From assembly GCF_000155675.2 (NCBI RefSeq), contig NC_020911.1, forward strand, positions 3,028,501-3,092,500: a DNA stretch of 64,000 nucleotides, given 5' to 3'. Positions 1 through 64,000 of this stretch are shown piece after piece; within the stretch, counting starts at the first letter, position 1, and each line of letters opens with the position of its first letter. Position numbers and translations under genes: made by a program. Under the pieces are notes generated by a model, which ran no database searches, was not told the DNA's origin, and was given only the letters and a program-made list of their open reading frames with translations. The stretch comes from Octadecabacter antarcticus 307. GTDB lineage: Bacteria > Pseudomonadota > Alphaproteobacteria > Rhodobacterales > Rhodobacteraceae.

Positions 1-224
1 CGCGCATAAGGCAACACGTCCACAAGTCGAGAAGTAATAAGACCATTGGAGACCGAATGGTTTTGAATGGAGCATTTCTTGTGGATGCTAACAAGGAATC
101 TGATTTTGATAAAGCAGTGCAATTACTTGATCAAGATTTAGGCAATCGCCTGATGTTCAAATATGTAGGACCAGTTCCGCCCTACAATTTTGTCAACATC
201 GTCGTAAATTGGGGGGTGGTGTAA
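1..224 (+). CDS. Gas vesicle protein GvpF/GvpL family, C-terminal part
   Basis: The reading frame is open from the window edge to the TAA at 222-224 and encodes about 73 residues. It ends in GPVPPYNFVNIVVNW, matching the GPWPPYSF-type ending of GvpF/GvpL proteins, which also closes the three complete family members downstream. GvpF/L proteins are accessory factors that bind the shell protein GvpA during gas-vesicle assembly. The 5' part lies outside the window. The next gene, gvpG, starts 6 bases after the stop, so the two are in one operon. F or L cannot be assigned from this piece. Confidence 0.8.
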   Translation, partial: RIRQHVHKSRSNKTIGDRMVLNGAFLVDANKESDFDKAVQLLDQDLGNRLMFKYVGPVPPYNFVNIVVNWGVV

Positions 225-229
225 ACATA

Positions 230-484
230 ATGGGTATTATTCTAAACACGCTTATGAGTCCGTTGATTGGCCCCATGAAGGGCGTTTTCTGGGTTGCAGA
301 GCAAATAAAAGATCAGACAGATGCTGAAATCTATGATGACAGCAAGATCCTTGTAGAACTTTCAGAACTTGAGCTTCTTCTTGACCTTGAAAAAATAGAA
401 CTCAAGGACTTTGAGGCCAAGGAGGACGTATTATTAAAACGGTTGCAAGAAATACGAAAGGCAAAGAAAAATGACTCCGTCTAA
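230..484 (+). CDS. gvpG: Gas vesicle protein GvpG
   Basis: An 84-residue protein from the ATG at 230; an upstream in-frame TTG at 209 is less likely because it overlaps the preceding gene. The N-terminus (MGIILNTLMSPLIGPMKG) followed by WVAEQI and a long charged helix rich in Glu, Leu and Lys is the usual GvpG layout and size. GvpG is a small accessory protein of gas-vesicle assembly. It overlaps gvpO by 14 bases, which suggests translational coupling. Confidence 0.8.
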   Translation: MGIILNTLMSPLIGPMKGVFWVAEQIKDQTDAEIYDDSKILVELSELELLLDLEKIELKDFEAKEDVLLKRLQEIRKAKKNDSV

Positions 485-836
485 ATCGCCACCTAGATCT
501 ACTAAAGGCTCCGAAAAACCGTCCCTACTCCAAACGCCTCAGTCGAAAAAAATTGTTGCTCCCCCTCCAATACCACGCCTTATTGATATCATTGAAGGAG
601 CAAAGCTCCAGCTTGCTAGTATGGGGATTTCCCCAATCGATGGTGTCACCGGGATTAAAAAGGTAGAACACGGTTGGGAACTTTTGATTACTTTAGTAGA
701 ACTTTCTCGAATTCCTTCTAGTTCTGATGTGCTTGCTGAATATGCAGTAAGCCTCGATGGGATAGGAGAAATTATTAGTTACAAGCAAGTCCAACGCTTT
801 CTTCGCAATCAGATAGGTATTGATGATGGCGAGTAG
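471..836 (+). CDS. gvpO: Gas vesicle protein GvpO
   Basis: A 121-residue protein. Residues 1-35 are rich in Pro, Ser and Lys and probably disordered. Residues 36-118 match the GvpO domain, including GWELLITLVELSRIP and a terminal basic SYKQVQRFLRNQ stretch. GvpO is needed for vesicle formation in haloarchaea and is common in bacterial clusters; its exact role here is not visible from sequence. It overlaps gvpG and is followed after 36 bases by a gvpA-like gene. Confidence 0.8.
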   Translation: MTPSKSPPRSTKGSEKPSLLQTPQSKKIVAPPPIPRLIDIIEGAKLQLASMGISPIDGVTGIKKVEHGWELLITLVELSRIPSSSDVLAEYAVSLDGIGEIISYKQVQRFLRNQIGIDDGE

Positions 837-872
837 TTCTAAAAATTTCTTACTAAAAAGAGGGCAAGTTTG

Positions 873-1211
873 ATGAATGATGGAAAAATGGAGCATTCGC
901 TGAACGCTACAAATCTCGCAGATATTCTTGAGCGTGTCCTAGACAAAGGTATCGTCATCGCTGGCGATGTAACAATTTCTTTGGTTGGCGTTGAACTGCT
1001 CAATATCAAGTTGCGTCTGCTGATTGCGTCGGTCGATAAGGCTATGGAAATGGGTATCAACTGGTGGGCTCATGATCCTTTCCTCACGGCTGGAGCACAG
1101 GCACCGGCAGTAGCTGATCCAGCCATGTTGGAGAGAATGGATCGCCTTGAGGCCGCTCTTGCAACAGCTTTGGCATCGAACCAGACGACCCCAATGAAGG
1201 GACACAAGTAG
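873..1211 (+). CDS. GvpA-family minor gas vesicle protein (GvpJ/GvpS-like)
   Basis: A 112-residue protein from the ATG at 873, preceded by an AGAGGG ribosome-binding site. Residues about 12-50 carry the GvpA-fold core (LADILERVLDKGIVIAGDV, then SLVGVELLNIK and ASVDKA). It continues with MGINWWAHDP and a C-terminal MLERMDRLEAAL helix that the structural GvpA lacks. This makes it a minor or nucleating homologue of the GvpJ/S/M type rather than the bulk shell protein. Its stop codon overlaps the next possible start by one base (TAGTG). Confidence 0.75.
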   Translation: MNDGKMEHSLNATNLADILERVLDKGIVIAGDVTISLVGVELLNIKLRLLIASVDKAMEMGINWWAHDPFLTAGAQAPAVADPAMLERMDRLEAALATALASNQTTPMKGHK

Positions 1212-2296
1212 TGAGGGCACCACAAATGACCGTAGTGGCAGAAGAAAACATGACCGGAAGCGTAGGGCTTTACGTCTGTGCAATCGTGGCAGAGTGGGAG
1301 TCTAACAGCGCGCTGATAAAATGCGCCAATGAAGCGCAAGGCGAAATCCAGCTGATTGGGCAGGGGGGGATTACTGCCGTTGTAATGGTGCCGCCCGAGG
1401 ACCAGCCTGTCAGCCGAGATCGACAGGAATTAGTGCGACAACTGCTGGTGCACCAGCAGCTTGTTGAAAGGTTTACTGAGATTGCACCTGTCCTGCCAGT
1501 CAAGTTCGGAACTCTCGCGCCAGATCGCGAAAGCGTTGAGCTCGGTCTTGAAAGAGGGCGTGAGAAGTTTTTTACTGCCTTTGGTGGCTTGTCTGGCAAA
1601 ACACAGTTCGAGATTACTGTGACCTGGGATGTTGCTGATGTATTTGCGAAGATTGCCAAATTGCCTGCTGTTGTAAAGCTGAAAGTAGATCTGGTGGCAA
1701 CGTCGGAGAGTGATAGACCAATAAATCTGGACCGAGTTGGAAGGCTTGTGAAAGAAACTCTTGATCATCAGCGGGCACAAACTGGCAAAGTTCTATTGGA
1801 CGCCCTGTTGCCGCTTGGCGTTGACAGTATTGTCAACCCAATCCTAAACGATAGCATAGTCTTGAATCTGGCTTTGCTAGTTGACACGGATCAAGCAGAT
1901 GCGCTTGACCGCTGCCTCGATGAACTGGACAGCACCTTTCATGGTGCTTTGTCGTTTCGTTGTGTTGGTCCAATGCCACCGCACAGTTTTGCAACGGTCG
2001 AGATCAATTACATCGAACCCACCCAGGTCAGTCACGCTTGCTGTGTTCTGGAACTCGACGCCGCCCATAATTTTGAAGAAATTCGTTCAGCCTATCATCG
2101 TCTTGCTAGGCAGACCCAACAGGACATCGCGCCTGATGTCGTTGTGGACAACAAAAGTTCTAGTGTGGGTATTGCAGTGCTTAACGACGCCTACAAGACG
2201 CTGTTGTCTTTTGTCGATGCAGGTGGACCGGTAGTCGTTTCGGTGCAGCGGCAGGAAGATGCCTATGCGACTGATATCCCTTCAAGCGGCGGATAG
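1211..2296 (+). CDS. GvpF/GvpL family protein with a C-terminal J-like domain
   Basis: Up to 361 residues; starts at GTG 1211, ATG 1226 or ATG 1250 are all possible, and the family usually begins near the LYVCAIV strand, which favours 1250. Residues about 15-270 form a GvpF/L domain ending in GPMPPHSFATVEI. An extra 80-90 residues follow (ACCVLELDAAHNFEEIRSAY, then HRLARQ, PD and VLNDAYKTLL). Their pattern resembles a DnaJ J domain, but the HPD tripeptide is replaced by QQD, so normal Hsp70 stimulation is doubtful. The protein is about 100 residues longer than its paralogues downstream. Confidence 0.75.
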   Translation: MRAPQMTVVAEENMTGSVGLYVCAIVAEWESNSALIKCANEAQGEIQLIGQGGITAVVMVPPEDQPVSRDRQELVRQLLVHQQLVERFTEIAPVLPVKFGTLAPDRESVELGLERGREKFFTAFGGLSGKTQFEITVTWDVADVFAKIAKLPAVVKLKVDLVATSESDRPINLDRVGRLVKETLDHQRAQTGKVLLDALLPLGVDSIVNPILNDSIVLNLALLVDTDQADALDRCLDELDSTFHGALSFRCVGPMPPHSFATVEINYIEPTQVSHACCVLELDAAHNFEEIRSAYHRLARQTQQDIAPDVVVDNKSSSVGIAVLNDAYKTLLSFVDAGGPVVVSVQRQEDAYATDIPSSGG

Positions 2297-2308
2297 AAGG
2301 AACCTTAA

Positions 2309-3145
2309 ATGAGATCTGCAACATCAATTGTCTATGCCTATGGCGTTCTAACTAACTGTTCAGATATTGCTTTGGACATGCCCCGAAGTGATCTTGCAGG
2401 GCTTGTCAAGAATGGCCCTCTAAGGATTCTGCCGTTCGGTAATATTGCTGCGGTCGTGTGCGACTTTGTACTGCCAAATGGCAGTGATCTCGAAACTCTT
2501 CTAGAGGATAGCCGGTCAGCAGAGCGATTAATTCTTAACCACCACCAGGTGCTGTCGTACATTGTTAGCCAACATACGATATTGCCGCTCAGGTTTGGGG
2601 CCGCCTTTACTGAGGATGCGGGTGTTATCGCCGCACTGGGCGGCCGTTGCAGCGAATTGCAGAAAGCACTTGGCCGTATTGATGGGGCACTCGAATGGGG
2701 TGTGAAAACATTCTGCGATAGGAAGCTGTTGAAGCAACGCGTCAGGGGAACGGGTTCTGAGATCAGCGATCTTGAAAGCGAAATTGCGAAGCAGGGTGAG
2801 GGTAAAGCCTTTTTTCTGCGTCGCCGGAAAGAACGCCTGATACTTGAGGAAGTTGAGGAGATTCTCGAACAGTGCGTTGTTGGGACTCAAGAACAGTTAG
2901 AGCCGAGTGTTATTGAGGAAGCTTTGGTCAAGCTTCAGCCTCCCACAGTACATGGGCATGAGCATGACATGTTAAGTAACATATCCTATCTGATTGCTCG
3001 GGGCACTGAAGACGCGTTTATGCAATCGCTTGAAGATTTGCGTTTGGCCCATGCGCCATATGGTTTAGAATACCAAATGAATGGTCCTTGGCCAGCTTAC
3101 AGTTTTTCTGACCAACAGTTGGAAGGCGGCGTAAATGACCAATAA
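2309..3145 (+). CDS. Gas vesicle protein GvpF/GvpL family
   Basis: A 278-residue protein. The N-terminal strand (SIVYAYGVL), the central RLILNHHQVLSYI and ILPLRFG motifs, a Glu/Arg-rich coiled segment around residues 150-190, and the C-terminal GPWPAYSF ending are all diagnostic of GvpF/L. It begins 12 bases after the previous gene and overlaps the following gvpA-like gene by 11 bases. It is an accessory protein in vesicle assembly; F and L types cannot be separated here by eye. Confidence 0.85.
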   Translation: MRSATSIVYAYGVLTNCSDIALDMPRSDLAGLVKNGPLRILPFGNIAAVVCDFVLPNGSDLETLLEDSRSAERLILNHHQVLSYIVSQHTILPLRFGAAFTEDAGVIAALGGRCSELQKALGRIDGALEWGVKTFCDRKLLKQRVRGTGSEISDLESEIAKQGEGKAFFLRRRKERLILEEVEEILEQCVVGTQEQLEPSVIEEALVKLQPPTVHGHEHDMLSNISYLIARGTEDAFMQSLEDLRLAHAPYGLEYQMNGPWPAYSFSDQQLEGGVNDQ

Positions 3146-3359
3146 GGCACAAGGTGGACAGGATTTAGCGCTTGCTGATTTGTTGGATCGAGCGCTCAGC
3201 ACCGGTGTTGTTATTTGGGGCGAAGCGACCATATCCTTGGCCGGTGTCGATCTCGTTTATGTTGGATTGAAAGTCCTGGTTGCTTCTGTGGACGCCGCGG
3301 AGCGGATGAAGGCTGCAAGTCTAGTTGACCGGCCAACCGATAGGGGTCAACAAATATGA
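3135..3359 (+). CDS. GvpA-family minor gas vesicle protein (GvpM/GvpJ-like)
   Basis: A 74-residue GvpA-fold protein. LADLLDRALSTGVVIWGEA, SLAGVDLVYVGLKVLVASVD and a short basic tail follow the GvpA core pattern of two helices and a beta hairpin. Divergence from the shell protein (GEATISL, YVGLK) places it with the minor homologues M, J and S. It overlaps its neighbours on both sides by a few bases, so it is tightly coupled within the operon. Confidence 0.75.
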   Translation: MTNKAQGGQDLALADLLDRALSTGVVIWGEATISLAGVDLVYVGLKVLVASVDAAERMKAASLVDRPTDRGQQI

Positions 3360-4078
3360 AAAGACTTTATGTCTACGGAATCGTTGGGGCGACCAGCTTT
3401 GATGATCCGCTGCCCAATGGGCATGATGAAGCCTCTGTGTTTGCTCTTGTCAGTGGTGATATTGCAGTCGCTGTGAGTTTCGTGGAACGATCGGCTGTCG
3501 AAGCATCGGCTGCGAATGTCTGGCTACATGATAATGTCCTGAGCGCCTTGATGACACGATACGCGGTACTACCGATGCGCTTCGGGACAATTGCAGTTGG
3601 AGCCACGCAGCTTCTTGAAGGCATCGTAAAGCGGCAGAAACAATTGATGAAAGATTTGATGAGACTCAACGAAAACGTTGAAATTGCACTACACATATCA
3701 GGAAAAAACTGGGAAAAAGTTAATCAAAAGGTTACTAAAAAAAATACCGATCAGGCCATAACCCAAGGCACAGCCTATTTGCTGGGAAGGCAGCAAAGCC
3801 TCTATGGTTCGGATAAGACGCAGTTGTTGGTGCAAAATGTTAGGCGTGCTATCCGATCTGGTCTTGACCCGCTTATGAAAGATGTCATCTGGCCAATTGA
3901 TAAGCCTCAGGCGTTGCCGTTCAAGGCATCCTGCCTGATCAATAGGAACGACGTCGCGAGTTTTGTGCAAATTGTGAATGATATCGCAGCGCAAAATTTG
4001 GATGCCCGTGTGACCTGTACTGGACCATGGGCACCCTACTCATTTGTTGGAAAGTCTGGAGTGGAAGGTGAGACATGA
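3356..4078 (+). CDS. Gas vesicle protein GvpF/GvpL family
   Basis: A 240-residue protein with the standard start MKRLYVYGIV, the YAVLPMRFGT motif at about residues 65-75, and the GPWAPYSF ending. Size and motifs fit GvpF/L. It is the fourth member of the family in this cluster counting the partial copy at the window edge. The start ATGA overlaps the end of the preceding gene, and the end overlaps gvpK by 4 bases. Confidence 0.85.
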   Translation: MKRLYVYGIVGATSFDDPLPNGHDEASVFALVSGDIAVAVSFVERSAVEASAANVWLHDNVLSALMTRYAVLPMRFGTIAVGATQLLEGIVKRQKQLMKDLMRLNENVEIALHISGKNWEKVNQKVTKKNTDQAITQGTAYLLGRQQSLYGSDKTQLLVQNVRRAIRSGLDPLMKDVIWPIDKPQALPFKASCLINRNDVASFVQIVNDIAAQNLDARVTCTGPWAPYSFVGKSGVEGET

Positions 4079-4473
4079 AAACGACAAGTGACAGTCAATT
4101 CGATTCGATGAAAAAGATTTTGACGGACTCTAGTAAGGAAGATTCTGCTTCGTGCGACCCTACTGATCTGTTGCCAAATAAATCACTGCCTCCAAGTCTT
4201 TCGACTAGTCCTGAGACGGCAGCTGACGACCTTGTAAAGCTCGTATTGGCTGTCATCGATACGGTCCGGCAAGTGATGGAGAAGCAAGCCATCCGCCGAG
4301 TTGAAAGCGGTGCTCTGGCTGAAGCGGAAATTGAACGACTTGGCCTAACATTGATGCGTCTTGAAGCGCGAATGGTAGAACTTAAATCCCATTTTGGCCT
4401 TTCTAACGAAGACCTAAATCTTCATTTTGGAACGGTTCAGGATCTCAAGGACATTTTGAACGACGAAGAATAG
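4075..4473 (+). CDS. gvpK: Gas vesicle protein GvpK
   Basis: A 132-residue protein. After a Ser/Asp-rich leader of about 48 residues comes the GvpK domain: DDLVKLVLAVIDTVRQVMEK, then QAIRRVESGALAEAEIERLG, LMRLEARM, and HFGLSNEDLNLHFG. GvpK is an accessory protein of vesicle formation. It is the last recognisable gvp gene here. An IS21 end fragment starts 37 bases after its stop, so the original downstream part of the operon may have been lost or moved. Confidence 0.85.
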   Translation: MKTTSDSQFDSMKKILTDSSKEDSASCDPTDLLPNKSLPPSLSTSPETAADDLVKLVLAVIDTVRQVMEKQAIRRVESGALAEAEIERLGLTLMRLEARMVELKSHFGLSNEDLNLHFGTVQDLKDILNDEE

Positions 4474-4509
4474 CAGTGGCATATTATTGTACGTTATCAG
4501 GATTTTTCT

Positions 4510-4734
4510 TGTAAAACGCACAGCAATAATGTGCCACAGAAACGGCTGCGACATAGCGCAGTTGTAGCGGAGTAAAATTCCGCCAGTTTGTGTCCTTCGT
4601 TTATTCGAAGGGCGGGAGATGTATTCTGTGGATATTTATAATCGTGTGCGCCGCGCTTGTTTGAAGGACGGTATGTCAGCCCGAGAAACGGCTCGATATT
4701 TTAACAAGGACCGTAAGACGATCGCGAAGATGCT
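4510..4734 (+). mobile_element. IS21-family end fragment with truncated istA
   Basis: This matches the istA-side end of the complete IS21 element at 18819-22733: terminus TGTAAAACGCACAGC, the leader, then an istA start at 4619 (MYSVDIYNRVRRACLKDGMS). Identity stops abruptly after the codons for KTIAKML at about 4734. Only about 39 residues of the helix-turn-helix N-terminus remain, so it cannot encode a transposase. One residue differs from the long copy (RETARYF against REAARYF). Confidence 0.85.
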
Positions 4735-4770
4735 TTTAGGTAGGTTGCATCAATTGAGATTATTTTTTTA

Positions 4771-6105
4771 GGGAGTATCCGAAACTCTGTGTATGAGGTT
4801 TAGCCCATGCGGTTTCGACGGATCATTTATTGAACCGTTCTGAGTATAGGATAGCGAATTGGTTTCGTGCGGCAACCCATTCTCTGACGCATCTGCCAGC
4901 CTTCTCGAAGCTTCGGATTGCAAGATAGATTAGCTTGGTTGCTGCGTCGTCGGTTGGAAAGCTGCCGCGGGTCTTTGTTGTTTTCCGGATGACCCTGTTT
5001 AAGCTTTCAATCGCATTGGTCGTGTAGATAATTTTGCGCACGGCTGGCGGGAAGGCAAAGAACGGGATGACCTCTTGCCAGGCCCGCCGCCATGATGGTG
5101 CGATGGAGGGGTATTTGTCGCCCCATTCAGCTTCAAAATCATCAAGGGCTTTTGCCGCCTCAGCATCATCCGTAGCCTGGTAAATCCGTTTCAGGTTTTT
5201 GGCGACCTCCTTGCGATCTTTCCATCCGCAGAAGTTCAATGAGTGCCGCACCAGATGCACGATGCACGTCTGGACTGTGGTCTCTGGGAAGGCCGCGTTG
5301 ATGGCGTCAGGAAAGCCCTTGAGGCCGTCAACAACGGCGATAAGGATATCTTCGACGCCACGATTGCGCAGATTGTTCATTACCGACAGCCAGAACTTGG
5401 CGCCTTCATTGTTGGCAATCCACAGCCCCAAAACCTCGCGTTCGCCTTCTGGGGTGACGCCAAGGGCCACGTAGACCGCCTTATTCTTGACCTGACGGCT
5501 TTCAGCGTCTCGGATTTTGACCCTGAGTGCGTCGAGGAAAACGATCGGATACATCGGCTCCAGAGCGCGGCTTTGCCAGTCTGAAACCTCAGCCAAAACG
5601 GCATCAGTGACGCGGCTGATGAGATCAGCGGAAACGCGCAGGCCATAGACCTCCTCAAGATGGGATCGGATATCACGCGTCGACAGGCCAGCCGCATAAA
5701 GCCCAATGATTTTATCATCCATCCCGTCGATCCGTGTTTGGCCCTTCTTGATCAGTTCTGGCTGAAAGCTGCCGTCTCTATCACGTGGAACATCGATAGG
5801 CACCGCGCCATCATTGCCCTTCAGCGTCTTGCGTGTGGTGCCGTTGCGCCGGTTGTCCTGCAGGGTTGCCGGTTCACCGTCCGGCTCATAGCCAAGGTGT
5901 TCTGTCAGTTCCGCGCCAAGCATCCGCTCCATCAGTCGGACCTTCAGCTCCTTCATCAAGCCTTGCTCACCCAACAAATCGTTCGCGTTCCCAACGCCCC
6001 TCAGCAGCTCGTCTAATACATCTTTGGATATCGTCATTGTCGTCATACTCCTTCGTTAATGAAGCATGGGCCAATTTACTCATACACAGAAGATCGGACA
6101 CTCTC
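4771..6105 (-). mobile_element. IS256-family insertion sequence, 407-aa transposase type
   Basis: A 1335-bp element. Its imperfect inverted ends share TCTGTGTATGAG and GGCCCATGC-type blocks (left 4771-4812, right 6066-6105 in reverse). It is flanked by an exact 8-bp duplication TTTTTTTA at 4763-4770 and 6106-6113, typical of IS256. It inserted into an AT-rich stretch just beyond the truncated istA fragment. Confidence 0.9.
4823..6046 (-). CDS. IS256-family transposase
   Basis: A 407-residue Mutator-type DDE transposase that appears complete. Catalytic blocks are visible: FLDALRVKIRD (first Asp), VVDGLKGFPDAI (second Asp) and TTNAIESLNRVIRK (Glu). The C-x2-H pattern TCIVHLVRHS lies between the second Asp and the Glu, as in the family. 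It makes single-protein cut-out/copy-in transposition of its own element. No internal stops or shifts are seen, so it may be active. Confidence 0.95.
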   Translation of the reverse strand: MTTMTISKDVLDELLRGVGNANDLLGEQGLMKELKVRLMERMLGAELTEHLGYEPDGEPATLQDNRRNGTTRKTLKGNDGAVPIDVPRDRDGSFQPELIKKGQTRIDGMDDKIIGLYAAGLSTRDIRSHLEEVYGLRVSADLISRVTDAVLAEVSDWQSRALEPMYPIVFLDALRVKIRDAESRQVKNKAVYVALGVTPEGEREVLGLWIANNEGAKFWLSVMNNLRNRGVEDILIAVVDGLKGFPDAINAAFPETTVQTCIVHLVRHSLNFCGWKDRKEVAKNLKRIYQATDDAEAAKALDDFEAEWGDKYPSIAPSWRRAWQEVIPFFAFPPAVRKIIYTTNAIESLNRVIRKTTKTRGSFPTDDAATKLIYLAIRSFEKAGRCVREWVAARNQFAILYSERFNK

Positions 6106-6113
6106 TTTTTTTA

Positions 6114-6357
6114 TTATCTGAGCCCTGTTCTGCGATCCCCATCATTATCCGTGCGAACACACCCTGTCACTCCAGCGCTTCCAGCAGTTATACAAAGCCT
6201 TCGGTGGACCATACTCTAATTGTGCATCACACCACCTTAGACGGGATTACATCCGCTCATCTGTGCGTCACTCAGCTTATAAATACTCCTCATTCTACCA
6301 CCCATCTTTGGGACTTTGAAACACAAGATCATAGTAGTACAAAATAATCTAGTGAGA
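6114..6357. other. Unassigned segment between two IS256 elements
   Basis: About 240 bases lie between the right target duplication of one IS256 element and the left flank of the next. A 93-codon open frame crosses it on the plus strand but starts inside the upstream IS, and I recognise no family in it. It probably continues the sequence that lay next to the IS21 fragment before the IS256 insertions. No gene is supported. Confidence 0.4.
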
Positions 6358-6365
6358 CCTGCACC

Positions 6366-7748
6366 GAGTTATAACCGAAAGTTGGTGACGGCCCGAATGG
6401 GCGGCATATCATGGCGTTGTTGAAGCGCCGCAATTCTCATTGAGAAAAGGATATGCCACATGACCAAGAATACAGTTATCGACTTCGCAAAACCAAGCGA
6501 TTTTTCACCTGATCCGCTGACGGATCTTCTGCGAGCAGGTGCGCAGGAACTTCTGGCCACTGCGGTGCGCGCGGAGGTGTCCGAATTCATGGGCGGTCAC
6601 GCGCACCTTTTGGACGACGAGGGCCGCCAGCGTTTGGTGCGCCACGGGTTTCTGCCGGAGCGCGAGGTTATGACCGGGATTGGCAAGGTAGCGGTTCAGG
6701 TTCCTCGGGTAAGGGATCGTGGTGAAAACCCGGATGGTTCGAAGGTCCGTTTCAACTCGTCGCTTGTCCCGCCCTATTTGCGCAAGGCAAAGTCTGTGGA
6801 GGAATTGCTACCGTGGCTTTACCTCAAAGGCATCTCGACAGGGGACTTCAGCGAGGCACTGGCATCCCTTGTAGGGCCAGACGCCGATGGATTGTCGGCC
6901 TCGACGATCACGCGACTGAAGTCGACCTGGTGGGAAGAATACGAGGCTTGGCGCAAACGCGATCTGACGGCAAAGCGCTACGTCTACATCTGGGCCGACG
7001 GTGTCTACTTCAACCCACGCCTGGACGATGATCGTCAATGTATGTTGGTGATTATTGGCGCGGATGAGTATGGTGACAAGGATGTTCTTGGTATCATGGA
7101 CGGGTTCCGCGAGAATGCGGACAGCTGGCGGGACCTTCTTCGGAGCTTGCAAAAACGGGGGCTGACGATTGCGCCTGATCTGGCCTGTGGGGACGGTGCT
7201 TTGGGCTTCTGGACTGCACTTCGGGACGTGTATCCGACGACGAAAGAACAGCGCTGCTGGGTCCACAAGATGGCCAACATCACAGGCGCGATGCCAAAGC
7301 CCCTGCATGAAAAGGCCAAGGCAGGGCTGCAAGACATCTGGATGGTGGCAACAAAGAAAGAGGCGGTTGTCGCCTTCGACCTGTTCGTTGAAACTTACGG
7401 TGTCAAATACGAGCGTGCGGTCAAAAAGCTGACCAAGGATCGCAACGTGCTGCTGACATTCTACGACTTCCCTGCCGAGCACTGGAAGCACATCCGCACG
7501 ACAAACCCCATCGAGAGCGTCTTCGCTACCGTGCGCAACCGAACCCGCAAGACCAAGGGCTGCCTAAGCCGCAAAACGGCCCTGTCCATGGTCTTCAAGC
7601 TAATGATGTCAGCCAAGAAAAAATGGCGAAAGCTCAGCGGCACAAACCGACTGCCCGAAGTCATTCAGGGGGTTGAGTTCAAAGACGGGATCAAGCAACT
7701 TCAAAACGCCGCCTGATGACAGCCGTCACCAACTTTTGGGCATAACTC
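6366..7748 (+). mobile_element. IS256-family insertion sequence, 418-aa type, copy 1
   Basis: A 1383-bp element with inverted ends GAGTTATAACCGAAAGTTGG and, in reverse, GAGTTATGCCCAAAAGTTGG. Flanks CCTGCACC (6358-6365) and CGTGCACC (7749-7756) look like an 8-bp target duplication with one later change. A second copy lies at 24651-26032. The two copies differ at many synonymous positions, so they did not arise from each other recently. Confidence 0.9.
6460..7716 (+). CDS. IS256-family transposase (418 aa)
   Basis: A complete Mutator-type transposase starting at the ATG in AGGATATGCCACATGACC. Catalytic blocks: IWADGVYFNPR (Asp), CGDGALGFW (Asp) and TTNPIESVFATVRNRT (Glu), with the C-x2-H motif RCWVHK between. 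Length and domain order are normal for the family. Compared with copy 2 at 24745 it differs in a handful of residues, for example RGENPDG against RGVNANG. Confidence 0.95.
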   Translation: MTKNTVIDFAKPSDFSPDPLTDLLRAGAQELLATAVRAEVSEFMGGHAHLLDDEGRQRLVRHGFLPEREVMTGIGKVAVQVPRVRDRGENPDGSKVRFNSSLVPPYLRKAKSVEELLPWLYLKGISTGDFSEALASLVGPDADGLSASTITRLKSTWWEEYEAWRKRDLTAKRYVYIWADGVYFNPRLDDDRQCMLVIIGADEYGDKDVLGIMDGFRENADSWRDLLRSLQKRGLTIAPDLACGDGALGFWTALRDVYPTTKEQRCWVHKMANITGAMPKPLHEKAKAGLQDIWMVATKKEAVVAFDLFVETYGVKYERAVKKLTKDRNVLLTFYDFPAEHWKHIRTTNPIESVFATVRNRTRKTKGCLSRKTALSMVFKLMMSAKKKWRKLSGTNRLPEVIQGVEFKDGIKQLQNAA

Positions 7749-7970
7749 CGTGCACCTAGATTGTTAGTGTCTATGGCGGCGTAAAAATTCACTGAAGATT
7801 TCGTAAATATATTTATTTAGTGGCCTTTGGAAATTTGATTACACTGGTTGAATGGATAAACGAACCTTGCCCCACTGGTGGCCATTTGGTAACGTGATCA
7901 CTATAACATGCCATTTCGATCATATGAATAGCGTCGTAGCCGCCTAGTGAATTGTTGCAATATATTCAAA

Positions 7971-8525
7971 CTATGAGTAAGGGATTTTTGGATCAAAGGT
8001 TAATTTCAACATCTCACGCTCTCTAGACGGAATGTGTCGCACTTTAATCCTAGGTTTAATTTTACTTTGGGTTAATGAGTTTAACGTAATCAGGCCACCA
8101 ATCAGAAAAACCAACATGCCCAAATAAATTGGGCCAGCATGAGCTACCCAATTATGCTTAAAATCCCCAGCGTAATCCAAAGACGATATCAATATAAAAG
8201 CTACAGAAGGTGAAATCATCGCCGCCCACCACGCCCACCAATATCCACGTTGAACCCCGCACCAGACCAACGCTATGACCGCGAAACTAGTTGACGCAAT
8301 GAACCCAGAAACAGCTACATGGAGGTGATTCATATAAGCCATAATGGCGGGATTGATTGTGTCAAGCTCGGCAGGCGTCACACCGCTAAGCGTATAAACG
8401 CCAATCTCAAATCCAACACCTGATAAACTAACAAATAAAAATATAACTGCATAAGTTAAAAATATTAACATACCAAAAACCATTAATATACCACCCTTTG
8501 TAATGACTAAATTAGATGTATTCAT
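7971..8525 (-). CDS. Small four-helix membrane protein of unknown function
   Basis: A 184-residue protein with about four hydrophobic helices (residues about 10-35, 65-90, 95-120 and 130-150). A conserved-looking MNHLHVAVSGFIA stretch and a tryptophan-rich WWAWWAAMISP segment lie in the middle, and the tail is basic and cytosolic. I do not recognise the family. The gene is AT-richer than most of the window and lies alone between an IS256 and an IS3 element. It may be a passenger left between insertions. Confidence 0.6.
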   Translation of the reverse strand: MNTSNLVITKGGILMVFGMLIFLTYAVIFLFVSLSGVGFEIGVYTLSGVTPAELDTINPAIMAYMNHLHVAVSGFIASTSFAVIALVWCGVQRGYWWAWWAAMISPSVAFILISSLDYAGDFKHNWVAHAGPIYLGMLVFLIGGLITLNSLTQSKIKPRIKVRHIPSREREMLKLTFDPKIPYS

Positions 8526-8719
8526 AGTTTTTACCTCATTATCTATTAATTAATTAATCCTAAATTCCCTAAGTTGAGTTCTTAATCATAAGTGAACACT
8601 ACTCTTCTCAAATTATGCACTAGAACGATCAAAGTACGAACGAGGTAAACGGTTAAACAACACATCCTTTCGGGTAGGTCACACTATAGGGCACCCCTAT
8701 AAATCGCAGCTGACCTGAG
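8526..8719. other. Intergenic stretch upstream of the membrane protein gene
   Basis: This holds the upstream region of the minus-strand membrane protein gene and the left border of the IS3 element. A small palindrome (TATAGGG at 8685-8691 with CCCTATA at 8695-8701) lies close to the IS3 border. I see no gene. Confidence 0.4.
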
Positions 8720-8780
8720 AGGTGGTCCTAGTTTGTCGACCAGTTTACAGCCTTGTTAAGATGGATCAGGGTTTCATTTA

Positions 8781-10167
8781 GAGATATGACTGAATCTAGT
8801 GTTTGAGTGGTTTGAAGGTTGGCGGCGTATCTGGTTGAATTGTTGTTGGAAGACAGCAGCCCAACCGAAGGAGATACACCACCATGGAAACGACTAACAT
8901 TGTTGATTTTGCGCGTCGAGACGGGATGACGGACGCGCTGACGGAGTTGCTGAAAACGGGAGCACAACAATTGATAGCGACAGCAGTTGGGGCCGAGCTT
9001 GTCAGTTATCTGGCGCAATTTACCGGCTTACGCACCGATGCCGGTCACGCGGCAGTCGTGCGCAATGGACATCATCCGGCTCGCCCATTTCAAACGGGCA
9101 TTGGCCCTGTGAGCGTGCGGATTCCAAAGGTCCGCTCGAAGGATGGCACACCAGTAACATTCCGCTCGGCCCTGGTGCCACCCTATGTGCGTAGAACCAA
9201 GACCTTAGAAGCTGCCTTGCCGTGGCTTTACCTCAAAGGCATTTCCAGCGGTGAGATGGCCCCAGCCCTCAAGGTTCTCTTGGGCCCTGATGCCAAGGGA
9301 TTGTCAGCAAATACGGTTTCGCGTTTAAAACGCGATTGGGCCAATGAATACGAGGCTTGGAAAGACGCTGAGTTAGATGATGAGCCAATCGTCTACATCT
9401 GGGCTGACGGCGTTCACAGCGGCCTTCGGGGCGAGGATGACAAGCTCTGCGCCCTTGTAATTGTTGGCGTCACAGCCCGTGGCAAGAAGCGGTTCTTGGC
9501 CATTGAGGACGGGGTGCGCGAGTCCACCCAGAGCTGGCGAGAAGTTCTGCTCAGCCTCAAAAGCCGGGGAATGAATGCCCCAAAATTGGCGATTGGAGAC
9601 GGTGCCATGGGGTTCTGGGCCGCCATGGATGAAGTCTACCCCACGGCCCGACAGCAGCGGTGCTGGCAACACAAAACGATGAACGTGCTCAACTGCCTGC
9701 CCAAGCTATCACAGCCAAAGGCCAAAGCGGCGATCCACAACATCTGGCAGGCTGAGACCAAAGATGATGCGGAAAAGGCGTTCGATTTGTTCATCAAAAT
9801 CTACGAACCCAAATATCCCAAGGCGGCGCTGTGCCTGCAAAAAGACCGCGAAGAACTCATGGCATTCTTCGACTTCCCCGCCCAACATTGGCAGAGTATC
9901 CGCACCAGCAACCCAATTGAATCGGCCTTCGCCACGATCCAACATCGCACCAAGCGCTCAAAGGGCTGCCTGTCACGCGATGGCATGCTGCACATGATGT
10001 TCAAGCTAGGACAATGCGCAGAGCAAAACTGGAGGAAGCTACGCGGCTTTGATTACCTGGCCAAAGTCATCACAGGCGTCAAGTTCAAAGACGGAATTGA
10101 AACCACCAACCACAGCCAGATCGCCGCATGACCGACAACCCTCAAACACCAGATTTGACAATAACTC
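8781..10167 (+). mobile_element. IS256-family insertion sequence, 415-aa type, copy 1
   Basis: A 1387-bp element with ends GAGATATGACTGAATCTAGT and, in reverse, GAGTTATTGTCAAATCTGGT. It is flanked by an exact 9-bp duplication TTTCATTTA at 8772-8780 and 10168-10176. It is almost identical to the copy at 20240-21626, with only a few amino-acid differences, which points to recent transposition. Confidence 0.95.
8884..10131 (+). CDS. IS256-family transposase (415 aa)
   Basis: A complete Mutator-type transposase preceded by AAGGAGATACACC. Catalytic blocks: IWADGVHSGLRG (Asp), AIGDGAMGFWAAMDE (Asp), RCWQHK (C-x2-H) and RTSNPIESAFATIQ (Glu). No disruption is visible. It differs from its twin at 20276-21523 at only three positions that I can see (Gly/Glu near residue 38, Arg/Gln in SRGMN, Gln/Arg in TIQHR). 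Confidence 0.95.
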   Translation: METTNIVDFARRDGMTDALTELLKTGAQQLIATAVGAELVSYLAQFTGLRTDAGHAAVVRNGHHPARPFQTGIGPVSVRIPKVRSKDGTPVTFRSALVPPYVRRTKTLEAALPWLYLKGISSGEMAPALKVLLGPDAKGLSANTVSRLKRDWANEYEAWKDAELDDEPIVYIWADGVHSGLRGEDDKLCALVIVGVTARGKKRFLAIEDGVRESTQSWREVLLSLKSRGMNAPKLAIGDGAMGFWAAMDEVYPTARQQRCWQHKTMNVLNCLPKLSQPKAKAAIHNIWQAETKDDAEKAFDLFIKIYEPKYPKAALCLQKDREELMAFFDFPAQHWQSIRTSNPIESAFATIQHRTKRSKGCLSRDGMLHMMFKLGQCAEQNWRKLRGFDYLAKVITGVKFKDGIETTNHSQIAA

Positions 10168-10173
10168 TTTCAT

Positions 10174-11004
10174 TTAGGCTGCCAATCTAATTGGTTCTGT
10201 TTTGCTGGCATAGGCCTCATCTGGGGTCAATATGCCGTGGGTCGAATGTGGGCGTTCAGAGTTGTAGTAGGTCAGCCATTTGCCGATCCCAGTCCGCATT
10301 TCAGAACCTGTCTCAAATGCATTCAGATAGACGCATTCATACTTCAGCGACCGCCATAGGCGTTCAATCATGCGATTGTCACGCCACGCGCCTTTGCCAT
10401 CCATGCTGATCTTGATCTTTGCATCCGTGAGCACGTCGACCCAAGCACCACTGGTAAATTGGCTGCCTTGGTCCGTATTAAATATCTCTGGCTTGCCGTG
10501 CTTTGCCCGCGCCTCTTTCAGGGCTTCAACGCAGAAGTCCGCGTCCATGCTGTTGGACAACCGCCAAGCAAGGACTTTGCGACTGTACCAATCCATGATT
10601 GCCACCAGATACAGGAAGCCACGCCGCATTGGGATGTAGGTAATGTCAGCACACCAAACTTGGTTTGGGCGGTCGATCATGACTTTTCTAAGAAAATACG
10701 GCCAGATCTTATGCCGGGGGTGTTTCTTGCTGGTGTTGGGCTCCTGATAGATCGGGACCAAACGCATGAGCCGCATTAGGCGGCGCATGCGATGCCGGCC
10801 GCATTTGTGGTTGTTGCGTTTCATGTAGCGCGCCATCTGGCGGGACCCGTACCATGGCGTTTCGAGGAATTGCTTATCAATGATTTCCATAAACCGTAGG
10901 TTCTCAGCGCTTTCGCCCTTCGGTTCATAGTACAAGTGGGATCGGGTCAGCGTCAGCAGCTTGCATTGACGGCGGACACTCAGCTTGTGGTCCTTACTCA
11001 CCAT
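10174..11004 (-). CDS. IS3-family transposase OrfB
   Basis: A 276-residue integrase-type protein with the rve core. The DDE residues lie in VWCADITYIPM, FNTDQGSQFTS and RMIERLWRSLKYE, and the ending YNSERPHSTHGILTPDEAY is typical of IS3. It overlaps OrfA by 7 bases. A run of A residues near the overlap could allow the programmed -1 frameshift that makes the OrfAB fusion in this family. The stop codon lies within the 9-bp duplication made by the neighbouring IS256 copy. Confidence 0.9.
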   Translation of the reverse strand: MVSKDHKLSVRRQCKLLTLTRSHLYYEPKGESAENLRFMEIIDKQFLETPWYGSRQMARYMKRNNHKCGRHRMRRLMRLMRLVPIYQEPNTSKKHPRHKIWPYFLRKVMIDRPNQVWCADITYIPMRRGFLYLVAIMDWYSRKVLAWRLSNSMDADFCVEALKEARAKHGKPEIFNTDQGSQFTSGAWVDVLTDAKIKISMDGKGAWRDNRMIERLWRSLKYECVYLNAFETGSEMRTGIGKWLTYYNSERPHSTHGILTPDEAYASKTEPIRLAA

Positions 11005-11306
11005 TTTTTGCCTCGCGTCCCGAGCAATTGATGCGAGGCATCGGCCAAAAAATCCCGCTCCACCACCAACTGGCCGATCTTTGAATGCAGCTTGTCAACG
11101 TCTGCAATGCTCACCTGCTCAGGAATGGAACCTCGGCGCGTAAATGCCGTCGACATGTTTTCAATCACCGCGCGTTTCCATGTGCCGATCTGGGTCGGGT
11201 GAACGCCGTACTTCTTCGATAACTCCGCCATCGTCATTTCTTCGCGGATCGCTTCAAGCGCAACCTTGGCTTTGAAATTGGGCAAGTGGTTCTTTCGTTT
11301 CGTCAT
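10998..11306 (-). CDS. IS3-family transposase OrfA
   Basis: A 102-residue protein with an N-terminal helix-turn-helix (NFKAKVALEAIREEMTMAEL, then SKKYGVHPTQIGTWKRAVIE) and a leucine-heptad tail (KLHSKIGQLVVERDFLADA). It binds the element ends and joins OrfB through frameshifting. It starts about 60 bases inside the right end of the element. Confidence 0.9.
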   Translation of the reverse strand: MTKRKNHLPNFKAKVALEAIREEMTMAELSKKYGVHPTQIGTWKRAVIENMSTAFTRRGSIPEQVSIADVDKLHSKIGQLVVERDFLADASHQLLGTRGKKW

Positions 11307-11556
11307 TTTGGATCATCTCTTTCACAAGTTGATCCACCTTAACTACTGGTCCGAAATCCTGCGACCACCTCTTTATATTCGTGTGTTGGAGTTGTCAGCC
11401 ACAAACTGTGGGTCGGTGGCTGAGTTTTGCGAGTTGCTGTATGTGTCAGAATTCAGTGTTGGCTGGGGAAGTTTTATTAGAAACTAGCTTCCAACTTACA
11501 TCGTTCACGGACCAAAGATGTTCAGACTAGAGGAGCGGGAAACAAGCCGTTTCAAT

Positions 11557-11572
11557 TTTGAATGCATTCAAA
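11557..11572. promoter_or_regulatory. Perfect 16-bp palindrome upstream of the EamA gene
   Basis: TTTGAATGCATTCAAA is a perfect inverted repeat 57 bases before the ATG of the EamA-family transporter gene. Its size and symmetry fit the operator of a dimeric regulator. No regulator gene is next to it, so the partner is unknown. The stretch 11371-11628 holds no other feature that I can support. Confidence 0.55.
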
Positions 11573-11628
11573 CTGCTGGACCTTGCCACCAGCTTACCCC
11601 AAGTCATTACACGTAAGGAGCCACATAG

Positions 11629-12396
11629 ATGTTCAGGGTGTCAGCAACGGCTGCCGGTCCGCTATTTGCGAGCGTGGCGATGGTCATGTTCTCTTTGAAC
11701 GACGTGGCCATGAAGGTTCTCAGTAGTGGCTATGCCTTGCACGAATTGGTGCTGATACGCTCCATTGTCGGCCTTGCCGTTGTCGTGTGCATCATGGTCC
11801 CTCTAAACGGCACACTTTCCCTTCTCAAGACACGCCGATTGGGCATGCATGTGCTCCGCGCGAGCTTTGTTGTGTTTGCGAACCTTTGCTTTTTCCTTGG
11901 CCTCGCTGCCCTGCCCTTGGCCGATGCTGTGGCAATTTTTTTCATATCTCCCTTTTTGATCACAATCGCTTCGGTCCTTTTTCTGGGCGAAGTGGTCGGA
12001 CGGCGCAGATGGAGCGCGATTGCCTTCGGAATGATCGGCGTTCTGATCGTACTGCGGCCAGGAACAGACGCGTTTCAAGTGGCTTCACTTCTACCGCTGG
12101 CCGCTGCGTTTGGCTATTCAGGCCTGCACATCATGACGCGATTCCTGCGGGACACAGAGAACGCCGTGTCGATGACATTTTACATCCAGATCATCTTTAT
12201 TGTGGTTTGCGTCGTGTTTGGTCTGCTCTTTGGGGACGGCAAACTTGCAGAGCAAAGCAACGCATCCTTGACGTTCCTGTTTCGTGAATGGCGAGTTCCA
12301 GATACCGCCGATCTTCCCTTAATGCTGATCCTTGGCATCTTCGCGACTATCGGCGGCTATTGCATCTCACAGGCCTATGGTCTTGTCACGGTTTAG
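11629..12396 (+). pseudogene. EamA (DMT) family transporter, 3' end cut off by an IS3 element
   Basis: It starts at ATG 11629 after TAAGGAGCCACAT. The predicted membrane protein has eight or more helices and the EamA repeat pattern: SLNDVAMKVLS in helix 1, and ALPLADAVAIFFISPFLITI with FLGEVVGRRRW in helices 4-5. EamA proteins usually have 10 helices and about 290-300 residues. This frame reaches only 255, and the last codons come from the IS3 end starting at 12384. The missing C-terminus is not found after the IS, so this is a deletion rather than a simple insertion. Confidence 0.8.
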
Positions 12397-12440
12397 TTCC
12401 CGTCTCTTTCGAGCAATGTTTGCTATGAAGGAGATAGAGA

Positions 12441-12716
12441 ATGGCAAAGAGATACACAGATGAGTTTCGGCGTGATGCGGTGCGCATGGCGACGACGAGT
12501 GGGTTAACGCGGCCTCAACTTTCATCAGATTTAGGGGTTGGGCTTTCGACGCTGAACAAATGGGTTCAACAGCATCAACACGATGACCTGATGTCAGGAC
12601 CGCATCAAGACGTTGAGAAGGAGAACACGCGGCTTCGCAAGGAAGTCCGTCTGCTGCGCGAGGAGAGGGAAGTGTTAAAAAAGGCGGCGATCTTCTTTGC
12701 AGGCCAAAGCCGGTGA
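12441..12716 (+). CDS. IS3-family transposase OrfA
   Basis: A 91-residue protein: helix-turn-helix (YTDEFRRDAVRMATTSGLTR, then LSSDLGVGLSTLNKW) followed by a leucine-zipper stretch (RLRKEVRLLREEREVLKKAA). A slippery heptamer A AAA AAG lies in the OrfA frame at 12677-12683, exactly as in IS911-like elements, and would allow a -1 shift into orfB. The stop overlaps the orfB GTG. Confidence 0.9.
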   Translation: MAKRYTDEFRRDAVRMATTSGLTRPQLSSDLGVGLSTLNKWVQQHQHDDLMSGPHQDVEKENTRLRKEVRLLREEREVLKKAAIFFAGQSR

Positions 12717-13570
12717 GGTTTGCTTTCATCGACGTCTGGAAAGAAGAATGGCCAGTTGAGTTTCTGTGCCGCGTTATGCGGGTCACATCACGTGGTTTCC
12801 GCGCGTGGCGGGTTCGCCCGATGAGCCAGCGACAACGAGATGATATGGTGATCCTAGCTCATATCCGTGAACAGCATCGCTTAAGCCTGCAAAGCTATGG
12901 GCGGCCTCGGATGACCGAGGAACTGCAAGAATTGGGATTGAAGGTGGGCCATCGTAGGGTCGGACGTCTGATGGGCGAGAATGGCATCAAGATCATCAGA
13001 ACCCAGAAGTACAAGGCGACAACGGACAGCAACCACACGTTCAACATCGCACCAAATCTGTTGGATCAAGATTTCTCAGCGACTGGCCCCAATCAGAAAT
13101 GGGCTGGCGACATCAGCTACATCTGGACAAGTGAGGGCTGGCTGTATCTTGCCGTCATCCTTGACCTGTATTCTCGCCGCGTCATCGGCTGGGCTGTCAG
13201 TAACCGCATGAAGAAGGATCTGGCAATCCGGGCGTTAGATATGGCCGTTGCTTTGCGCCAACCACCGGAGGATTGCATTCACCATACGGATCGTGGTTCG
13301 CAATATTGCTCAAATGAGTATCAGAAGCGCCTGTCCAAGCACGGCTTCAAGATCTCGATGAGCGGCAAGGGAAATTGTTATGATAACTCTATGGTTGAGA
13401 CGTTCTTTAAATCCATCAAGGCTGAGCTGATCTGGCGTAACCGATGGGATACACGCCGTCAGGCAGAAGGTGCTATATTCCAGTATATCAACGGATTTTA
13501 TAATCCAAGGCGCAGGCACTCGTCGCTAGGTGGTAAAAGCCCCTTGGCATTTGAACGAAAGGCCGCATAA
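12713..13570 (+). CDS. IS3-family transposase OrfB
   Basis: A 285-residue rve-type DDE transposase with KWAGDISYIWTSEGWLYLA (Asp), HHTDRGSQYCSNEYQ (Asp) and CYDNSMVETFFKSIKAE (Glu), ending in YNPRRRHSSLGGKSPLAFE. The GTG start lies within the orfA stop. It is probably made mainly as an OrfAB fusion through the upstream A-rich shift site. No damage is seen. Confidence 0.9.
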   Translation: MRFAFIDVWKEEWPVEFLCRVMRVTSRGFRAWRVRPMSQRQRDDMVILAHIREQHRLSLQSYGRPRMTEELQELGLKVGHRRVGRLMGENGIKIIRTQKYKATTDSNHTFNIAPNLLDQDFSATGPNQKWAGDISYIWTSEGWLYLAVILDLYSRRVIGWAVSNRMKKDLAIRALDMAVALRQPPEDCIHHTDRGSQYCSNEYQKRLSKHGFKISMSGKGNCYDNSMVETFFKSIKAELIWRNRWDTRRQAEGAIFQYINGFYNPRRRHSSLGGKSPLAFERKAA

Positions 13571-13602
13571 AAGAGTTCAGAGACCGGAACGTAAGCGTGA
13601 CA

Positions 13603-14187
13603 AGTCCATCGGCATCTCCCTGGTCAAGTGGAGCCTGATAGGGGTAATCACAGCAATGTTGGAAAGCGCGATTTAATGTTATGACCAATTGTGGCGCTTA
13701 GTAATGTGCGGCTAGAAGTGTTCTTATTTATTCCTTGCTATGCAATAATCTTTAGATGTAAAGATTTTATCTCAGAGCCTTGTATCAAAGCGCACTACAG
13801 TTCTTCTAAGGTCAATCAAGACAGGTCAAGTTGTCTGAAGCTGCTGCCGGAAGCATCCGATCGAAATCCAACACCACCCCATATATAGGTACGTGTTGGC
13901 TGCCCCTTGCTACCTGCGAATTAGTTATATTTTAACTCACTACCGTTCAGACGCTGCTTTCTAGCGTATGATGCGATCCTGATCCGTATGTATTGCCGCG
14001 ACCAGGTATTTTTGATTATCTACACGCGTTCAATTTTGGAACGACATGACAACAGCCATACTTGATGGCTTCGCTTTCGAATTCGATTGTACCCTCTCGA
14101 TGTCCCTGTGCGGTTCACGTGCGCGGATGTATCAAGGGTGTCCCAACCTCATGGCGCACAGCCCTGGGGTCCTTGGAGCATGACCTA
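13603..14187. other. Gene-free stretch before the phosphonate-like module
   Basis: About 585 bases separate the IS3 element from the aminotransferase gene. A 65-codon open frame at 13691 has no recognisable features, and an in-frame upstream extension of the aminotransferase frame (from 14062) lacks family similarity. The stretch may hold the promoter of the module, but I cannot place -35/-10 boxes with confidence. Confidence 0.4.
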
Positions 14188-15378
14188 ATGTTAGCTAAAT
14201 ACCTGCTTTTCACACCCGGCCCTGTGAATGTGGCCGAAACCCTCCGTCTCGCCATCAGCAGGGAGGATATCTGCCATCGCGAACCTGATTTTGACACCCT
14301 GCTTCGTAGTATCGAACATAAACTGATCTCTCTCTTTCAGATCAGAAACCGCGAACGGTATCGCGCAGTAGTGATCACCGGATCTGGCACTGCGGCAAAT
14401 GAGGCCATCTTGTCTTCTGTCGTCGGTAAAGGCGCGATCCTGATACTGTCGAATGGAGAGTTTGGTGACCGGCTGCACAGGACGTCTTTAATTCACAATC
14501 AGCAGACCCACCTGATTGAAGCGCCCTGGGGGACTCCTTTTGATTTGAATCAGATCGAGGCCTATCTGGCGGCCCACAAGATTGATGTCATCGCAACGGT
14601 TCACCACGAAACCTGTTCGGGGATGTTGAATCCGCTCGCAGACATCGGCGCTTTGTCCAAGGCCCATGGTGCGCTGTTCGTGGTCGATGGTGTCAGTTCC
14701 GTCGGCGCGGAAGTGATCGATATGGAGGCATGCAATATCGCGTTTGTGTCCAGCTCAAGCTCCAAAGCTATTGGGTCATACCCCGGCCTGTCCTTTGTCG
14801 TGGGGCGCAAGAAACACTTTAAACGGCTAAAACATCACGCGGCGAAAACCACGTATCTGAACCTCGCTACGTTCTACGCTTTTTTGAAAAATCACAGTCA
14901 GACACCAAATACACCAGCAGTGCCCCTGTTCTTTGCTCTGGAGCAGGCGTTGACGAACATTCTGCGCGAAGGGGTGATCAAACGCTATGCGCTCATCAAA
15001 GCCCGTGCGGATCTGCTGCGTCTCGGTATGCGCCGCCTCAACCTCGAATTTTTGATCGACGAAGCGGATATGTGTTCGATCCTCACAACAGTGCGGGTGC
15101 CGCCGTCGATTTCGGTGCGCGACCTGCGGGATCGGCTGCGCGAGAAATCCATCATCATATATGAAGGTAAAGGCTGCTTTGCGGGCAAGGTGTTTCAGGT
15201 CGGCAATATCGGGGAATTGTCCGACTACGACATCCGATTTTTCCTTGCTGCACTCAAGGACGTGCTACTGACTTTGCAGTCCGAAGCGGCCGAATTGGTT
15301 GCACCTGTCATACCAAAGGGTGCGATTTTGGTTATGCTCCCCACACCTGAGCGCATGCAAGCGAAGGTGGTGTCGTGA
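14188..15378 (+). CDS. Class V aminotransferase, 2-aminoethylphosphonate--pyruvate transaminase-like
   Basis: A 396-residue PLP enzyme from the ATG at 14188; earlier in-frame starts add unrelated sequence. LLFTPGPVN at the N-terminus is typical of PhnW-type enzymes. VVDGVSS (Asp167) and SSSSSKAIGSYPG (Lys193, PLP Schiff base) mark the active site. Known members interconvert 2-aminoethylphosphonate plus pyruvate with phosphonoacetaldehyde plus alanine. It overlaps the CDP-alcohol phosphatidyltransferase by 4 bases, so a biosynthetic role (making an aminophosphonate headgroup) is more likely than breakdown; this is inference from context. Confidence 0.75.
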   Translation: MLAKYLLFTPGPVNVAETLRLAISREDICHREPDFDTLLRSIEHKLISLFQIRNRERYRAVVITGSGTAANEAILSSVVGKGAILILSNGEFGDRLHRTSLIHNQQTHLIEAPWGTPFDLNQIEAYLAAHKIDVIATVHHETCSGMLNPLADIGALSKAHGALFVVDGVSSVGAEVIDMEACNIAFVSSSSSKAIGSYPGLSFVVGRKKHFKRLKHHAAKTTYLNLATFYAFLKNHSQTPNTPAVPLFFALEQALTNILREGVIKRYALIKARADLLRLGMRRLNLEFLIDEADMCSILTTVRVPPSISVRDLRDRLREKSIIIYEGKGCFAGKVFQVGNIGELSDYDIRFFLAALKDVLLTLQSEAAELVAPVIPKGAILVMLPTPERMQAKVVS

Positions 15379-16142
15379 CCGGCAAGCTGACACAGCTTTG
15401 GGCAACCAAAACTCGCGATGACGAATGGTGGTCGTCGTTTGTCACGTCACCGCTGGCTATTGCCGCCAATTATGTCGCTGTCGCCGTCCCGTGGATCACT
15501 CCAAATCGGATCACTGCATCCTCGTTTCTGGTCGCTGTGGTTGCTACAATCGGGATCGTTATCGGAGAGACTAGATCCTTTATTGCAGCGGCAATCCTAA
15601 TCCACCTCAGCCACATTCTTGATTGCATGGACGGACAAATGGCACGCTACCGAAAGGTGTCATCCTCCGTCGGCAGTTATTATGATCGGCTAACGGATCA
15701 AGTGCAGGTCGCGCTGTGGTTTGGCGCTACCGGATATGCAGCATTTGTGCAGACAGCCAGCGTGATCCCTGTTTTCCTTGCGATGATAGGCATCTCGTTC
15801 TACGGCTTACGCGGCTACGCCAAATACATCGCTCTTGAGATCGAAACAGCACGCAACCCAGACTACCCCAAAGACATGGCGCAGCTGAAACAGGTCGAAG
15901 CCAAAGCAGGTTTGGGTTTTGGCCTGCGGACAAACGGGGCGTGGTTCCTTAGAGAGCAACGCAAAGTGCTCGCCTTTGATGAGGGTGTTTTCATTTTCAT
16001 GCTGTCTGCTGCCCTGATCTTTGATCAACTTGTGCCCATGCTTTGGATCTTCGCAGCAAGCCAAGTGTTCTGGGGCACTTACAAATCTTGGCTCAGGGGT
16101 AAAAACATCGGCCAAAACCGCAAACTTTCCTTCCAGAAATAG
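15375..16142 (+). CDS. CDP-alcohol phosphatidyltransferase family membrane enzyme
   Basis: A 255-residue membrane protein with GTG start overlapping the previous stop. The complete CDP-alcohol motif D-x2-DG-x2-AR-x8-G-x3-D-x3-D is present (Asp83, Asp86, Gly87, Ala90, Arg91, Gly100, Asp104, Asp108). About five hydrophobic helices surround it. The family transfers a phospho-alcohol between a CDP carrier and an acceptor. Between an aminoethylphosphonate-type transaminase and a nucleotidyltransferase, it probably uses a CDP-activated headgroup to make a phosphonolipid or modified phospholipid (inference). Confidence 0.85.
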   Translation: MTGKLTQLWATKTRDDEWWSSFVTSPLAIAANYVAVAVPWITPNRITASSFLVAVVATIGIVIGETRSFIAAAILIHLSHILDCMDGQMARYRKVSSSVGSYYDRLTDQVQVALWFGATGYAAFVQTASVIPVFLAMIGISFYGLRGYAKYIALEIETARNPDYPKDMAQLKQVEAKAGLGFGLRTNGAWFLREQRKVLAFDEGVFIFMLSAALIFDQLVPMLWIFAASQVFWGTYKSWLRGKNIGQNRKLSFQK

Positions 16143-16177
16143 CCCCTCTCATCATCGCCTATCTAGGACATACTGAT

Positions 16178-16999
16178 ATGAAAAACGAAACCAATCGCCC
16201 GCCAATCGCTGTAATACTGGCCGCAGGCATCGGCTCTCGGCTCAGCCCGCTGACAGACAACTGCCCCAAAAGCCTGCTGACCGTTGGCGGGTCTGTTATC
16301 CTTGAACGGATGATCCGCAATTGCCTCAGCTGCGGTATGTCCCAGTTCGTTCTGGTGCTTGGACACATGGAGGACGAGATCAAACAATTCGTCGACAAGA
16401 CGTTTCGAGACATCCATGTCACCTATGTGATCAACGAGCGTTACCGCGATACAAACACGGGATATTCATTGATGCTGGCCGCATCCGCCATCGGTACCGC
16501 CGAGTTTGTCAAATTCGATGCGGACGTGGTGTTTGATGTGAAAATCCTGCGCAAACTTCTGGATGACGACCATGCAGACGTATTGTGCATTGACCAGAAT
16601 ATTGCGCTTGAGGATGAGGAAGTGAAAGTTATCACCGACGATCAAATGCAGGTCATTGAGATCGGCAAAACCGTCGATCCCAAGCTGGCATTGGGCGAGT
16701 CTATCGGGATTGAGAAGATTAGTGCCAAGACCGGCAAGCTACTTTTTGCCGAACTCAACGGAATGATGAAAGTCCGAGAGCATTTTCAGGACTACTATGA
16801 GGCTGCGTATGCGCGATTGGTGGACAAGGGATCGGTATTCCGTGCGATTGATATCACCGGACTGAACTGGACAGAGATTGATACGGTGAAAGACTTTACC
16901 GCAGCAAATGCGATGTTCGAGACTTCGATCACAACTGTGTCTCGTGGCCAGAAAAAGGCGATAGATGAAGCGGCTGAAAAGCAGACCATCACCATGTAA
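16178..16999 (+). CDS. Sugar/choline-type nucleotidyltransferase (LicC/PntC-like)
   Basis: A 273-residue protein. VILAAGIGSRLSPLT at residues 12-26 with Lys31 is the nucleotide-binding signature of the nucleotidyltransferase superfamily, and KFDADVVF provides the metal-binding Asp. LicC-like members make CDP-choline, and PntC members make CMP-5'-phosphonates such as CMP-aminoethylphosphonate. Linkage to the two preceding genes suggests the latter class. It starts 35 bases after the phosphatidyltransferase. No PEP mutase or phosphonopyruvate decarboxylase gene is in the window. Confidence 0.75.
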   Translation: MKNETNRPPIAVILAAGIGSRLSPLTDNCPKSLLTVGGSVILERMIRNCLSCGMSQFVLVLGHMEDEIKQFVDKTFRDIHVTYVINERYRDTNTGYSLMLAASAIGTAEFVKFDADVVFDVKILRKLLDDDHADVLCIDQNIALEDEEVKVITDDQMQVIEIGKTVDPKLALGESIGIEKISAKTGKLLFAELNGMMKVREHFQDYYEAAYARLVDKGSVFRAIDITGLNWTEIDTVKDFTAANAMFETSITTVSRGQKKAIDEAAEKQTITM

Positions 17000-17036
17000 A
17001 ACCAATCAAGAACAACACCAATGGGTTCCTGATACT

Positions 17037-17288
17037 GGCAACCATGTGCGCGGCAAGAAACCAGATTCGCAACGGCAAATGGCTGCTGTGCATCACTGTG
17101 CCAGCCGTTACGAATATTTGCCGTGCGCAACTGGCACATTCCCAAGTCGCGCTGTTTCGCTTTAACGGCCAGCCGTTGCAGATGCCACACGAAGGGCACA
17201 CAAAGCCCTCAGGCCAACGATGTTCCGCCAGATAATGCAAACACGCTTCCTCGTCAGAAAACCTGGATTCGAACGCAAGGCGGGACAT
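17037..17288 (-). pseudogene. IS1595-family transposase remnant (zinc-ribbon end)
   Basis: About 84 codons from an ATG at 17288 encode the N-terminal zinc ribbon of IS1595-type transposases (FSDEEACLHYLAEHRWPEGF, then CPSCG and WECASCARQ with TAGTVMHSSHLPLRIWFLAA). Family similarity stops at about 17037 and the catalytic domain is missing. It lies just downstream of and convergent with the nucleotidyltransferase gene, which appears intact. Confidence 0.75.
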
Positions 17289-17363
17289 GGGTTTGTCGTT
17301 TTTCCATCTGGCCGGCATCGGCAGAACAATACAGAAGCATTTTAGATTGGTAAGCCACTTCAC

Positions 17364-17796
17364 ACTACATCAGGTGCCGCCGGAGCAAAAAGGATAAGCC
17401 TTCTCATACTGATTGACGCTGCGTTCTCAGCTTGATTGTCGCGCTACAGTTCGAGGTGCTTTATGGGAAACTCAGTGATGAGCCGATGGCCTGGCGAGCA
17501 ACATCGTCATTTTACAGCTGTGTGCTGCGCCCTCTGTGCTGGGCGGGTTTGTTGAGCAGTCAGCAAGCTCCTGGCGCACGGCACTCAGATGCTGGTTACT
17601 TTAAAACGCCATTATGGCGAGCTTGGTTGAAGCTAAACACGGACGACATGGTCAACCCCGCGCAACGTCACTGAGCACCGCAATAACTGCGTACATTTCC
17701 ACCAGCAGCTTCAACGCAGGTCTAAGGGGGTTAAATGCAGTTTGACAGCTTCAAGCGCCTATCAGGCCTTAATGCCTGATCTCCAAGCGAACCAAT
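17364..17796. other. Gene-free stretch between the IS1595 remnant and rpsU
   Basis: About 430 bases without a supported gene. An 80-codon open frame at 17432-17674 has no recognisable motif. Its right part holds one copy of an 18-bp direct repeat that recurs beyond rpsU. Confidence 0.4.
17681..17698 (+). repeat. Direct repeat flanking rpsU, copy 1
   Basis: CAATAACTGCGTACATTT occurs here and again at 18225-18242, in the same orientation on either side of rpsU. Similarity continues weakly for another dozen bases (CCACCAGCAGC against CAGTAGCAGC). Confidence 0.7.
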
Positions 17797-17997
17797 TTAT
17801 CCTTCACGCTCTGTTTTTTTTCGCGCTAGTTTGCGCTGACGGCTAACGGCTTCTTTTTGCTCTCGTGCTTTCCGCACAGACGGCTTTTCGAAATGCTCTT
17901 TGAGCCGCATTTCACGAAACACGCCTTCGCTCTGAAGCTTTTTTTTAAGCGCACGAAGCGCCTGATCGACGTTATTATCACGAACACTTACTTGCAT
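17797..17997 (-). CDS. rpsU: 30S ribosomal protein S21 (bS21)
   Basis: A 66-residue basic protein. [20 protein letters not shown], the [14 protein letters not shown] motif and a highly basic tail match bS21, which sits on the small subunit near the anti-Shine-Dalgarno region. It appears intact. It lies alone within an IS-rich stretch, flanked by a short direct repeat. Whether it is the only copy in the genome cannot be told from the window. Confidence 0.9.
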
Positions 17998-18415
17998 TTG
18001 GATTCTGCTATCTTTCCAAGAAAATCTTAAATCATTTTGCAGCGTTGCGCGACAAAATCAAACAAAATCGTCTCGGTAAGAATTGTGTTGTCCTGCTTCA
18101 GTAAGCTTGACCCCGAAGCTCAAACCCATCACGCGTTTGATCATACCGCTTGCCCGCGCGCACATCCTTCTGTGGCGCACGACACCAACGACATGCTGAA
18201 GCCCATGCATCTGCACCAAGCGCCCAATAACTGCGTACATTTTCAGTAGCAGCACGACACAGCTGATAATCTCATAGAACACATATTGTATGAGGTTATA
18301 GCGCAAGTCATTGAAATAAATGTATTTCAGCTTGAACGTGTTTTCGGTCGTCCGACCAATACCTCATACTTTATAGTCAAAGCTAACAAAGCATTATGTT
18401 TTTAGGAGTTTTGAA
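17998..18415. other. Gene-free stretch between rpsU and a truncated recombinase
   Basis: Roughly 420 bases with no supported gene. They hold the upstream region of rpsU (no strong ribosome-binding site is visible), the second copy of the 18-bp repeat at 18225-18242, and the leader of the recombinase fragment with TAGGAG at about 18401. Confidence 0.4.
18225..18242 (+). repeat. Direct repeat flanking rpsU, copy 2
   Basis: Identical to 17681-17698 over 18 bases. The two copies are 544 bases apart and bracket rpsU. Confidence 0.7.
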
Positions 18416-18835
18416 ATGCGCCAAGCACAGACATTGAACGAGGCCCAGTTACGCCGTGTAATACAGTACTGCCGCAGCCGTCGTCATCCAGTTCGTGATG
18501 AGACAATCATCATAGTCAGCTTTTACGCAGGGCTGCGGGCAAAGGAGATCGCAGCGCTAACAGTGGACAACGTGTTTGACGAAGCAGGCGCGGTGCGGAC
18601 ACAGTTCATCCTATCGCCAGAACAGAGCAAGGGCGGCAGGACACGCACTGTGTATTTGAACCAGCGCTTGCGGAAATCACTTGCTGAATACAGCAGCACA
18701 ATCCGACTGAGCGATCCACAGCGTCCATTGTTCACCAGCCAGAAAGGTGGTCATTTCTCAGCCAACACCATGTGCCAGCTGTTTCTTGAGATTTACAAAG
18801 CATGCGGGTTCAAAGATGTGTCAATCGCAGAGTAA
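18416..18835 (+). pseudogene. Tyrosine recombinase, C-terminal half removed by IS21
   Basis: About 134 residues of a phage-integrase-type catalytic domain start at ATG 18416. The first catalytic Arg is in FYAGLRAKEIAALTVDNV, and FILSPEQSKGGRTRTVYLN is the usual beta-strand region. The frame runs into the IS21 end at about 18819, before the HxxR, second His/Trp and Tyr motifs, so the product cannot recombine DNA. There is no separate N-terminal arm-binding domain, as in short XerC-like or resolvase-like forms. Confidence 0.8.
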
Positions 18836-18979
18836 AATGGGACCTCTGTCGCGGGGTAAGAAGGGGCCATTTCGGGTGATGTTTGTGTGGCGCTTTGGTG
18901 GGCGTGCTTGTCATATAGCTAACGCGCGCCAAAGCGCATGTTGGCCCTAGGGCCACCATTGTTCTGATCTGGATGGGGC

Positions 18980-19732
18980 TTACTTTTGTTTGTTACGGCT
19001 GTGTTTGAGCCTGTAGCTTTCGCCGTTCATCTCAAGAATGTGGACGTGGTGGGTCAAACGGTCCAGTAACGCGCCTGTCAGGCGCTCAGAGCCAAAGACC
19101 TCGGTCCATTCATCGAAGGGCAGGTTCGAGGTTATGATGATGGACCCGCGTTCGTAGCATTGGGATATGACTTCAAAGAGCAATTCCGCGCCCGATTTGC
19201 TGAGGGGCACAAAGCCCAGTTCGTCAATGATCAACAGGTTCTGGCTTGTCAGATGTTTTTGAAGGCGCTGCAATCTCCGCTCATCTTGGGCTTCAATCAG
19301 GTCATGGACCAATGCTGCCGCCGTTGTGAAGCGAACCTTCAGTCCCCTCTGACACGCAGCCAACCCAAGTCCCAAAGCGATGTGCGTCTTGCCCGTGCCT
19401 GAGGGGCCAAGGGCGATGATATTCTCCCTGCGATCCACGTAGTCGCAACGCGCCAGATCCATCGTCAGCGGCTTGTTCAAGCTGGGCATGATCTTGAAGT
19501 CAAAGCTGTCCAAGCTTTTGGTGCTGGGGAACTTCGCCGCTTTGATCCGACGTTCAATCATCCGCCGTTCACGGTCGATCAACTCCATCTCACACAAGCG
19601 CGCCAAGTAGTGGATGTGGTCTTTGTTCTCTGCAGCACAGAGCTGCGCCTGTTTGGCATACTCGCCTTGGAACGTTGGCAGTCGCAGTTGTTTAAGATGA
19701 TGCCGCAGAAGGATCTGAGGGGCTTCAGTCAT
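18980..19732 (-). CDS. istB: IS21-family helper ATPase IstB
   Basis: A 250-residue DnaC-like AAA+ ATPase. Walker A is GPSGTGKTH at about residues 109-117 and Walker B is LLIIDELGF. TSNLPFDEWTEVFGSERLTG and the final DRLTHHVHILEMNGESYR are hallmarks of IstB. It regulates strand transfer by IstA. Its start overlaps the istA stop (ATGA). Confidence 0.95.
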   Translation of the reverse strand: MTEAPQILLRHHLKQLRLPTFQGEYAKQAQLCAAENKDHIHYLARLCEMELIDRERRMIERRIKAAKFPSTKSLDSFDFKIMPSLNKPLTMDLARCDYVDRRENIIALGPSGTGKTHIALGLGLAACQRGLKVRFTTAAALVHDLIEAQDERRLQRLQKHLTSQNLLIIDELGFVPLSKSGAELLFEVISQCYERGSIIITSNLPFDEWTEVFGSERLTGALLDRLTHHVHILEMNGESYRLKHSRNKQK

Positions 19733-20239
19733 GCCGCCGTCCTCCCCATCAGGCTCATGTAACTGGACGGGCGTGTTGTGCCGACATTGGCCTTGGGCAA
19801 GTAGGGATAGAAGTCCAAATCCAATCGCGGTGGCCGCTTCTCAACTCTGCACAGCACAAGATGTTTTACAGCGTCATACCCAATCGCGCCCAGATCAATG
19901 GCATGCTGGATCGCACCCTGCACAACATCCATTTCGAACGTCTCCAACAGACGAAGGACCTGAACATATTCCCGCTTGCCCGGCTTACCCATTCTGGCTT
20001 CAAGCAGCCGGTGCAGCGTGGCAAATACATCTGGCAAATTCCAACCCTGCAAAGGCGCGGCCTGATCCAAGGCACCCACCTTTTGTTCAAGCAGGGGCAA
20101 AAAGTGCAACGGGTCAAAGATCATATCCGCTGATGTGTAGGATCGTTTGTGCCGCGCAATAATCTCGTTGCCGCAGCCGATGATAACCTCATGCACAAAC
20201 CCACGCACGTGAACGTCGTGGTGCGCATAGGCTACTGGC
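19729..20239 (-). pseudogene. istA: istA, 3' portion (split by IS256)
   Basis: The last 170 or so codons of IstA, reading from VAYAHHDVHVRGFVHEV through RHKRSYTSADMIFDPLHFLP to the C-terminus. They join in frame with the 5' portion at 21627-22624 once the IS256 element and one copy of the 9-bp duplication GCTACTGGC (plus strand) are removed. The joined sequence reads NDYSVPVAYAHHDVHVRG, the normal IstA motif. Confidence 0.9.
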
Positions 20240-21626
20240 GAGTTATTGTCAAATCTGGTGTTTGAGGGTTGTCGGTCATGCGGCGATCTGGCTGTGGTTG
20301 GTGGTTTCAATTCCGTCTTTGAACTTGACGCCTGTGATGACTTTGGCCAGGTAATCAAAGCCGCGTAGCTTCCTCCAGTTTTGCTCTGCGCATTGTCCCA
20401 GCTTGAACATCATGTGCAGCATGCCATCGCGTGACAGGCAGCCCTTTGAGCGCTTGGTGCGATGTCGGATCGTGGCGAAGGCCGATTCAATTGGGTTGCT
20501 GGTGCGGATACTCTGCCAATGTTGGGCGGGGAAGTCGAAGAATGCCATGAGTTCTTCGCGGTCTTTTTGCAGGCACAGCGCCGCCTTGGGATATTTGGGT
20601 TCGTAGATTTTGATGAACAAATCGAACGCCTTTTCCGCATCATCTTTGGTCTCAGCCTGCCAGATGTTGTGGATCGCCGCTTTGGCCTTTGGCTGTGATA
20701 GCTTGGGCAGGCAGTTGAGCACGTTCATCGTTTTGTGTTGCCAGCACCGCTGCTGTCGGGCCGTGGGGTAGACTTCATCCATGGCGGCCCAGAACCCCAT
20801 GGCACCGTCTCCAATCGCCAATTTTGGGGCATTCATTCCCTGGCTTTTGAGGCTGAGCAGAACTTCTCGCCAGCTCTGGGTGGACTCGCGCACCCCGTCC
20901 TCAATGGCCAAGAACCGCTTCTTGCCACGGGCTGTGACGCCAACAATTACAAGGGCGCAGAGCTTGTCATCCTCGCCCCGAAGGCCGCTGTGAACGCCGT
21001 CAGCCCAGATGTAGACGATTGGCTCATCATCTAACTCAGCGTCTTTCCAAGCCTCGTATTCATTGGCCCAATCGCGTTTTAAACGCGAAACCGTATTTGC
21101 TGACAATCCCTTGGCATCAGGGCCCAAGAGAACCTTGAGGGCTGGGGCCATCTCACCGCTGGAAATGCCTTTGAGGTAAAGCCACGGCAAGGCAGCTTCC
21201 AAGGTCTTGGTTCTACGCACATAGGGTGGCACCAGGGCCGAGCGGAATGTTACTGGTGTGCCATCCTTCGAGCGGACCTTTGGAATCCGCACGCTCACAG
21301 GGCCAATGCCCGTTTGAAATGGGCGAGCCGGATGATGTCCATTGCGCACGACTGCCGCGTGACCGGCATCGGTGCGTAAGCCGGTAAATTGCGCCAGATA
21401 ACTGACAAGCTCGGCCTCAACTGCTGTCGCTATCAATTGTTGTGCTCCCGTTTTCAGCAACTCCGTCAGCGCGTCCGTCATCCCGTCTCGACGCGCAAAA
21501 TCAACAATGTTAGTCGTTTCCATGGTGGTGTATCTCCTTCGGTTGGGCTGCTGTCTTCCAACAACAATTCAACCAGATACGCCGCCAACCTTCAAACCAC
21601 TCAAACACTAGATTCAGTCATATCTC
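20240..21626 (-). mobile_element. IS256-family insertion sequence, 415-aa type, copy 2
   Basis: A 1387-bp element, the same length and ends as the copy at 8781-10167. It is flanked by an exact 9-bp duplication GCTACTGGC at 20231-20239 and 21627-21635, lying inside istA. Confidence 0.95.
20276..21523 (-). CDS. IS256-family transposase (415 aa), second copy
   Basis: Nearly identical to the transposase at 8884-10131, with Glu instead of Gly near residue 38, SQGMN for SRGMN and TIRHR for TIQHR. Catalytic blocks IWADGVHSG, GDGAMGFW and TSNPIESAFATI are intact. It is probably functional and responsible for the recent spread of this element. Confidence 0.95.
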   Translation of the reverse strand: METTNIVDFARRDGMTDALTELLKTGAQQLIATAVEAELVSYLAQFTGLRTDAGHAAVVRNGHHPARPFQTGIGPVSVRIPKVRSKDGTPVTFRSALVPPYVRRTKTLEAALPWLYLKGISSGEMAPALKVLLGPDAKGLSANTVSRLKRDWANEYEAWKDAELDDEPIVYIWADGVHSGLRGEDDKLCALVIVGVTARGKKRFLAIEDGVRESTQSWREVLLSLKSQGMNAPKLAIGDGAMGFWAAMDEVYPTARQQRCWQHKTMNVLNCLPKLSQPKAKAAIHNIWQAETKDDAEKAFDLFIKIYEPKYPKAALCLQKDREELMAFFDFPAQHWQSIRTSNPIESAFATIRHRTKRSKGCLSRDGMLHMMFKLGQCAEQNWRKLRGFDYLAKVITGVKFKDGIETTNHSQIAA

Positions 21627-22624
21627 GCTACTGGCACCGAGTAATCATTGCTGCGATAGCGCACCATTGAGATTGACGTGGCCCGCGTGCTGACGTGATC
21701 GCAGGCTTCATATTCTGCGATGGGCAATCCCATCAGAGCATCCAAATCCGACATCAGGCGTGCGCCTATAGTTTGGGTGTGACCCCGCAACGTATCGCCC
21801 TGACGTGCTAAACACTTCTCTTCCAAATGTGTGTTCAGATCATCAAAGCTGTCATAACGAGGTGCGGGAACCATGAAGTTGCGGCGGGTGTATCCAACCA
21901 TGCCCTCAACGTTGCCTTTATCGTTCCCTCGCGCGGGTCTGCCAAACTTGTCATCAAACAAGTAATGCGACTGCAGCTCCGTAAACCGACGTGTGCGGAT
22001 GCGCGTTCTGTCCCCGAGTATCCGAGCCACGGCGATCTTGGTATTGTCGTAGAGAATGGATTGCGGAATGCCGCCAAAGAAAGCAAAGGCCGAGACATGG
22101 CCATCACAAAACGCCTCGGTTGTCTCAGCTGGATACCCCTTCACAAATACAGCATCAGAATGCGGCAGGCTCATCACGAAGAAGTGGATCTTACATTCTA
22201 CGCCGCCAATCACGCCAAGGGTCTCGCCAAAATCGACCTGTGCATGGCCCGGACGATGCGACAGTGGCACAAACACCTCTTTGGTGCGCCGCTTTTGCTC
22301 CCGAACGTAATAAGTCACCGTCGTCAGGCTGCCAGCATACCGATGTTCGTCGCGCAGGCGTTCAAAAATACGCTTCGCTGTATGCCGCTGCTTTTTGATC
22401 AGGGCCTTATCTGTGCGCAGGATCTTGTCGATAACACCGACATAATCATCAAGCGTTGGGCGACGTGGCGCTTCTGAACGGCGGTAACCAGGTGGCAGTG
22501 CATGACGCAGCATCTTCGCGATCGTCTTACGGTCCTTGTTAAAATATCGAGCCGCTTCTCGGGCTGACATACCGTCCTTCAAACAAGCGCGGCGCACACG
22601 ATTATAAATATCCACAGAATACAT
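21627..22624 (-). pseudogene. istA: istA, 5' portion (split by IS256)
   Basis: The first 330 or so codons of an IS21 transposase: helix-turn-helix N-terminus (RACLKDGMSAREAARYFNKD), then the rve DDE domain with HRPGHAQVDFGE (Asp), SILYDNTKIAV (Asp) and GNDKGNVEGMVGY (Glu). It breaks off at NDYSVPVA, where the IS256 copy is inserted. The start ATG at 22624 has GGCGGGAG upstream. Confidence 0.9.
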
Positions 22625-22733
22625 CTCCCGCCCTCCGAATAAACGAAGGGCACAAACTGGCGGAATTTTACTCCGCTACAACTGCGCTATGTCGCAGCCG
22701 TTTCTGTGGCCCATTATTGCTGTGCGTTTTACA

Positions 22734-23894
22734 AGTGCAAATGATAACTTCACGGGTGGCCCCTATTCTGCTGAGATTGTCAGAGAAGTACGGAAGGCAT
22801 TAGTAACGCATTGGTTCATCACACCTAAGCAGAAATCTTCAAAGCAAGATGGTCTTGCGGCTATCTACACCTACGAGCCAACGATTGTTCCTAGCCACCT
22901 AAAGTTTAAGTGCCACGGCATTGGTCCAATGGTTGAGGTGCGCAGCGAGAGAATAAAGACGTATGGCAACGCTGTAGGCGGTAAGCGGATGTCACCACGT
23001 CAATTTGCGCCTCACTTTAACCCTCTGGTTGCCGATATGAAGGCCATCAACAGTCTAGCACTACAGTACCCATTAGCTGATTTAGACGGTTGGGAGTTGG
23101 GGCAGTCAAAACGTATTTTCAACAATGGCTCCCTAACCTCAGGAGGACGTATGTATGGATCATGGCAGAACTCTAATGAACTAGAGCGGCTTCAGATGAC
23201 CATTGGGGATGAGCCTGTATGTGAGATTGATGTGACTGCCTGTTTCCCTAACATTTGTCATTCCATGTTTGGTGGGACTAACCACCTTGGGCGCGATCCG
23301 TATCAACAGATTAAGTTTGTTCGGGAGGTTAACGACCCAGATGAACGTCAGAAGATGAGAAAACTAGCAAAACTGCTGTCATCTGTATGGGTAGCTAGCC
23401 GTGGCAATCAAACGCAATTCCCTGCGGGTAAGAAAAACGCTGACAATGGTGTGACTGTCTCAATACGGGAGCAGTTTGACCTTAGCAAAAACATCAAATT
23501 TAAGGACCTGATGGGGCAAGTAATCGAGGTATTTCCATTCTTTGGAAAGATCAAAGCCGATAGCCCATGTCTTATGTTTAAGGAGTCAGAGATTTTTAGT
23601 GCTGCCATCTTGAGTTTAGTCAGTTGGGGTATTCCAGCTTATCCTATGCATGATGCGCTGATGGTTAGGTTGTCGGACCAAACCGATGGTGTTGAGGCAC
23701 TACAGGCATCACTAAAGCAGCATCTTGGATTCCTACCTGATGTAGATGTTTCCTACATGGATGAGCTTGGTGAGGTTAAAAGCAATTATGCAACACGACC
23801 CCATGATGATCAGGGTACGATAGAAAAACTTAGGAAGCCTATAGCTACAGATTGGAGTCTTGAAGATGACTTTGATGTACTAGAGGATTATTAA
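22734..23894 (+). CDS. Polymerase-like mobile-element protein (TV-Pol-like), 5' truncated
   Basis: The open frame begins at 22689 inside the IS21 end; native sequence starts after 22733. About 387 native residues remain. A linked set of motifs is visible: KRIFNNGS then GGRMYGSW (residues 141-159 of the frame), VCEIDVTACFPNICHSMF (Asp181), a basic helix MRKLAKLLSS, and IPAYPMHDALMVRL (His321-Asp322). This motif order matches proteins in proteobacterial mobile elements related to superfamily A polymerases (the TV-Pol group of Iyer and colleagues), with motifs A and C carrying the catalytic Asp residues. The family call is from memory of the motifs, and activity is unproven. Confidence 0.6.
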   Translation, partial: SANDNFTGGPYSAEIVREVRKALVTHWFITPKQKSSKQDGLAAIYTYEPTIVPSHLKFKCHGIGPMVEVRSERIKTYGNAVGGKRMSPRQFAPHFNPLVADMKAINSLALQYPLADLDGWELGQSKRIFNNGSLTSGGRMYGSWQNSNELERLQMTIGDEPVCEIDVTACFPNICHSMFGGTNHLGRDPYQQIKFVREVNDPDERQKMRKLAKLLSSVWVASRGNQTQFPAGKKNADNGVTVSIREQFDLSKNIKFKDLMGQVIEVFPFFGKIKADSPCLMFKESEIFSAAILSLVSWGIPAYPMHDALMVRLSDQTDGVEALQASLKQHLGFLPDVDVSYMDELGEVKSNYATRPHDDQGTIEKLRKPIATDWSLEDDFDVLEDY

Positions 23895-23955
23895 TTCTTA
23901 TGGCTTATAGCTAGAGAGATATAGTGATATGCCTCATGATTATTAACTACTTAAG

Positions 23956-24033
23956 TAATACCCCTATGGTTATAATTACATATGTAGATACCTCATGATT
24001 ATAATTACATATGTGGATACTTTAGGGGTATTA
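23956..24033. repeat. Inverted-repeat-bounded AT-rich tandem repeat (iteron-like)
   Basis: Two tandem 27-29-base units (23965-23991 and 23993-24020) share TTATAATTACATATGT(A/G)GATAC. They are enclosed by an 11-base inverted repeat, TAATACCCCTA at 23956-23966 and TAGGGGTATTA at 24023-24033. A shorter related CTCATGATTATTAACTAC lies just upstream. The layout resembles iterons or a regulator-binding array. It lies between the polymerase-like gene and a periplasmic protein gene. Confidence 0.6.
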
Positions 24034-24650
24034 TTGGGTGGTAGTAGTATAAGAGGTAAGAGGAAGATTTTAGTGTAGGAGCGTCTTTACTGCCAACAAA
24101 AGAACCTCAATCAATGTTTACTTTGACGCTGCCTAAGAAGTACTGAAAGGAACCAAGCGATGAAACTATGTACGATCACAACAAGCCTATGTTTAGCATT
24201 GGCGTCACCTGTGATTGCTGAGGATACGCCAAGGGCGGGCCAGCTTGCTATGGAGCTAGTTGCAGTTGATCAAGTCATTATGGAACGTTCTGCAAAAGTT
24301 CTTGAATATGCGAGTGGCGCAGCAGAACTACAGGTAATGCTTGATGGAAATAACGCCATATGTTCAGGAACAGAGCGAGGCGAGGCGTTTGATGTTGCGC
24401 TGCTTGGCGTCATACAGGGTTTGGTTGACATTGACTGGGTTGGGGTTGCTCAAATACGGCAAAATCTCTTAAATTCAGTAGAAACTAAGCCAGAAATTAG
24501 GGCCGCCGCAGTTTTGTGTTCTAAGGGTGAAGTGATAACTGCCCGTCAAAACATTGCTGCTATGAGTTGGGAGTTAGCGAGGCGGGCTAATGTAATAGCA
24601 AGTAGTTTGACTGACTACAGGACGAAACTAGAGCAAGACATGGTCGCCGC

Positions 24651-26032
24651 GAGTTATAACCGAAAGTTGGTGACGGCCCGAATGGGCGGCATATCATGGC
24701 GTTGTTGAAGCGCCGCAATTCTCATTGAGAAAAGGATATGCCACATGACCAAGAATACAGTTATCGACTTCGCAAAACCAAGCGATTTTTCACCTGATCC
24801 GCTGACGGATCTTCTGCGAGCAGGTGCGCAGGAACTTCTGGCCACTGCGGTGCGCGCGGAGGTGTCCGAATTCATGGGCAGTCACGCGCACCTTTTGGAC
24901 GACGAGGGTCGCCAGCGTCTGGTGCGCCACGGGTTTTTGCCAGAGCGCGAAGTTATGACCGGGATCGGCAAGGTAGCGGTTCAGGTTCCTCGGGTGCGCG
25001 ACCGTGGGGTAAACGCGAATGGCTCGAAGGTCCGTTTCAGTTCTTCGCTTGTTCCGCCGTATCTGCGCAAGGCCAAGTCTGTGGAAGAATTGCTGCCGTG
25101 GCTTTACCTCAAAGGGATCTCGACAGGCGATTTCAGCGAGGCACTGGCATCACTTGTAGGACCAGACGCCGACGGGTTGTCCGCCTCGACGATCACGCGA
25201 CTGAAGTCGACTTGGTGGGACGAATATGAAGCGTGGCGCAAGCGAGACCTGTCGGGAAAGCGCTACGTCTACATCTGGGCGGACGGTGTCTACTTCAACC
25301 CGCGCCTGGACGATGATCGTCAATGTATGTTGGTGATTATTGGCGCGGATGAGTATGGCGACAAGGATGTTCTGGGCATCATGGACGGGTTCCGCGAGAA
25401 TGCGGACAGCTGGCGGGACCTTCTTCGTAGCCTGAAGAAACGGGGACTGACGATTGCGCCCGATCTGGCCTGTGGGGACGGTGCACTGGGCTTTTGGACC
25501 GCACTGCGGGACGTGTATCCCACGACGAAAGAGCAGCGCTGTTGGGTCCACAAGATGGCCAACATCACGGGCGCGATGCCAAAGCCCCTGCATGAAAAGG
25601 CCAAGGCAGGGCTGCAAGACATCTGGATGGCGGCAACAAAGAAAGAGGCCGTTGTCGCCTTCGACCTGTTCGTTGAAACTTACGGTGTCAAATACGAGCG
25701 TGCAGTCAAAAAGCTGACCAAGGATCGCAACGTGCTGCTGACATTCTACGACTTCCCAGCCGAGCACTGGAAGCACATCCGCACGACAAACCCCATCGAG
25801 AGCGTCTTCGCCACCGTGCGCAACCGAACCCGCAAGACCAAGGGCTGCCTGAGCCGCAAAACGGCCCTGTCCATGGTCTTCAAACTTATGATGTCAGCGA
25901 AGAAGAAGTGGCGAAAACTCAGCGGCACAAACCGCCTGCCAGAAGTCATTCAGGGGGTTGAGTTCAAAGACGGGATCAAGCAACTTCAAAAAGCCGCCTA
26001 ATCATGCCGTCACCAACTTTTGGGTATAACTC
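24651..26032 (+). mobile_element. IS256-family insertion sequence, 418-aa type, copy 2
   Basis: A 1382-bp element with ends GAGTTATAACCGAAAGTTGG and, in reverse, GAGTTATACCCAAAAGTTGG. It is flanked by an exact 8-bp duplication GTCGCCGC at 24643-24650 and 26033-26040. Confidence 0.95.
24745..26001 (+). CDS. IS256-family transposase (418 aa), second copy
   Basis: A complete protein, homologous over its full length to the one at 6460-7716, with the same catalytic blocks (IWADGVYF, CGDGALGFW, TTNPIESVFATV). Differences include GSHAHL for GGHAHL and LKKRGLT for LQKRGLT. Many silent changes separate the two genes, so they are older relatives and not a fresh duplication. Confidence 0.95.
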   Translation: MTKNTVIDFAKPSDFSPDPLTDLLRAGAQELLATAVRAEVSEFMGSHAHLLDDEGRQRLVRHGFLPEREVMTGIGKVAVQVPRVRDRGVNANGSKVRFSSSLVPPYLRKAKSVEELLPWLYLKGISTGDFSEALASLVGPDADGLSASTITRLKSTWWDEYEAWRKRDLSGKRYVYIWADGVYFNPRLDDDRQCMLVIIGADEYGDKDVLGIMDGFRENADSWRDLLRSLKKRGLTIAPDLACGDGALGFWTALRDVYPTTKEQRCWVHKMANITGAMPKPLHEKAKAGLQDIWMAATKKEAVVAFDLFVETYGVKYERAVKKLTKDRNVLLTFYDFPAEHWKHIRTTNPIESVFATVRNRTRKTKGCLSRKTALSMVFKLMMSAKKKWRKLSGTNRLPEVIQGVEFKDGIKQLQKAA

Positions 26033-26097
26033 GTCGCCGCTGCACTTAAACACAACTAAAGTTACTTGGTGCCGCTCGCTTATGTTCTAAAATGACA

Positions 26098-26290
26098 CCC
26101 CTCGAATACATCAGGGACCATGGCTTAAATAGGTCTCGTGAGTGCCATTGGGTTCATTTGCTGATGGGAGGTAGCCTAAACTTTACCAACGCACCCTACG
26201 GATACCACAGGGCCTCTCAGGGGCATGCACGCGCTGGGCTGGTGATGCCCTAATCTGTGGTAGTACTCACTGTGTGGTGCTACAGAAGTT
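26098..26290 (+). repeat. Structured intergenic repeat R1
   Basis: First of three related 180-215-base repeats (also 26806-26980 and 27542-27754). It shares CCCCTCGAATACAT and GGCTTAAATAGG with R3, and the core CATGCACGCGCTGGGCTGGT with R3 in full and with R2 in part. TACCACAG at 26203-26210 pairs perfectly with CTGTGGTA at 26255-26262, enclosing GGGC/GCCC and a smaller arm. Each copy lies downstream of a small gene in the same orientation. Confidence 0.7.
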
Positions 26291-26388
26291 GGAGATAGTC
26301 TTATCAGGCAGCGCTTCGAACTTGCTTGACCGACAGCAAATTTTCAGGACCATACCCCCAACAACATTCTAATAAATCGGTAACCCTA

Positions 26389-26805
26389 ATGTTCTCAAAA
26401 ACAACAACTGACAACCTGCAAAAGCCAACAACACAAGGGACTTCAGGCGAGAAGCGCCGCTCTGTATTGCATGATGATATTTTGATCAAAGGTGACTGGA
26501 CGAGTGACGGAATTGTTGAGTTTGGCGGAAAAATTATTGGGGATATTACTGCTGATGTCCTTGTGCTTACCTCAGATGGTCGGGTGACTGGAAACGTTCG
26601 CGCACGCAATGTTACAATTGAGGGACACCTAGAAGGTACTGTCGCGGCGATTAGTGTTGTAGTTAAAACAACGGCAAAAGTAATGGCTGATATTAAAGCT
26701 GATCAACTTTCAATCGAGTCGGGTGCAGAGATTCAGGGACATATCCAAGTGGCTGGAAACCCACCAAAGACGACACTTAGGGCAAGAATAGGCTCTCAAA
26801 CATAA
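26389..26805 (+). CDS. Bactofilin family protein
   Basis: 138 residues from the ATG at 26389 (MFSKTTTD); an in-frame upstream ATG at 26326 is possible but lies near the preceding repeat. The core from about residue 38 (ILIKGDWTSDGIVEFGGKII) through DITADVLVLTSDGRVTGNVR, then NVTIEGHLEGTV and KADQLSIESGAEIQGHI, is the right-handed beta-helical bactofilin repeat. Bactofilins polymerise without nucleotide into cytoskeletal filaments. In a mobile element its role is open. The stop directly abuts repeat R2. Confidence 0.85.
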   Translation: MFSKTTTDNLQKPTTQGTSGEKRRSVLHDDILIKGDWTSDGIVEFGGKIIGDITADVLVLTSDGRVTGNVRARNVTIEGHLEGTVAAISVVVKTTAKVMADIKADQLSIESGAEIQGHIQVAGNPPKTTLRARIGSQT

Positions 26806-26980
26806 CCCCTGAGTGCCATTAGCTCCATACCCTAGCTTGGGCATACCAAACGTCACCAACGCAATGTGCGGACAATACAGGGCTTATCGGGGGCCATACA
26901 CGCGCTGGGCTGGTGATGCTTTTACCTGTGGGTGCACTCATTAGGCTGTGTGGTGCTGTAAAGGCTCCTGATGCTTGTGG
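26806..26980 (+). repeat. Structured intergenic repeat R2
   Basis: Starts at the base after the bactofilin stop. It keeps ACCAACGC, ACAGGGC, CACGCGCTGGGCTGGTGATG and CTGT, and shares GGCTCCTGATGCTTG with the 3' part of R3. It lacks the 5' block shared by R1 and R3. The outer pair ACAGG/CCTGT is retained with changed sequence. Confidence 0.65.
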
Positions 26981-27292
26981 TAGATTGCTTCGCCACCCCA
27001 ATGCCATATTAAGCATAAGCACTCTAATAGCTATTACCTGAACCAACCAGATACTGACCTAAGGTCTTGGCCAACGCCTTCGATAGCGGTAGCTGAGCCG
27101 TCCAGTAGCCCTGAGGTCGTACCGCATGACGTTAGCAACATGACCAACGTAAAGGTCCATAGTGGCTTCATTTTCTGTCCAGACATTCCTAAGAAATTTA
27201 TTGTTAGTTCGGTAGTCCATCTAGCTAGCCTTGCATAGCCTGTTGCCGCAGTAGATTATTGAAAAAAACAACAGCAGGATAGACCCTCAAGC
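26981..27292. other. Gene-free stretch after repeat R2
   Basis: About 310 bases that hold the leader of the small zinc-ribbon gene. I see no open frame worth calling and no clear promoter. Confidence 0.4.
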
Positions 27293-27487
27293 ATGACCGC
27301 AATGCTTAAAGAAATACCCCGTAAAAAAATGAGTATTACCTGCGCTGTGTGTCAGCACGTTGTCACCCATGAAGTTGCAAACCTTATGTTGGTGGTTGAT
27401 GAAAATATGACAACTCATGAGATACGACAGCAGGCCACCTGTCCCAAGTGTAAGGCTGTGGGTGACAACACTTATACCGTGGCGTGA
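27293..27487 (+). CDS. Small zinc-ribbon-like protein
   Basis: A 64-residue protein with two CxxC pairs, CAVC (about residues 17-20) and CPKC (about 53-56), spaced as in a single zinc ribbon, with a short helix between them. No other domain is present. Such proteins are common in phages and integrative elements and often act as small regulators; the function here is unknown. It is followed after about 50 bases by repeat R3. Confidence 0.6.
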   Translation: MTAMLKEIPRKKMSITCAVCQHVVTHEVANLMLVVDENMTTHEIRQQATCPKCKAVGDNTYTVA

Positions 27488-27541
27488 CTGCGTGTCGCTT
27501 TAGCTCAGTAAATCCCAACACGATAACTATTGCCAATAGCG

Positions 27542-27754
27542 CCCCTCGAATACATTAGGAGCTAGGGCTTAAATAGGACCTGTGAGTAACCTTAGGTAAA
27601 TTTACTGAAGCATTTAGCCCAAGCGCAACCAATGCGCCGTGCGTACAACACAGGGCCTCTCAGGGGCATGCACGCGCTGGGCTGGTGGTGGCCTTCATCT
27701 GCTTGAGTGTTCATTAGACCGTATGCCGCTGCAAAGACTCCTGATGCTTGCTGT
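27542..27754 (+). repeat. Structured intergenic repeat R3
   Basis: Longest copy, carrying both the 5' block (CCCCTCGAATACATTAGG) and the 3' block (GACTCCTGATGCTTG). ACAGGGCC pairs with GGCC plus CTG further on. ACCAATGC faces GCG...TGGT where R1 has ACCAACGC, so pairing survives a base change. It lies between the zinc-ribbon gene and the 3' end of the convergent integrase gene. Confidence 0.7.
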
Positions 27755-27788
27755 GGTCCATACGTGTGACGCCCAGCGCGGTAGCAGG

Positions 27789-29066
27789 TCAGAAGGTTGA
27801 TGTTTCAACACCTACTAAGCTCTCCTGATATTCTTGCCACTCAACTTCGGTTAACTCCGGTTCCATAAATATGGCTGGCATATAGTCTTTGGGGGCGACC
27901 ATAACTTGAGAACTGCCGCCTTCATGCCAATAATAGTACACCTGCCTTTGTAGGTCAGTATACATACGTCTAAGCAAGTTTTCTTTCGCTAGCTGCCCTC
28001 CGAGATAATGCTTCACAGTCACTGAATTATCGCTGCGATTGGACGCAAGAGACACGTCAGAAGCACCATAACCGATAAGATTCATGTGTTCTGAGAAGGT
28101 ACGCCTTAGATCATGCATCGTCCAATAAGCCCAACCGACCAACTCAGGGCGCTGCTTAAAACGATCAAAAGGTTTGCGGAATGAGTATTGAGTATACCCG
28201 AAAACTAAGTCCAATGGTTCACCCCTATCACCCAAGATACTATCTAGCAGACCAACACGAGGAACATGGTGCGGCTTATGGTTCTTTTGGATATCGCCAG
28301 CAAACAAAATAGTCTGAGAGGTCACATTAGCCCAAGTAAGCTTTAGAGCTTCATTCTTACGGACTCCTGTTAGGATACAGAACAACACTACCCGTGAGAT
28401 AGGGTGCTGGAATGTGGAAAAGTAGCCATAGATGATATAAATCTCATGAGCAGATAAGAACCGATTGCGTGGCGCATCAACAGCCATGAGGTCTTTGCGG
28501 GTGAGAAACTTAACTGGGTTTGGCTCTAGGCCATGATAATTTAAAGCAGCCCTCAGATTCCGCATTACCTTATTCGTGTAAGCGACAGAATGTTGGCCCA
28601 ACAGCTTGCTGTATCTAGTCGCAACCATCTGACCATTAAGTTGGCCCAGAGGGAGGTGCTCCCAATCAGAAAGGCAGCTAGAGAATGTGACACGGTAGTC
28701 CCTAACAGTACTTGAGGCTAACTTATGCCTCTTAGCGTCTATGTAGTCAGTAACAGCCTGCCCTACAGTCTTAGGCCCTTGTTCAACCTCTTGCTTCTCA
28801 AAACGAGGATCTATCCCCTTAAACGCTTGCAGCAACATGGAACGCGCATCTGATCTGGCATCATCCAGAGGTATTAAGTCTACAGACCCAATCTTTTGCC
28901 GGAACTTCCGACCAGTTCCCTTGATACGAGCTTCACAGACGTAAGAAGCCCTCCCCTTAGCCGACACCTCGATCCCAAATCCTACAAGAGCGGTATCCCA
29001 TATGAATGTACGAGTTCCGGTGCCATCTATGTTTGCGAGGGTTCTTTGCGTAATCTTTGTTTGCAT
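27789..29066 (-). CDS. Tyrosine-type integrase next to a tRNA-Phe attachment site
   Basis: About 425 residues from the ATG at 29066 (MQTKITQRT); the open frame extends to 29135. The N-terminal arm-binding domain includes TFIWDTALVGFGIEV. Catalytic residues: LTGVRKNEALKL (Arg), TMHDLRRTFSEH (HxxR) and TVKHYLGG (Tyr). The usual His/Trp before the Tyr is not obvious; the position reads LASNRSDN. It starts about 100 bases from the tRNA-Phe fragment, the normal arrangement for an island integrase acting on its own att site. Confidence 0.85.
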   Translation of the reverse strand: MQTKITQRTLANIDGTGTRTFIWDTALVGFGIEVSAKGRASYVCEARIKGTGRKFRQKIGSVDLIPLDDARSDARSMLLQAFKGIDPRFEKQEVEQGPKTVGQAVTDYIDAKRHKLASSTVRDYRVTFSSCLSDWEHLPLGQLNGQMVATRYSKLLGQHSVAYTNKVMRNLRAALNYHGLEPNPVKFLTRKDLMAVDAPRNRFLSAHEIYIIYGYFSTFQHPISRVVLFCILTGVRKNEALKLTWANVTSQTILFAGDIQKNHKPHHVPRVGLLDSILGDRGEPLDLVFGYTQYSFRKPFDRFKQRPELVGWAYWTMHDLRRTFSEHMNLIGYGASDVSLASNRSDNSVTVKHYLGGQLAKENLLRRMYTDLQRQVYYYWHEGGSSQVMVAPKDYMPAIFMEPELTEVEWQEYQESLVGVETSTF

Positions 29067-29166
29067 GGCGCTCACCGCTGGTAGCCAACTGGTAGCCTTT
29101 AGTCTGCAACAAATAGGGTCTGACTGATAGGTCAAAACAACGTAAAGCCAGATTACAACTGTTAAA

Positions 29167-29214
29167 TGGTGCCCAGGGGCGGAATCGAACCACCGACACG
29201 AGGATTTTCAATTC
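29167..29214 (-). other. tRNA-Phe 3' end: integrative element attachment site
   Basis: Read on the minus strand, the sequence from TTGAAAATCC to the terminal CCA carries the GAA anticodon loop, the T arm (GGTGGTTCGATTCCGCC) and the acceptor end GCCCCTGGGCACCA of tRNA-Phe. The 5' half of the tRNA is missing and replaced by AT-rich DNA. This is the expected attL/attR remnant when an element integrates into the 3' end of the tRNA gene. It lies between two divergent integrase genes. Confidence 0.85.
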
Positions 29215-29355
29215 TCGTTTCTATAAATACATAACTGAACATACATCAATTTAATATGTTTAATAACTGAAATATGGCTGTTATACTTGAACATAACACA
29301 ACATTGAAAACCACCACTACACCCGATATTTTAGAGCCTATAGTGAGCCTAAGAA

Positions 29356-30489
29356 ATGCCAAAAGTCGTACTCACCGAAATCACACTCAAATCCTTACCT
29401 CCACCAGTTAGTGGCCAGACAACATATTGGGATAAGACAACATCAGGCTTTGGTGTGCGCGTCTCACAAGGGGGCAGCAAATCCTTTGTGATTGTACATG
29501 GTGTAAACCGTCAGCGGGAGACACTTGGTCGACATCCAACCATCACCCTCAAGCAAGCCCGCGACCAAGCAAAGAAGTTGCTCGCTCAGATTACACTGGG
29601 CGTTCAACAGAGTAGAACCATCTCATACAAAGATGCCCGTGACCTGTTTCTTGAAGCCTGTGAGGCCAAGAACAAGAGAAATACCGTGGACTACTATCGA
29701 AAACGTCTAGACACCCACTTCCGTTTTGGTCGCAAACGCTTGGATGAAATCACCCGCACAGACATTCAGTCACGTATTCGAAAAATCAAAACGTCTACCT
29801 CAGAACAGAACCACGCCTTTGTGGTGATCCGAACACTGATGAACTGGGCATTGGCAGAGCAACATGTCGATCAGAGCCCCATTGCCTCACTAAAACCGCC
29901 AGTCAAGCCGCAAGCTAGGGATCACGTGCTGACCGACTATGAACTAATTCAAGTTTTCAAAGCTTCCCAAGAACAACCCTATCCGTTCGGTCCGATTGTC
30001 TCACTGCTGGTGCTAACTGGGATGCGTCGCAACGAAGTTGCCTCGATGAAATGGGATTGGATCGACCGGAGCGAACAGACTATTATTATTCCCGCAGATG
30101 TGACCAAAAACAAGCGGGTGCACTCCCTGCCCTATGCTGATCTCGTTGAAGCCGTGTTGGAAACCATCCCTGAGATAGGTCCATATCTGTTTCCATCTCG
30201 TTCCAAGACAGGAACCATTTTTAATGGGTGGGGCAAAAGCAAAGAGCGCTTTGATGCTTCCCTTGAGGATATTATGCCTTACACATTACACGACCTGCGC
30301 CGTACTTTTGCAACAACCCATGCAAAGATAGGTACGCCTATCCATGTGACAGAGAAACTCCTGAACCATGTTTCAGGAACAATTAGTGGCGTTGCTGCAG
30401 TCTACAATCGACATTCATATATGGATCAAATGCGGACGGCGGTTACAGGATATGACATATATTTAAAAAACCTCAGCAACCCGCGATAA
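29356..30489 (+). CDS. Tyrosine-type integrase, P4-like
   Basis: A 377-residue protein with the N-terminal domain of P4-type integrases (LPPPVSGQTTYWDKTTSGFG, then RQRETLGRHPTITLKQARDQ). Catalytic residues: LTGMRRNEVASM (Arg), TLHDLRRTFATTH (HxxR), LLNHVSG (His) and YNRHSYMDQM (Tyr). All are present, so it is probably active. It reads away from the same tRNA-Phe fragment as the other integrase, which implies that two elements met at this att site. Confidence 0.9.
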   Translation: MPKVVLTEITLKSLPPPVSGQTTYWDKTTSGFGVRVSQGGSKSFVIVHGVNRQRETLGRHPTITLKQARDQAKKLLAQITLGVQQSRTISYKDARDLFLEACEAKNKRNTVDYYRKRLDTHFRFGRKRLDEITRTDIQSRIRKIKTSTSEQNHAFVVIRTLMNWALAEQHVDQSPIASLKPPVKPQARDHVLTDYELIQVFKASQEQPYPFGPIVSLLVLTGMRRNEVASMKWDWIDRSEQTIIIPADVTKNKRVHSLPYADLVEAVLETIPEIGPYLFPSRSKTGTIFNGWGKSKERFDASLEDIMPYTLHDLRRTFATTHAKIGTPIHVTEKLLNHVSGTISGVAAVYNRHSYMDQMRTAVTGYDIYLKNLSNPR

Positions 30490-30565
30490 CAATAGAGCTT
30501 TGGGCTAGGTGTTTGATCCCATGGTTTGATGGTGCGATCTGTTCTTTGGAATGGAAGGAAGCATT

Positions 30566-30930
30566 ATGGGACAAGTCCAGTTTGTTGCGATTGATAGTGC
30601 CACTCGCTAGGTCTTCATCCGCGTCTACAACAGCAAGACAGCGGCCAATGCGCGTCGCTTCATCCGCGACCTTGAGCGTGCCTCCTCACTGCGCATCCGC
30701 ACCATTCTTACCCCCTCTCGGGATATTGCTGCGCAATACCCTGCCGGCAATGGACAACGGAAAAGAGTTTACTGACCGACTGTTTGGTCTGCGTAAACGG
30801 GCGCAAAGCGGGAAGCATGAGTTCGACAAGCTCTGCACTGCACTGGAAATCGAACACCGACTGACCCCACCAAGATCACCACAAACCAACTGCATGGTGG
30901 AGCGGTTCAACGGACGCATCGAGGATGGGG
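30566..30930 (+). pseudogene. IS481-family transposase remnant
   Basis: Translates, with breaks, to QFVAIDSATR, stop, VFIRVYNSKTAANARRFIRD, RIRTIL, and then in another frame DNGKEFTDRLFGLRKRAQSG and PPRSPQTNCMVERFNGRIED, the rve core of IS481. A TAG replaces the usual Trp codon after SATR. A 40-nt hairpin insert at 30713-30752 lies exactly before the catalytic Asp codon of DNGKEF and shifts the frame. The rest of the element is gone; the GntR gene follows. Confidence 0.8.
30713..30752 (+). repeat. Hairpin insert H1 (in IS481 transposase)
   Basis: 40 nt beginning CCCTCTC and ending TGCCGGCAATG. The centre folds as GGG-a-TATTGC / GCAATA-CCC with loop TGC. It lies between ACC and GAC, the codons for Thr and catalytic Asp of LTDNGKEF. 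It belongs to the same family as the inserts at 50127, 50541, 56310 and 48080/49241. Confidence 0.85.
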
Positions 30931-30937
30931 GTGGAGA

Positions 30938-31621
30938 TCAGCTTTTTGCGCCAAGGGCAGGCAGCCCCATCAGATCTGAATACGACCGCTCTCCCCGTGT
31001 AATTTGCCGTTTCAGAACGGTATTTGCTGATTTCAATTTACCATCTCTCAGATGTTTCGTGATTGCACTATGTTCCTCAAAGGATTTTAAAGTACGTTCT
31101 GGTCGTTTTGACAGATGTGTCCGTATCGTTCTGACGATGTCGCTGACGTTCTGATATCCATCCTCCAAGTAACTGTTTCCGCAATGTATGAAAAATGCGT
31201 TGTGAAAATCGGCATCTAACTCGAGATATTCCTCGAACGCATCGACCTTTCGGGCTTCTGACATCTTAGACAAAAGGTCCTCAAGTTCGGCGAGTAGAGC
31301 GGTATAGTTTGCATCAAGGGCTTGGGCCATTGCAGCTGTTTCGAGGATCAATCGATACTGGCACAACTGTTCTACGCCCTTTTGAGACAGATCGAATACA
31401 AAAGCGCCGCGCTGTGGGATTATCTGAACAAGGCCTTGGAGTTTCAATGCGGCAAGCGCTTCGCGAATCGGGGTTTTGCTTATGCCTATTGCCTTCGAGA
31501 GCTTGGCTTCCTGAAGCTTCTCTCCCAGGGTAAAAGTTCCATTAACGATGCCCCTTCGAATATGCTCTTCCGCGATTTTACTTAAAGAATCCGGCCGTTT
31601 AAGTTGAATTATGTCTGACAT
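30938..31621 (-). CDS. GntR-family regulator (FCD subfamily)
   Basis: A 227-residue regulator. The winged helix is at residues about 12-75 (IRRGIVNGTFTLGEKLQEAK, then LSKAIGISKTPIREALAAL). The FCD ligand domain follows, with metal-site pattern D-x3-H (DADFHNAFF) and two further His (HSAITKHL and its preceding helix). It is divergent from the TRAP transporter genes. TGACATGTCA overlaps its own start codon (31616-31625), suggesting self-regulation. Confidence 0.9.
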   Translation of the reverse strand: MSDIIQLKRPDSLSKIAEEHIRRGIVNGTFTLGEKLQEAKLSKAIGISKTPIREALAALKLQGLVQIIPQRGAFVFDLSQKGVEQLCQYRLILETAAMAQALDANYTALLAELEDLLSKMSEARKVDAFEEYLELDADFHNAFFIHCGNSYLEDGYQNVSDIVRTIRTHLSKRPERTLKSFEEHSAITKHLRDGKLKSANTVLKRQITRGERSYSDLMGLPALGAKS

Positions 31622-31698
31622 GTCAACTCTCCTTGTTTCACAAAAAATAATGATAGCACAGGTTTTGTTGATTTATATAATATATCTGATATGTCAGA
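31616..31698. promoter_or_regulatory. Divergent operators between GntR gene and dctP
   Basis: Two palindromes lie in the 125-base divergent region: TGACATGTCA at 31616-31625, covering the regulator start codon, and TCTGATATGTCAGA at 31685-31698. The second resembles the TGATATATCA and ATCTGATATA sites between the SMP-30 and second GntR genes (46627-46664), which suggests shared or cross-regulation by FCD regulators. Confidence 0.65.
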
Positions 31699-31746
31699 CG
31701 TCAGGGTTATAGAAAACCCGCCAAAATCAATCCTTGGGAGGATACC

Positions 31747-32745
31747 TTGTTTAACAAATCCACATTCACACTCGGCGTCATTTTGTCGACCGGGCTTGCC
31801 GTCGCTGCATCCGCTGAAACAATCATCAAGATCGGGCATGGCGCAGCCGAGTCTTTCCATATGCATCGCGCACTTTTGCACTTCGAAGAACTTGTTGAGG
31901 CTGGCTCTGATGGCGAGATCGACGTACAGATATTCCCTTCCTCGCAGATGGGCCCTGATCGCGAAATGATTGAAGGTGTTCAAACCGGCGTTCTGGAAAT
32001 GGCAATCCCGCCTTCCTCATTCTTTGCGGGATGGGATCCAGCCTTTGCCGTCATCGAACTGCCGTACATGTATGCGTCCAAGGACATTGCTTTTGATGTA
32101 CTGGACAGCGCAGCCGGCGATGGCATGATCGAGCGGATCGAAAATCAAGGACTCGTTGGTCTTGGCTGGCTCGAATTGGGCGTACGCAATGTCACCAACA
32201 ACGTACGTCCAATCGCAACACCTGCCGATCTAGAGGGCGTCAAGCTGCGCACTATGCAGGTACCTGCCCACGTCGCGACTTTTCAAGCTCTCGGTGCCAA
32301 CCCGACGCCTATGAACTTTGGCGAAGTGTATTCAGCACTGCAGCAGGGTGTAATCGACGGGCAGGAAAACCCGCTTGCGATCATCACGTCTCAACGCTTC
32401 TACGAGGTTCAATCCTATCTCTCCACGACTGGCCACGTTTTTGCTGTGTACATGCCGGTTATCAGCCAACCGTTCTTTGCTTCGCTCTCGGACAAACACC
32501 AGCAGCTTGTTCGTGAATCGATGGCGTCTGCCCGTGTCTTTCAGGCCGATTTGGTTGCCTCGGAAGATGCGGCTCAACTGGAAGAAATCCGGGCTGCCGG
32601 TGTTGAAGTTCTTGAATTGACGGCTGAGCAACGTCAGGCGTTCGCTGACGCGACCGAAAGCGTCCGCTTGGACTATCGTGATGAGGTGGGCGCGGATACA
32701 TATGACGCATGGATCGCAGCTGTTGCCGAGGCAAGCGGCAACTAA
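31747..32745 (+). CDS. dctP: TRAP transporter solute-binding protein (DctP family)
   Basis: A 332-residue periplasmic protein. GGGAGG lies 6 bases before a TTG start at 31747, with no better ATG. Residues 1-22 form a signal peptide (LSTGLAVAASAETI). Family motifs: KIGHGAAESFHMH at the mature N-terminus, GPDREMIEGVQTG, and VKLRTMQVPAHVATFQALGA with the Arg that binds a carboxylate. NPTPMNFGEVYSALQQGVID follows. It binds an organic acid substrate for the DctQM permease. Non-ATG initiation may tune its level. Confidence 0.92.
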   Translation: MFNKSTFTLGVILSTGLAVAASAETIIKIGHGAAESFHMHRALLHFEELVEAGSDGEIDVQIFPSSQMGPDREMIEGVQTGVLEMAIPPSSFFAGWDPAFAVIELPYMYASKDIAFDVLDSAAGDGMIERIENQGLVGLGWLELGVRNVTNNVRPIATPADLEGVKLRTMQVPAHVATFQALGANPTPMNFGEVYSALQQGVIDGQENPLAIITSQRFYEVQSYLSTTGHVFAVYMPVISQPFFASLSDKHQQLVRESMASARVFQADLVASEDAAQLEEIRAAGVEVLELTAEQRQAFADATESVRLDYRDEVGADTYDAWIAAVAEASGN

Positions 32746-32768
32746 GCCGTTCCTGCAATTTCCAAATT

Positions 32769-32800
32769 GGGTGTCCATGGCCAAATGGGCCTGGGCACCC
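32769..32800 (+). promoter_or_regulatory. Intercistronic stem-loop between dctP and dctQ
   Basis: GGGTGTCC pairs with GGGCACCC around an inner GGCC/GGCC stem. No T run follows, so it is more likely an mRNA-stabilising or partial attenuating hairpin than a full terminator. This would fit the usual excess of binding protein over permease. Confidence 0.6.
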
Positions 32801-32823
32801 TCCATATTTTAGGGGTGGGAAAA

Positions 32824-33309
32824 ATGGCAATTCTGAAGTGGCTGGACCAAAACATAGAGAAAATGTTGGTTTCAATGCTCTTGGCGGCGATCGTGCTATT
32901 GATCTTCGCCAACGTAATAATGCGATACGTCATGAATGCGTCACTGTCATGGGGTGAAGAGCTGACGCTTTGGTTTTTCGTTTGGTTTGTGTGGCTTGCT
33001 GTCAGCTACGCCTTTCAAAACCGCGAACATGTGCGCATCACCGTATTGCGTGACCTGCTCAGTGAACGAGTGCGTTTATATGCAGACATTGTCATAGACC
33101 TGCTTGTCCTAGCGTTTTTGGTGATGCTGACGATTGAATGCGTCAAGTTGATTATGCTGCCCTTTGTGGCCAGCCAAAATTCTGTCGTTCTCGGCCTCCC
33201 GATCCCAATCCTTTATGCTTCTGCACCCGTCGGCGCGGCGCTGTCGTCAATCCGCGTGGTCCAGAATTTGATCAGAACAGTGCGCACCATCTCCGCCCAC
33301 AAAACCTAG
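32824..33309 (+). CDS. dctQ: TRAP transporter small permease subunit (DctQ family)
   Basis: 161 residues from ATG 32824 (MAILKWLDQ); an upstream in-frame start lies within the hairpin. It has four membrane helices, with MRYVMNASLSWGEELTLWFF as the DctQ signature and RITVLRDLLSER between helices 2 and 3. It pairs with DctM in the inner membrane for Na+-driven uptake. It ends 11 bases before dctM. Confidence 0.9.
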   Translation: MAILKWLDQNIEKMLVSMLLAAIVLLIFANVIMRYVMNASLSWGEELTLWFFVWFVWLAVSYAFQNREHVRITVLRDLLSERVRLYADIVIDLLVLAFLVMLTIECVKLIMLPFVASQNSVVLGLPIPILYASAPVGAALSSIRVVQNLIRTVRTISAHKT

Positions 33310-33320
33310 GAGCGAACAAA

Positions 33321-34604
33321 ATGCTTGCTGCAACAATATTTATTTCACTGTTTGCCCTCCTCCTCATGAGTGTTCCTATTGGTATTTGCCTTGGACTTGC
33401 GACGATGATCGCAATGCTGTTCGTTGACGGGACGCCGCCTATGGTCTTGTTGGCACGGTCGGTCGTCACCGGCGCGGATTCTTTCCCGTTGATCGCTGTT
33501 CCGTTGTTCATTCTGGCCGGAGACTTGATGCAACACGGCGGCATGTCACGCCGGCTGGTCAGCTTCGCCAATGCCCTTATCGGTCATATCCATAGTGGCT
33601 TGGCTTATGTAAATGTGCTGGCTTGCGTTTTCTTCGCCGCGATATCTGGATCATCGCCTGCAACAGTCGCCGCAATCGGATCGAACATGATCCCGGAAAT
33701 GGAAAAAGTCGGCTATTCTCGGCGTTTCAGCGGCGCATTGACCGCATCCTCCGGCATGATCGGGGTGATGATCCCGCCCAGCATTCCATTCATCATCTAT
33801 GGCGTCACCGCAGAAGTCTCGATTGGAAAATTGTTCCTTGCAGGCATCATTCCAGGTGTGCTGTTCGCGGTCATGTTCATGTTTGTTGCGCGTCTACTGC
33901 TGCGTAACGACACCGAAATACAGGAATCAACTACAGAGTTTTCAACCGTTGGCGTATTGCAGAGTTTCCGCGAATCTATTTGGGCGCTTTTAGTGCCAGT
34001 GATCATCCTAGGCGGTATTTACAGCGGTGTATTTACGCCGACCGAGGCGGGAGCAGTTGCTGTGGTCTATGCAGCCGTTATCGGAATATTCGTTTATGGT
34101 GATATCAGGTTACGCGATCTACCCAATATATTGGCAGGCAGCGCAAAGACCAGTGGGACCATCCTCGTTCTGGTGATCATGGCGACTGCTTTTGGAAGAT
34201 TGATCACACTGGCACGAATTCCCACTGAGTTATCCGCCTCCATCACAAGCCTTTCTGACAATCCAATCATCATTTTGCTGCTCATCAACCTATTACTGTT
34301 GGTCATCGGAATGTTCATGGAGACGATTTCGTCAATTATTATCATGACACCGATCCTCCTGCCCGTTGCGACGGCGCTAGGAGTCGACCCCATTGCCTTT
34401 GGTGTAATCCTCACTGTCAATTTAGCAATCGGGTTTTGCACTCCACCTCTGGGGGTGAATCTGTTTGTTGCAAGCAGCATTTCAGGCGTTTCTATCGAAC
34501 AGCTGAGCAAGGCGATCCTGCCGTTCTTCGTCGGCATGATCATTCTTTTGATGCTGATTACCTACGTGCCAGCGATTTCACTGGCTTTGCCGTCACTTTG
34601 GTAA
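33321..34604 (+). CDS. dctM: TRAP transporter large permease subunit (DctM family)
   Basis: 427 residues from ATG 33321, which has TAGGAGCG upstream; a longer frame upstream overlaps dctQ and is not used. About 12 helices. Signature segments: ISGSSPATVAAIGSNMIPEM, MIPPSIPFIIYGV, PTEAGAVAVVYA, and GFCTPPLGVNLFVAS near the end. It forms the transport channel with DctQ and DctP. Confidence 0.93.
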   Translation: MLAATIFISLFALLLMSVPIGICLGLATMIAMLFVDGTPPMVLLARSVVTGADSFPLIAVPLFILAGDLMQHGGMSRRLVSFANALIGHIHSGLAYVNVLACVFFAAISGSSPATVAAIGSNMIPEMEKVGYSRRFSGALTASSGMIGVMIPPSIPFIIYGVTAEVSIGKLFLAGIIPGVLFAVMFMFVARLLLRNDTEIQESTTEFSTVGVLQSFRESIWALLVPVIILGGIYSGVFTPTEAGAVAVVYAAVIGIFVYGDIRLRDLPNILAGSAKTSGTILVLVIMATAFGRLITLARIPTELSASITSLSDNPIIILLLINLLLLVIGMFMETISSIIIMTPILLPVATALGVDPIAFGVILTVNLAIGFCTPPLGVNLFVASSISGVSIEQLSKAILPFFVGMIILLMLITYVPAISLALPSLW

Positions 34605-34650
34605 CCAGAGCGATCCGACACGCGAAGTGCAACAGAATTGGAGGACCCGG

Positions 34651-35796
34651 ATGGATCTCGACTTGTCTCACCCATCGATAGAAGACTTAAGGCAGGCCGC
34701 ACGCAGACGCATTCCAAAGTTCGCCTTCGAGTACCTTGATAGTGCGACAGGTAGGGAGCTGGGGCTGAAGACAAATCGTGACGCTCTCGACGCAATCGGG
34801 TTTATGCCCAGCGTGTTATGTGGTCGCACCAAAGCTGACCTTCAGACCACTTTGCTCGGGCAGAAATATGATCTGCCGTTCGGGATCGCGCCGATAGGCA
34901 TGTCTGGCATGATGTGGGCCGGTGCCGAACGCATGCTCGCGCAAGCAGCTGTTGCGCATAACATTCCGTTTTCACTGTCTAGTGTTGCGGTCGCATCGCC
35001 CGAAGATGTTGCCCCCCACATCGGCAACAACGGGTGGTTTCAACACTACCCTGTGAAGTCCGCAGAATTGCGCAGAACAATGTTGCCTCGGATCAAGGCG
35101 GCGGGATTTCACACGCTTATAATCACCGTGGACGTACCCGAAGAAAGCAGGCGTGAGCGTCAAAGGCGCGCCAATCTGACCGTTCCTCCCAAAGCTGACC
35201 TTCGTACAATCGTTGAAATGGCTCAATGTCCTTCATGGTGTCTTGCGCACCTGCGGGAAGGCATCATGCCAAGGATGCGATTCTTCGACGACTATGTCCC
35301 TCAACGTGGCCGGGAAAGCTTCACGCATGCTGGCGCTTTAATACGCGGCATCCCAGACTGGCAATATCTGCAGGAGCTCCGTCAGGAATGGGATGGCCAT
35401 CTGGTCGTGAAAGGCGTTCTGCGGCCAGAAGATGCTGCACGAATGGCAGCTGAAGGTGTGGATTGTATTTGGGTTTCAAACCATTCTGGGCGTCAATTCG
35501 AAGCCGGACCGGCCGTCATTGAACAGCTTCCGAAAATCCGAGAAGCCGTTGGTCCAGATGTTCCGCTCATCTACGATTCCGGTGTGGCCTGGGGAATGGA
35601 CATCATGCGTGCGTTGGCCAAGGGCGCAGACTTCGTCATGGTTGGACGCGCCTTTCAGTTCTCCGTTGCAGCCTTCGGCGCACGCGGTATCGACCACCTA
35701 ATACACATTTTGAAGGCCGACATCGAGGCCAACATGAGCCAACTTGGTGTCGAGAACATCAACCGATTGGCTGAATATCTTCTGTTGAACGACTGA
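34651..35796 (+). CDS. FMN-dependent alpha-hydroxyacid oxidase/dehydrogenase
   Basis: 381 residues from the ATG at 34651 (MDLDLSHPS), which has TTGGAGGACC upstream. FMN-barrel motifs: PFGIAPIGMSGM, WFQHYPVKS (Gln131, Tyr133), VVKGVL (Lys254) and VSNHSGRQF (His278, Arg281, the substrate-binding base and Arg). The loop has SNHSGRQ where most relatives have SNHGGRQ. It oxidises an L-2-hydroxyacid such as L-lactate or a sugar-derived acid to the 2-oxoacid. It follows dctM by 46 bases, so the TRAP system probably imports its substrate. Confidence 0.85.
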   Translation: MDLDLSHPSIEDLRQAARRRIPKFAFEYLDSATGRELGLKTNRDALDAIGFMPSVLCGRTKADLQTTLLGQKYDLPFGIAPIGMSGMMWAGAERMLAQAAVAHNIPFSLSSVAVASPEDVAPHIGNNGWFQHYPVKSAELRRTMLPRIKAAGFHTLIITVDVPEESRRERQRRANLTVPPKADLRTIVEMAQCPSWCLAHLREGIMPRMRFFDDYVPQRGRESFTHAGALIRGIPDWQYLQELRQEWDGHLVVKGVLRPEDAARMAAEGVDCIWVSNHSGRQFEAGPAVIEQLPKIREAVGPDVPLIYDSGVAWGMDIMRALAKGADFVMVGRAFQFSVAAFGARGIDHLIHILKADIEANMSQLGVENINRLAEYLLLND

Positions 35797-36276
35797 TGAT
35801 CACGCAAGCGATCACGACCAGTTCGGAGGGGAACGGCGTCAGACATTAATTACTCCATCGGCGTATTCCACACCATTTTGTAGGGTGCTGTCTACGAATT
35901 TATCTTTGGCCGTTTTGTCGAAACAGACCTATTTGAAAATGGGAGGTCGCACGGCCACCCATCTGGATACCTACGCACGAAACACTCGGGAAGATAGATG
36001 CGAAGTGCCTTCCTCAATCGGCTCTCTAATGGAATTATAGGAGTCCGTTTCGCTTCGGCTCCATCTTCTGGTGAGAACCCGATTGTCATGTTCGTCTCTT
36101 TGATGTCCCAACGTATACCGTGTTTCGCATGGCAAAGGTCAATCAACTTTTGACCGACATGACCATTGCCCAGAAGTTTGGGTATGCGTTTGCAAGAGTT
36201 GTAAAAAAATTAGGTCCGCAAACAATCCCAAGCCAAGACTAATTTTGGTCTTTCAGGCCACAAGACACTATTTCCT
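35797..36276. other. Gene-free stretch between convergent operons
   Basis: 480 bases between the hydroxyacid oxidase gene and the cupin gene, which read toward each other. An 84-codon minus-strand frame at 35892-36146 has no family features. No strong terminator hairpin is obvious by eye. This is the meeting point of the two operons. Confidence 0.4.
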
Positions 36277-36801
36277 TTACCGAATAAATTGTTGAACGAA
36301 ATCAGCTCCCAAGCCAACCTCTTCATAGTGCTTTTTGCATGCATCAATCTTGCTGAACACGTCCTCATAACCCAAAATCTCACCCCATGGGTCAACGTAA
36401 CACATCACTCCGTTAACCTGAAAATAGGTGATCATCTCTTCAACGCCCTCAGGTACCACCAGCGTATGTGTCTCGCCGGGAGGCTCATATACATAGCTAC
36501 CTTCTTCGGCCATCCAATCATGTTCAAGATAATGCCATCGTCCCTTTAAAACGAAACCATGCACAGGCTGAGGATGGCGATGCCGTGACAGCACGCCTGA
36601 TTTACGCACGCGCAACAGGTTCATCCAGTACCCTTGCGAACGATTAAGACACAGTGGGCGGAACCATACATTATCGGCTTGAGGGACCCAATGACGTTCA
36701 TCTTCGGGAATTGCGTGGGGTATGACGATCTCTTGCTGCGCGTCCGCCGGGAAAGGCAGCTGATACGGTGTGCGTTCGTCGTAGTTATTCTTATCGACCA
36801 T
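36277..36801 (-). CDS. Cupin protein, 2,4'-dihydroxyacetophenone dioxygenase-like
   Basis: A 174-residue single-domain cupin. Metal motif 1 is RHRHPQPVHGFVLKGRWHYLEHD and motif 2 is YVYEPPGETHTLVVPEG; the three His and Glu typical of cupin metal sites are present. YLEHDWMAEEGSYV is the signature of the dihydroxyacetophenone-dioxygenase-like family, whose members outside the founding enzyme are mostly uncharacterised. It is last in the long minus-strand operon, 13 bases after an SDR gene. Confidence 0.75.
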   Translation of the reverse strand: MVDKNNYDERTPYQLPFPADAQQEIVIPHAIPEDERHWVPQADNVWFRPLCLNRSQGYWMNLLRVRKSGVLSRHRHPQPVHGFVLKGRWHYLEHDWMAEEGSYVYEPPGETHTLVVPEGVEEMITYFQVNGVMCYVDPWGEILGYEDVFSKIDACKKHYEEVGLGADFVQQFIR

Positions 36802-36814
36802 CCTGGGCCTCCTC

Positions 36815-37519
36815 TTACATTGCCAAGTATCCGCCGTCGACGGGATAGACAGATGCGGTTACAAAACTTGATTCGTCAGACAGTAGCCATTTCACCAAGG
36901 CGCCAACCTCACTGGCTTTGCCCCAGCGGCGCAGTGGTGTACGGCTAAAAATGGCAGCTTCTCGCTCGGGTGAATCGCGCAGCCCTTGAGTCATTTCGGT
37001 TTCGATCCAGCCCGGGGCGATTGCATTGACGCGAATGCCATCTGCCGCCCATTTGCCAGCTAGGGCCTTGGTCAACTGCACAACCCCCCCCTTGGACGCG
37101 GAATAAGCGGGGACCAGAGGCCCCCCAAAAGTGCTGAGCATCGACGCAGTATTCACAATCGCACCGCTAGATTTCGCCAACAGGGGCTGCGCAGCAAGAC
37201 AGCACCTCATCGTTCCAGTCAGGTTCACATCAAGCACCTTTTGAAAAACATCGATGTCGTATTCATCGTTGCGCACCAAAATGCCCGCGCAATTCACAAG
37301 TCCAGCAAGCCCACCAAGACGGTTGAACAGCGCATCCACCGATGCACCTTCCGTTACGTCCATCAGGCAGGTCTCAATCTTGGAGGACCCTGAAAAAAAG
37401 TCAATTTCGCCTTGTGATACAGTCGCGGCGATGACGTGATAGCCCGCAGTATTAAGAACTTCGGCCACTCCCGCGCCGATGCCGCTTGTGCCACCAGTGA
37501 CCACAACTGTTTGTTTCAT
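36815..37519 (-). CDS. Short-chain dehydrogenase/reductase
   Basis: A 234-residue Rossmann enzyme. Cofactor motif TGGTSGIG (residues 8-15), NCAGI, catalytic Ser in VNTASML, and YSASK with the catalytic Tyr and Lys. PGWIETEM follows, as in classical SDRs. It likely oxidises a sugar acid or polyol in the pathway; the substrate is not evident. It overlaps the KDPGal-aldolase gene by 4 bases. Confidence 0.85.
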   Translation of the reverse strand: MKQTVVVTGGTSGIGAGVAEVLNTAGYHVIAATVSQGEIDFFSGSSKIETCLMDVTEGASVDALFNRLGGLAGLVNCAGILVRNDEYDIDVFQKVLDVNLTGTMRCCLAAQPLLAKSSGAIVNTASMLSTFGGPLVPAYSASKGGVVQLTKALAGKWAADGIRVNAIAPGWIETEMTQGLRDSPEREAAIFSRTPLRRWGKASEVGALVKWLLSDESSFVTASVYPVDGGYLAM

Positions 37520-38148
37520 CGGCTCGATCCTTTTTCGAATTCTTTGACGAACGCCTCGGCGCGCGACTTTAACTCTGACAGTTCATATGACTGTTTAAAA
37601 AGGGCAGACCCCAAACCGAAACTGTCAGCACCAGCCTGTCGGTATTCGCCCATTGTTTCTGGGGTGATGCCCCCAACGACCGCGACAATCGCCTCTTTGG
37701 GGAGGACCGCTCGCATTGCAGAAATAGCCTTTGGCGGAGCCAATTCGGCCGGAAATATCTTGAGGACCGACGCGCCCAATTCCAACGCTGCAAACGCTTC
37801 CGTCGGAGTGAGAACACCCGGACACCATTTCATGCCCAGCACACCTGCCCGTGCACCCACCTTCGGGTTCATATTGGGTGCAACAATGATTTGCCCACCC
37901 GCATCCCGGACGGCAGATACATCGTCAACGGTCAGAACAGTGCCAGCGCCAACGACGACGTCATTGCCAAATTTCCGCGAGATACGGTCAATCGAAGTGA
38001 AAGGATCTGGGGAGTTCAGTGGCACCTCGATGATCCGGAAACCCGCGTCCATCAAGACGCCCGCCACATCAAGCGCGCGATCGGGTTCCAGCCCGCGCAA
38101 AATTGCAATAAGTGGATTTTTCTTCAGTGCCCTGTCAAATTGCATCAT
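37516..38148 (-). CDS. dgoA: 2-dehydro-3-deoxy-6-phosphogalactonate aldolase-like
   Basis: A 210-residue class I aldolase of the KDPG/KDPGal family. IAILRG, FRIIEVPLNSP (Glu base), VGAGTVLTVDDV, PGVLTPTEA and SVLKIFPAE (Schiff-base Lys) all match. The family cleaves 2-keto-3-deoxy-6-phospho sugar acids to pyruvate and glyceraldehyde 3-phosphate. The kinase gene directly upstream supports the galactonate-type version. It overlaps the kinase by one base. Confidence 0.9.
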   Translation of the reverse strand: MMQFDRALKKNPLIAILRGLEPDRALDVAGVLMDAGFRIIEVPLNSPDPFTSIDRISRKFGNDVVVGAGTVLTVDDVSAVRDAGGQIIVAPNMNPKVGARAGVLGMKWCPGVLTPTEAFAALELGASVLKIFPAELAPPKAISAMRAVLPKEAIVAVVGGITPETMGEYRQAGADSFGLGSALFKQSYELSELKSRAEAFVKEFEKGSSR

Positions 38149-39062
38149 TACAAAAGCCCCGCCGCTTGTGCGATTAGAAAATGACCCTTCGCGACAATAT
38201 CATCGGGTGCGCGTTTGGTTTTCAAACCTGCCGCGTTTAAAGCAATTTCGTAACGATCCGCCAGATCATCGCACCCCACAATTATGACTGGCCCACCGAT
38301 CAAGGCGTCATCAGTCCCTTTAATTTCGGCACCAATCAGCAGGCCGGAAAGATAATCCTCAACCATGCTGTTGGTGATTTTGCCAAAAAGAGGCAAAGTG
38401 CGGACCCCAAAAAGGTCATGCAAAAGCTTGCCTCCTTCTGCCACTCCCGCGGCGCAACCCATGCGAAACGCGCCTTCATGAAACGGCCCATCTTCGATCA
38501 AGGTAGCAAGAATGGTATGCTGACGAAGTGCTGCGAAAACCTCACCGGTCATAAAGGTAGAATAGTTTTCAATACAATTGTCGCATACTGTGACCCACTT
38601 GCTGTGGGTGCCGGGCAACACGAATATACCATCCGACATGCCGAGCGCTGACGCACCAATGATCTGTGTCTCCTCGCCACGCATCACGTCAGGCGTGCCG
38701 CCGTGATCAGTCGTCATGCCAGTGACAAAAGTCACCTCCGTCCCGTCCGACATGCGGTGCGTCACAAGCGCGTTAGCAAGGTCCTGAACGCCTGACGGAA
38801 CCGACACATACGGTGTTTCAATCCAACCGTTACGGCTGGTGATCATGCCCGATGCGATAACCGGCAAGCCAAGGGCAGCCCCCCATGGCCCGATCAGGTC
38901 CCTGAATGACCCCTCAAAATCACCATTCTTGATGTGCATAATTCCTTCAGGCTTTGAGACTTGGTCCAAGACCTCCCCGCCCGCGCCGATAAGAAAGGCG
39001 CGGAGCGATGAAGTGCCCCAGTCGATGCCGATAAGAACCGGTTCAGATGCGGCCAAATTCAT
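38148..39062 (-). CDS. dgoK: 2-dehydro-3-deoxygalactonokinase
   Basis: A 304-residue DgoK-family kinase. IGIDWGTSSLRAFLI is the N-terminal phosphate loop, and GMITSRNGWIETPYVSVPSG and VLPGTHSKWV are typical family blocks. It phosphorylates 2-keto-3-deoxygalactonate at C6, feeding the adjoining aldolase. It overlaps the RraA-like gene by 20 bases, so translation is probably coupled. Confidence 0.9.
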   Translation of the reverse strand: MNLAASEPVLIGIDWGTSSLRAFLIGAGGEVLDQVSKPEGIMHIKNGDFEGSFRDLIGPWGAALGLPVIASGMITSRNGWIETPYVSVPSGVQDLANALVTHRMSDGTEVTFVTGMTTDHGGTPDVMRGEETQIIGASALGMSDGIFVLPGTHSKWVTVCDNCIENYSTFMTGEVFAALRQHTILATLIEDGPFHEGAFRMGCAAGVAEGGKLLHDLFGVRTLPLFGKITNSMVEDYLSGLLIGAEIKGTDDALIGGPVIIVGCDDLADRYEIALNAAGLKTKRAPDDIVAKGHFLIAQAAGLL

Positions 39063-39732
39063 TCAAAAGATCCTCAATTGTCTTACCATTGGCCACCCAT
39101 TTGCGCGTTTCTTCTTCGCGGTCAGCCTGTTCTTGGGCAAGTTTGACGACCCCTTCAGCAATTTCCAATGGAACAACAACGACGCCCATTAGGTCGGCAA
39201 CGATGAAATCACCGGGGTTTACGACCACGCCACCGCAGGCAATTGGCACGTTGATCGATAGTTCTTCTTTGCGGCCAGAGAACATCGTGTGCGTGCCACG
39301 CGGCGTAATAGCGCGTGTCCAGATGGGCCAGTTAATATCCTCAAGCTCGTCTGTGTCGCGCCCTGCCCCGTCAACGATCATCCCGCGGATGCCTCGGTTT
39401 TGGGCCAAGCCGCCCATAAGTCCGCCGCAGACTGATGTGTTCAGATCTCCACCTGCATCGACAACAATCACATCGTTTGGTTGGCTCATTTCTAGCGCAC
39501 GCAGAGGATCAACCAAGTCGCCTTTGGACAGCTGTACCGTAACCGCTTGTCCGGTGATTTTGGACCGGAACGCTGGCTTGATACCGCTGTCCATAACCCC
39601 AGTGCGATACTGTACATCAGCAAAAATCGCTGCGGCTGAATAGGCCTGGATTACTTTGTCGAATTTCGCGAGCAGGTCTGGGTTACGTTCGAAATCGTTG
39701 AAAACTCTTAGGTCGTTAAGGGCTTCTGGCAT
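39043..39732 (-). CDS. RraA-like / HMG-aldolase family protein
   Basis: A 229-residue protein of the RraA fold. GDLVDPLRALEMSQPNDVIV, VDAGGDLNTSVCGGLM (substrate and Mg site), NRGIRGMIVDGAGRDTDEL and NVPIACGGVVVNPGDFIVAD match class II 4-hydroxy-4-methyl-2-oxoglutarate aldolase relatives. These enzymes cleave or decarboxylate 2-oxoacids. A role as a second aldolase or as an oxaloacetate decarboxylase in this pathway is inference. Confidence 0.85.
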   Translation of the reverse strand: MPEALNDLRVFNDFERNPDLLAKFDKVIQAYSAAAIFADVQYRTGVMDSGIKPAFRSKITGQAVTVQLSKGDLVDPLRALEMSQPNDVIVVDAGGDLNTSVCGGLMGGLAQNRGIRGMIVDGAGRDTDELEDINWPIWTRAITPRGTHTMFSGRKEELSINVPIACGGVVVNPGDFIVADLMGVVVVPLEIAEGVVKLAQEQADREEETRKWVANGKTIEDLLNEFGRI

Positions 39733-39744
39733 TTTCGCCTCCTG

Positions 39745-40776
39745 TTATGATGTTTTTTCGGCCAATGCGTCTGCATTGATGGGATAATCTGGCGACACTC
39801 CAGTTAGGACTTTGGCCACTTGCATTGCAGCCGTAACCCGTGCCGCCATGATGGATTCTTCAGAATAGTAGGCGGCGTGCGGTGTCACGATGACGTTGGG
39901 CAAAGTAAAGATTGGGTTGTCAACTGGGGTCCAATTGGACCGCTTCGCCGGCTCTTCTTCGGGGTCATCCAGACCGGCTGAGGCGAGGTGCCCATCAGTC
40001 AAAGCGCGATAAAGCGCTTTGTTGTCGACGGTTGGCCCGCGTCCTGTGTTGACTAGAATTACCCCCGGTTTCATGGCTGCAAATTCAGCATCCGACAGAA
40101 AGTGCCGCGTTTCTGGCGTCATAGGAGCTTGCATCAAGATGTAGTCCGAACGTGCCAAAAGGTCTTCTTTGGACACCAGTTCAGCCCCGTGTTGGGTGGC
40201 GACCTCTGCGGGTAAAAACGGATCAAAGGCAATGATATTAACGCCAAAGGCTTGTGCGCGCGTCGCAATTGCCTGACCGATCTTGCCAAATGAAACAACG
40301 CCCATCGTGCGACCACGTAAGCGGTTAATTGGTTGGCCACTTTGCCACTTCCAGATGCCTTTGTGGGTCGCACGATCATAATCCGGCAGCTTGCGCGCCA
40401 ACGTCAACCAAAGAGAGATCGCGTGATCCGCGACCTCCTCTGTGCAATAATCCTGCACGTTTGTGACAAGAATGCCCTTTTGCGTGGCCGTCTTCACATC
40501 GACAATGTCGACGCCAACGCCGTATCGCGCGATCACTTCACATTTCTTCATCGCACCAATCGTTTTAGCACCTATGCGGGTATATTGATTGATCATCGCA
40601 GCGCAATCGGCAGCGGCTACAACAAGATCATCTTCGTTCTTGCTTTGGAGCGCGATAACCTCTGCACCCGCCGCTTCGAGAATGCCGCGCTCTACATTGA
40701 CGTCTCCAAAGTCGTAATCGGTGATCACGACCTTGGGGCGATCTGCCCTTGGTGGGCCAAGTTTCGGATCAGACAT
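39745..40776 (-). CDS. D-2-hydroxyacid dehydrogenase (SerA-like)
   Basis: A 343-residue NAD-dependent enzyme. The Rossmann motif is GVVSFGKIGQAIA, the catalytic Arg is in VNTGRGPTVDN, and the Glu/His pair is in the DDPEEE and VTPHAAYYSEE regions. C-term DYPINADAL is typical. Its substrate is probably a pathway 2-oxoacid or 2-hydroxyacid. It overlaps the VOC gene by 8 bases. Confidence 0.87.
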   Translation of the reverse strand: MSDPKLGPPRADRPKVVITDYDFGDVNVERGILEAAGAEVIALQSKNEDDLVVAAADCAAMINQYTRIGAKTIGAMKKCEVIARYGVGVDIVDVKTATQKGILVTNVQDYCTEEVADHAISLWLTLARKLPDYDRATHKGIWKWQSGQPINRLRGRTMGVVSFGKIGQAIATRAQAFGVNIIAFDPFLPAEVATQHGAELVSKEDLLARSDYILMQAPMTPETRHFLSDAEFAAMKPGVILVNTGRGPTVDNKALYRALTDGHLASAGLDDPEEEPAKRSNWTPVDNPIFTLPNVIVTPHAAYYSEESIMAARVTAAMQVAKVLTGVSPDYPINADALAEKTS

Positions 40777-41263
40777 AAGCGCCTGCCGAATACGTCAGCT
40801 CATAAGAATGGCTGTAGAGTTCAAAGATATTGCCGAACGGGTCTTCCATGTAGACCATGCGGTAGGGTTTTTCATCAGGATAATATTTGCGGACTTGGCT
40901 CATGCGCTGCTTGCCACCAAGGCTTTCGATGATCTTGATGCGCCCTTCAACGTCTTCGTCCTGCACGCAGAAGTGAAACAAACCACGGCGCCAGTATTCG
41001 AATGGGCGTTCTTCTTCTTCTGTGTTCGGGAATTCAAACAGTTCGATTCCTGTTCCATCACCCATCGACAAGTGCGCGATCCGAAACGATCCCCAGCCCT
41101 CGCCGAAAACGTCGTCACACATTTGTCCGATGGCACTATCGTCATGCTGGACCTCTGTTGAGCCCATGATGACGTAAAGTCCGAAGGCTTTTGAGTAGAA
41201 TTCAACCGCCTTGTCCAGATCTGGAACGGTGATGCCAATATGAGAGAATGTAAGTGCGGCCAT
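40769..41263 (-). CDS. VOC-family (glyoxalase/bleomycin-resistance fold) protein
   Basis: About 164 residues from the ATG at 41263 (MAALTFSHIGITVPDLDKAV); the longer frame overlaps the previous gene. The metal ligands of the VOC fold are visible as H8 in FSHIGIT, E in IELFEF, H in LFHFCV and E in NIFELYS. It may isomerise, lyse or dioxygenate a small substrate. It is part of the operon; the reaction is not known. Confidence 0.8.
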   Translation of the reverse strand: MAALTFSHIGITVPDLDKAVEFYSKAFGLYVIMGSTEVQHDDSAIGQMCDDVFGEGWGSFRIAHLSMGDGTGIELFEFPNTEEEERPFEYWRRGLFHFCVQDEDVEGRIKIIESLGGKQRMSQVRKYYPDEKPYRMVYMEDPFGNIFELYSHSYELTYSAGAYV

Positions 41264-41288
41264 TGATAGGCTCCTTTGTTGTTTTAAC

Positions 41289-42077
41289 TTAGAGAATATT
41301 GCGGATGATGCCGCCTTCGACTTTGTGAGCACCGCCGTTCATGGCTTGGTTGGTGGCGACGGTGACGATGGCCTTGGCAACTTCGTCAACCTGCACAAAG
41401 CGCTGGATGAGCGAAGTCGGTTCGTCTGATTGGAAGTAATTTTCTATGAGCTCGGCCAATGGCTCGCCTTTTTGCGTGGCCAATCCATCGAAATAGGCCT
41501 CCACACCTGCTGTCCATGTAGGTCCGGGAAGCACGGAATTCACACGTACGCCGGTCCCTTTCGTCAGTTCGGCCATGCCACGGGACAACCCAAGCATCGC
41601 CGTTTTGGTGACGGAATAATGGATCATCTGCGGCAACGGTTTTACACCCGCTTCGCTGGCTAGGTTCACAATTGAACCGGTGCCGCGTTTGAGCATTGCA
41701 GGTAGAATGGCCCGAGAAACACGCACGGCGCTTAGGACGTTGATGTCAAAATACTGCATCCAGTCGGCATCAGTCAGGTCTTCAAATGCCTTAACAGAGA
41801 AAACACCCACATTGTTGACCAGAATATCAACGTCTCCTTGGCTTTGGGCAAAGTCGCAAAGGTCGATGGCGTGGTCGGGATCTGTTAAGTCACCCGCCTT
41901 GCCCACAACGTCGCCAAACGGTGAAAGGTCTACGATGCATCTGTCGACTTCTTTCTCGGTCAAACCGTGAACGATGACTTTTGCGCCCTCCTCTAGGAAG
42001 GTTTTGGCTGTCGCTTTACCTATGCCTGAGACAGAACCAGTCACCAAAACGAGCTTGTCCTTCAATCCAAGATCCAT
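41289..42077 (-). CDS. Short-chain dehydrogenase/reductase
   Basis: About 262 residues from ATG 42077 (MDLGLKDKLVLVTGSVSGIG). TGSVSGIG cofactor motif, NNVGVF, catalytic Ser in VNLASEAG, and YSVTK with the catalytic Tyr and Lys. PGPTWTAGVEAY and an HKVEGGIIRNIL ending follow. The subfamily often acts on sugars or sugar alcohols. The gene lies immediately after the ABC permease. Confidence 0.87.
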   Translation of the reverse strand: MDLGLKDKLVLVTGSVSGIGKATAKTFLEEGAKVIVHGLTEKEVDRCIVDLSPFGDVVGKAGDLTDPDHAIDLCDFAQSQGDVDILVNNVGVFSVKAFEDLTDADWMQYFDINVLSAVRVSRAILPAMLKRGTGSIVNLASEAGVKPLPQMIHYSVTKTAMLGLSRGMAELTKGTGVRVNSVLPGPTWTAGVEAYFDGLATQKGEPLAELIENYFQSDEPTSLIQRFVQVDEVAKAIVTVATNQAMNGGAHKVEGGIIRNIL

Positions 42078-42078
42078 C

Positions 42079-43062
42079 CTAGCTTCCTTTATCTCTCGCG
42101 TTTTTTCTAAATGCGGACGGCAAAAGGGCCGAAAGTTCGGACCTCCACATATCAATTCCCACAGCCAGCAGGATGATTAGACCAAGCACAATGCTCTGTA
42201 CCGAGGAGGGCGCGGCGTTCAAATTTAGCCCGTTCTGCACAATCACGATTGTCATCGCGCCCATAAATGTAGCCAGGACGTTTCCGCGCCCGCCGGCAAG
42301 GCTTGCGCCACCAACAACAGCCGCCGCAATGGCTTGTAATTCAATCGTCTGACCGTAGTTCGGCGAGCCGGAATTCAGCCGTGCTGACATCAAGACGGCA
42401 CCGACGGCGGTCATGAAACCTGCGATGGCAAAAGTTATGGCCTGCACTTTCCGAACGTTAATGCCTGTCAGTACTGCCGCTGCAGGATTGCCGCCTACGG
42501 CATAGATCTCGCGACCGAGCTTCGTGAAGTTCATCATGAACGCGGCCAACCCATAGAACGTGATTAAGTAAAAGAACGGCAATGGAATACCGGCCAATTT
42601 GCCATAGAAGATGGGTTCCAAACCTGGATCTAACGAAAAGATCGGTGAGCCGTTATTGAAGGTCAGAGCCAAGCCTCGAAATGCAATAAGTGCGGCGAGC
42701 GTCGTTATAAATGAGGGTATCCGCCCGTAGGCTGTGATGATCCCCAAACCTAGACCCAAGACACCACCAACGATCAAAACAAGAGGCAAAGCCATCATCA
42801 AAGGTAGCCCCATGAATTTGAGCATCTGAGCCAGTATCATTGTTAACAACGCGATCATCGAGCCTGAACTCAAATCAATGCCGGCAGCAAAAATTACGAT
42901 GGTGGCACCGATGGCGATCAAAGCCACGATGCTGACTTGCAAGAACAGGTTTGACAGATTTCCGGGGCTCAGGAACCTATCAGTCGTCAGCGCGACAATC
43001 AGAGCCACGATGGCCATCGCCGCAAACGGACCAATCAACTGCGCATTAAAAATACGTTTCAT
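42079..43062 (-). CDS. Ribose-type ABC transporter permease (RbsC family)
   Basis: A 327-residue membrane protein with about 8-10 helices. Family motifs: IVIFAAGIDLSSGSMIALLTM, RIPSFITTLAALIAFRGLAL, GREIYAVGGNPAAA and AIAAAVVGGASLAGGRGNVL. As a carbohydrate-uptake type 2 permease it works as a homodimer with the upstream ATPase. It overlaps the ATPase gene by 4 bases. Confidence 0.92.
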   Translation of the reverse strand: MKRIFNAQLIGPFAAMAIVALIVALTTDRFLSPGNLSNLFLQVSIVALIAIGATIVIFAAGIDLSSGSMIALLTMILAQMLKFMGLPLMMALPLVLIVGGVLGLGLGIITAYGRIPSFITTLAALIAFRGLALTFNNGSPIFSLDPGLEPIFYGKLAGIPLPFFYLITFYGLAAFMMNFTKLGREIYAVGGNPAAAVLTGINVRKVQAITFAIAGFMTAVGAVLMSARLNSGSPNYGQTIELQAIAAAVVGGASLAGGRGNVLATFMGAMTIVIVQNGLNLNAAPSSVQSIVLGLIILLAVGIDMWRSELSALLPSAFRKNARDKGS

Positions 43063-44615
43063 AAAGCCACCTGCCCTTTGTATTCATGTGTGTTGTGGGA
43101 GACCGAAGCGCGCACCAAATCGTCGTGCGACAATTCTTTTGCATCCACGACCTGTCTGATTGCCCCATGGTGAACAATTGCAACGCGGTCGCTCATCGCT
43201 AGCAGCTCGTCATGATCAGAACTGATCAGAACGATGGATTTTCCGGCTCGCGTAAGGGCATTCATCAGTTTGTAGACGGCGATCTTTGCGCCAATATCGA
43301 TGCCCTGCGTGGGTTCGTCCAAAATCAGAATTTGCGCGTCAGAAAACAGCCAGCGGGCGATGACTATCTTTTGTTGATTGCCACCGGACAAGAAGTTGAC
43401 CGTTTTGGCCTCTGCCTGCGGCGAAATTTCGAGTTCTTCCATCAAACGGGCTGTGCCCGCCGCTTCCGCCGCAAGATCAAGGAAACCCCGTCTTGAGATT
43501 TCGCCAAGCGAGGCCGCGGTGATGTTACCGCTGGCCTTGAAGTTGAAGAACAGCCCGTCCGTTTTGCGGTTTTCGGGAACCAATGCGATCCCTGCTCGGA
43601 TTGCGGCCATCTCATTCTTGAAACGGACCGGTGCGCCGTTGAGTTCAATCGAACCGCCTGTCAATGCGTCTACGCCGAAAAGGGCACGAGCGATCTGCGT
43701 GCGGCCACTGCCCAAAACCCCGCCAAGCCCAAGGACTTCACCACGTTTGAGATCAAAAGTCGCCTCCGCAACGCCTGACTTGGTTTTCAAACCCGTGGCG
43801 CGCAAGACAACTTCATTAATCGCATTGTTTTCTTTGGGATAGTGCTCACCAACGTCGCCACCGACCATCGCGTTTACGATTTCGCTTACGTTGATTTTCG
43901 TCTCACCGGCGGCACTGACAACTTGCCCACCACGCAGGATCGTGACCTCGTCGACGATCCGCTCAACTTCATCAAGACGGTGAGAGACGTAGAGGATTGC
44001 CGTCCCTCGGCTGCGCATGTTTCGCAAAAGTTGGTGCAGCTGTTCGATCTCGTCCTCGCCCAAGGCCGCCGTCGGTTCATCCAAAATAATCATGCTGGCG
44101 TCCATCGCGATCGCTTTGGCAATCTCAACCAACTGTTGCTCACCCACAGAAAGATCACCTGTGATCGCTTCGGGATGAATGTCTACGTCCATTTCTTTGA
44201 GGACCCGTGCGGATTCTGAATTGATCTTTTGCCAATCAATCACACCGAAACGCGAACGTGGTATGTTCCCCAGAAAAATGTTCTCCCCCACGGACAAGGT
44301 GGGCACAATTGAAAACTCTTGAAATACAGTTGCGATGCCCATGTCCCGCGCCGCAAGCGGGCCAGATATTCGGACTTCATCACCTTTGTGAAATATCTTA
44401 CCGCTGTCGGGTTGCTGAACACCGGAGAGCGTCTTGATCATTGTCGACTTGCCACAACCGTTTTCCCCCAACAAACCATGGATTGAGCCTGTCATCAGCT
44501 TGATGCACACCTTGTCGTTCGCAAGAACGCCAGGGTAGCCTTTGCTGATGTCGGCAAATTCCCAAAGGGGAGCAGTATCACTCATCATGGTCATCTCGCT
44601 GGTTGAAGGGTGCAT
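43059..44615 (-). CDS. Ribose-type ABC transporter ATPase with two ATP-binding domains (RbsA family)
   Basis: About 518 residues; ATG 44615, 44594 and 44585 are all possible and the longest frame (44657) is unlikely. Domain 1 has Walker A GENGCGKST, signature LSVGEQQ and Walker B MIILDEPTAAL. Domain 2 has a degenerate Walker A (GVLGSGRTQ), signature LSGGNQQ and LILDEPTQGIDIG, as is normal for the family. It energises sugar uptake. Confidence 0.93.
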   Translation of the reverse strand: MHPSTSEMTMMSDTAPLWEFADISKGYPGVLANDKVCIKLMTGSIHGLLGENGCGKSTMIKTLSGVQQPDSGKIFHKGDEVRISGPLAARDMGIATVFQEFSIVPTLSVGENIFLGNIPRSRFGVIDWQKINSESARVLKEMDVDIHPEAITGDLSVGEQQLVEIAKAIAMDASMIILDEPTAALGEDEIEQLHQLLRNMRSRGTAILYVSHRLDEVERIVDEVTILRGGQVVSAAGETKINVSEIVNAMVGGDVGEHYPKENNAINEVVLRATGLKTKSGVAEATFDLKRGEVLGLGGVLGSGRTQIARALFGVDALTGGSIELNGAPVRFKNEMAAIRAGIALVPENRKTDGLFFNFKASGNITAASLGEISRRGFLDLAAEAAGTARLMEELEISPQAEAKTVNFLSGGNQQKIVIARWLFSDAQILILDEPTQGIDIGAKIAVYKLMNALTRAGKSIVLISSDHDELLAMSDRVAIVHHGAIRQVVDAKELSHDDLVRASVSHNTHEYKGQVAL

Positions 44616-44630
44616 GGAATTCGTCTCTCG

Positions 44631-44669
44631 CCCCGCGGCGGCACTGACGTGCGCCACCGCGAAACGGGG
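44631..44669 (-). promoter_or_regulatory. GC-rich stem-loop between binding-protein and ATPase genes
   Basis: On the minus strand CCCCGTTTCGCGGTGGCGCAC pairs with GTGCCGCCGCGGGG around a TCA-type loop. There is no T run. It is placed after the binding-protein gene, as is common in CUT2 operons, where such hairpins stabilise the proximal message. Confidence 0.6.
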
Positions 44670-44675
44670 AGGGTA

Positions 44676-45710
44676 TCAGTAATCGCGAGAAGGCTGCGGA
44701 AAGAGCTTTTCAGGCTCTTGCAACACAGTGATTGCGCCGTCTCTGTCTTCGATGGATGTCGGCGTTTCGATCCAGCCACCCGGATAGGTGCCCTCGAGAG
44801 CGTCCAGCGTTGCGTGCATTGCAGCCTGCCCCATCAGATAGGGTGATGTGTTTACAGTTGCGGTAACGTTACCGGCTGCAATTTCTTCAAGTCCAGAAGT
44901 GTCGCCATCGTTTCCGAGCAATGCAATATCTTTGAGTCCAAGGGCTTTGGCTGCGAAAGACGCACCGATGATCATGTAGTCATTTGCCGCAAAGATGACA
45001 TCGAGATCGGGGTGGGACTGCAAAATATCCATGCCGGCAGTATTCCCCCCTTCGACGTTCCAACCTCCAGAAATTGAAACAACGACATCAAAATTTTCAT
45101 TGCCTTCAATTCCGTCAAGAAATCCACCAACACGCTCTGTCGAGTGGTAACCGGGTTGGCCTTCGATGATACCAACTCTCACTGGTTCATCGCCATAGGT
45201 TTCGATCGCCCAATCGGCGATTTTGTGGGTCCCATTTCGTTGCGAATAGCCAACAACACCGTGGATCGGGGTTGGGAAGTTCGGGATGTCCGAGTTGATC
45301 ATAAAGACAGCAATGCCCTGATCTACCGCCCTTTCGATCAGCGGTGCAGCCGCAAATTCGTCATGGGTTCCAAAGATGATGGCGTCAACTTCTTGCGTCA
45401 GCACATCTTGGATCATTCCCATCTGTCCGTTGATGTCTGCGCCGCTTTGCGGGGCAAGCATGAAAACCTCAGCGCCTTGCTCCTCTGCGACAGTTTTAAT
45501 GCCTTCGCCTATAGCGATGTAATAATTGAATTCCGTGGCTGGTGGCATGTACGCAATCCGGAATGTGTCATTTCTAGGTGTGATCAATTCGATCAGCGCC
45601 TGAGCGCCGTCCATCATTGGCACTGGCGTCGGATAATCTTCGGCGAACGCCGTGTTGGCCGAAACAGCAATCACCGCGATAATTGTTGTGGATTTGAGAT
45701 AGTTGATCAT
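44676..45710 (-). CDS. Ribose-type ABC transporter substrate-binding protein
   Basis: A 344-residue periplasmic binding protein with signal peptide (residues 1-23, ending NTAFAEDYP). Type 1 fold features: MPPATEFNYYIAIGEGIKTV, FGTHDEFAAAPLIERAVDQG, AVFMINSDIPN, GYHSTERVGGFLDG, DVIFAANDYMIIGA and LLGNDGDTSGLEEIAAG. It binds a monosaccharide or derivative. It lies between the SMP-30 gene and the ABC ATPase gene. Confidence 0.92.
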   Translation of the reverse strand: MINYLKSTTIIAVIAVSANTAFAEDYPTPVPMMDGAQALIELITPRNDTFRIAYMPPATEFNYYIAIGEGIKTVAEEQGAEVFMLAPQSGADINGQMGMIQDVLTQEVDAIIFGTHDEFAAAPLIERAVDQGIAVFMINSDIPNFPTPIHGVVGYSQRNGTHKIADWAIETYGDEPVRVGIIEGQPGYHSTERVGGFLDGIEGNENFDVVVSISGGWNVEGGNTAGMDILQSHPDLDVIFAANDYMIIGASFAAKALGLKDIALLGNDGDTSGLEEIAAGNVTATVNTSPYLMGQAAMHATLDALEGTYPGGWIETPTSIEDRDGAITVLQEPEKLFPQPSRDY

Positions 45711-45733
45711 TGTGTCCTCCCAGACCGTTGATT

Positions 45734-46621
45734 TCAGCTGCAGAACGGAATGTCCTGTAACCCGTTGAAGCCGGGTTTGACCGCAAACAGCCCACCCGAA
45801 TTTGGTTCACGTTTGAGCGTGGCTTCGTTGCTCATCAAACATGATGTCGTTATAAAAAGTGTGTCGAGGTTCGGCCCACCGAATGCACAGCAAGTCGGCT
45901 TCCAGACAGGCATGTCGATGACGGTGTCGATGTGTCCTTCAGGGTTGACGCGCACAACGCGTCTGCCCTCCCATTCTGCATTCCAGACGCCGCCTTCTGC
46001 ATCCACGCTGGACCCATCCGGCAATCCAGGCTCACCCTCAAAAGAGGTCAAAACGCGTCGTCCCGACAGCTTCGAATCATAGTCAAATGCGAGGATTTCA
46101 CGCTCTGGCGTGTCAGCAAAGTACATCGTCTTGCCGTCCGCTGTGAAACAGATGGAATTGGCACAGGCGACACCTTCTAACAGCGTTTCGACCTTCAGAT
46201 CACCGTCGATCCGGATAACAGACGAATTCGCCGCCCCAGAGACCTCATTCATGCCCCCCACGACGAAACGGCCCAGCCTATCAGTACGCCCGTCGTTTGT
46301 TCGTGTCTCCAGATTGTCCGGTTCAAAATCACAGATTTTTTCTTCTGTACCGTTGTCCAAGTCAAGCAGGGAAATTCGGTCGGCAAAGGCGACAATCAAC
46401 CCACCAGATGCGCGTGGTGCAAAACAGCAAACCCGATCTTCCATTGGATAGGGCTGGCCTCGCGATGTCACCGGATCAAACGACCACAACGTGCGGCCCT
46501 CAATATCTGTCCACCAAACCAAACCATCAATGGCATTCCAAAAAATGCCTTCACCATGCTTGTTTTTACAATCAAAGATGAGTTCAGCGCAGGTCAACTT
46601 ACCCTCCCGTGTAGGAATCAT
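45734..46621 (-). CDS. SMP-30/gluconolactonase family lactonase
   Basis: 295 residues from the ATG at 46621 (MIPTREGKLT). A six-bladed propeller with metal-site pattern: GEGIFWNAIDGLVWWTDIEG (first Glu), NDGRTDRLGRFVVGGM (Asn), ANSICFTADGKTMYFADTPE (Asn, Asp) and LPDGSSVDAEGGVWNAEW. It hydrolyses a sugar lactone to the aldonic acid, an early step in oxidative pentose or hexose breakdown. It is first in the operon, divergent from the GntR gene with a 46-base gap full of operator-like palindromes. Confidence 0.9.
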   Translation of the reverse strand: MIPTREGKLTCAELIFDCKNKHGEGIFWNAIDGLVWWTDIEGRTLWSFDPVTSRGQPYPMEDRVCCFAPRASGGLIVAFADRISLLDLDNGTEEKICDFEPDNLETRTNDGRTDRLGRFVVGGMNEVSGAANSSVIRIDGDLKVETLLEGVACANSICFTADGKTMYFADTPEREILAFDYDSKLSGRRVLTSFEGEPGLPDGSSVDAEGGVWNAEWEGRRVVRVNPEGHIDTVIDMPVWKPTCCAFGGPNLDTLFITTSCLMSNEATLKREPNSGGLFAVKPGFNGLQDIPFCS

Positions 46622-46626
46622 CTGAT

Positions 46627-46664
46627 ATCTGATATACCAGCTTGCAATTCGTGATATATCAGAT
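46627..46664. promoter_or_regulatory. GntR-type operator pair between lactonase and regulator genes
   Basis: ATCTGATATA (46627-46636) and TATATCAGAT (46655-46664) form a 10-bp inverted repeat, and the right half contains the perfect palindrome TGATATATCA (46652-46661). The whole divergent gap is only 46 bases, so the sites overlap any promoter for both genes. They resemble TCTGATATGTCAGA upstream of dctP. Confidence 0.7.
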
Positions 46665-46667
46665 ACT

Positions 46668-47351
46668 ATGGCCTTGCAACAAAAAAAATTGGACAACATG
46701 GCACTCACCCGACCCAAGTCGCTTAGAGAACTCGCACTGGAACATCTGCGAAACAGGATCGTCGGTGGCGAACTAAAGATGGGTCAGGCCCTCTCAGAAC
46801 GCAGAATTTCGGACGAACTTGGCGTTTCAAAATCGCCCGTGCGTGAGGCTCTCGCCCAGTTGCGCGACGAAGGTCTAGTGACGATTGAGCCCCAAAAAGG
46901 AGCGCGCGTGTTCACCTTGACGGAACATGAAGTCAACCAAATCTGCGATTTTCGGCAGGCAATTGAAGTAGCAGCGTTCGAAATCGCCCTTAAACGCAAT
47001 CAGAAGGCCCTTTCCAAGGACATGAAACGGATCGTGAAAGACATGGACGCGGCGCGAAAATCTGGAAATGAGGCTAAGTACCTTTCGCTCGACACCGCAT
47101 TCCACCAAGCTATTTTTCGCAATTGCGAAAACGATTATCTGTCGGCCAGCTATGATCGTTACGTCGGGAAAATTGCAGCCTTGCGCACCCATTTGTCAGC
47201 GCTCCCGCAGCACACCAAACTTTCTTTCGACGAACATATTAACCTCGCAGACGCGGTTCAGAACAGCAATATGTCGGAAATCAAACGTCTGTTGGCAGAA
47301 CATATTGACCGGACGCGTCAGACCTATGCCTCATCGTTCCCAGTACTTTAA
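46668..47351 (+). CDS. GntR-family regulator (FCD subfamily)
   Basis: A 227-residue regulator from ATG 46668; ATG 46698 (MALTRPKSL) is an alternative. Winged helix: LRNRIVGGELKMGQALSERR, then ISDELGVSKSPVREALAQL. FCD domain with D-x3-H (DTAFHQAIF) and further His residues (FDEHINL, LAEHIDR). It probably represses the divergent sugar operon until a pathway intermediate binds. Confidence 0.9.
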   Translation: MALQQKKLDNMALTRPKSLRELALEHLRNRIVGGELKMGQALSERRISDELGVSKSPVREALAQLRDEGLVTIEPQKGARVFTLTEHEVNQICDFRQAIEVAAFEIALKRNQKALSKDMKRIVKDMDAARKSGNEAKYLSLDTAFHQAIFRNCENDYLSASYDRYVGKIAALRTHLSALPQHTKLSFDEHINLADAVQNSNMSEIKRLLAEHIDRTRQTYASSFPVL

Positions 47352-48079
47352 TATCGTTTTTTGTGCGGGTTCATGCCCTCGTTAGAGCTGAACTTCATCC
47401 ATGAAACCGGACAGTTTAGTTATTGACCCTATACGGCCATTTTCCAAGTCATATTATTGAAGGCCTGTTGTGGCGTTTGATGTCCGACACCGGAATGGCG
47501 ACGCTGGCGGTTATAGAAGACTTCGATGCATTCAAAGATTGCAACCTTGGCTTGAGCTCGCCTTTTAAACCGCTGACGATGCACCAATTCCTTTTTCAGT
47601 GAAACAAAGAAACTCTCCATCGGCGCATTGTCGAGGCACTCGCCCTTGCGGCTCATGGATTGAGTGAGCTGCACTTTTTTAATCAGTTTGCGATAGTCCC
47701 CACCAGCATATTGGCTGCCCCTATCGGAGTGGTGTATCAACCCCGGAACAGGGCCTCTGCGTCCCAGAGCCATCTCGAGGGCGGCGCAGCAAAGCTCAGC
47801 GCGCATTTAATCTTCCATCGCCCAGCCGACGATCTCACGCCAGCCAGATAAAGCCAGCCCTCGTCCGTGTCGATATAGGTGATGTCAGCCAGCCAAACCG
47901 TATTTGGTATCTGACTGTGAAACTTCTGTTCAAGCAGATTTGGGGAAGGCTTCAGCTTATGGTTGCTGTCCGTCGTAATTGGCTTTCTACGCTCGCGCAG
48001 AAGTGTAAATACCTTGTTCTCCTTCATTATTCTGGCCACGCGTCGTTCAGAAACGATCTCATCAGCCGCTAGAAGATCC

Positions 48080-48085
48080 CCCTCT
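48080..48085 (+). repeat. Hairpin insert H5, left part (split by IS110)
   Basis: CCCTCT at this position continues at 49241-49271 after the IS110 element. Joined, the 37-nt insert reads CCCTCTC, then GTGAATG-TTT-CATTCAC as the stem-loop, then TGCCGGCAGTG before GATG. It occupies the same site as H4 in copy B. Confidence 0.75.
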
Positions 48086-49240
48086 TGTCTTATGATTTTG
48101 GCAGTTCCTATGCGAAGCTGGAACAGCTGCCCGGCACGTCATTTATGTCAGGCAGCGGCGGAGGTTGGATCGTTCCCCTCTTGGTCGTTGTGGACCGTCG
48201 CTGAGTAAGGTCACCTCCGTCTTTTTTTGAAACCTGAACGGATACTTGGGCTTTGGGCCCACATGACAAGACAAGGTTAGGAAGAGACACATGGAAGATA
48301 CCATTGGGATCGACATTTCGAAAGACACATTGGACGCTTATTGGTTGTCCTCGCGAGAGCACAGGCAGTTTTGCAATGACAAAGCTGGCGCTAAGGCACT
48401 CGCATTTCGGGCGAGAAAAACAGAAGTTTCCCGCGTCATTTTTGAAGCAAAAGGCATTTATCACAGGTGCATCGAAACGGGCTTGGCTCAAAACGGGATC
48501 AGCTTTGCACGGGTCAATCCGCGTCAGGCCCGCCGGTTCTGCGAAGGGACTGGCCAGCTGGCTAAAACGGACCGGGTGGACGCTGCGCTATTAGCTAAAA
48601 TGGGCGCACTTCTGGAATTGAGAGCGGACCAACCCAAAAGCGAAACACTTCATGATCTCAAGCAGTTGGCGACTGCCAGGCTTGCATTGATCAAAGACCG
48701 AACTGCAGCAAAAGCACGACTTACCGCGACGACGCACAGGATGCTTTCCCAGCAGATCAAACGACGTCTAAAACAGATCGAACGTGACTTGTCGCAAGTT
48801 ACCGAGGCAATCGATACCATCGTTGCGGCAGACAAAGATCTCGCTGTACGCACCGAAATTCTTACAAGCATTCCGGGCATCGCAAAGATAACAGCCTGTG
48901 CGATCCTAACCGAAAGGCCCGAACTCGGACATTTGAGTGGCAAGCAAGCAGCGGCGCTGGCGGGCCTTGCAACTATATCGAGGCAATCGGGAAAGTGGCA
49001 AGGCAAGGAACGCATCCAGGGCGATCGTGCCAGCGTCAGGCGCGCTATCTATTTGCCGGATATTGTTGATACACGCTTCAATCCAGACATGAAAGCAAAA
49101 TACGAACAGCTGATATCGGCCGGGAAATGCAAGAAGCTGGCGATCACAGCCGTTATGCGAAAGCTGATTGTCACCGCAAATGCCCTTCTGCAGGATCAGC
49201 GAAAATGGGGCGAATATCCAGCTTGACCAATACGGATACT
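48086..49240 (+). mobile_element. IS110-family element inserted in a hairpin
   Basis: About 1155 bp with no obvious inverted ends or target duplication, as is usual for IS110. Its borders are set by comparison with copy B, where the hairpin is unbroken. Insertion fell between CCCTCT and C of insert H5. A 200-base non-coding stretch precedes the transposase gene, where IS110 elements carry their bridge RNA. Confidence 0.8.
48291..49226 (+). CDS. IS110-family DEDD transposase
   Basis: A 311-residue protein that appears complete. The RuvC-like DEDD residues are in IGIDISKDT (Asp), FEAKGIYH (Glu) and KTDRVDAALLAKM (two Asp). The C-terminal Tnp20-like domain has SIPGIAKITACAILTERPEL, LAGLATISRQSGKW and the catalytic Ser region around RASVRRAIY. 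An alternative ATG lies at 48291 only; the ribosome-binding site is GGAAGAG. Confidence 0.92.
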   Translation: MEDTIGIDISKDTLDAYWLSSREHRQFCNDKAGAKALAFRARKTEVSRVIFEAKGIYHRCIETGLAQNGISFARVNPRQARRFCEGTGQLAKTDRVDAALLAKMGALLELRADQPKSETLHDLKQLATARLALIKDRTAAKARLTATTHRMLSQQIKRRLKQIERDLSQVTEAIDTIVAADKDLAVRTEILTSIPGIAKITACAILTERPELGHLSGKQAAALAGLATISRQSGKWQGKERIQGDRASVRRAIYLPDIVDTRFNPDMKAKYEQLISAGKCKKLAITAVMRKLIVTANALLQDQRKWGEYPA

Positions 49241-49271
49241 CAGTGAATGTTTCATTCACCTGCCGGCAGTG
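49241..49271 (+). repeat. Hairpin insert H5, right part
   Basis: Carries GTGAATG-TTT-CATTCAC and the terminal palindrome CTGCCGGCAG plus TG, followed by GATG. See 48080-48085 for the other part. Confidence 0.75.
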
Positions 49272-49496
49272 GATGAATACGCTTTGATCCGTAGCATTTC
49301 ATACTGACTCTGAAGAAGGCTCTGATCTTGGGCAGCAACTCCTGATCCCGCGCGTCACGATCAGTTCGACGTTGATCACGTGCAGGCTGACTGGTTGGAA
49401 ATCCGTAAAGCCACCCCGGCGAGATCTCCAGGAGGCAGCATAATATTGAAACCGCGTATTGGGCTTTATGGGCAGTGGCGAAAGCGCGCTTGTTCG

Positions 49497-49780
49497 TCAT
49501 GGTTTCACCGCCCGCATTGGGAAAAAAGCGGCTGCTTTGTGCAAAATCTCCACGTCCTTAGCAAGCCGCTTGTTGTCTTTGCGAAGGCGGACCAATTCAG
49601 CCGCATCGGCTTGCTGACGCCGTTTGGCCTCAACTGAGCCAAATGCCTCTATCTCAAGCCGCCACGTCTTCAACTGCGTACCCGTGATTCCGAGCTCCTT
49701 GGCAACGTTGCCTTGCGTCGCCCCAGGCTAACTGCCGCCGCCTTATAATCGTCTGTATACTTCCGCCGCTGCTGTCCCAT
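49497..49780 (-). pseudogene. IS3 orfA, copy A, frameshifted
   Basis: Begins ATGGGACAGCAGCGG at 49780 and encodes GQQRRKYTDDYKAAAV. It then loses 13 bases relative to copy B (which continues ERLYEPGATQGSVAKEL) and goes out of frame. The remainder still encodes TQLKTWRLEIEAFGSVEAK in another frame. Confidence 0.8.
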
Positions 49781-50126
49781 TCGGTGCACTGAACTTCGCC
49801 CCTTAAACCGGACAGTTTAGTTATTGACCCTATGCGGCCATTTCCCAAGTCATATTATTGAAGGCCTGTTGCGGCGTTTGATATCCGACGCCAGAATGGC
49901 GACGCTGGCGGTTATAGAAGACCTCGATGTATTCAAAGATAGCAGCCTTGGCCTGGGCACGTGTTTTGAAGCGCTGACGGTGCACCAGTTCCTTTTTCAG
50001 TGAGGCAAAAAAGCTTTCCATAGGCGCATTGTCGAGGCACTCGCCCTTGCGGCTCATGGACTGGGTAAGCTCCGCCTTTTTGATCAGTTTGCGATAGTCC
50101 CCACCAGCATATTGGCTGCCCCTATC

Positions 50127-50167
50127 CACTGCCCGGCAGGGTTATGCGAAGCATGATCCCGAGAGGG
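50127..50167 (-). repeat. Hairpin insert H2 (in IS3 orfB, copy B)
   Basis: 41 nt read on the minus strand: CCCTCTC, then GGG-ATC-ATGC / GCAT-AA-CCC, then TGCCGGGCAGTG, lying between TCC and GAT. Copy A at the same place (47720-47732) reads CACTCCGATAGG without it, so this is a precise presence/absence difference of 41 bases. Confidence 0.9.
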
Positions 50168-50540
50168 GGAGTGGTGTATCAACCCCGGAACAGGGCCTCT
50201 GCGTCCCAGAGCCATCTCGAGGGCAGCGCAGCAAAGCTCAGCGCGCATGTGATCCTCCATCGCCCAGCCGACGATCTCACGCGTGGCCATGTCCTTCACG
50301 CCAGCCAGATAAAGCCAGCCTTCGTCCGTGTCGATATAGGTGATGTCGGCCAGCCAAACCGTATTAGGTGTCTGGCTGTGGAACTTCTGTTCCAACAGAT
50401 TTGGGAAAGGCTTCAGCTTGTGATTGCTGTCCGTCGTGATTGGCTTTCTACGCTTGCACAGAAGTGGAGATACCTTGTTCTCCTTCATTATTCTGGCCAC
50501 GCGTCGTTCAGAAACGATCTCATCAGCCGCTAGAAGATCC

Positions 50541-50577
50541 CCCTCTCGGTGAATGTTCCATTCACCTGTCGGCAATG
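50541..50577 (+). repeat. Hairpin insert H4 (in IS3 orfB, copy B)
   Basis: 37 nt on the plus strand, that is antisense to the transposase gene: CCCTCTC, GGTGAATG-TTC-CATTCACC (8-bp perfect stem), TGTCGGCAATG, then GATGAA. Upstream flank is AGATCC. The same site in copy A holds H5, so this insert predates separation of the two copies. Confidence 0.8.
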
Positions 50578-50802
50578 GATGAATACGCTTTGATCCGTAA
50601 CATTTCTTACTGACTCTGAAGAAGGCTCTGATCTTGGGCAGCAACTCCTGATCCCGCGCGTCACGATCAGCTCGACGTTGATCACGTGCAGGCTGACTGG
50701 CCGGAAATCCGTAGAACCAGCCTCGGGATATCTCCAGAAGACGGCATAATATTAAAACCGCATATTGAGTTTTATGGGCAGTGACGAAAGCGCGCTTGTT
50801 CG

Positions 50803-51099
50803 TCATGGTTTCACCGCCCGCGTCGCGAAAAAAGCGGATGCTTTGTGCAAAATCTCCACTTCCTCAGCAAGCCGCTTGTTGTCTTTGCGAAGGCGAACCA
50901 ATTCAGCCGCGTCGGCTTGCTGACGCCGTTTAGCTTCAACTGAGCCAAATGCCTCGATCTCAAGCCGCCACGTCTTTAGCTGTGTACCAGTGATTCCGAG
51001 CTCCTTGGCAACGCTGCCTTGCGTCGCCCCAGGCTCGTACAGTCGCTCAACTGCCGCTGCCTTATAATCGTCTGTGTACTTCCGTCGCTGTTGTCCCAG
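50803..51099 (-). CDS. IS3-family transposase OrfA, start codon changed to CTG
   Basis: An open frame of about 98 codons: GQQRRKYTDDYKAAAVERLY, GSVAKELGITGTQLKTW (helix-turn-helix), then RLRKDNKRLAEEVEILHKAS (zipper). The homologous ATG of copy A is CTG here, so translation is weak or absent. The stop overlaps the orfB ATG (ATGA). Confidence 0.7.
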   Translation of the reverse strand: MGQQRRKYTDDYKAAAVERLYEPGATQGSVAKELGITGTQLKTWRLEIEAFGSVEAKRRQQADAAELVRLRKDNKRLAEEVEILHKASAFFATRAVKP

Positions 51100-51114
51100 T
51101 TGGTGCCCCTTTCA

Positions 51115-51143
51115 CGGACAGGGGTAAAGTACCCCAATGTCCG
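51115..51143. repeat. Perfect-stem hairpin at an IS3/IS5 junction
   Basis: CGGACA-GGGGTA-AAG-TACCCC-AA-TGTCCG folds into a 12-bp stem with a two-base bulge. It lies in the roughly 50-base junction between the end of IS3 copy B and an IS5 fragment. It begins with CCCCTTTCA just upstream, loosely like the CCCTCTC start of the hairpin inserts, but lacks their TGCCGGCA end. Confidence 0.5.
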
Positions 51144-51164
51144 GGAACAGGGACGTGGTTCAAT

Positions 51165-51586
51165 CCGGAGCGTCACAGCGGACAGTGCATACGATACACG
51201 CAAATGCCACGATACTATTGCGGCTCGCAATGCCCATGCCGTCAATCCACCGCGTAAAAACGCCAAACCGTGGAGTCCTGATACGCCCGGTGTGAGGGCG
51301 TGAAACGAAGCTGTCTGATCCTCAAAATATCTAGGGCGTGCGTTGTGGCATCAGTTGCCTGGTTATCACCGCCGAAGCCGCGTTGAGACGAAAATGCGTT
51401 GTGTGAAACTGCTTGGTCAACGCCTCTCAGCGCGTGACTTCGATCGGCAGGTCGCGGAAATCCAATCCGTGCTGCGACCCTTAACGGGTTCACCTCACTT
51501 GGCATTCCCAGAATAGTCGCTGTAGGCTAAGTCAGTCTCGGGTAAGGGGAAGCATGAGCTCAAGCTGATTTGTGCAACAAAGCCCG
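51165..51586 (+). pseudogene. IS5-family transposase fragment with element end
   Basis: Related to the 3' part of the IS5 element at 55683-56773, in the opposite orientation: SVTADSAYDTRKCHDTIAAR, then PRKNAKPW and YHRRSRVETKMRCVKLLGQR (first two in one frame, last in another). It ends in the IS terminus GATTTGTGCAACAAAGCC. The 5' two thirds are missing and several frameshifts are present. Confidence 0.75.
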
Positions 51587-51643
51587 GTTCGAAAGTAAGT
51601 CTCAGATCAGTAATACAAGCATTATAATTCTCAAAATAACCGA

Positions 51644-51672
51644 TTGACAAACTAACATGTTACCTTTTAAAT
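51644..51672 (+). promoter_or_regulatory. Sigma70-type promoter with embedded palindromic operator
   Basis: TTGACA (51644-51649), 17-base spacer and TTAAAT (51667-51672) fit a -35/-10 pair. The spacer holds the perfect palindrome TAACATGTTA (51653-51662). The site precedes a 40-codon open frame and then the third GntR gene, so autoregulation is plausible. Confidence 0.6.
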
Positions 51673-51699
51673 GGGCATTAATGTACTTGGGAGAAAAAC

Positions 51700-51822
51700 A
51701 TGACTTACTACTTCACCTTTGTCAGCGGAGGATCTTTGGGGTCACTTTTGGCGGATCAGTTAGCTTATGCTGGGGCTATAGAAGAGATGCTAGCAGCTAG
51801 CGTTAGGGGCAAAAAACCTTGA
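51700..51822 (+). CDS. Short open reading frame (40 aa), unknown
   Basis: ATG 51700 preceded by TTGGGAGAAAAAC, a good ribosome-binding site, and by the promoter at 51644-51672. The product contains GGSLGSLLADQLAYAGAIEE and no recognisable domain. It may be a small protein, a leader peptide or the start of a gene lost in rearrangement. Between it and the GntR gene (51823-52029) I see no supported gene. Confidence 0.45.
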   Translation: MTYYFTFVSGGSLGSLLADQLAYAGAIEEMLAASVRGKKP

Positions 51823-52029
51823 TTTGGATGAACACCAGCTTTGAAGAACGGCTCCGAGCCGAAAAGTTCATGTGGTTTCAAAAACCCACAGCCAAGCAAC
51901 ACCTACAACCCCGTCAGCCTGCGGCATTGAATAAAAAGGTTATAGGCAGGAGGCCGTCAGTCAACGCGATGGTCTTTATTTGTGGGCGGGCTGCGCAACT
52001 TGTGTCGAGTAAGTAAGCGGGGAAGCACT

Positions 52030-52686
52030 ATGACCATGATTGAAAGGCCTAAGCAGATTTCAGAGATTGTTACGGACCGCCTGCGTAGCGACATAGTAAA
52101 TGGCACATATCAACTCGGTGAGAAGCTTTCAGAAAAACTGTTATCGCAAATTTATGGCGTCACTAAAGCCCCAATCCGAGCGGCTTTCAGGCGTCTGCAA
52201 ACCGAAGGCCTAATTGATATTCGTGCGCAATCAGGTACCTATGTTTTCAAGCTCGAGACACAGCAATTAACATCGCTGTGTCATCTGCGGACAGCGCTTG
52301 AACTAGAGGCCGTCCACCTTGCACTTCAAACGGCCCAAAGCGACTGCCACGCCCGTTTGAGTAATATCTGTTTACTGATGACCAACGCCTTGAAGCAGGG
52401 CCAACAGGACAAATATCAAAAACTGGACACCGATTTCCACCTAGCACTGTTCCAAGCAGCGCAATCCCCGTTGCTGCTATCGACCTTTGAAGCGCAGGTC
52501 TCTTCAACATTCGCCGCCCTTCGTCATCACTTTGCGAAAATTGAACCACAAATTGAGGCCTCGATGAATGAACACATTGAAATCTGCAATCTAGTTAAGT
52601 TGGGCGATCTCAAGTCTCTAAATGAGGTTCTACGTCTCCACATCGAAAACTCTCGCGTTTATTACAACGCTGTTGTTGGTGGCTGA
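52030..52686 (+). CDS. GntR-family regulator (FCD subfamily)
   Basis: 218 residues from ATG 52030 (MTMIERPKQISEIV). Winged helix: LRSDIVNGTYQLGEKLSEKL, then YGVTKAPIRAAFRRL. FCD domain with DTDFHLALF and MNEHIEICNL providing His ligands. The recognition helix has PIRAAFRR where the other two regulators have P(I/V)REAL, so its operator may differ. It probably controls the glyoxalase and oxidase genes downstream. Confidence 0.88.
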   Translation: MTMIERPKQISEIVTDRLRSDIVNGTYQLGEKLSEKLLSQIYGVTKAPIRAAFRRLQTEGLIDIRAQSGTYVFKLETQQLTSLCHLRTALELEAVHLALQTAQSDCHARLSNICLLMTNALKQGQQDKYQKLDTDFHLALFQAAQSPLLLSTFEAQVSSTFAALRHHFAKIEPQIEASMNEHIEICNLVKLGDLKSLNEVLRLHIENSRVYYNAVVGG

Positions 52687-52729
52687 TAGATATCCGTTCC
52701 CTACGGCAAATCTAAAAAAGGAAATAACA

Positions 52730-53122
52730 ATGACTGAACTTCGCTTGATGCACACAATGCTGCGGGTCCGCGACCTTGACGCGTCAATCGCATTTTATAC
52801 TGACTTTCTGGGTATGCAGTTAATCAAAAAGGACGATTTTCCTGACGGCGGCTTCACGCTCGCTTTTGTTGGATATGGAGAGGAAAAGTCCAACACTTTG
52901 ATCGAGCTGACATATAATTACGGAGATAACGAATATGAGATCGGCACCGCCTATGGTCACATCGCATTGGAAACGGCGGATATCCACGCGACAGTAGATT
53001 TATTGAAAAAGGGCGGCGCGGTCTTCACCCGCGAGCCAGGTCCAATGTTGCACGGTACAACAGAGATCGCGTTTCTCAAAGATCCCGACGGCTATATGAT
53101 CGAACTGGTACAGCCCGATTGA
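52730..53122 (+). CDS. gloA: Lactoylglutathione lyase (glyoxalase I)
   Basis: 130 residues from ATG 52730, with AAAAAAGGAAATAAC upstream. The Ni/Zn ligands of bacterial glyoxalase I are visible: His7 region LMHTMLRV, Glu in TLIELTYNYG, His in GHIALET, and Glu in DGYMIELVQ. REPGPMLHGTTEIAFLKDPDG is the family signature. It converts the methylglyoxal-glutathione adduct to S-lactoylglutathione. The neighbouring GlcD-type oxidase would suit lactate or a related hydroxyacid. Confidence 0.9.
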   Translation: MTELRLMHTMLRVRDLDASIAFYTDFLGMQLIKKDDFPDGGFTLAFVGYGEEKSNTLIELTYNYGDNEYEIGTAYGHIALETADIHATVDLLKKGGAVFTREPGPMLHGTTEIAFLKDPDGYMIELVQPD

Positions 53123-53391
53123 TAAAGACGATCCTGCATACATGCGATCAACGTGACTTCTCTGCTCCAAAACATAACACAAGATATTAGAGCATGATAC
53201 AATGAGTTCTGCTTGTAGCATACCAAAGCTGAAAAAAGGGGTGCGATCCCTCACTCACGAGGTTTCTGTCAATCCCGAAATGGCTACAGATATTCCTGTC
53301 CACGGCAGTGGTTGGTCCACTGGCGCTTTGATATCTTTGACGTGGCCGGACGATCCAAAACTAACAGAACAGCACATAAGGATACTCAAAA
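53123..53391. other. Gene-free stretch between gloA and the FAD oxidase
   Basis: An 88-codon open frame from ATG 53202 overlaps the oxidase start and has no recognisable features. The oxidase ATG at 53392 has AAGGATACTCAAAA upstream. No clear terminator. Confidence 0.4.
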
Positions 53392-54813
53392 ATGACACCT
53401 GCACAAACTTCCTCAGATGTCGTAGCTGCACTTCGCAACGGGTTCGCGACCGACCTCTATATCACTGAACCCGACTTATTGAGATCCTACGCAAATGATG
53501 AAACTGGAACCTATTTTGGATTGCCTCTTGCGATTGCGCGCCCGCGTTCTGCTACGGAACTTTCACATGTTTTGGTAAGATGTCACGAGTTAGATGTCAA
53601 CGTCGTACCACAAGGAGGACTAACCGGCCTCGTCGGTGGAGCAATCTCAAGTTTCGAGGCACCTGAACTGGTCATCCTTTTGGACCGTATGAATGCGATT
53701 AGATCGATCGATAAGGTTGGGTTTTCCATGGTCCTTGAGGCTGGATGCGTTCTGGAAACAGCCAAGCTCGCGGCGGATGAGCAGGACTGCCAGCTACCGA
53801 TAACGTTTGGATCACAAGGGACGTGCAGCATTGGTGGCAATGTCTCTACAAACGCTGGTGGGTACAACGTGCTGCGTTATGGAATGACGCGGGATCTAGT
53901 CCTCGGCCTTGAGGTCGTCCTTCCTGACGGACGTATCTGGAATGGGCTAAAGACCTTGCGAAAAGACAATCGCGGCTATGATCTAAAGCAAATATTTATC
54001 GGAGCGGAAGGGACGCTGGGCATCATTACTGCCGTGGCGCTTAAACTGTTCCCCAAACCAACGCAGGTCGAGACAGCGCTGATCGGATGCGCCTCAGTAG
54101 AGGACGCGATGGCGTTTTATGCCAAGGCGCGCCGCAACTGCACAGACCTGTTATCAGCTTTTGAAATAATCCTTCGGCCAGGCATGGAGCTTGCTTTTGC
54201 TACCAAATCTGACCTCAAAGATCCTCTCGAAAACCCATGCCCTGTCTACATTCTAATGGAACTTGCCGCGGGCAACGGCATCAGTCTTCGTGGTGTCTTG
54301 GAAAGTTGTCTAGAGGACGCTGGGGACTTGATTCTTGATGGTGTGATTGCCATGAGTAAGGCGCAAGCGATGGGCCTTTGGGCATATCGCGAAACGATGG
54401 TAGCGGGCCAGAGCGCCGGTGGTGCTTACTACCGCACAGACGTTTCGGTCCCGATCAAGTCTATTCCAGCGTTTCTGGATGACGCATTAAGTTCGCTGGC
54501 CAATCTGCTCCCAAACGGACGACCGATTACCTACGGCCATGTCGGTGACGGCAATATCCACTTGAACGTCATACCACCCACTGACTGGTCAATGGAACAG
54601 CGTAAGGCACTTTTTGTGCAGGCAGAATATCTAATTTTCGCTGCAGTAGACCGGTTCGGCGGAAGTATAAGCGCGGAGCATGGCATAGGCCGTTCAAAAA
54701 AAAGCGCGTTTCTGCAACGGATCGATCCCATAACGCTGGACTTGTTTAAGCAGATCAAGCGCATTTTTGATCCGGATGAACGCCTTAGCAAAGGAAGAAT
54801 TTTCGACCTCTGA
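53392..54813 (+). CDS. FAD-binding oxidase, GlcD/D-lactate dehydrogenase type
   Basis: A 473-residue flavoprotein. The FAD-binding PCMH domain has VVPQGGLTGLVGGAI and GTCSIGGNVSTNAGGYNVLR, followed by GAEGTLGIITAVALKLFP. The C-terminal FAD oxidase domain has TYGHVGDGNIHLNVIPP (metal-site His) and SISAEHGIGRSKK. The family oxidises D-2-hydroxyacids such as D-lactate, glycolate or 2-hydroxyglutarate. Next to glyoxalase I, D-lactate is a reasonable but unproven substrate. Confidence 0.9.
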   Translation: MTPAQTSSDVVAALRNGFATDLYITEPDLLRSYANDETGTYFGLPLAIARPRSATELSHVLVRCHELDVNVVPQGGLTGLVGGAISSFEAPELVILLDRMNAIRSIDKVGFSMVLEAGCVLETAKLAADEQDCQLPITFGSQGTCSIGGNVSTNAGGYNVLRYGMTRDLVLGLEVVLPDGRIWNGLKTLRKDNRGYDLKQIFIGAEGTLGIITAVALKLFPKPTQVETALIGCASVEDAMAFYAKARRNCTDLLSAFEIILRPGMELAFATKSDLKDPLENPCPVYILMELAAGNGISLRGVLESCLEDAGDLILDGVIAMSKAQAMGLWAYRETMVAGQSAGGAYYRTDVSVPIKSIPAFLDDALSSLANLLPNGRPITYGHVGDGNIHLNVIPPTDWSMEQRKALFVQAEYLIFAAVDRFGGSISAEHGIGRSKKSAFLQRIDPITLDLFKQIKRIFDPDERLSKGRIFDL

Positions 54814-54928
54814 TCTCGGTTTCAACTTCCACGACACACCAATGACTTCCCTTGGCGCTGCGGTAGTGGTCACACCAGTAACGTTTGGAGTTTTGCTCCT
54901 GAAGCTCGAAAAACAGAAAAGTGTTACT

Positions 54929-55672
54929 ATGAAATATACTATGAAGCACCTGCTTATTATTGATGACGACGCAAAGATCGTGAGCTTTCTGAAAGGCTTT
55001 TTCGAAAGTCACGGCATCAAGGTATCGACTGGGTCTTCTGGCAACGAGATGTGGCAGGCACTTGAAAGCGAAAAAATAGATTTTGTCATTCTGGACGCCT
55101 TGATGCCAGGGACAAACGAAAACACGTTGTGTAGCGAATTGAAATCTCAATCAAACGTACCGACAGTGCTTATGACTGCTCTCGATGGCGAAACCAACAT
55201 TATTGTCGGGCTTGAAGCCGGTGCCGATGACTATGTGGTTAACCCATTTAATCCATGCGAGCTGCTCGCTCGGATGCGTGCAGTTTCACGACGCAACAAC
55301 TCCAATTTCAGCATGTCCCAGACAAACATATCAACGATCTTTTCGTTTAGTAGCTTCCAATTTGACACAAGACGCCGCGAACTGCGAGCATCCGAAAATG
55401 TTCTTGTTCACCTCAGTCGGACTGAATTTGAATTATTGAAAATTTTTGTTCATAGACCGTCTGAAGCCATTGATCGCAACACGCTTTCTGAACTGTTGCG
55501 TGGTCACGAGCTGGAAGCTTTTGACCGGTCAATCGATCTTCATGTCAGCAGATTGCGCAGTAAACTCGGACCACGAGTTGGCGGTGGCAATTTTATTAAA
55601 ACAGTTCGGGGAACCGGGTATATGTTCGACCTTGAAGTGACGGAAAGCCAATATGGTCTTGTCCCAGTTTAG
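54929..55672 (+). CDS. OmpR-family response regulator with altered receiver site
   Basis: About 247 residues from ATG 54929 (MKYTMKHLLIIDDD); 54941 is an alternative. Receiver: acidic pair Asp12-Asp13, phosphoacceptor Asp56 in VILDALMPG, and Thr83 in LMTALD. The invariant Lys, expected in ADDYVVKPF, is Asn105 (ADDYVVNPF). The winged-helix output domain includes LSRTEFELLKIFVHRP, SIDLHVSRLRSKLG and KTVRGTGYMF. No sensor kinase gene is present; an IS5 element starts 11 bases after the stop. Confidence 0.85.
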   Translation: MKYTMKHLLIIDDDAKIVSFLKGFFESHGIKVSTGSSGNEMWQALESEKIDFVILDALMPGTNENTLCSELKSQSNVPTVLMTALDGETNIIVGLEAGADDYVVNPFNPCELLARMRAVSRRNNSNFSMSQTNISTIFSFSSFQFDTRRRELRASENVLVHLSRTEFELLKIFVHRPSEAIDRNTLSELLRGHELEAFDRSIDLHVSRLRSKLGPRVGGGNFIKTVRGTGYMFDLEVTESQYGLVPV

Positions 55673-55736
55673 GGCTCTGTTGGGCTTTGTTGCACAAATC
55701 GTCTTGAAGACGTGCTTACCCTTACCCCAGACGGAT

Positions 55737-56707
55737 TCAGCCTACAGCTTCTGTTTGGGGTATGCCAAGGGCGGTGAAGCCATTTAGGATCGCGGCACGG
55801 ATTTGGATCTCCGCAACTTGCCGGTCGAAGTCTCGTGCAGAGAGACGTTGGCCGAGTAATTTCACACAATGCATTTTGGTCTCAACGCGGCTTCGGCGAT
55901 GATATCCAGACAGCTGCCGCCACAATGCCCTTCCTAGATACTTTGAGGATCGAACTGCTTCGTTTCGCGCCCTCGCACCGGGCGTGTCAGGCTTCCAAAG
56001 TTTGGCGTTTTTGCGCGGCGGGATAACTGCATGGGCATTGCGTGCCGCAATCGCATCGTGGCATTTGCGCGTATCGTATGCACCGTCCGCTGTAACACTC
56101 CCGATCTCTTCGTCTGGTGGGATCTGGTTGAGCAAATCAGGGAGCACAGGCGCATCACCAATGCTGCTGCTGGTTGCCTCGATTGCACTTATTTCCAGTG
56201 TTTTCTCATCGATCCCGATATGTATCTTGCGCCAGAGGCGGCGTTTTGACCCGCCATGCTTACGCGCATTCCACTCACCTTCACCCTCCGCTTTGATGCC
56301 TGTGCTGTCCACTGCCCGGCAGTCGAAACATAGTTTCGATGAGAGGGGATCAGAAGGTGCAGCGGCCCCGCTGACCCTCGGTATGGAAGAGCAACGTTCA
56401 AAGTCCTTTGCCGCCGACACAATGTGCTGAAGTCCGGCACCGCCCAATCCAGCCCAACCAATTTCAGCAGGCTTTCTACAAACCCAGTCGTCTGCCTTAA
56501 GGGCAGACCAAACAAGACTTTGAAGGTTAGGCAAGCTTGAATGGCAGCATCACTGTAGGTTTGCTGACGCCCCCTTCGACCAGACGCGTCCGCTTCCCAA
56601 ACCATCTGCGGATCAAACCAGATCGATAACGATCCTCGTTGTTTGAGTGAAAAATTGTAATCCGCCCAGTTTCGGGTCTTGTACTTCGTCGGTGTCCAGT
56701 TGCTCAT
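55737..56707 (-). pseudogene. IS5-family transposase broken by hairpin insert H3
   Basis: The 5' part from 56707 reads MSNWTPTKYKTRNWADYN through GRQQTYSDAAIQACLTFKVL to GPLHLLI. The 38-nt insert follows. The 3' part then reads DSTGIKAEGEGEWNARKHGG (first catalytic Asp), TADGAYDTRKCH (second Asp) and YHRRSRVETKMHCVKLLGQR (Glu). Without the insert the frame would be continuous and the transposase about 310 residues and normal. Confidence 0.88.
56310..56347 (-). repeat. Hairpin insert H3 (in IS5 transposase)
   Basis: 38 nt on the minus strand: CCCTCTC, A, TCGAAAC-TAT-GTTTCGA (7-bp perfect stem), CTGCCGGGCAGTG. It lies between ATC and GAC of LHLL-I-D-STG, directly before the catalytic Asp codon. 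The same ends as H1 and H2 with an unrelated stem sequence. Confidence 0.9.
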
Positions 56708-56811
56708 AACAGCTTGCTACTACACTGGATTCATACAGTGAATCCTACAGAGCACGATTTGTGCAACAAAGCCAACGCAACGAGACAACTCAAGTTTCAT
56801 CTAATTTGAGC

Positions 56812-57567
56812 TCAGGAGTTGTAGACGCCACCATCAATTGTGATGGCTTGCGCTGTCATGTAAGATGACTCGTCTGACGCGAGGTAGACAAACATAGGCG
56901 AAATTTCGCTGGACTGGGCCTGACGCTTCATAGGTACGGAGGATTTAACGGTGTTAAATTGTGAATCTGCGCCCCCCATGAAATTGATCGCTGGTTTATT
57001 GAAATTCGTATCGACCCAGCCCGGACAAATTGCGTTGACACGGATGTTGTCACCTGCAAGTTCCATCGCTAATGCTGTCGTGAAGGCGATCACAGCGCCT
57101 TTCGACGCCGAATAGGCCGTCATACCTGGCCCACCGCGCTTACCTGCTAAAGATGACATATTTACAATCGAACCGCCACCATTCTTTCGTAACAGCGGAA
57201 TTGCGTATTTCGCACCAAAAAAGTGGGCCCGTGAATTAACTGCAAAAAGTGCATCCCAACTTTTGGCATCAAACTCAGTAACGGCGCCAGAGTACTGAAG
57301 GCCTGCATTCTGCACCAGGACGTCCAGCCCACCCAACCATTCTGCACCCTTTTCAATTAAATTGCGAACGCTGTCTTCGGAGCGAACATCGACTTCGATA
57401 AAATGAACAGAGTTGCCAAATTCTTCGGCAGTTTTGACACCCATACTATCACGATCACCGATGACCACGCGCGCGCCCTCAGCAACGAACTCCCTGACAG
57501 CCTCTTTCCCAATATTACTTGCAGCGCCGGTAATAATAATCAGCTTTCCCTTAAGACGATCAGTCAC
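56812..57567 (-). CDS. Short-chain dehydrogenase/reductase
   Basis: 251 residues from a GTG at 57567 that has GGGGGAATCGCA before it and shares GTGA with the stop of the small gene upstream; an in-frame ATG at 57609 is less likely. TGAASNIG cofactor motif, NAGLQY, catalytic Ser in VNMSSLAG, YSASKGAV (Tyr, Lys), and PGWVDTNFN. The ending SSYMTAQAITIDGGV is the classical SDR C-terminus. It is last in the second ABC operon and probably oxidises the imported sugar. Confidence 0.85.
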   Translation of the reverse strand: MTDRLKGKLIIITGAASNIGKEAVREFVAEGARVVIGDRDSMGVKTAEEFGNSVHFIEVDVRSEDSVRNLIEKGAEWLGGLDVLVQNAGLQYSGAVTEFDAKSWDALFAVNSRAHFFGAKYAIPLLRKNGGGSIVNMSSLAGKRGGPGMTAYSASKGAVIAFTTALAMELAGDNIRVNAICPGWVDTNFNKPAINFMGGADSQFNTVKSSVPMKRQAQSSEISPMFVYLASDESSYMTAQAITIDGGVYNS

Positions 57568-57779
57568 TGCGATTCCCCCTGGTTTCGTGTTATATTTAAT
57601 TTCACACAAAAATTTCCCAATTCGATAAAAATTATCTTCTTTAACTTCGTTAATGATGATGTGTATGGGCTCACGGCGACACAGCCAACACCGCCCAAAA
57701 TATCAGTCATGTTTTCAACAACTCCCCGTTCTTGATCGAGCGTTCTACTATCTTTAATTTTGTCATGGATAACGAGCAT
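57564..57779 (-). CDS. Small protein of unknown function, coupled to the SDR gene
   Basis: 71 residues from ATG 57779, which has AAAGGACAAAAT upstream. Its TGA overlaps the SDR GTG by four bases, a typical translational-coupling arrangement, which supports it as a real gene. The sequence (MLVIHDKIKDSRTLDQERGV, DILGGVGCVAVS) has no domain that I know. It may be a remnant of a larger protein, because the C-terminal half has poor composition (KLKKIIFIELGNFCVKLN). Confidence 0.5.
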   Translation of the reverse strand: MLVIHDKIKDSRTLDQERGVVENMTDILGGVGCVAVSPYTSSLTKLKKIIFIELGNFCVKLNITRNQGESQ

Positions 57780-57861
57780 ATTTTGTCCTTTGTTTATGGG
57801 TTTGAGAGACGTGTGCTTATCGTGATTTGCTTGATAGAGAACTAATCATTCTGAAAAAATC

Positions 57862-58729
57862 TTAAATCAGTGCAATTGCTTCGGTTGGCTGATCAAGCGT
57901 AAAAAGATGCGCTACATTTCTGATCTCGGCATAGAGCTTGTCAGAAATCCGGCTTTGAAGCAGTTGCTTTACCTCAGACGCTGCAAGGTTCCAGTCCCTT
58001 TTATTGAACTTTAGGTCGGCATAACTATGCATCCTTGCATTTGATCAAAGGCTTTAACTTTCATATCATTATCAAATACTTCTGGGTCAGCTCCGAAATA
58101 AGCAATACAATAGAGGTCTGGACAGACTAAATCCACAAAGTCATTCTTGAAAATGGTGGTATACTGCCAAGGCTGACCACCATGTTGTAAAGGCGTAACA
58201 CAAACGGCTCGAGGTGTTTCGGCAAGGGTGTAGGACTCACCCAATGTAGTAGGCACTCCAACGTCAACTTGGGCCAGGGCTCTGAGTTAATCCACTTCCA
58301 GCCAGCGCGGTAAATGTCCATCAATAAGGCTGAGTAAGAGCCATCTTTCTTCATCGTATCTACAAGAAGCAGCAGCAGAATTTCATCCCAGTTGCCTCTG
58401 GTTGTAACATTTTTAAGGTTTGAAAACGCTTTCTTATTGACCAGTTGGGTTACGGCAAGGCATTCCAGAACGGATTTTCTTGGCAGGTCAGCAGCCATGA
58501 AGGGAGTGTTCATGACGGCATTAATGGCGTTGTCGCCACCAGCAACCATCTGGTTGATCCAAATTCCACTGGTATTTGGCAATACACCAGAAAAAGTACT
58601 TATTGCGAACGCATTAGCTCCCAATGTCCAATTGTGGAGCACCTCAAACGTTGGGTCAGTATGGGCTAAGTCAGTGATAAATGCCGTGAATAACGAGGTG
58701 GTTGACAGACATTTTGTGCCGATATTCAT
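57862..58729 (-). pseudogene. Unknown gene with probable frameshifts
   Basis: ATG 58729 follows GGAGGAAAA, a strong ribosome-binding site. The first frame runs MNIGTKCLSTTSLFTAFITD to KLTLEC near 58260. A second frame then continues (PTTLGESYTLAETPRAVCV, YTTIFKNDFVDLVCPDLYC) to 58011. A third frame of 56 codons (HSYADLKFNKRDWNLAASEV to LDQPTEAIALI) ends at 57862. Each piece looks coding, so two indels in one gene of about 285 codons are likely. I do not recognise the family. It lies downstream of the ABC genes in the same direction. Confidence 0.55.
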
Positions 58730-59002
58730 TTTTCCTCCATGACATTTTTATTTCACCATCTTACTGTTTGCATATAAATAATCCTTTTAATAGGTCAGGC
58801 AAAGCTGAGGGATTGTGCACCACAAGCATAGCGTAGCTGGTGTAATTATTTTATACAAAACTAACGTAATTACAGCACAAAGAAGAGTCTTTTAAACATG
58901 ATATTCAATTAAATTTACGCTCGCCACAACAACATTTCAGTTACCCAAGAGTTGTCGTTATAAAATTTTTATCATTCTAATTACCATCAGAGCTTCCTAT
59001 CA
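58730..59002. other. AT-rich intergenic stretch
   Basis: About 270 AT-rich bases between the ABC permease stop and the ribosome-binding site of the frameshifted gene. No gene is supported. A separate promoter for the downstream genes is possible but not identified. Confidence 0.4.
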
Positions 59003-59986
59003 TTATTTAATGATTGGCGTCTTGCTTCGATCAAATGTCACAGCAACACCAAAAATAATCATAGCGCCTAACACCGCCTGCTGAAAGTATTGATCAATGC
59101 CAATGACGTTCATTCCATTGTCGAGTAGGCTGAGAAACAGCGCACCAAACAGCACGTTAACAACGCCCCCTGTCCCACCAGTTAGGGCAGTGCCACCAAC
59201 GACCACGGCTGCAATTGAGTTTAGCACATATGAGCTTCCAACGACTGGATCACCACCGTAACGAATTGACGAAATGACTATGCCAACAATCGCCGCGCAA
59301 GCGCCCGATAGCATAAAGGCGATGCACCGATTGCGGACGATATCGGTGCCTGACATCCATGACATGCGAATGTTGCTGCCAATATAGTAAATACTGCGAC
59401 CTGTTGTCGAAAATCGAAGGAAAGCCCAACTCAAAAAAAGCACACCCATTCCAATATAGAACGACGTGTAAATACCAAATATTTTACCATCGATTAACTC
59501 AAAGAAATGGTAATCATTAATCCCAGCACTTACCGGACGCGGAGAGACAACATAAGCCAGACTGGTGATGATGCCGCCAGTCCCGAGCGTGGTAATAAAC
59601 GATGGGATCTTCACAACCGTCAGAATAACCCCGTTGATAAGCCCCAACACTAAACCGGTGGCGAGGCAGACGGGAAAGGCAAAGTATCCAACCTCGCCCA
59701 CGAGCAAAACAAACATAACAGACACTAGCGAAATGGTGCCCCCAACCGACAGATCAATGCCACCGGTTAGGACAGCAAACATCTGCCCCAGAGCGACAAT
59801 CAGCAAAATAGCCCCAAAACCGATAATTGTATTTATGTTGTACGCTGACAAGAAATTCGCATTGGCATACGAAAGCACCGTCCCGAGCACAATAATCAAA
59901 AAAATCGTCAAGTGTACTGGCTTGAGCCGACCCGAAAATGTGGTGTGAAGGGACTGTTTGGCGTCTGGTCTACTAGTTTCTTGCAA
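59003..59986 (-). CDS. Ribose-type ABC transporter permease (RbsC family)
   Basis: A 327-residue membrane protein. MFAVLTGGIDLSVGGTISLV, KIPSFITTLGTGGIITSLAY, GRSIYYIGSN and AVVVGGTALTGGTGGVVNVL are the permease motifs. It has a longer cytosolic N-terminus (residues 1-28). It is the second permease of this operon, so the transporter probably uses a heterodimer. Confidence 0.92.
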   Translation of the reverse strand: MQETSRPDAKQSLHTTFSGRLKPVHLTIFLIIVLGTVLSYANANFLSAYNINTIIGFGAILLIVALGQMFAVLTGGIDLSVGGTISLVSVMFVLLVGEVGYFAFPVCLATGLVLGLINGVILTVVKIPSFITTLGTGGIITSLAYVVSPRPVSAGINDYHFFELIDGKIFGIYTSFYIGMGVLFLSWAFLRFSTTGRSIYYIGSNIRMSWMSGTDIVRNRCIAFMLSGACAAIVGIVISSIRYGGDPVVGSSYVLNSIAAVVVGGTALTGGTGGVVNVLFGALFLSLLDNGMNVIGIDQYFQQAVLGAMIIFGVAVTFDRSKTPIIK

Positions 59987-60023
59987 GTTTATTTTCCTTG
60001 TTAAATCATAACTGTGGGTTGGA

Positions 60024-61550
60024 TTAGATGATTAGCTTGAAAATTTCTTGTGGCGTTGGCTTTTTGTTCGGTGGCGCATCAAATTCTTTGACCAACTTTC
60101 GTTCATTCATCACCAGTATTCTGTTGGCCAGTCCAATATCTTCCTCAAGCGTATCGCACATGATAATCATTGCGATACCGGCTTTTGCAAACTTGCGGAT
60201 AAGGCGGTAAACTTCGTCCTTGGCCCCAATATCGATACCACGTGTTGGATGGTCGAGGATCAACACACTGACATTAGAACTAAGCCATTTGGACAGGATT
60301 ATTTTCTGTTGGTTCCCGCCGGATAATCCAGAACACGCTACATTTATCGAAGGTGTTTTTATCAAGCATTCAACAACCCATTTAAGCGCATGCTGCTTTT
60401 CTTTCTGGCCATTGATTAGGCCCGATGTCTTAAGCTGGTCCAGCACAAGATAGTTAATATTATCAGCCACGCTCATGTTCAGGGCTAACCCCTCGTCGCG
60501 CCGCTCTACGGGAACATGCCCGATACCAGCCCGTACTGCGGCTTTCGGCGATCCCTTTGTGGGTGCCTTGCCATCTACAGTGATGGTCCCTTGGTCATGA
60601 GCACGCAGTCCGGTGATGCAAGCGCAAAGCTCTTCTTTTCCCGACCCAACCAAACCAACAACGCTGATGATTTCACCAGCCCGAAGTTCAAAACTAAGTG
60701 GTTCAAAGGCACTCGTGCAGCCAAATTTTTCGACCTTAAATATAGCTTTGCCATCTGGGGTATCTTGTTCACTCTCACGGAACCGATCTCCAGAAAACTC
60801 ACTTCCGACCAGCAACTTTTCAATCTCAGCCACTTGCATGCCGGCAGCTGGCATCTGGATTACGCTTTGACCATCTTTCAGAACATGTAGCCGGTCACAG
60901 TTTTCCAAAACCTCCTGCAAGCGATGCGAGATAAAAATGATCGACATACGCTGTTTAAGTTCATGCAGTATCTCAAACATCGTATCACGTTCTCGATCAT
61001 TTAGAACTGTGGTGGGTTCGTCAAGAATGATGATGGGATTGGTGGAACCGTACTGTTCTGCCAGCCATAAAACGCGGGCAATTTCGACCATCTGCTTGGC
61101 TGCGGGGGACAACTGAGACACTTTTGTATCGACATTAACATCCAGCTTTATCATAGCCATCAGCCGCTTGGCCTCGACTCTCATATCACGGCAAGACAAA
61201 ACACCCCACTTTAGGAAATCTTGTTCATGACACAAAAACAGATTCTCCGTCACAGACAGGTTGGGAATGAGCGACCCTTCCTGAAAGACCCCACCTATAC
61301 CCTTCTGAATGGCATCGATGGTGCCATTCAATGTTGTTTTTTTACCATTAAGCGATATTATTCCTTCGTCAGGTTGCTGGATCCCAATCATGATCTTGGT
61401 CATGACTGACTTGCCAGCACCATTCTCTCCAAGCAATCCTAGTATCTCATTTTTGCGGACTTCAAAGTCCACATGATCCAGGGCGAGAACACCAGGAAAT
61501 CGGCGAACGATCCCTGTCATCTTAAGGATAGGTTCAAATGTTAAATTCAT
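60024..61550 (-). CDS. Ribose-type ABC transporter ATPase with two ATP-binding domains
   Basis: A 508-residue protein. Domain 1: Walker A GENGAGKSV (Ser followed by Val where Thr is usual), LSPAAKQ in place of the LSGGQ signature, Walker B IIILDEPTTVL. Domain 2: GLVGSGKEE, signature LSGGNQQK, and VLILDHPTRGIDIG with His where the catalytic Glu normally is (DEPT to DHPT). That weakening of domain 2 is unusual. It lies between two permease genes. Confidence 0.92.
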   Translation of the reverse strand: MNLTFEPILKMTGIVRRFPGVLALDHVDFEVRKNEILGLLGENGAGKSVMTKIMIGIQQPDEGIISLNGKKTTLNGTIDAIQKGIGGVFQEGSLIPNLSVTENLFLCHEQDFLKWGVLSCRDMRVEAKRLMAMIKLDVNVDTKVSQLSPAAKQMVEIARVLWLAEQYGSTNPIIILDEPTTVLNDRERDTMFEILHELKQRMSIIFISHRLQEVLENCDRLHVLKDGQSVIQMPAAGMQVAEIEKLLVGSEFSGDRFRESEQDTPDGKAIFKVEKFGCTSAFEPLSFELRAGEIISVVGLVGSGKEELCACITGLRAHDQGTITVDGKAPTKGSPKAAVRAGIGHVPVERRDEGLALNMSVADNINYLVLDQLKTSGLINGQKEKQHALKWVVECLIKTPSINVACSGLSGGNQQKIILSKWLSSNVSVLILDHPTRGIDIGAKDEVYRLIRKFAKAGIAMIIMCDTLEEDIGLANRILVMNERKLVKEFDAPPNKKPTPQEIFKLII

Positions 61551-61564
61551 TGTGTTTCCCTAGT

Positions 61565-62542
61565 CTATTTGATGAAACCAAGTTTTTGACGGTCTAGCGT
61601 CAACGCAACTGCGACAATCAATAGCCCCCCGTTTACGGCAGCCTGCGCGTAGGGGTTCACCGCCATTAGAACCATGCCATTGTTCAGCACGGCTAAGATT
61701 AACGCCCCAAGAAAAGCATTCTTGGCGCCCCCAATGCCGCCAGTCAGCGCCACTCCACCCACGACCACCGCTGTAATTGTTGGAAAAAGCAAGTCAAGGC
61801 CAGCGCGTGATGTGGCCGATCCCATACGCGTGACCAACAAAAGTGCGCCGGTCCCGTAAAGACACCCTGCCATCGTGAAGGCGAGAATCTTAACGCGATC
61901 AACGTTCACACCAAGCTGCTTTGCAAGCGCCTCGTCCCCGCCCACCGCATACAAGTGGCGTCCAAAAGGTGTACGATCCTCAATGAATTGAACAACAATT
62001 GTCACGACAATCGCGATCAATACGACGTTTGCAACTGCAAATGGCGTAGCATTGATAAATGTTTGGATGCGGTCATCCAGCAATCTAATGATCTGTGATT
62101 TATTGATGTAAACAGCTATTCCATAAAGAACAAAACTCATCCCAAGCGTCGTGATGAATGAAGGTATCCGCAGTTTGGTGTGTATCAGCCCGGTCACCAG
62201 CCCCGCCAACCCACCAATCATAATGCTGATCGGGATAACCCAAAGACCAATATCAATGGCATTAAACTTGTTGCTCGCTAACGCGCCCACGAATACCGCA
62301 CAGAGTGCGATCGTTCCTTGAAGGGATAAGTCCATTCCCCCAGGAATTATTGTCAAATGAACACCAATCGCTAGAATTGCTGGAATTGCTGTGAGGCTGA
62401 GAATGACTTGAATGTTCGGCCAAGTTAGGCTTTGACCCTGCGTGCCGACAACGAAGATAGCAACGATAAGAGCAAGTGATACAAGTTGGGTGGAAACCCC
62501 AGATTGGCGAAGCCAACCCAGCCCAATCTTCAGTGGATACAT
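61565..62542 (-). CDS. Ribose-type ABC transporter permease (RbsC family)
   Basis: A 325-residue membrane protein with IGVHLTIIPGGMDLSLQGTI, RIPSFITTLGMSFVLYGIAV, GRHLYAVGGDEALAKQLGV and AVVVGGVALTGGIGGAKNAF. It starts about 210 bases after the binding-protein gene, with a strong hairpin in between, and is followed by the ATPase gene. Confidence 0.92.
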   Translation of the reverse strand: MYPLKIGLGWLRQSGVSTQLVSLALIVAIFVVGTQGQSLTWPNIQVILSLTAIPAILAIGVHLTIIPGGMDLSLQGTIALCAVFVGALASNKFNAIDIGLWVIPISIMIGGLAGLVTGLIHTKLRIPSFITTLGMSFVLYGIAVYINKSQIIRLLDDRIQTFINATPFAVANVVLIAIVVTIVVQFIEDRTPFGRHLYAVGGDEALAKQLGVNVDRVKILAFTMAGCLYGTGALLLVTRMGSATSRAGLDLLFPTITAVVVGGVALTGGIGGAKNAFLGALILAVLNNGMVLMAVNPYAQAAVNGGLLIVAVALTLDRQKLGFIK

Positions 62543-62695
62543 AGTAAAGTCCCTTTTATTTTTTTTGGCATAACACCATCGCGTGGGTACTAAGAAGCTG
62601 CCTAGAACGTATTTAAAGTTGTAAATTTTGTAAGTGATTGCCCTGATAATTTGAAATAAAGCACAAACCTCTCGTCACTGACGGTCACGTGGGCA

Positions 62696-62728
62696 ATCGG
62701 CAGGCGCCAAGTAGTAGCGCCTGCCGAT
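62696..62728 (-). promoter_or_regulatory. Strong stem-loop between binding-protein and permease genes
   Basis: ATCGGCAGGCGC and GCGCCTGCCGAT form a perfect 12-bp stem with a 9-base loop, 23 bases beyond the binding-protein stop. No T run follows on the minus strand. It is probably an mRNA stabiliser or a leaky terminator giving more binding protein than permease. Confidence 0.7.
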
Positions 62729-62750
62729 GTTTTGCATCCGATCTAAAGGA

Positions 62751-63797
62751 TCACTCACTTGCCGAAATGCGTTGGGAATAAAAATCAGACAGATCGTACT
62801 CTGGCATTACATTGAATATTTCTGCTACGAAAGCATCAACGTTATCTGCATTAACCTGAGAACCCGCGATCAGGAATTCTCGGTCTGTTGCCGACATAGC
62901 CGATGGATCAAGTTCCCCATTCATTGCCGCAAGTGCCATTGTCAGCCCAAGTTGGGATTGATATCTTGAATCCTGAAACTCAGTTGATGATTGTGTGCCT
63001 TCAGAAATTGCATCAAGCGCATCTAGGGTGCCATCGACCCCCGAAACCATCACTTGACCGTCAAGGTCCAACTCCTTAAGGGCAGCAACCGCCCCTACTG
63101 CCATGTTGTCGTTGGCGGCCCAGACACCATCCACATCGGGATGTGCAGCCAAAAGCTGCTTTGTAGATTCATAGGCTCGGTTAGTGTCCCAATCAGCGGC
63201 CTCCCACTGTAATAGCTCAACACCAGGATTTTCCTCAAGCGCTTTAAGCAGACCGTTAAAACGGCCAATCGCAGCGTTGTTGGAAAGCATGCCCTGAATG
63301 GCGATAATCGTGCCTTTGTTCGGCGTTTCGAACGTCTCAAACAGTTCCGACGCACTGTAATAGCCCTGGTCAACCGCATCAAACGCAATGTGTGCGACCC
63401 AATGCGGATAGTCTTCAAGGCTGACTTGGTCAGGTTTATTCCACCAATTGACCCAGTAGATCCCAGCGTCTTCCAAAATTTTGGCGATCGGCACGACGTC
63501 TGGGCCTTCATTAGGGTCGACATTCACGACCATATTGCCGCCAGTTCTGGCGATTTGAGCGCGTAGATCTGCAAACTGCTTTTGGCTATTGCCTTCGCTG
63601 CTGAGGACCGCGACAGGAAGGCCTAATCGTTCGCCCAAAGCCTCTGCACCGGTTACGTAGTTAGCGTGATATGGATTATCCAAACCGCGGATCATGACAA
63701 CCAGCGTTGTCTCGCCGTCCGCCAGTGCCGGGCTAAGTGAAACGGCTCCTAAACCGAGACTCATAATAAATGTTGCAAGTGTCTTTTTGATGTTCAT
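62751..63797 (-). CDS. Ribose-type ABC transporter substrate-binding protein
   Basis: 348 residues from ATG 63797 (MNIKKTLATF), with TTGGGAGGAAG upstream. Signal peptide about 1-25 (SLSPALADGE). Type 1 periplasmic binding fold: VVMIRGLDNPYHANYVTGAE, VVNVDPNEGPDVVPIAKILE, GTIIAIQGMLSNNAAIGRFN, GVWAANDNMAVGAVAAL and VSGVDGTLDALDAISEG. The tandem Trp motif VNWWNKPDQ near the hinge is distinctive. The sugar is not known. Confidence 0.92.
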   Translation of the reverse strand: MNIKKTLATFIMSLGLGAVSLSPALADGETTLVVMIRGLDNPYHANYVTGAEALGERLGLPVAVLSSEGNSQKQFADLRAQIARTGGNMVVNVDPNEGPDVVPIAKILEDAGIYWVNWWNKPDQVSLEDYPHWVAHIAFDAVDQGYYSASELFETFETPNKGTIIAIQGMLSNNAAIGRFNGLLKALEENPGVELLQWEAADWDTNRAYESTKQLLAAHPDVDGVWAANDNMAVGAVAALKELDLDGQVMVSGVDGTLDALDAISEGTQSSTEFQDSRYQSQLGLTMALAAMNGELDPSAMSATDREFLIAGSQVNADNVDAFVAEIFNVMPEYDLSDFYSQRISASE

Positions 63798-64000
63798 CAC
63801 GAACTTCCTCCCAAGTGAAATTTTAACGGCCAACTGATTTCCTCTTTCGTCAGCTCGTTTTGTAAGGATTGCGCAAACCAGCGTTTTTTTACACCCATCA
63901 TTTGGTATCAGATGTGTAAAATTTTGTTACAATTAGAGCTGAAGCCTCGCTCACTTCACTTTGCCCATTAACAAATTTTTCAATCTATACCCGTACGCCT
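63798..64000. other. Upstream region of the second ABC operon
   Basis: About 200 bases, AT-rich toward the window edge. TATCAGAT occurs at about 63907, like a half of the TATATCAGAT operator upstream of the first sugar operon, but no second half is visible. The promoter is presumably here. Confidence 0.4.

Follow-up and report, generated by a model that had tools for sequence, protein, structure and literature searches.

The window analysed here, a 64,000-nt stretch of the Octadecabacter antarcticus 307 genome (G000), carries short hairpin inserts within transposase genes of the IS481, IS3 and IS5 types, one of the inserts being itself split by a longer element. The features are listed below, with scores for R1, a covariance model derived from one length class of the inserts.

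30713-30752, forward strand: hairpin element H1, 40 nt, in an IS481-type transposase gene, sense, preceding the Asp of TDNG; R1 59.6 bits
47720-47731, reverse strand: position in IS3 copy A that corresponds to the H2 insertion site but carries no insert, with the junction at about 47725^47726 and flanks 93% identical
48080-48085, forward strand: left piece of hairpin element H5, CCCTCT, in IS3 copy A, at the same site as H4
48086-49240, forward strand: element inside H5, with an ORF at 48291-49226 encoding 311 aa, which we take to be of the IS110 family
49241-49271, forward strand: right piece of H5 in IS3 copy A
50127-50167, reverse strand: hairpin element H2, 41 nt, in IS3 copy B, sense to the gene, preceding the Asp of HSDRG; R1 64.8 bits
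50541-50577, forward strand: hairpin element H4, 37 nt, in IS3 copy B, antisense to the gene; R1 28.3 bits
56310-56347, reverse strand: hairpin element H3, 38 nt, in an IS5-type gene, sense, preceding the Asp of DSTG; R1 33.6 bits

Rechecking of coordinates confirmed that the five inserts lie where an earlier note on this DNA had placed them, and the hairpin pattern had no matches in shuffled windows. Rfam families at gathering score likewise gave no match in the whole window.

The layout of the element is a 5' CCCTCTC, a stem-loop and then, at the 3' end, TGCCGGGCARYG. The earlier note had given its length as 37-41 nt, which holds in the window, but elsewhere elements reach about 45 nt, for an overall range of approximately 37-45 nt. 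The constant ends it described are indeed fixed save for the last-but-one base (T in 48, C in 18 and G in 3 of the 69 site clusters of G000), but the stems, thought to be unrelated, fall into recurring types, the loci fetched yielding 215 distinct middles in all (copies counted over overlapping loci). Stem sequence is free and pairing is kept, one bulged base being frequent. Among 36 aligned elements, 95.6% of cells are paired and the covariation score is 0.429 compared with 0.116 for shuffled data, a level reached in none of 500 shuffles. Cells with both sides changed number 65, against 21 in shuffles; the count of stem pairs with change on both sides was not above shuffles (116/500). Outer pairs in these elements are mostly G-C and the loop in that length class is of three. 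When H1 and H2 were folded as single strands, the modelled stem was not favoured (z -1.7 and -0.3, respectively).

The element is far from confined to the window. A loose pattern matches 196 times in the whole of G000, the richest carrier, and R1 gives 201 matches, a few overlapping one another, in an 864-kb sample of it that was non-random, consisting of chosen hairpin-rich stretches and the window. Among 394 sampled Rhodobacteraceae genomes, 129 contain at least one pattern match, some single matches being due to chance since a reversed control pattern produced single hits in 18 of the 394. A search of this kind had been proposed in the earlier note; further copies do exist, in the genome and in relatives, and insert positions differ between members of a family rather than being conserved. 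Nine stretches with the hairpin were also retrieved from a viral collection. No published description of the element was found among open-licence PMC papers.

Insertion takes place approximately at gCC^GAYg. The context C^GA(C/T), originally supposed to be fixed, stands as a preference and not as a strict rule: in the 69 G000 site clusters C occupies -1 in 49 and G occupies +1 in 54. In other genomes, where short flanks marred the fuzzy clustering (producing one false cluster of 29), base counts rest on 60 representatives, with C at -1 in 46 and G at +1 in 44. On the other strand the preferred flank word is CRTC (G 54, A 47, Y 56 and G 40 of 69), which, being a preference of the flank, looks more like a target than a tag. 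In IS200/IS605 and REP elements a tetranucleotide adjoins one end, much as CRTC does here.

Searches for empty sites yielded a spanning match for 60 of 149 queries, at least four of the 60 being other hairpin-bearing copies. Two empty sites are clean, one corresponding to an IS5 insert of G000 (98.5% identity) and the other to H2 in IS3 copy A (93%), and neither shows a target duplication. Among the four closest empty sites, two carry differences at one to three positions immediately preceding the cut. Furthermore, a single site in homologous ISs can be occupied by different stems. Recombination among IS copies is rejected as the sole cause, given this sharing of a site by different stems and the clean state of the closest empty sites. 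Together with the hundreds of copies, the fixed ends and the target preference, these observations uphold the earlier proposals of a dedicated insertion mechanism and of a non-autonomous hairpin element.

We therefore favour, at a probability of roughly 60%, the view that the inserts are a REP-like, non-autonomous mobile DNA element, a single-stranded DNA hairpin mobilised in trans and disseminated by ISs. The element would move as single-stranded DNA folded into a hairpin, and an HUH (Y1-type) or similar enzyme would cut and join it in trans, guided by the fixed ends and by stem shape. The ISs may then multiply and carry hairpins between genomes even when their transposase is broken, since an unbroken relative can supply the activity in trans. 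This reading is supported by copy number, distribution, covariation, clean empty sites and a target word found in G000 and separately elsewhere, and further by the even orientation of the inserts, the different stems at one site and the IS481 with two hairpins, complete at most loci read, of which a hairpin-free relative exists. Counting against it are the negative outcome of the searches for a mover described below, the unrelated look of the IS200 ends read, the differing bases at two of the closest empty sites, the folding of H1 and H2 and the stem-pair count; nor does insertion of single-stranded DNA by itself explain the preference for IS DNA.

That preference was assessed in several ways. 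A transposase-like frame, from many IS families, adjoins 120 of 164 sites, a count based on 25 seeds taken from hairpin flanks and on grown fragments, in which seed-giving sites match themselves; it was preferred to longest-open-frame sets, which were partly spurious. Fifteen seeds and one more have a Pfam match and the rest were judged by eye, the IS110b seed being off frame and family labels being assigned by hand. Among 28 unclassified sites outside G000, at least 11 are transposase by eye. Repeat-free DNA amounting to 240 kb, of which some 25 kb lies outside ORFs, contains none of the 201 R1 matches (significance here treats copies as independent). To count as repetitive, DNA had to match at 70% over at least 200 bp inside the sample, a definition which misses ISs that are single there. 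Of 220 regex hits, 147 passed a stem filter, and the 73 that it dropped include some real copies. Among the 147, 42 fall outside repetitive DNA; at least three of these are chance matches and most, judged by eye, belong to ISs that occur once in the sample.

The hairpins are themselves a target. The IS110-family element splits H5 precisely, relatives sit at the same position in other hairpins, and a CT core dinucleotide is common to both junctions. L227, an IS110-type insert host, matches PF02371, and homologues of the 311-aa protein occur in 16 of the 394 genomes. A more ambitious proposal, to which we lend limited credence, is that a trans-acting system writes hairpin cassettes of free stem and fixed ends into transposase genes of unrelated IS families at C^GAYG, as a transposon brake or an IS-specialised selfish element, and is in turn targeted by an IS110-family element that bears the hairpin end sequence in its noncoding left end.

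The corresponding rival explanation, that a host-borne or selfish system deliberately places hairpins in transposase genes and so inactivates ISs, seems rather unlikely. It would account for the transposase-like frames, the lack of R1 matches in repeat-free DNA and the frame shifts that most inserts cause; the silencing suggested in the earlier note fits the near-restriction to IS DNA. It sits badly with the IS481 broken by two hairpins, which has spread and is complete at 8 of 10 loci read. Equally, the target word is short and not IS-specific, intergenic copies occur in other genomes and the genes of such a system were not found.

Alternatively, the hairpins could be passengers only, rare old insertions amplified by ISs, with the element now immobile and the IS bias a matter of ascertainment. 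An IS can indeed multiply the site that it carries, the largest cluster having up to 23 copies (overlapping fetches counted), and there are carriers without detected Y1_Tnp or RAYT. We regard this as improbable, however, given the 69 site clusters of G000, the many distinct sites of other genomes, the different stems at one site and the pair of empty and filled copies at 98.5% identity. Moreover, compared with G000, a genome that fits O. arcticus is richer in transposable-element genes but poorer in strict hairpin copies.

Ordinary REP sequences moved by RAYT would share the size, hairpin, bulge, copy number and heterogeneous stems, and RAYT (model NF047646) is above cut-off in 114 of the 394 family genomes. 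This is nevertheless very unlikely. In G000 the best RAYT match has an E-value of 5.3e-11 and two proteins of this kind reach 38.9 and 41.1 bits, below the cut-off of 80; other high-copy genomes also lack a RAYT match; no hairpin flanks the RAYT genes at eight loci inspected by eye; the GTAG tag is absent; and copies lie mostly within transposase genes. RAYT was accordingly rejected as the mover in G000 on its scores and on the RAYT loci. No mover enzyme for the hairpins was identified, nor was one seen with the nine viral stretches, and carriage by viruses was set aside. With the profiles used, neither Y1_Tnp nor RAYT was detected in five other carriers, PF01797 evidently missing RAYTs, and Y1_Tnp matches were obtained in 6 of 28 genomes searched. 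An origin of the ends in IS200 TnpA is not supported, the IS200 ends at 8 of 24 G000 loci read appearing unrelated, and no TnpA-bearing version with hairpin ends was found. A search for an autonomous or split version, with ends 60-2500 bp apart, gave 37 pairings, all of them neighbouring hairpins by eye. Integron attC sites, which carry GTTRRRY boxes, and IS110-type mobility of the hairpin itself, whose two ends have no shared core, were dropped on sequence alone.

That the inserts are skipped in translation or spliced out, harmlessly to the transposase, like mitochondrial byps, is scarcely credible: they do interrupt otherwise long frames, 13 of 66 sense inserts precede a catalytic-type Asp (loose regex) and the double-hairpin IS481 has spread, but orientation is even (66 sense, 54 antisense; p 0.32, copies treated as independent), only 25 of 164 lengths are divisible by three, H4 and both inserts of that IS481 are antisense, and a hairpin-free IS481 relative of 331 aa, on a plasmid, could act in trans. 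The even orientation and frame-shifting lengths argue for mobility at the DNA level, and removal or bypass during expression, raised in the earlier note, was rejected as a general function.

If the preferred reading, a REP-like hairpin moved in trans, is right, the Rhodobacteraceae harbour an element, undescribed to date, that uses other mobile elements as its niche. Its hundreds of nested insertions could serve to order past IS activity and to examine whether such nesting restrains ISs. The combination of constant ends and a stem that is free in sequence yet paired would be a natural experiment on an enzyme reading shape rather than sequence, and breaks in fragmented or unclassified transposases of such genomes may partly stem from the element. 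The IS110 relative landing on hairpins would be a second naturally programmed IS110 target, to be compared with the pair of IS621 and REP. The element would also test target choice by hairpin elements without RAYT, a question open for CGTC REPs.

Among known systems, IS200/IS605 elements and their minimal derivatives have subterminal hairpins and insert without target duplication beside a preferred word, as the hairpin element does judging from the closest empty sites and logos, but there is no counterpart here of their TnpA-bearing form, and the IS200 ends of G000 differ. Yeast mitochondrial byps, mobile translational bypass elements, are likewise tiny intragenic hairpin inserts with variable stems, whereas the present element lies in both orientations and mostly shifts frame. 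MITEs are also short non-autonomous repeats with palindromes, but IS terminal inverted repeats are absent here and target duplication was not seen. GTAG REPs and their RAYTs share the hairpin, bulge, high copy number and proposed single-stranded DNA transposition; in contrast, the hairpin element has no GTAG in its fixed ends or site consensus, does not flank the RAYT genes inspected and is richest in a genome without a RAYT above cut-off. According to Di Nocera (2013; PMC3733652), CGTC-tagged REPs, including RPE-4 and RPE-6 of Rickettsia, are short alphaproteobacterial palindromes with heterogeneous stems for which no dedicated transposase was found; their first pairs are AT, the stem is of 8-9 bp and the loop of 4-5 nt, with a CCA tail and an unpaired CGTC (or TGTC, CCTC) at one end. 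The two resemble each other in their short palindromes, heterogeneous stems, possible location inside genes, lack of a dedicated transposase and, here, a CRTC-like word beside one end. The hairpin element differs in its long fixed ends on both sides, its mostly G-C outer pairs and, in one class, its loop of three, and, where CGTC-tagged REPs are described there as mostly intergenic, it has a transposase-like frame beside most of its sites.

Four whole inserts and one split insert lie in the window exactly where an earlier note had placed them, and each begins with CCCTCTC, continues into a stem-loop and closes with TGYCGG(G)CARTG; shuffled windows gave zero pattern matches.

Hairpin inserts in the window
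30713–30752, forward strand: H1, in an IS481-type gene
50127–50167, reverse strand: H2, in IS3 copy B
50541–50577, forward strand: H4, in IS3 copy B, antisense to the host gene
48080–48085 and 49241–49271, forward strand: H5, in IS3 copy A, split by an IS110-family element
56310–56347, reverse strand: H3, in an IS5 gene

H1, H2 and H3 break their host genes ahead of the Asp in what we take to be the motifs TDNG, HSDRG and DSTG, respectively, and a single site in the two IS3 copies is occupied by H4 and H5.

The pattern search proposed in the same note, covering the whole genome (two contigs, 4,875,481 bases, the larger of 4,812,600) and Rhodobacteraceae relatives, recovered many further copies. 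A strict pattern matched 100 times in this genome and a looser one 196 times (107 forward, 89 reverse), with 0 matches to a reversed control. We built a covariance model on 36 distinct elements, all in one length class; it gave 201 matches (E up to 0.01), a few of them overlapping, in an 864-kb sample composed of stretches picked as hairpin-rich. Applied to whole genomes, it yielded at least 150 candidates here, and 106, 33 and 15 in the relatives G395, G013 and G055.

The stems are of recurring types, with 215 distinct middles. Among 36 distinct 41-nt elements, pairing is preserved in 95.6% of cells, and 65 cells are changed on both sides compared with 21 in shuffles. For covariation the alignment scores 0.429, compared with 0.116 (sd 0.016) when shuffled and at most 0.093 when slid; pairs with any two-sided change, 7 of 12, are not above shuffles (reached by 116 of 500). 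A bulged A past the third pair is common in the 41-nt class, and a small fixed hairpin, TGC CGG GCA, lies 3′ of the variable stem. Single-strand DNA folding agrees with the stem for H3 (z −3.1) and H4 (z −4.2) and gives no support for it in H1 (z −1.7) and H2 (z −0.3), whose best folds are unlike the model.

A junction-spanning match lacking the length of the insert was found for 60 of 149 junctions, at least four of the 60 being other hairpin-bearing copies. The four closest empty sites are 98.5, 95.5, 93.0 and 92.9% identical. At the first and third the insert is the sole difference; the second and fourth also show one to three base differences immediately 5′ of the cut, so that a small change beside it is possible there. 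The consensus at the cut is gCC^GAYg: among 69 site clusters in this genome, 49 have C at −1, followed by G in 54, A in 47, Y in 56 and G in 40, the corresponding figures for 60 sites elsewhere being 46, 44, 39, 50 and 35. Quite different stems occur at one site in homologous ISs, which implies repeated insertion or stem exchange. That the hairpin elements are real, numerous, structured and inserted at the DNA level we hold with high confidence.

The clean insertion, fixed ends, shape-conserved stem and preferred word beside one end lead us to favour a mechanism through a single-stranded DNA hairpin, and we put at about 0.6 the probability that the hairpin is a REP-like ssDNA element moved in trans. 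The genome has 24 Y1_Tnp matches; two of the proteins were scanned and are IS200 transposases, scoring far under the RAYT cut-off, and the eight loci read have ends different from those of the hairpin. RAYTs above cut-off are present in 114 of 394 genomes and absent from this one, and eight fetched RAYT loci had no flanking hairpin by eye. Among 14 higher-copy carriers searched, this genome (24) and G395 (48) are rich in Y1_Tnp. G013, G067, G262, G075 and G213 have neither Y1_Tnp nor RAYT by the profiles used, an absence only as good as those profiles since PF01797 does not catch every RAYT: in G342, G250 and G294 a RAYT is present with no PF01797 match. The mover may be gone from carriers that received hairpins along with ISs.

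A system aimed at ISs is also possible. A transposase-like frame lies within 75 nt of 53 of 69 clusters here and 67 of 95 sites elsewhere, counts that are not independent because the seeds, transposase fragments (16 of 25 with Pfam support), were drawn from the same flanks; scanning the flanks against Pfam gives the same kind of result, with rve matched in 10 of 69 and in 22 of 88 members. By our labels the hosts comprise IS3, IS5, IS481, IS1182, IS110, IS21/IstB, IS66, IS630 and ISAs1, plus one integrase. Repetitive DNA forms 14.9% of the genome sample and contains 105 of 147 stem-checked copies (a stem filter having discarded 73 of 220 regex hits); the other 42 are, by eye, mostly in ISs single in the sample. 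Twelve repeat-free 20-kb stretches (240 kb, about 25 kb non-ORF) held none of the 201 model matches; at the rate seen in repeats, and with copies treated as independent, 16–20 would be predicted for their non-ORF part.

Two lone IS3-type remnants in this genome (L116 14230–16901, L042 1200–2140) carry many hairpins each, as if insertion had continued after IS death. An IS21-like pair (L122 3199–4968; C2:2703199–2704968) has five hairpins in the same orientation, one of them placed ahead of the Asp in LLIIDELGY, a Walker-B-like motif of an IstB-like frame. Copies that depart from this preference for transposase genes lie in palindromic clusters between genes of other genomes (L087, L090, L092, L194 and L239), where the hairpin adjoins a second one. 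In their BIME-like layout the hairpin has a G-rich stretch GGGGGGCGG on one side and the other hairpin (of the type GCGCGG...CCGCGC) on the other, with two copies in L239; these clusters are a possible reservoir of the element.

Removal or bypass of the insert during expression, also raised in the earlier note, is as a general function argued against by even orientation relative to the host frame (66 sense versus 54 antisense, p 0.32), by lengths divisible by three in just 14 of 95 and 11 of 69 cases, and by the spread of an IS481 with two antisense, frame-shifting hairpins. A catalytic-Asp motif, by loose regex, follows 13 of 66 sense inserts (at least one wrongly called) versus 2 of 54 antisense, an excess partly due to the GAY preference.

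The double-hairpin IS481 is present at no fewer than ten loci in this genome:
L002, L005, L009, L016, L017, L036, L038, L043, L069, L070

It is complete at eight of the ten, with a CTAR left end and a CTAG right end, and must therefore have moved after the hairpins inserted. Across the whole genome, with up to 3 mismatches allowed, both junction probes match just one copy that is free of hairpins, L317, on the smaller, plasmid contig; this copy has an open frame of 331 aa and could be a source of transposase acting in trans.

The hairpin is itself a target.

IS110-family sequences lying 3′ of CCCTCT
Window 48086–49240: element within H5, CT at both ends
G013, L321 about 1296–2450: relative in another hairpin, protein 69% identical
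G152, L322: relative, left side only seen
L214 1–203: fragment

The insertion is single in the Octadecabacter antarcticus genome. A second G013 copy (L336) is preceded by GGCCATCT, and its end is free of any hairpin. Upstream of the ORF are the words TTCCCCTCTTGGTC and AAGACAAG, of which the second can pair with the left end, CTTGTCTT, as its complement; together they look like the target and donor guides of a putative bridge RNA. Protein relatives (E up to 1e-60) occur in 16 of 394 genomes, and 16 more distant loci had no CCCTCT-type hairpin target in the positions examined. Such landing on hairpins resembles the pairing of IS621 with REP.

At least one pattern match is present in 129 of the 394 family genomes, the reversed control giving single matches in 18 by our count. 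At genus level, 10 of 19 genomes have matches, G395 ranking second with 47. One source gives 1175 transposable-element genes for O. arcticus 238 versus 626 for O. antarcticus (PMC3646047); G395, which fits O. arcticus, would on those figures have about twice the transposable-element genes and yet has about a quarter of the matches (47 versus 196). A scan of named genomes gave at least 120 stretches, nearly all from Rhodobacteraceae or Rhodobacterales; among those listed are a few records from Vreelandella, Labrenzia, Cohaesibacter and MAGs labelled Planctomicrobium and Robiginitomaculum. Hairpins beyond Rhodobacteraceae (L161 and L216 on a Vreelandella neptunia contig, L181 and L262 in Labrenzia, L254 in Cohaesibacter) point to transfer with mobile elements.

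Searches of open-licence PMC papers found no description of this hairpin element. The nearest described family is that of the CGTC-tagged REPs and Rickettsia RPEs (PMC3733652), a group that likewise has no known transposase and in which intragenic copies occur. The hairpin element differs from CGTC-tagged REPs in their terminal features and mostly intergenic location, and so is not filed among them; in the way it works, it is like a REP.
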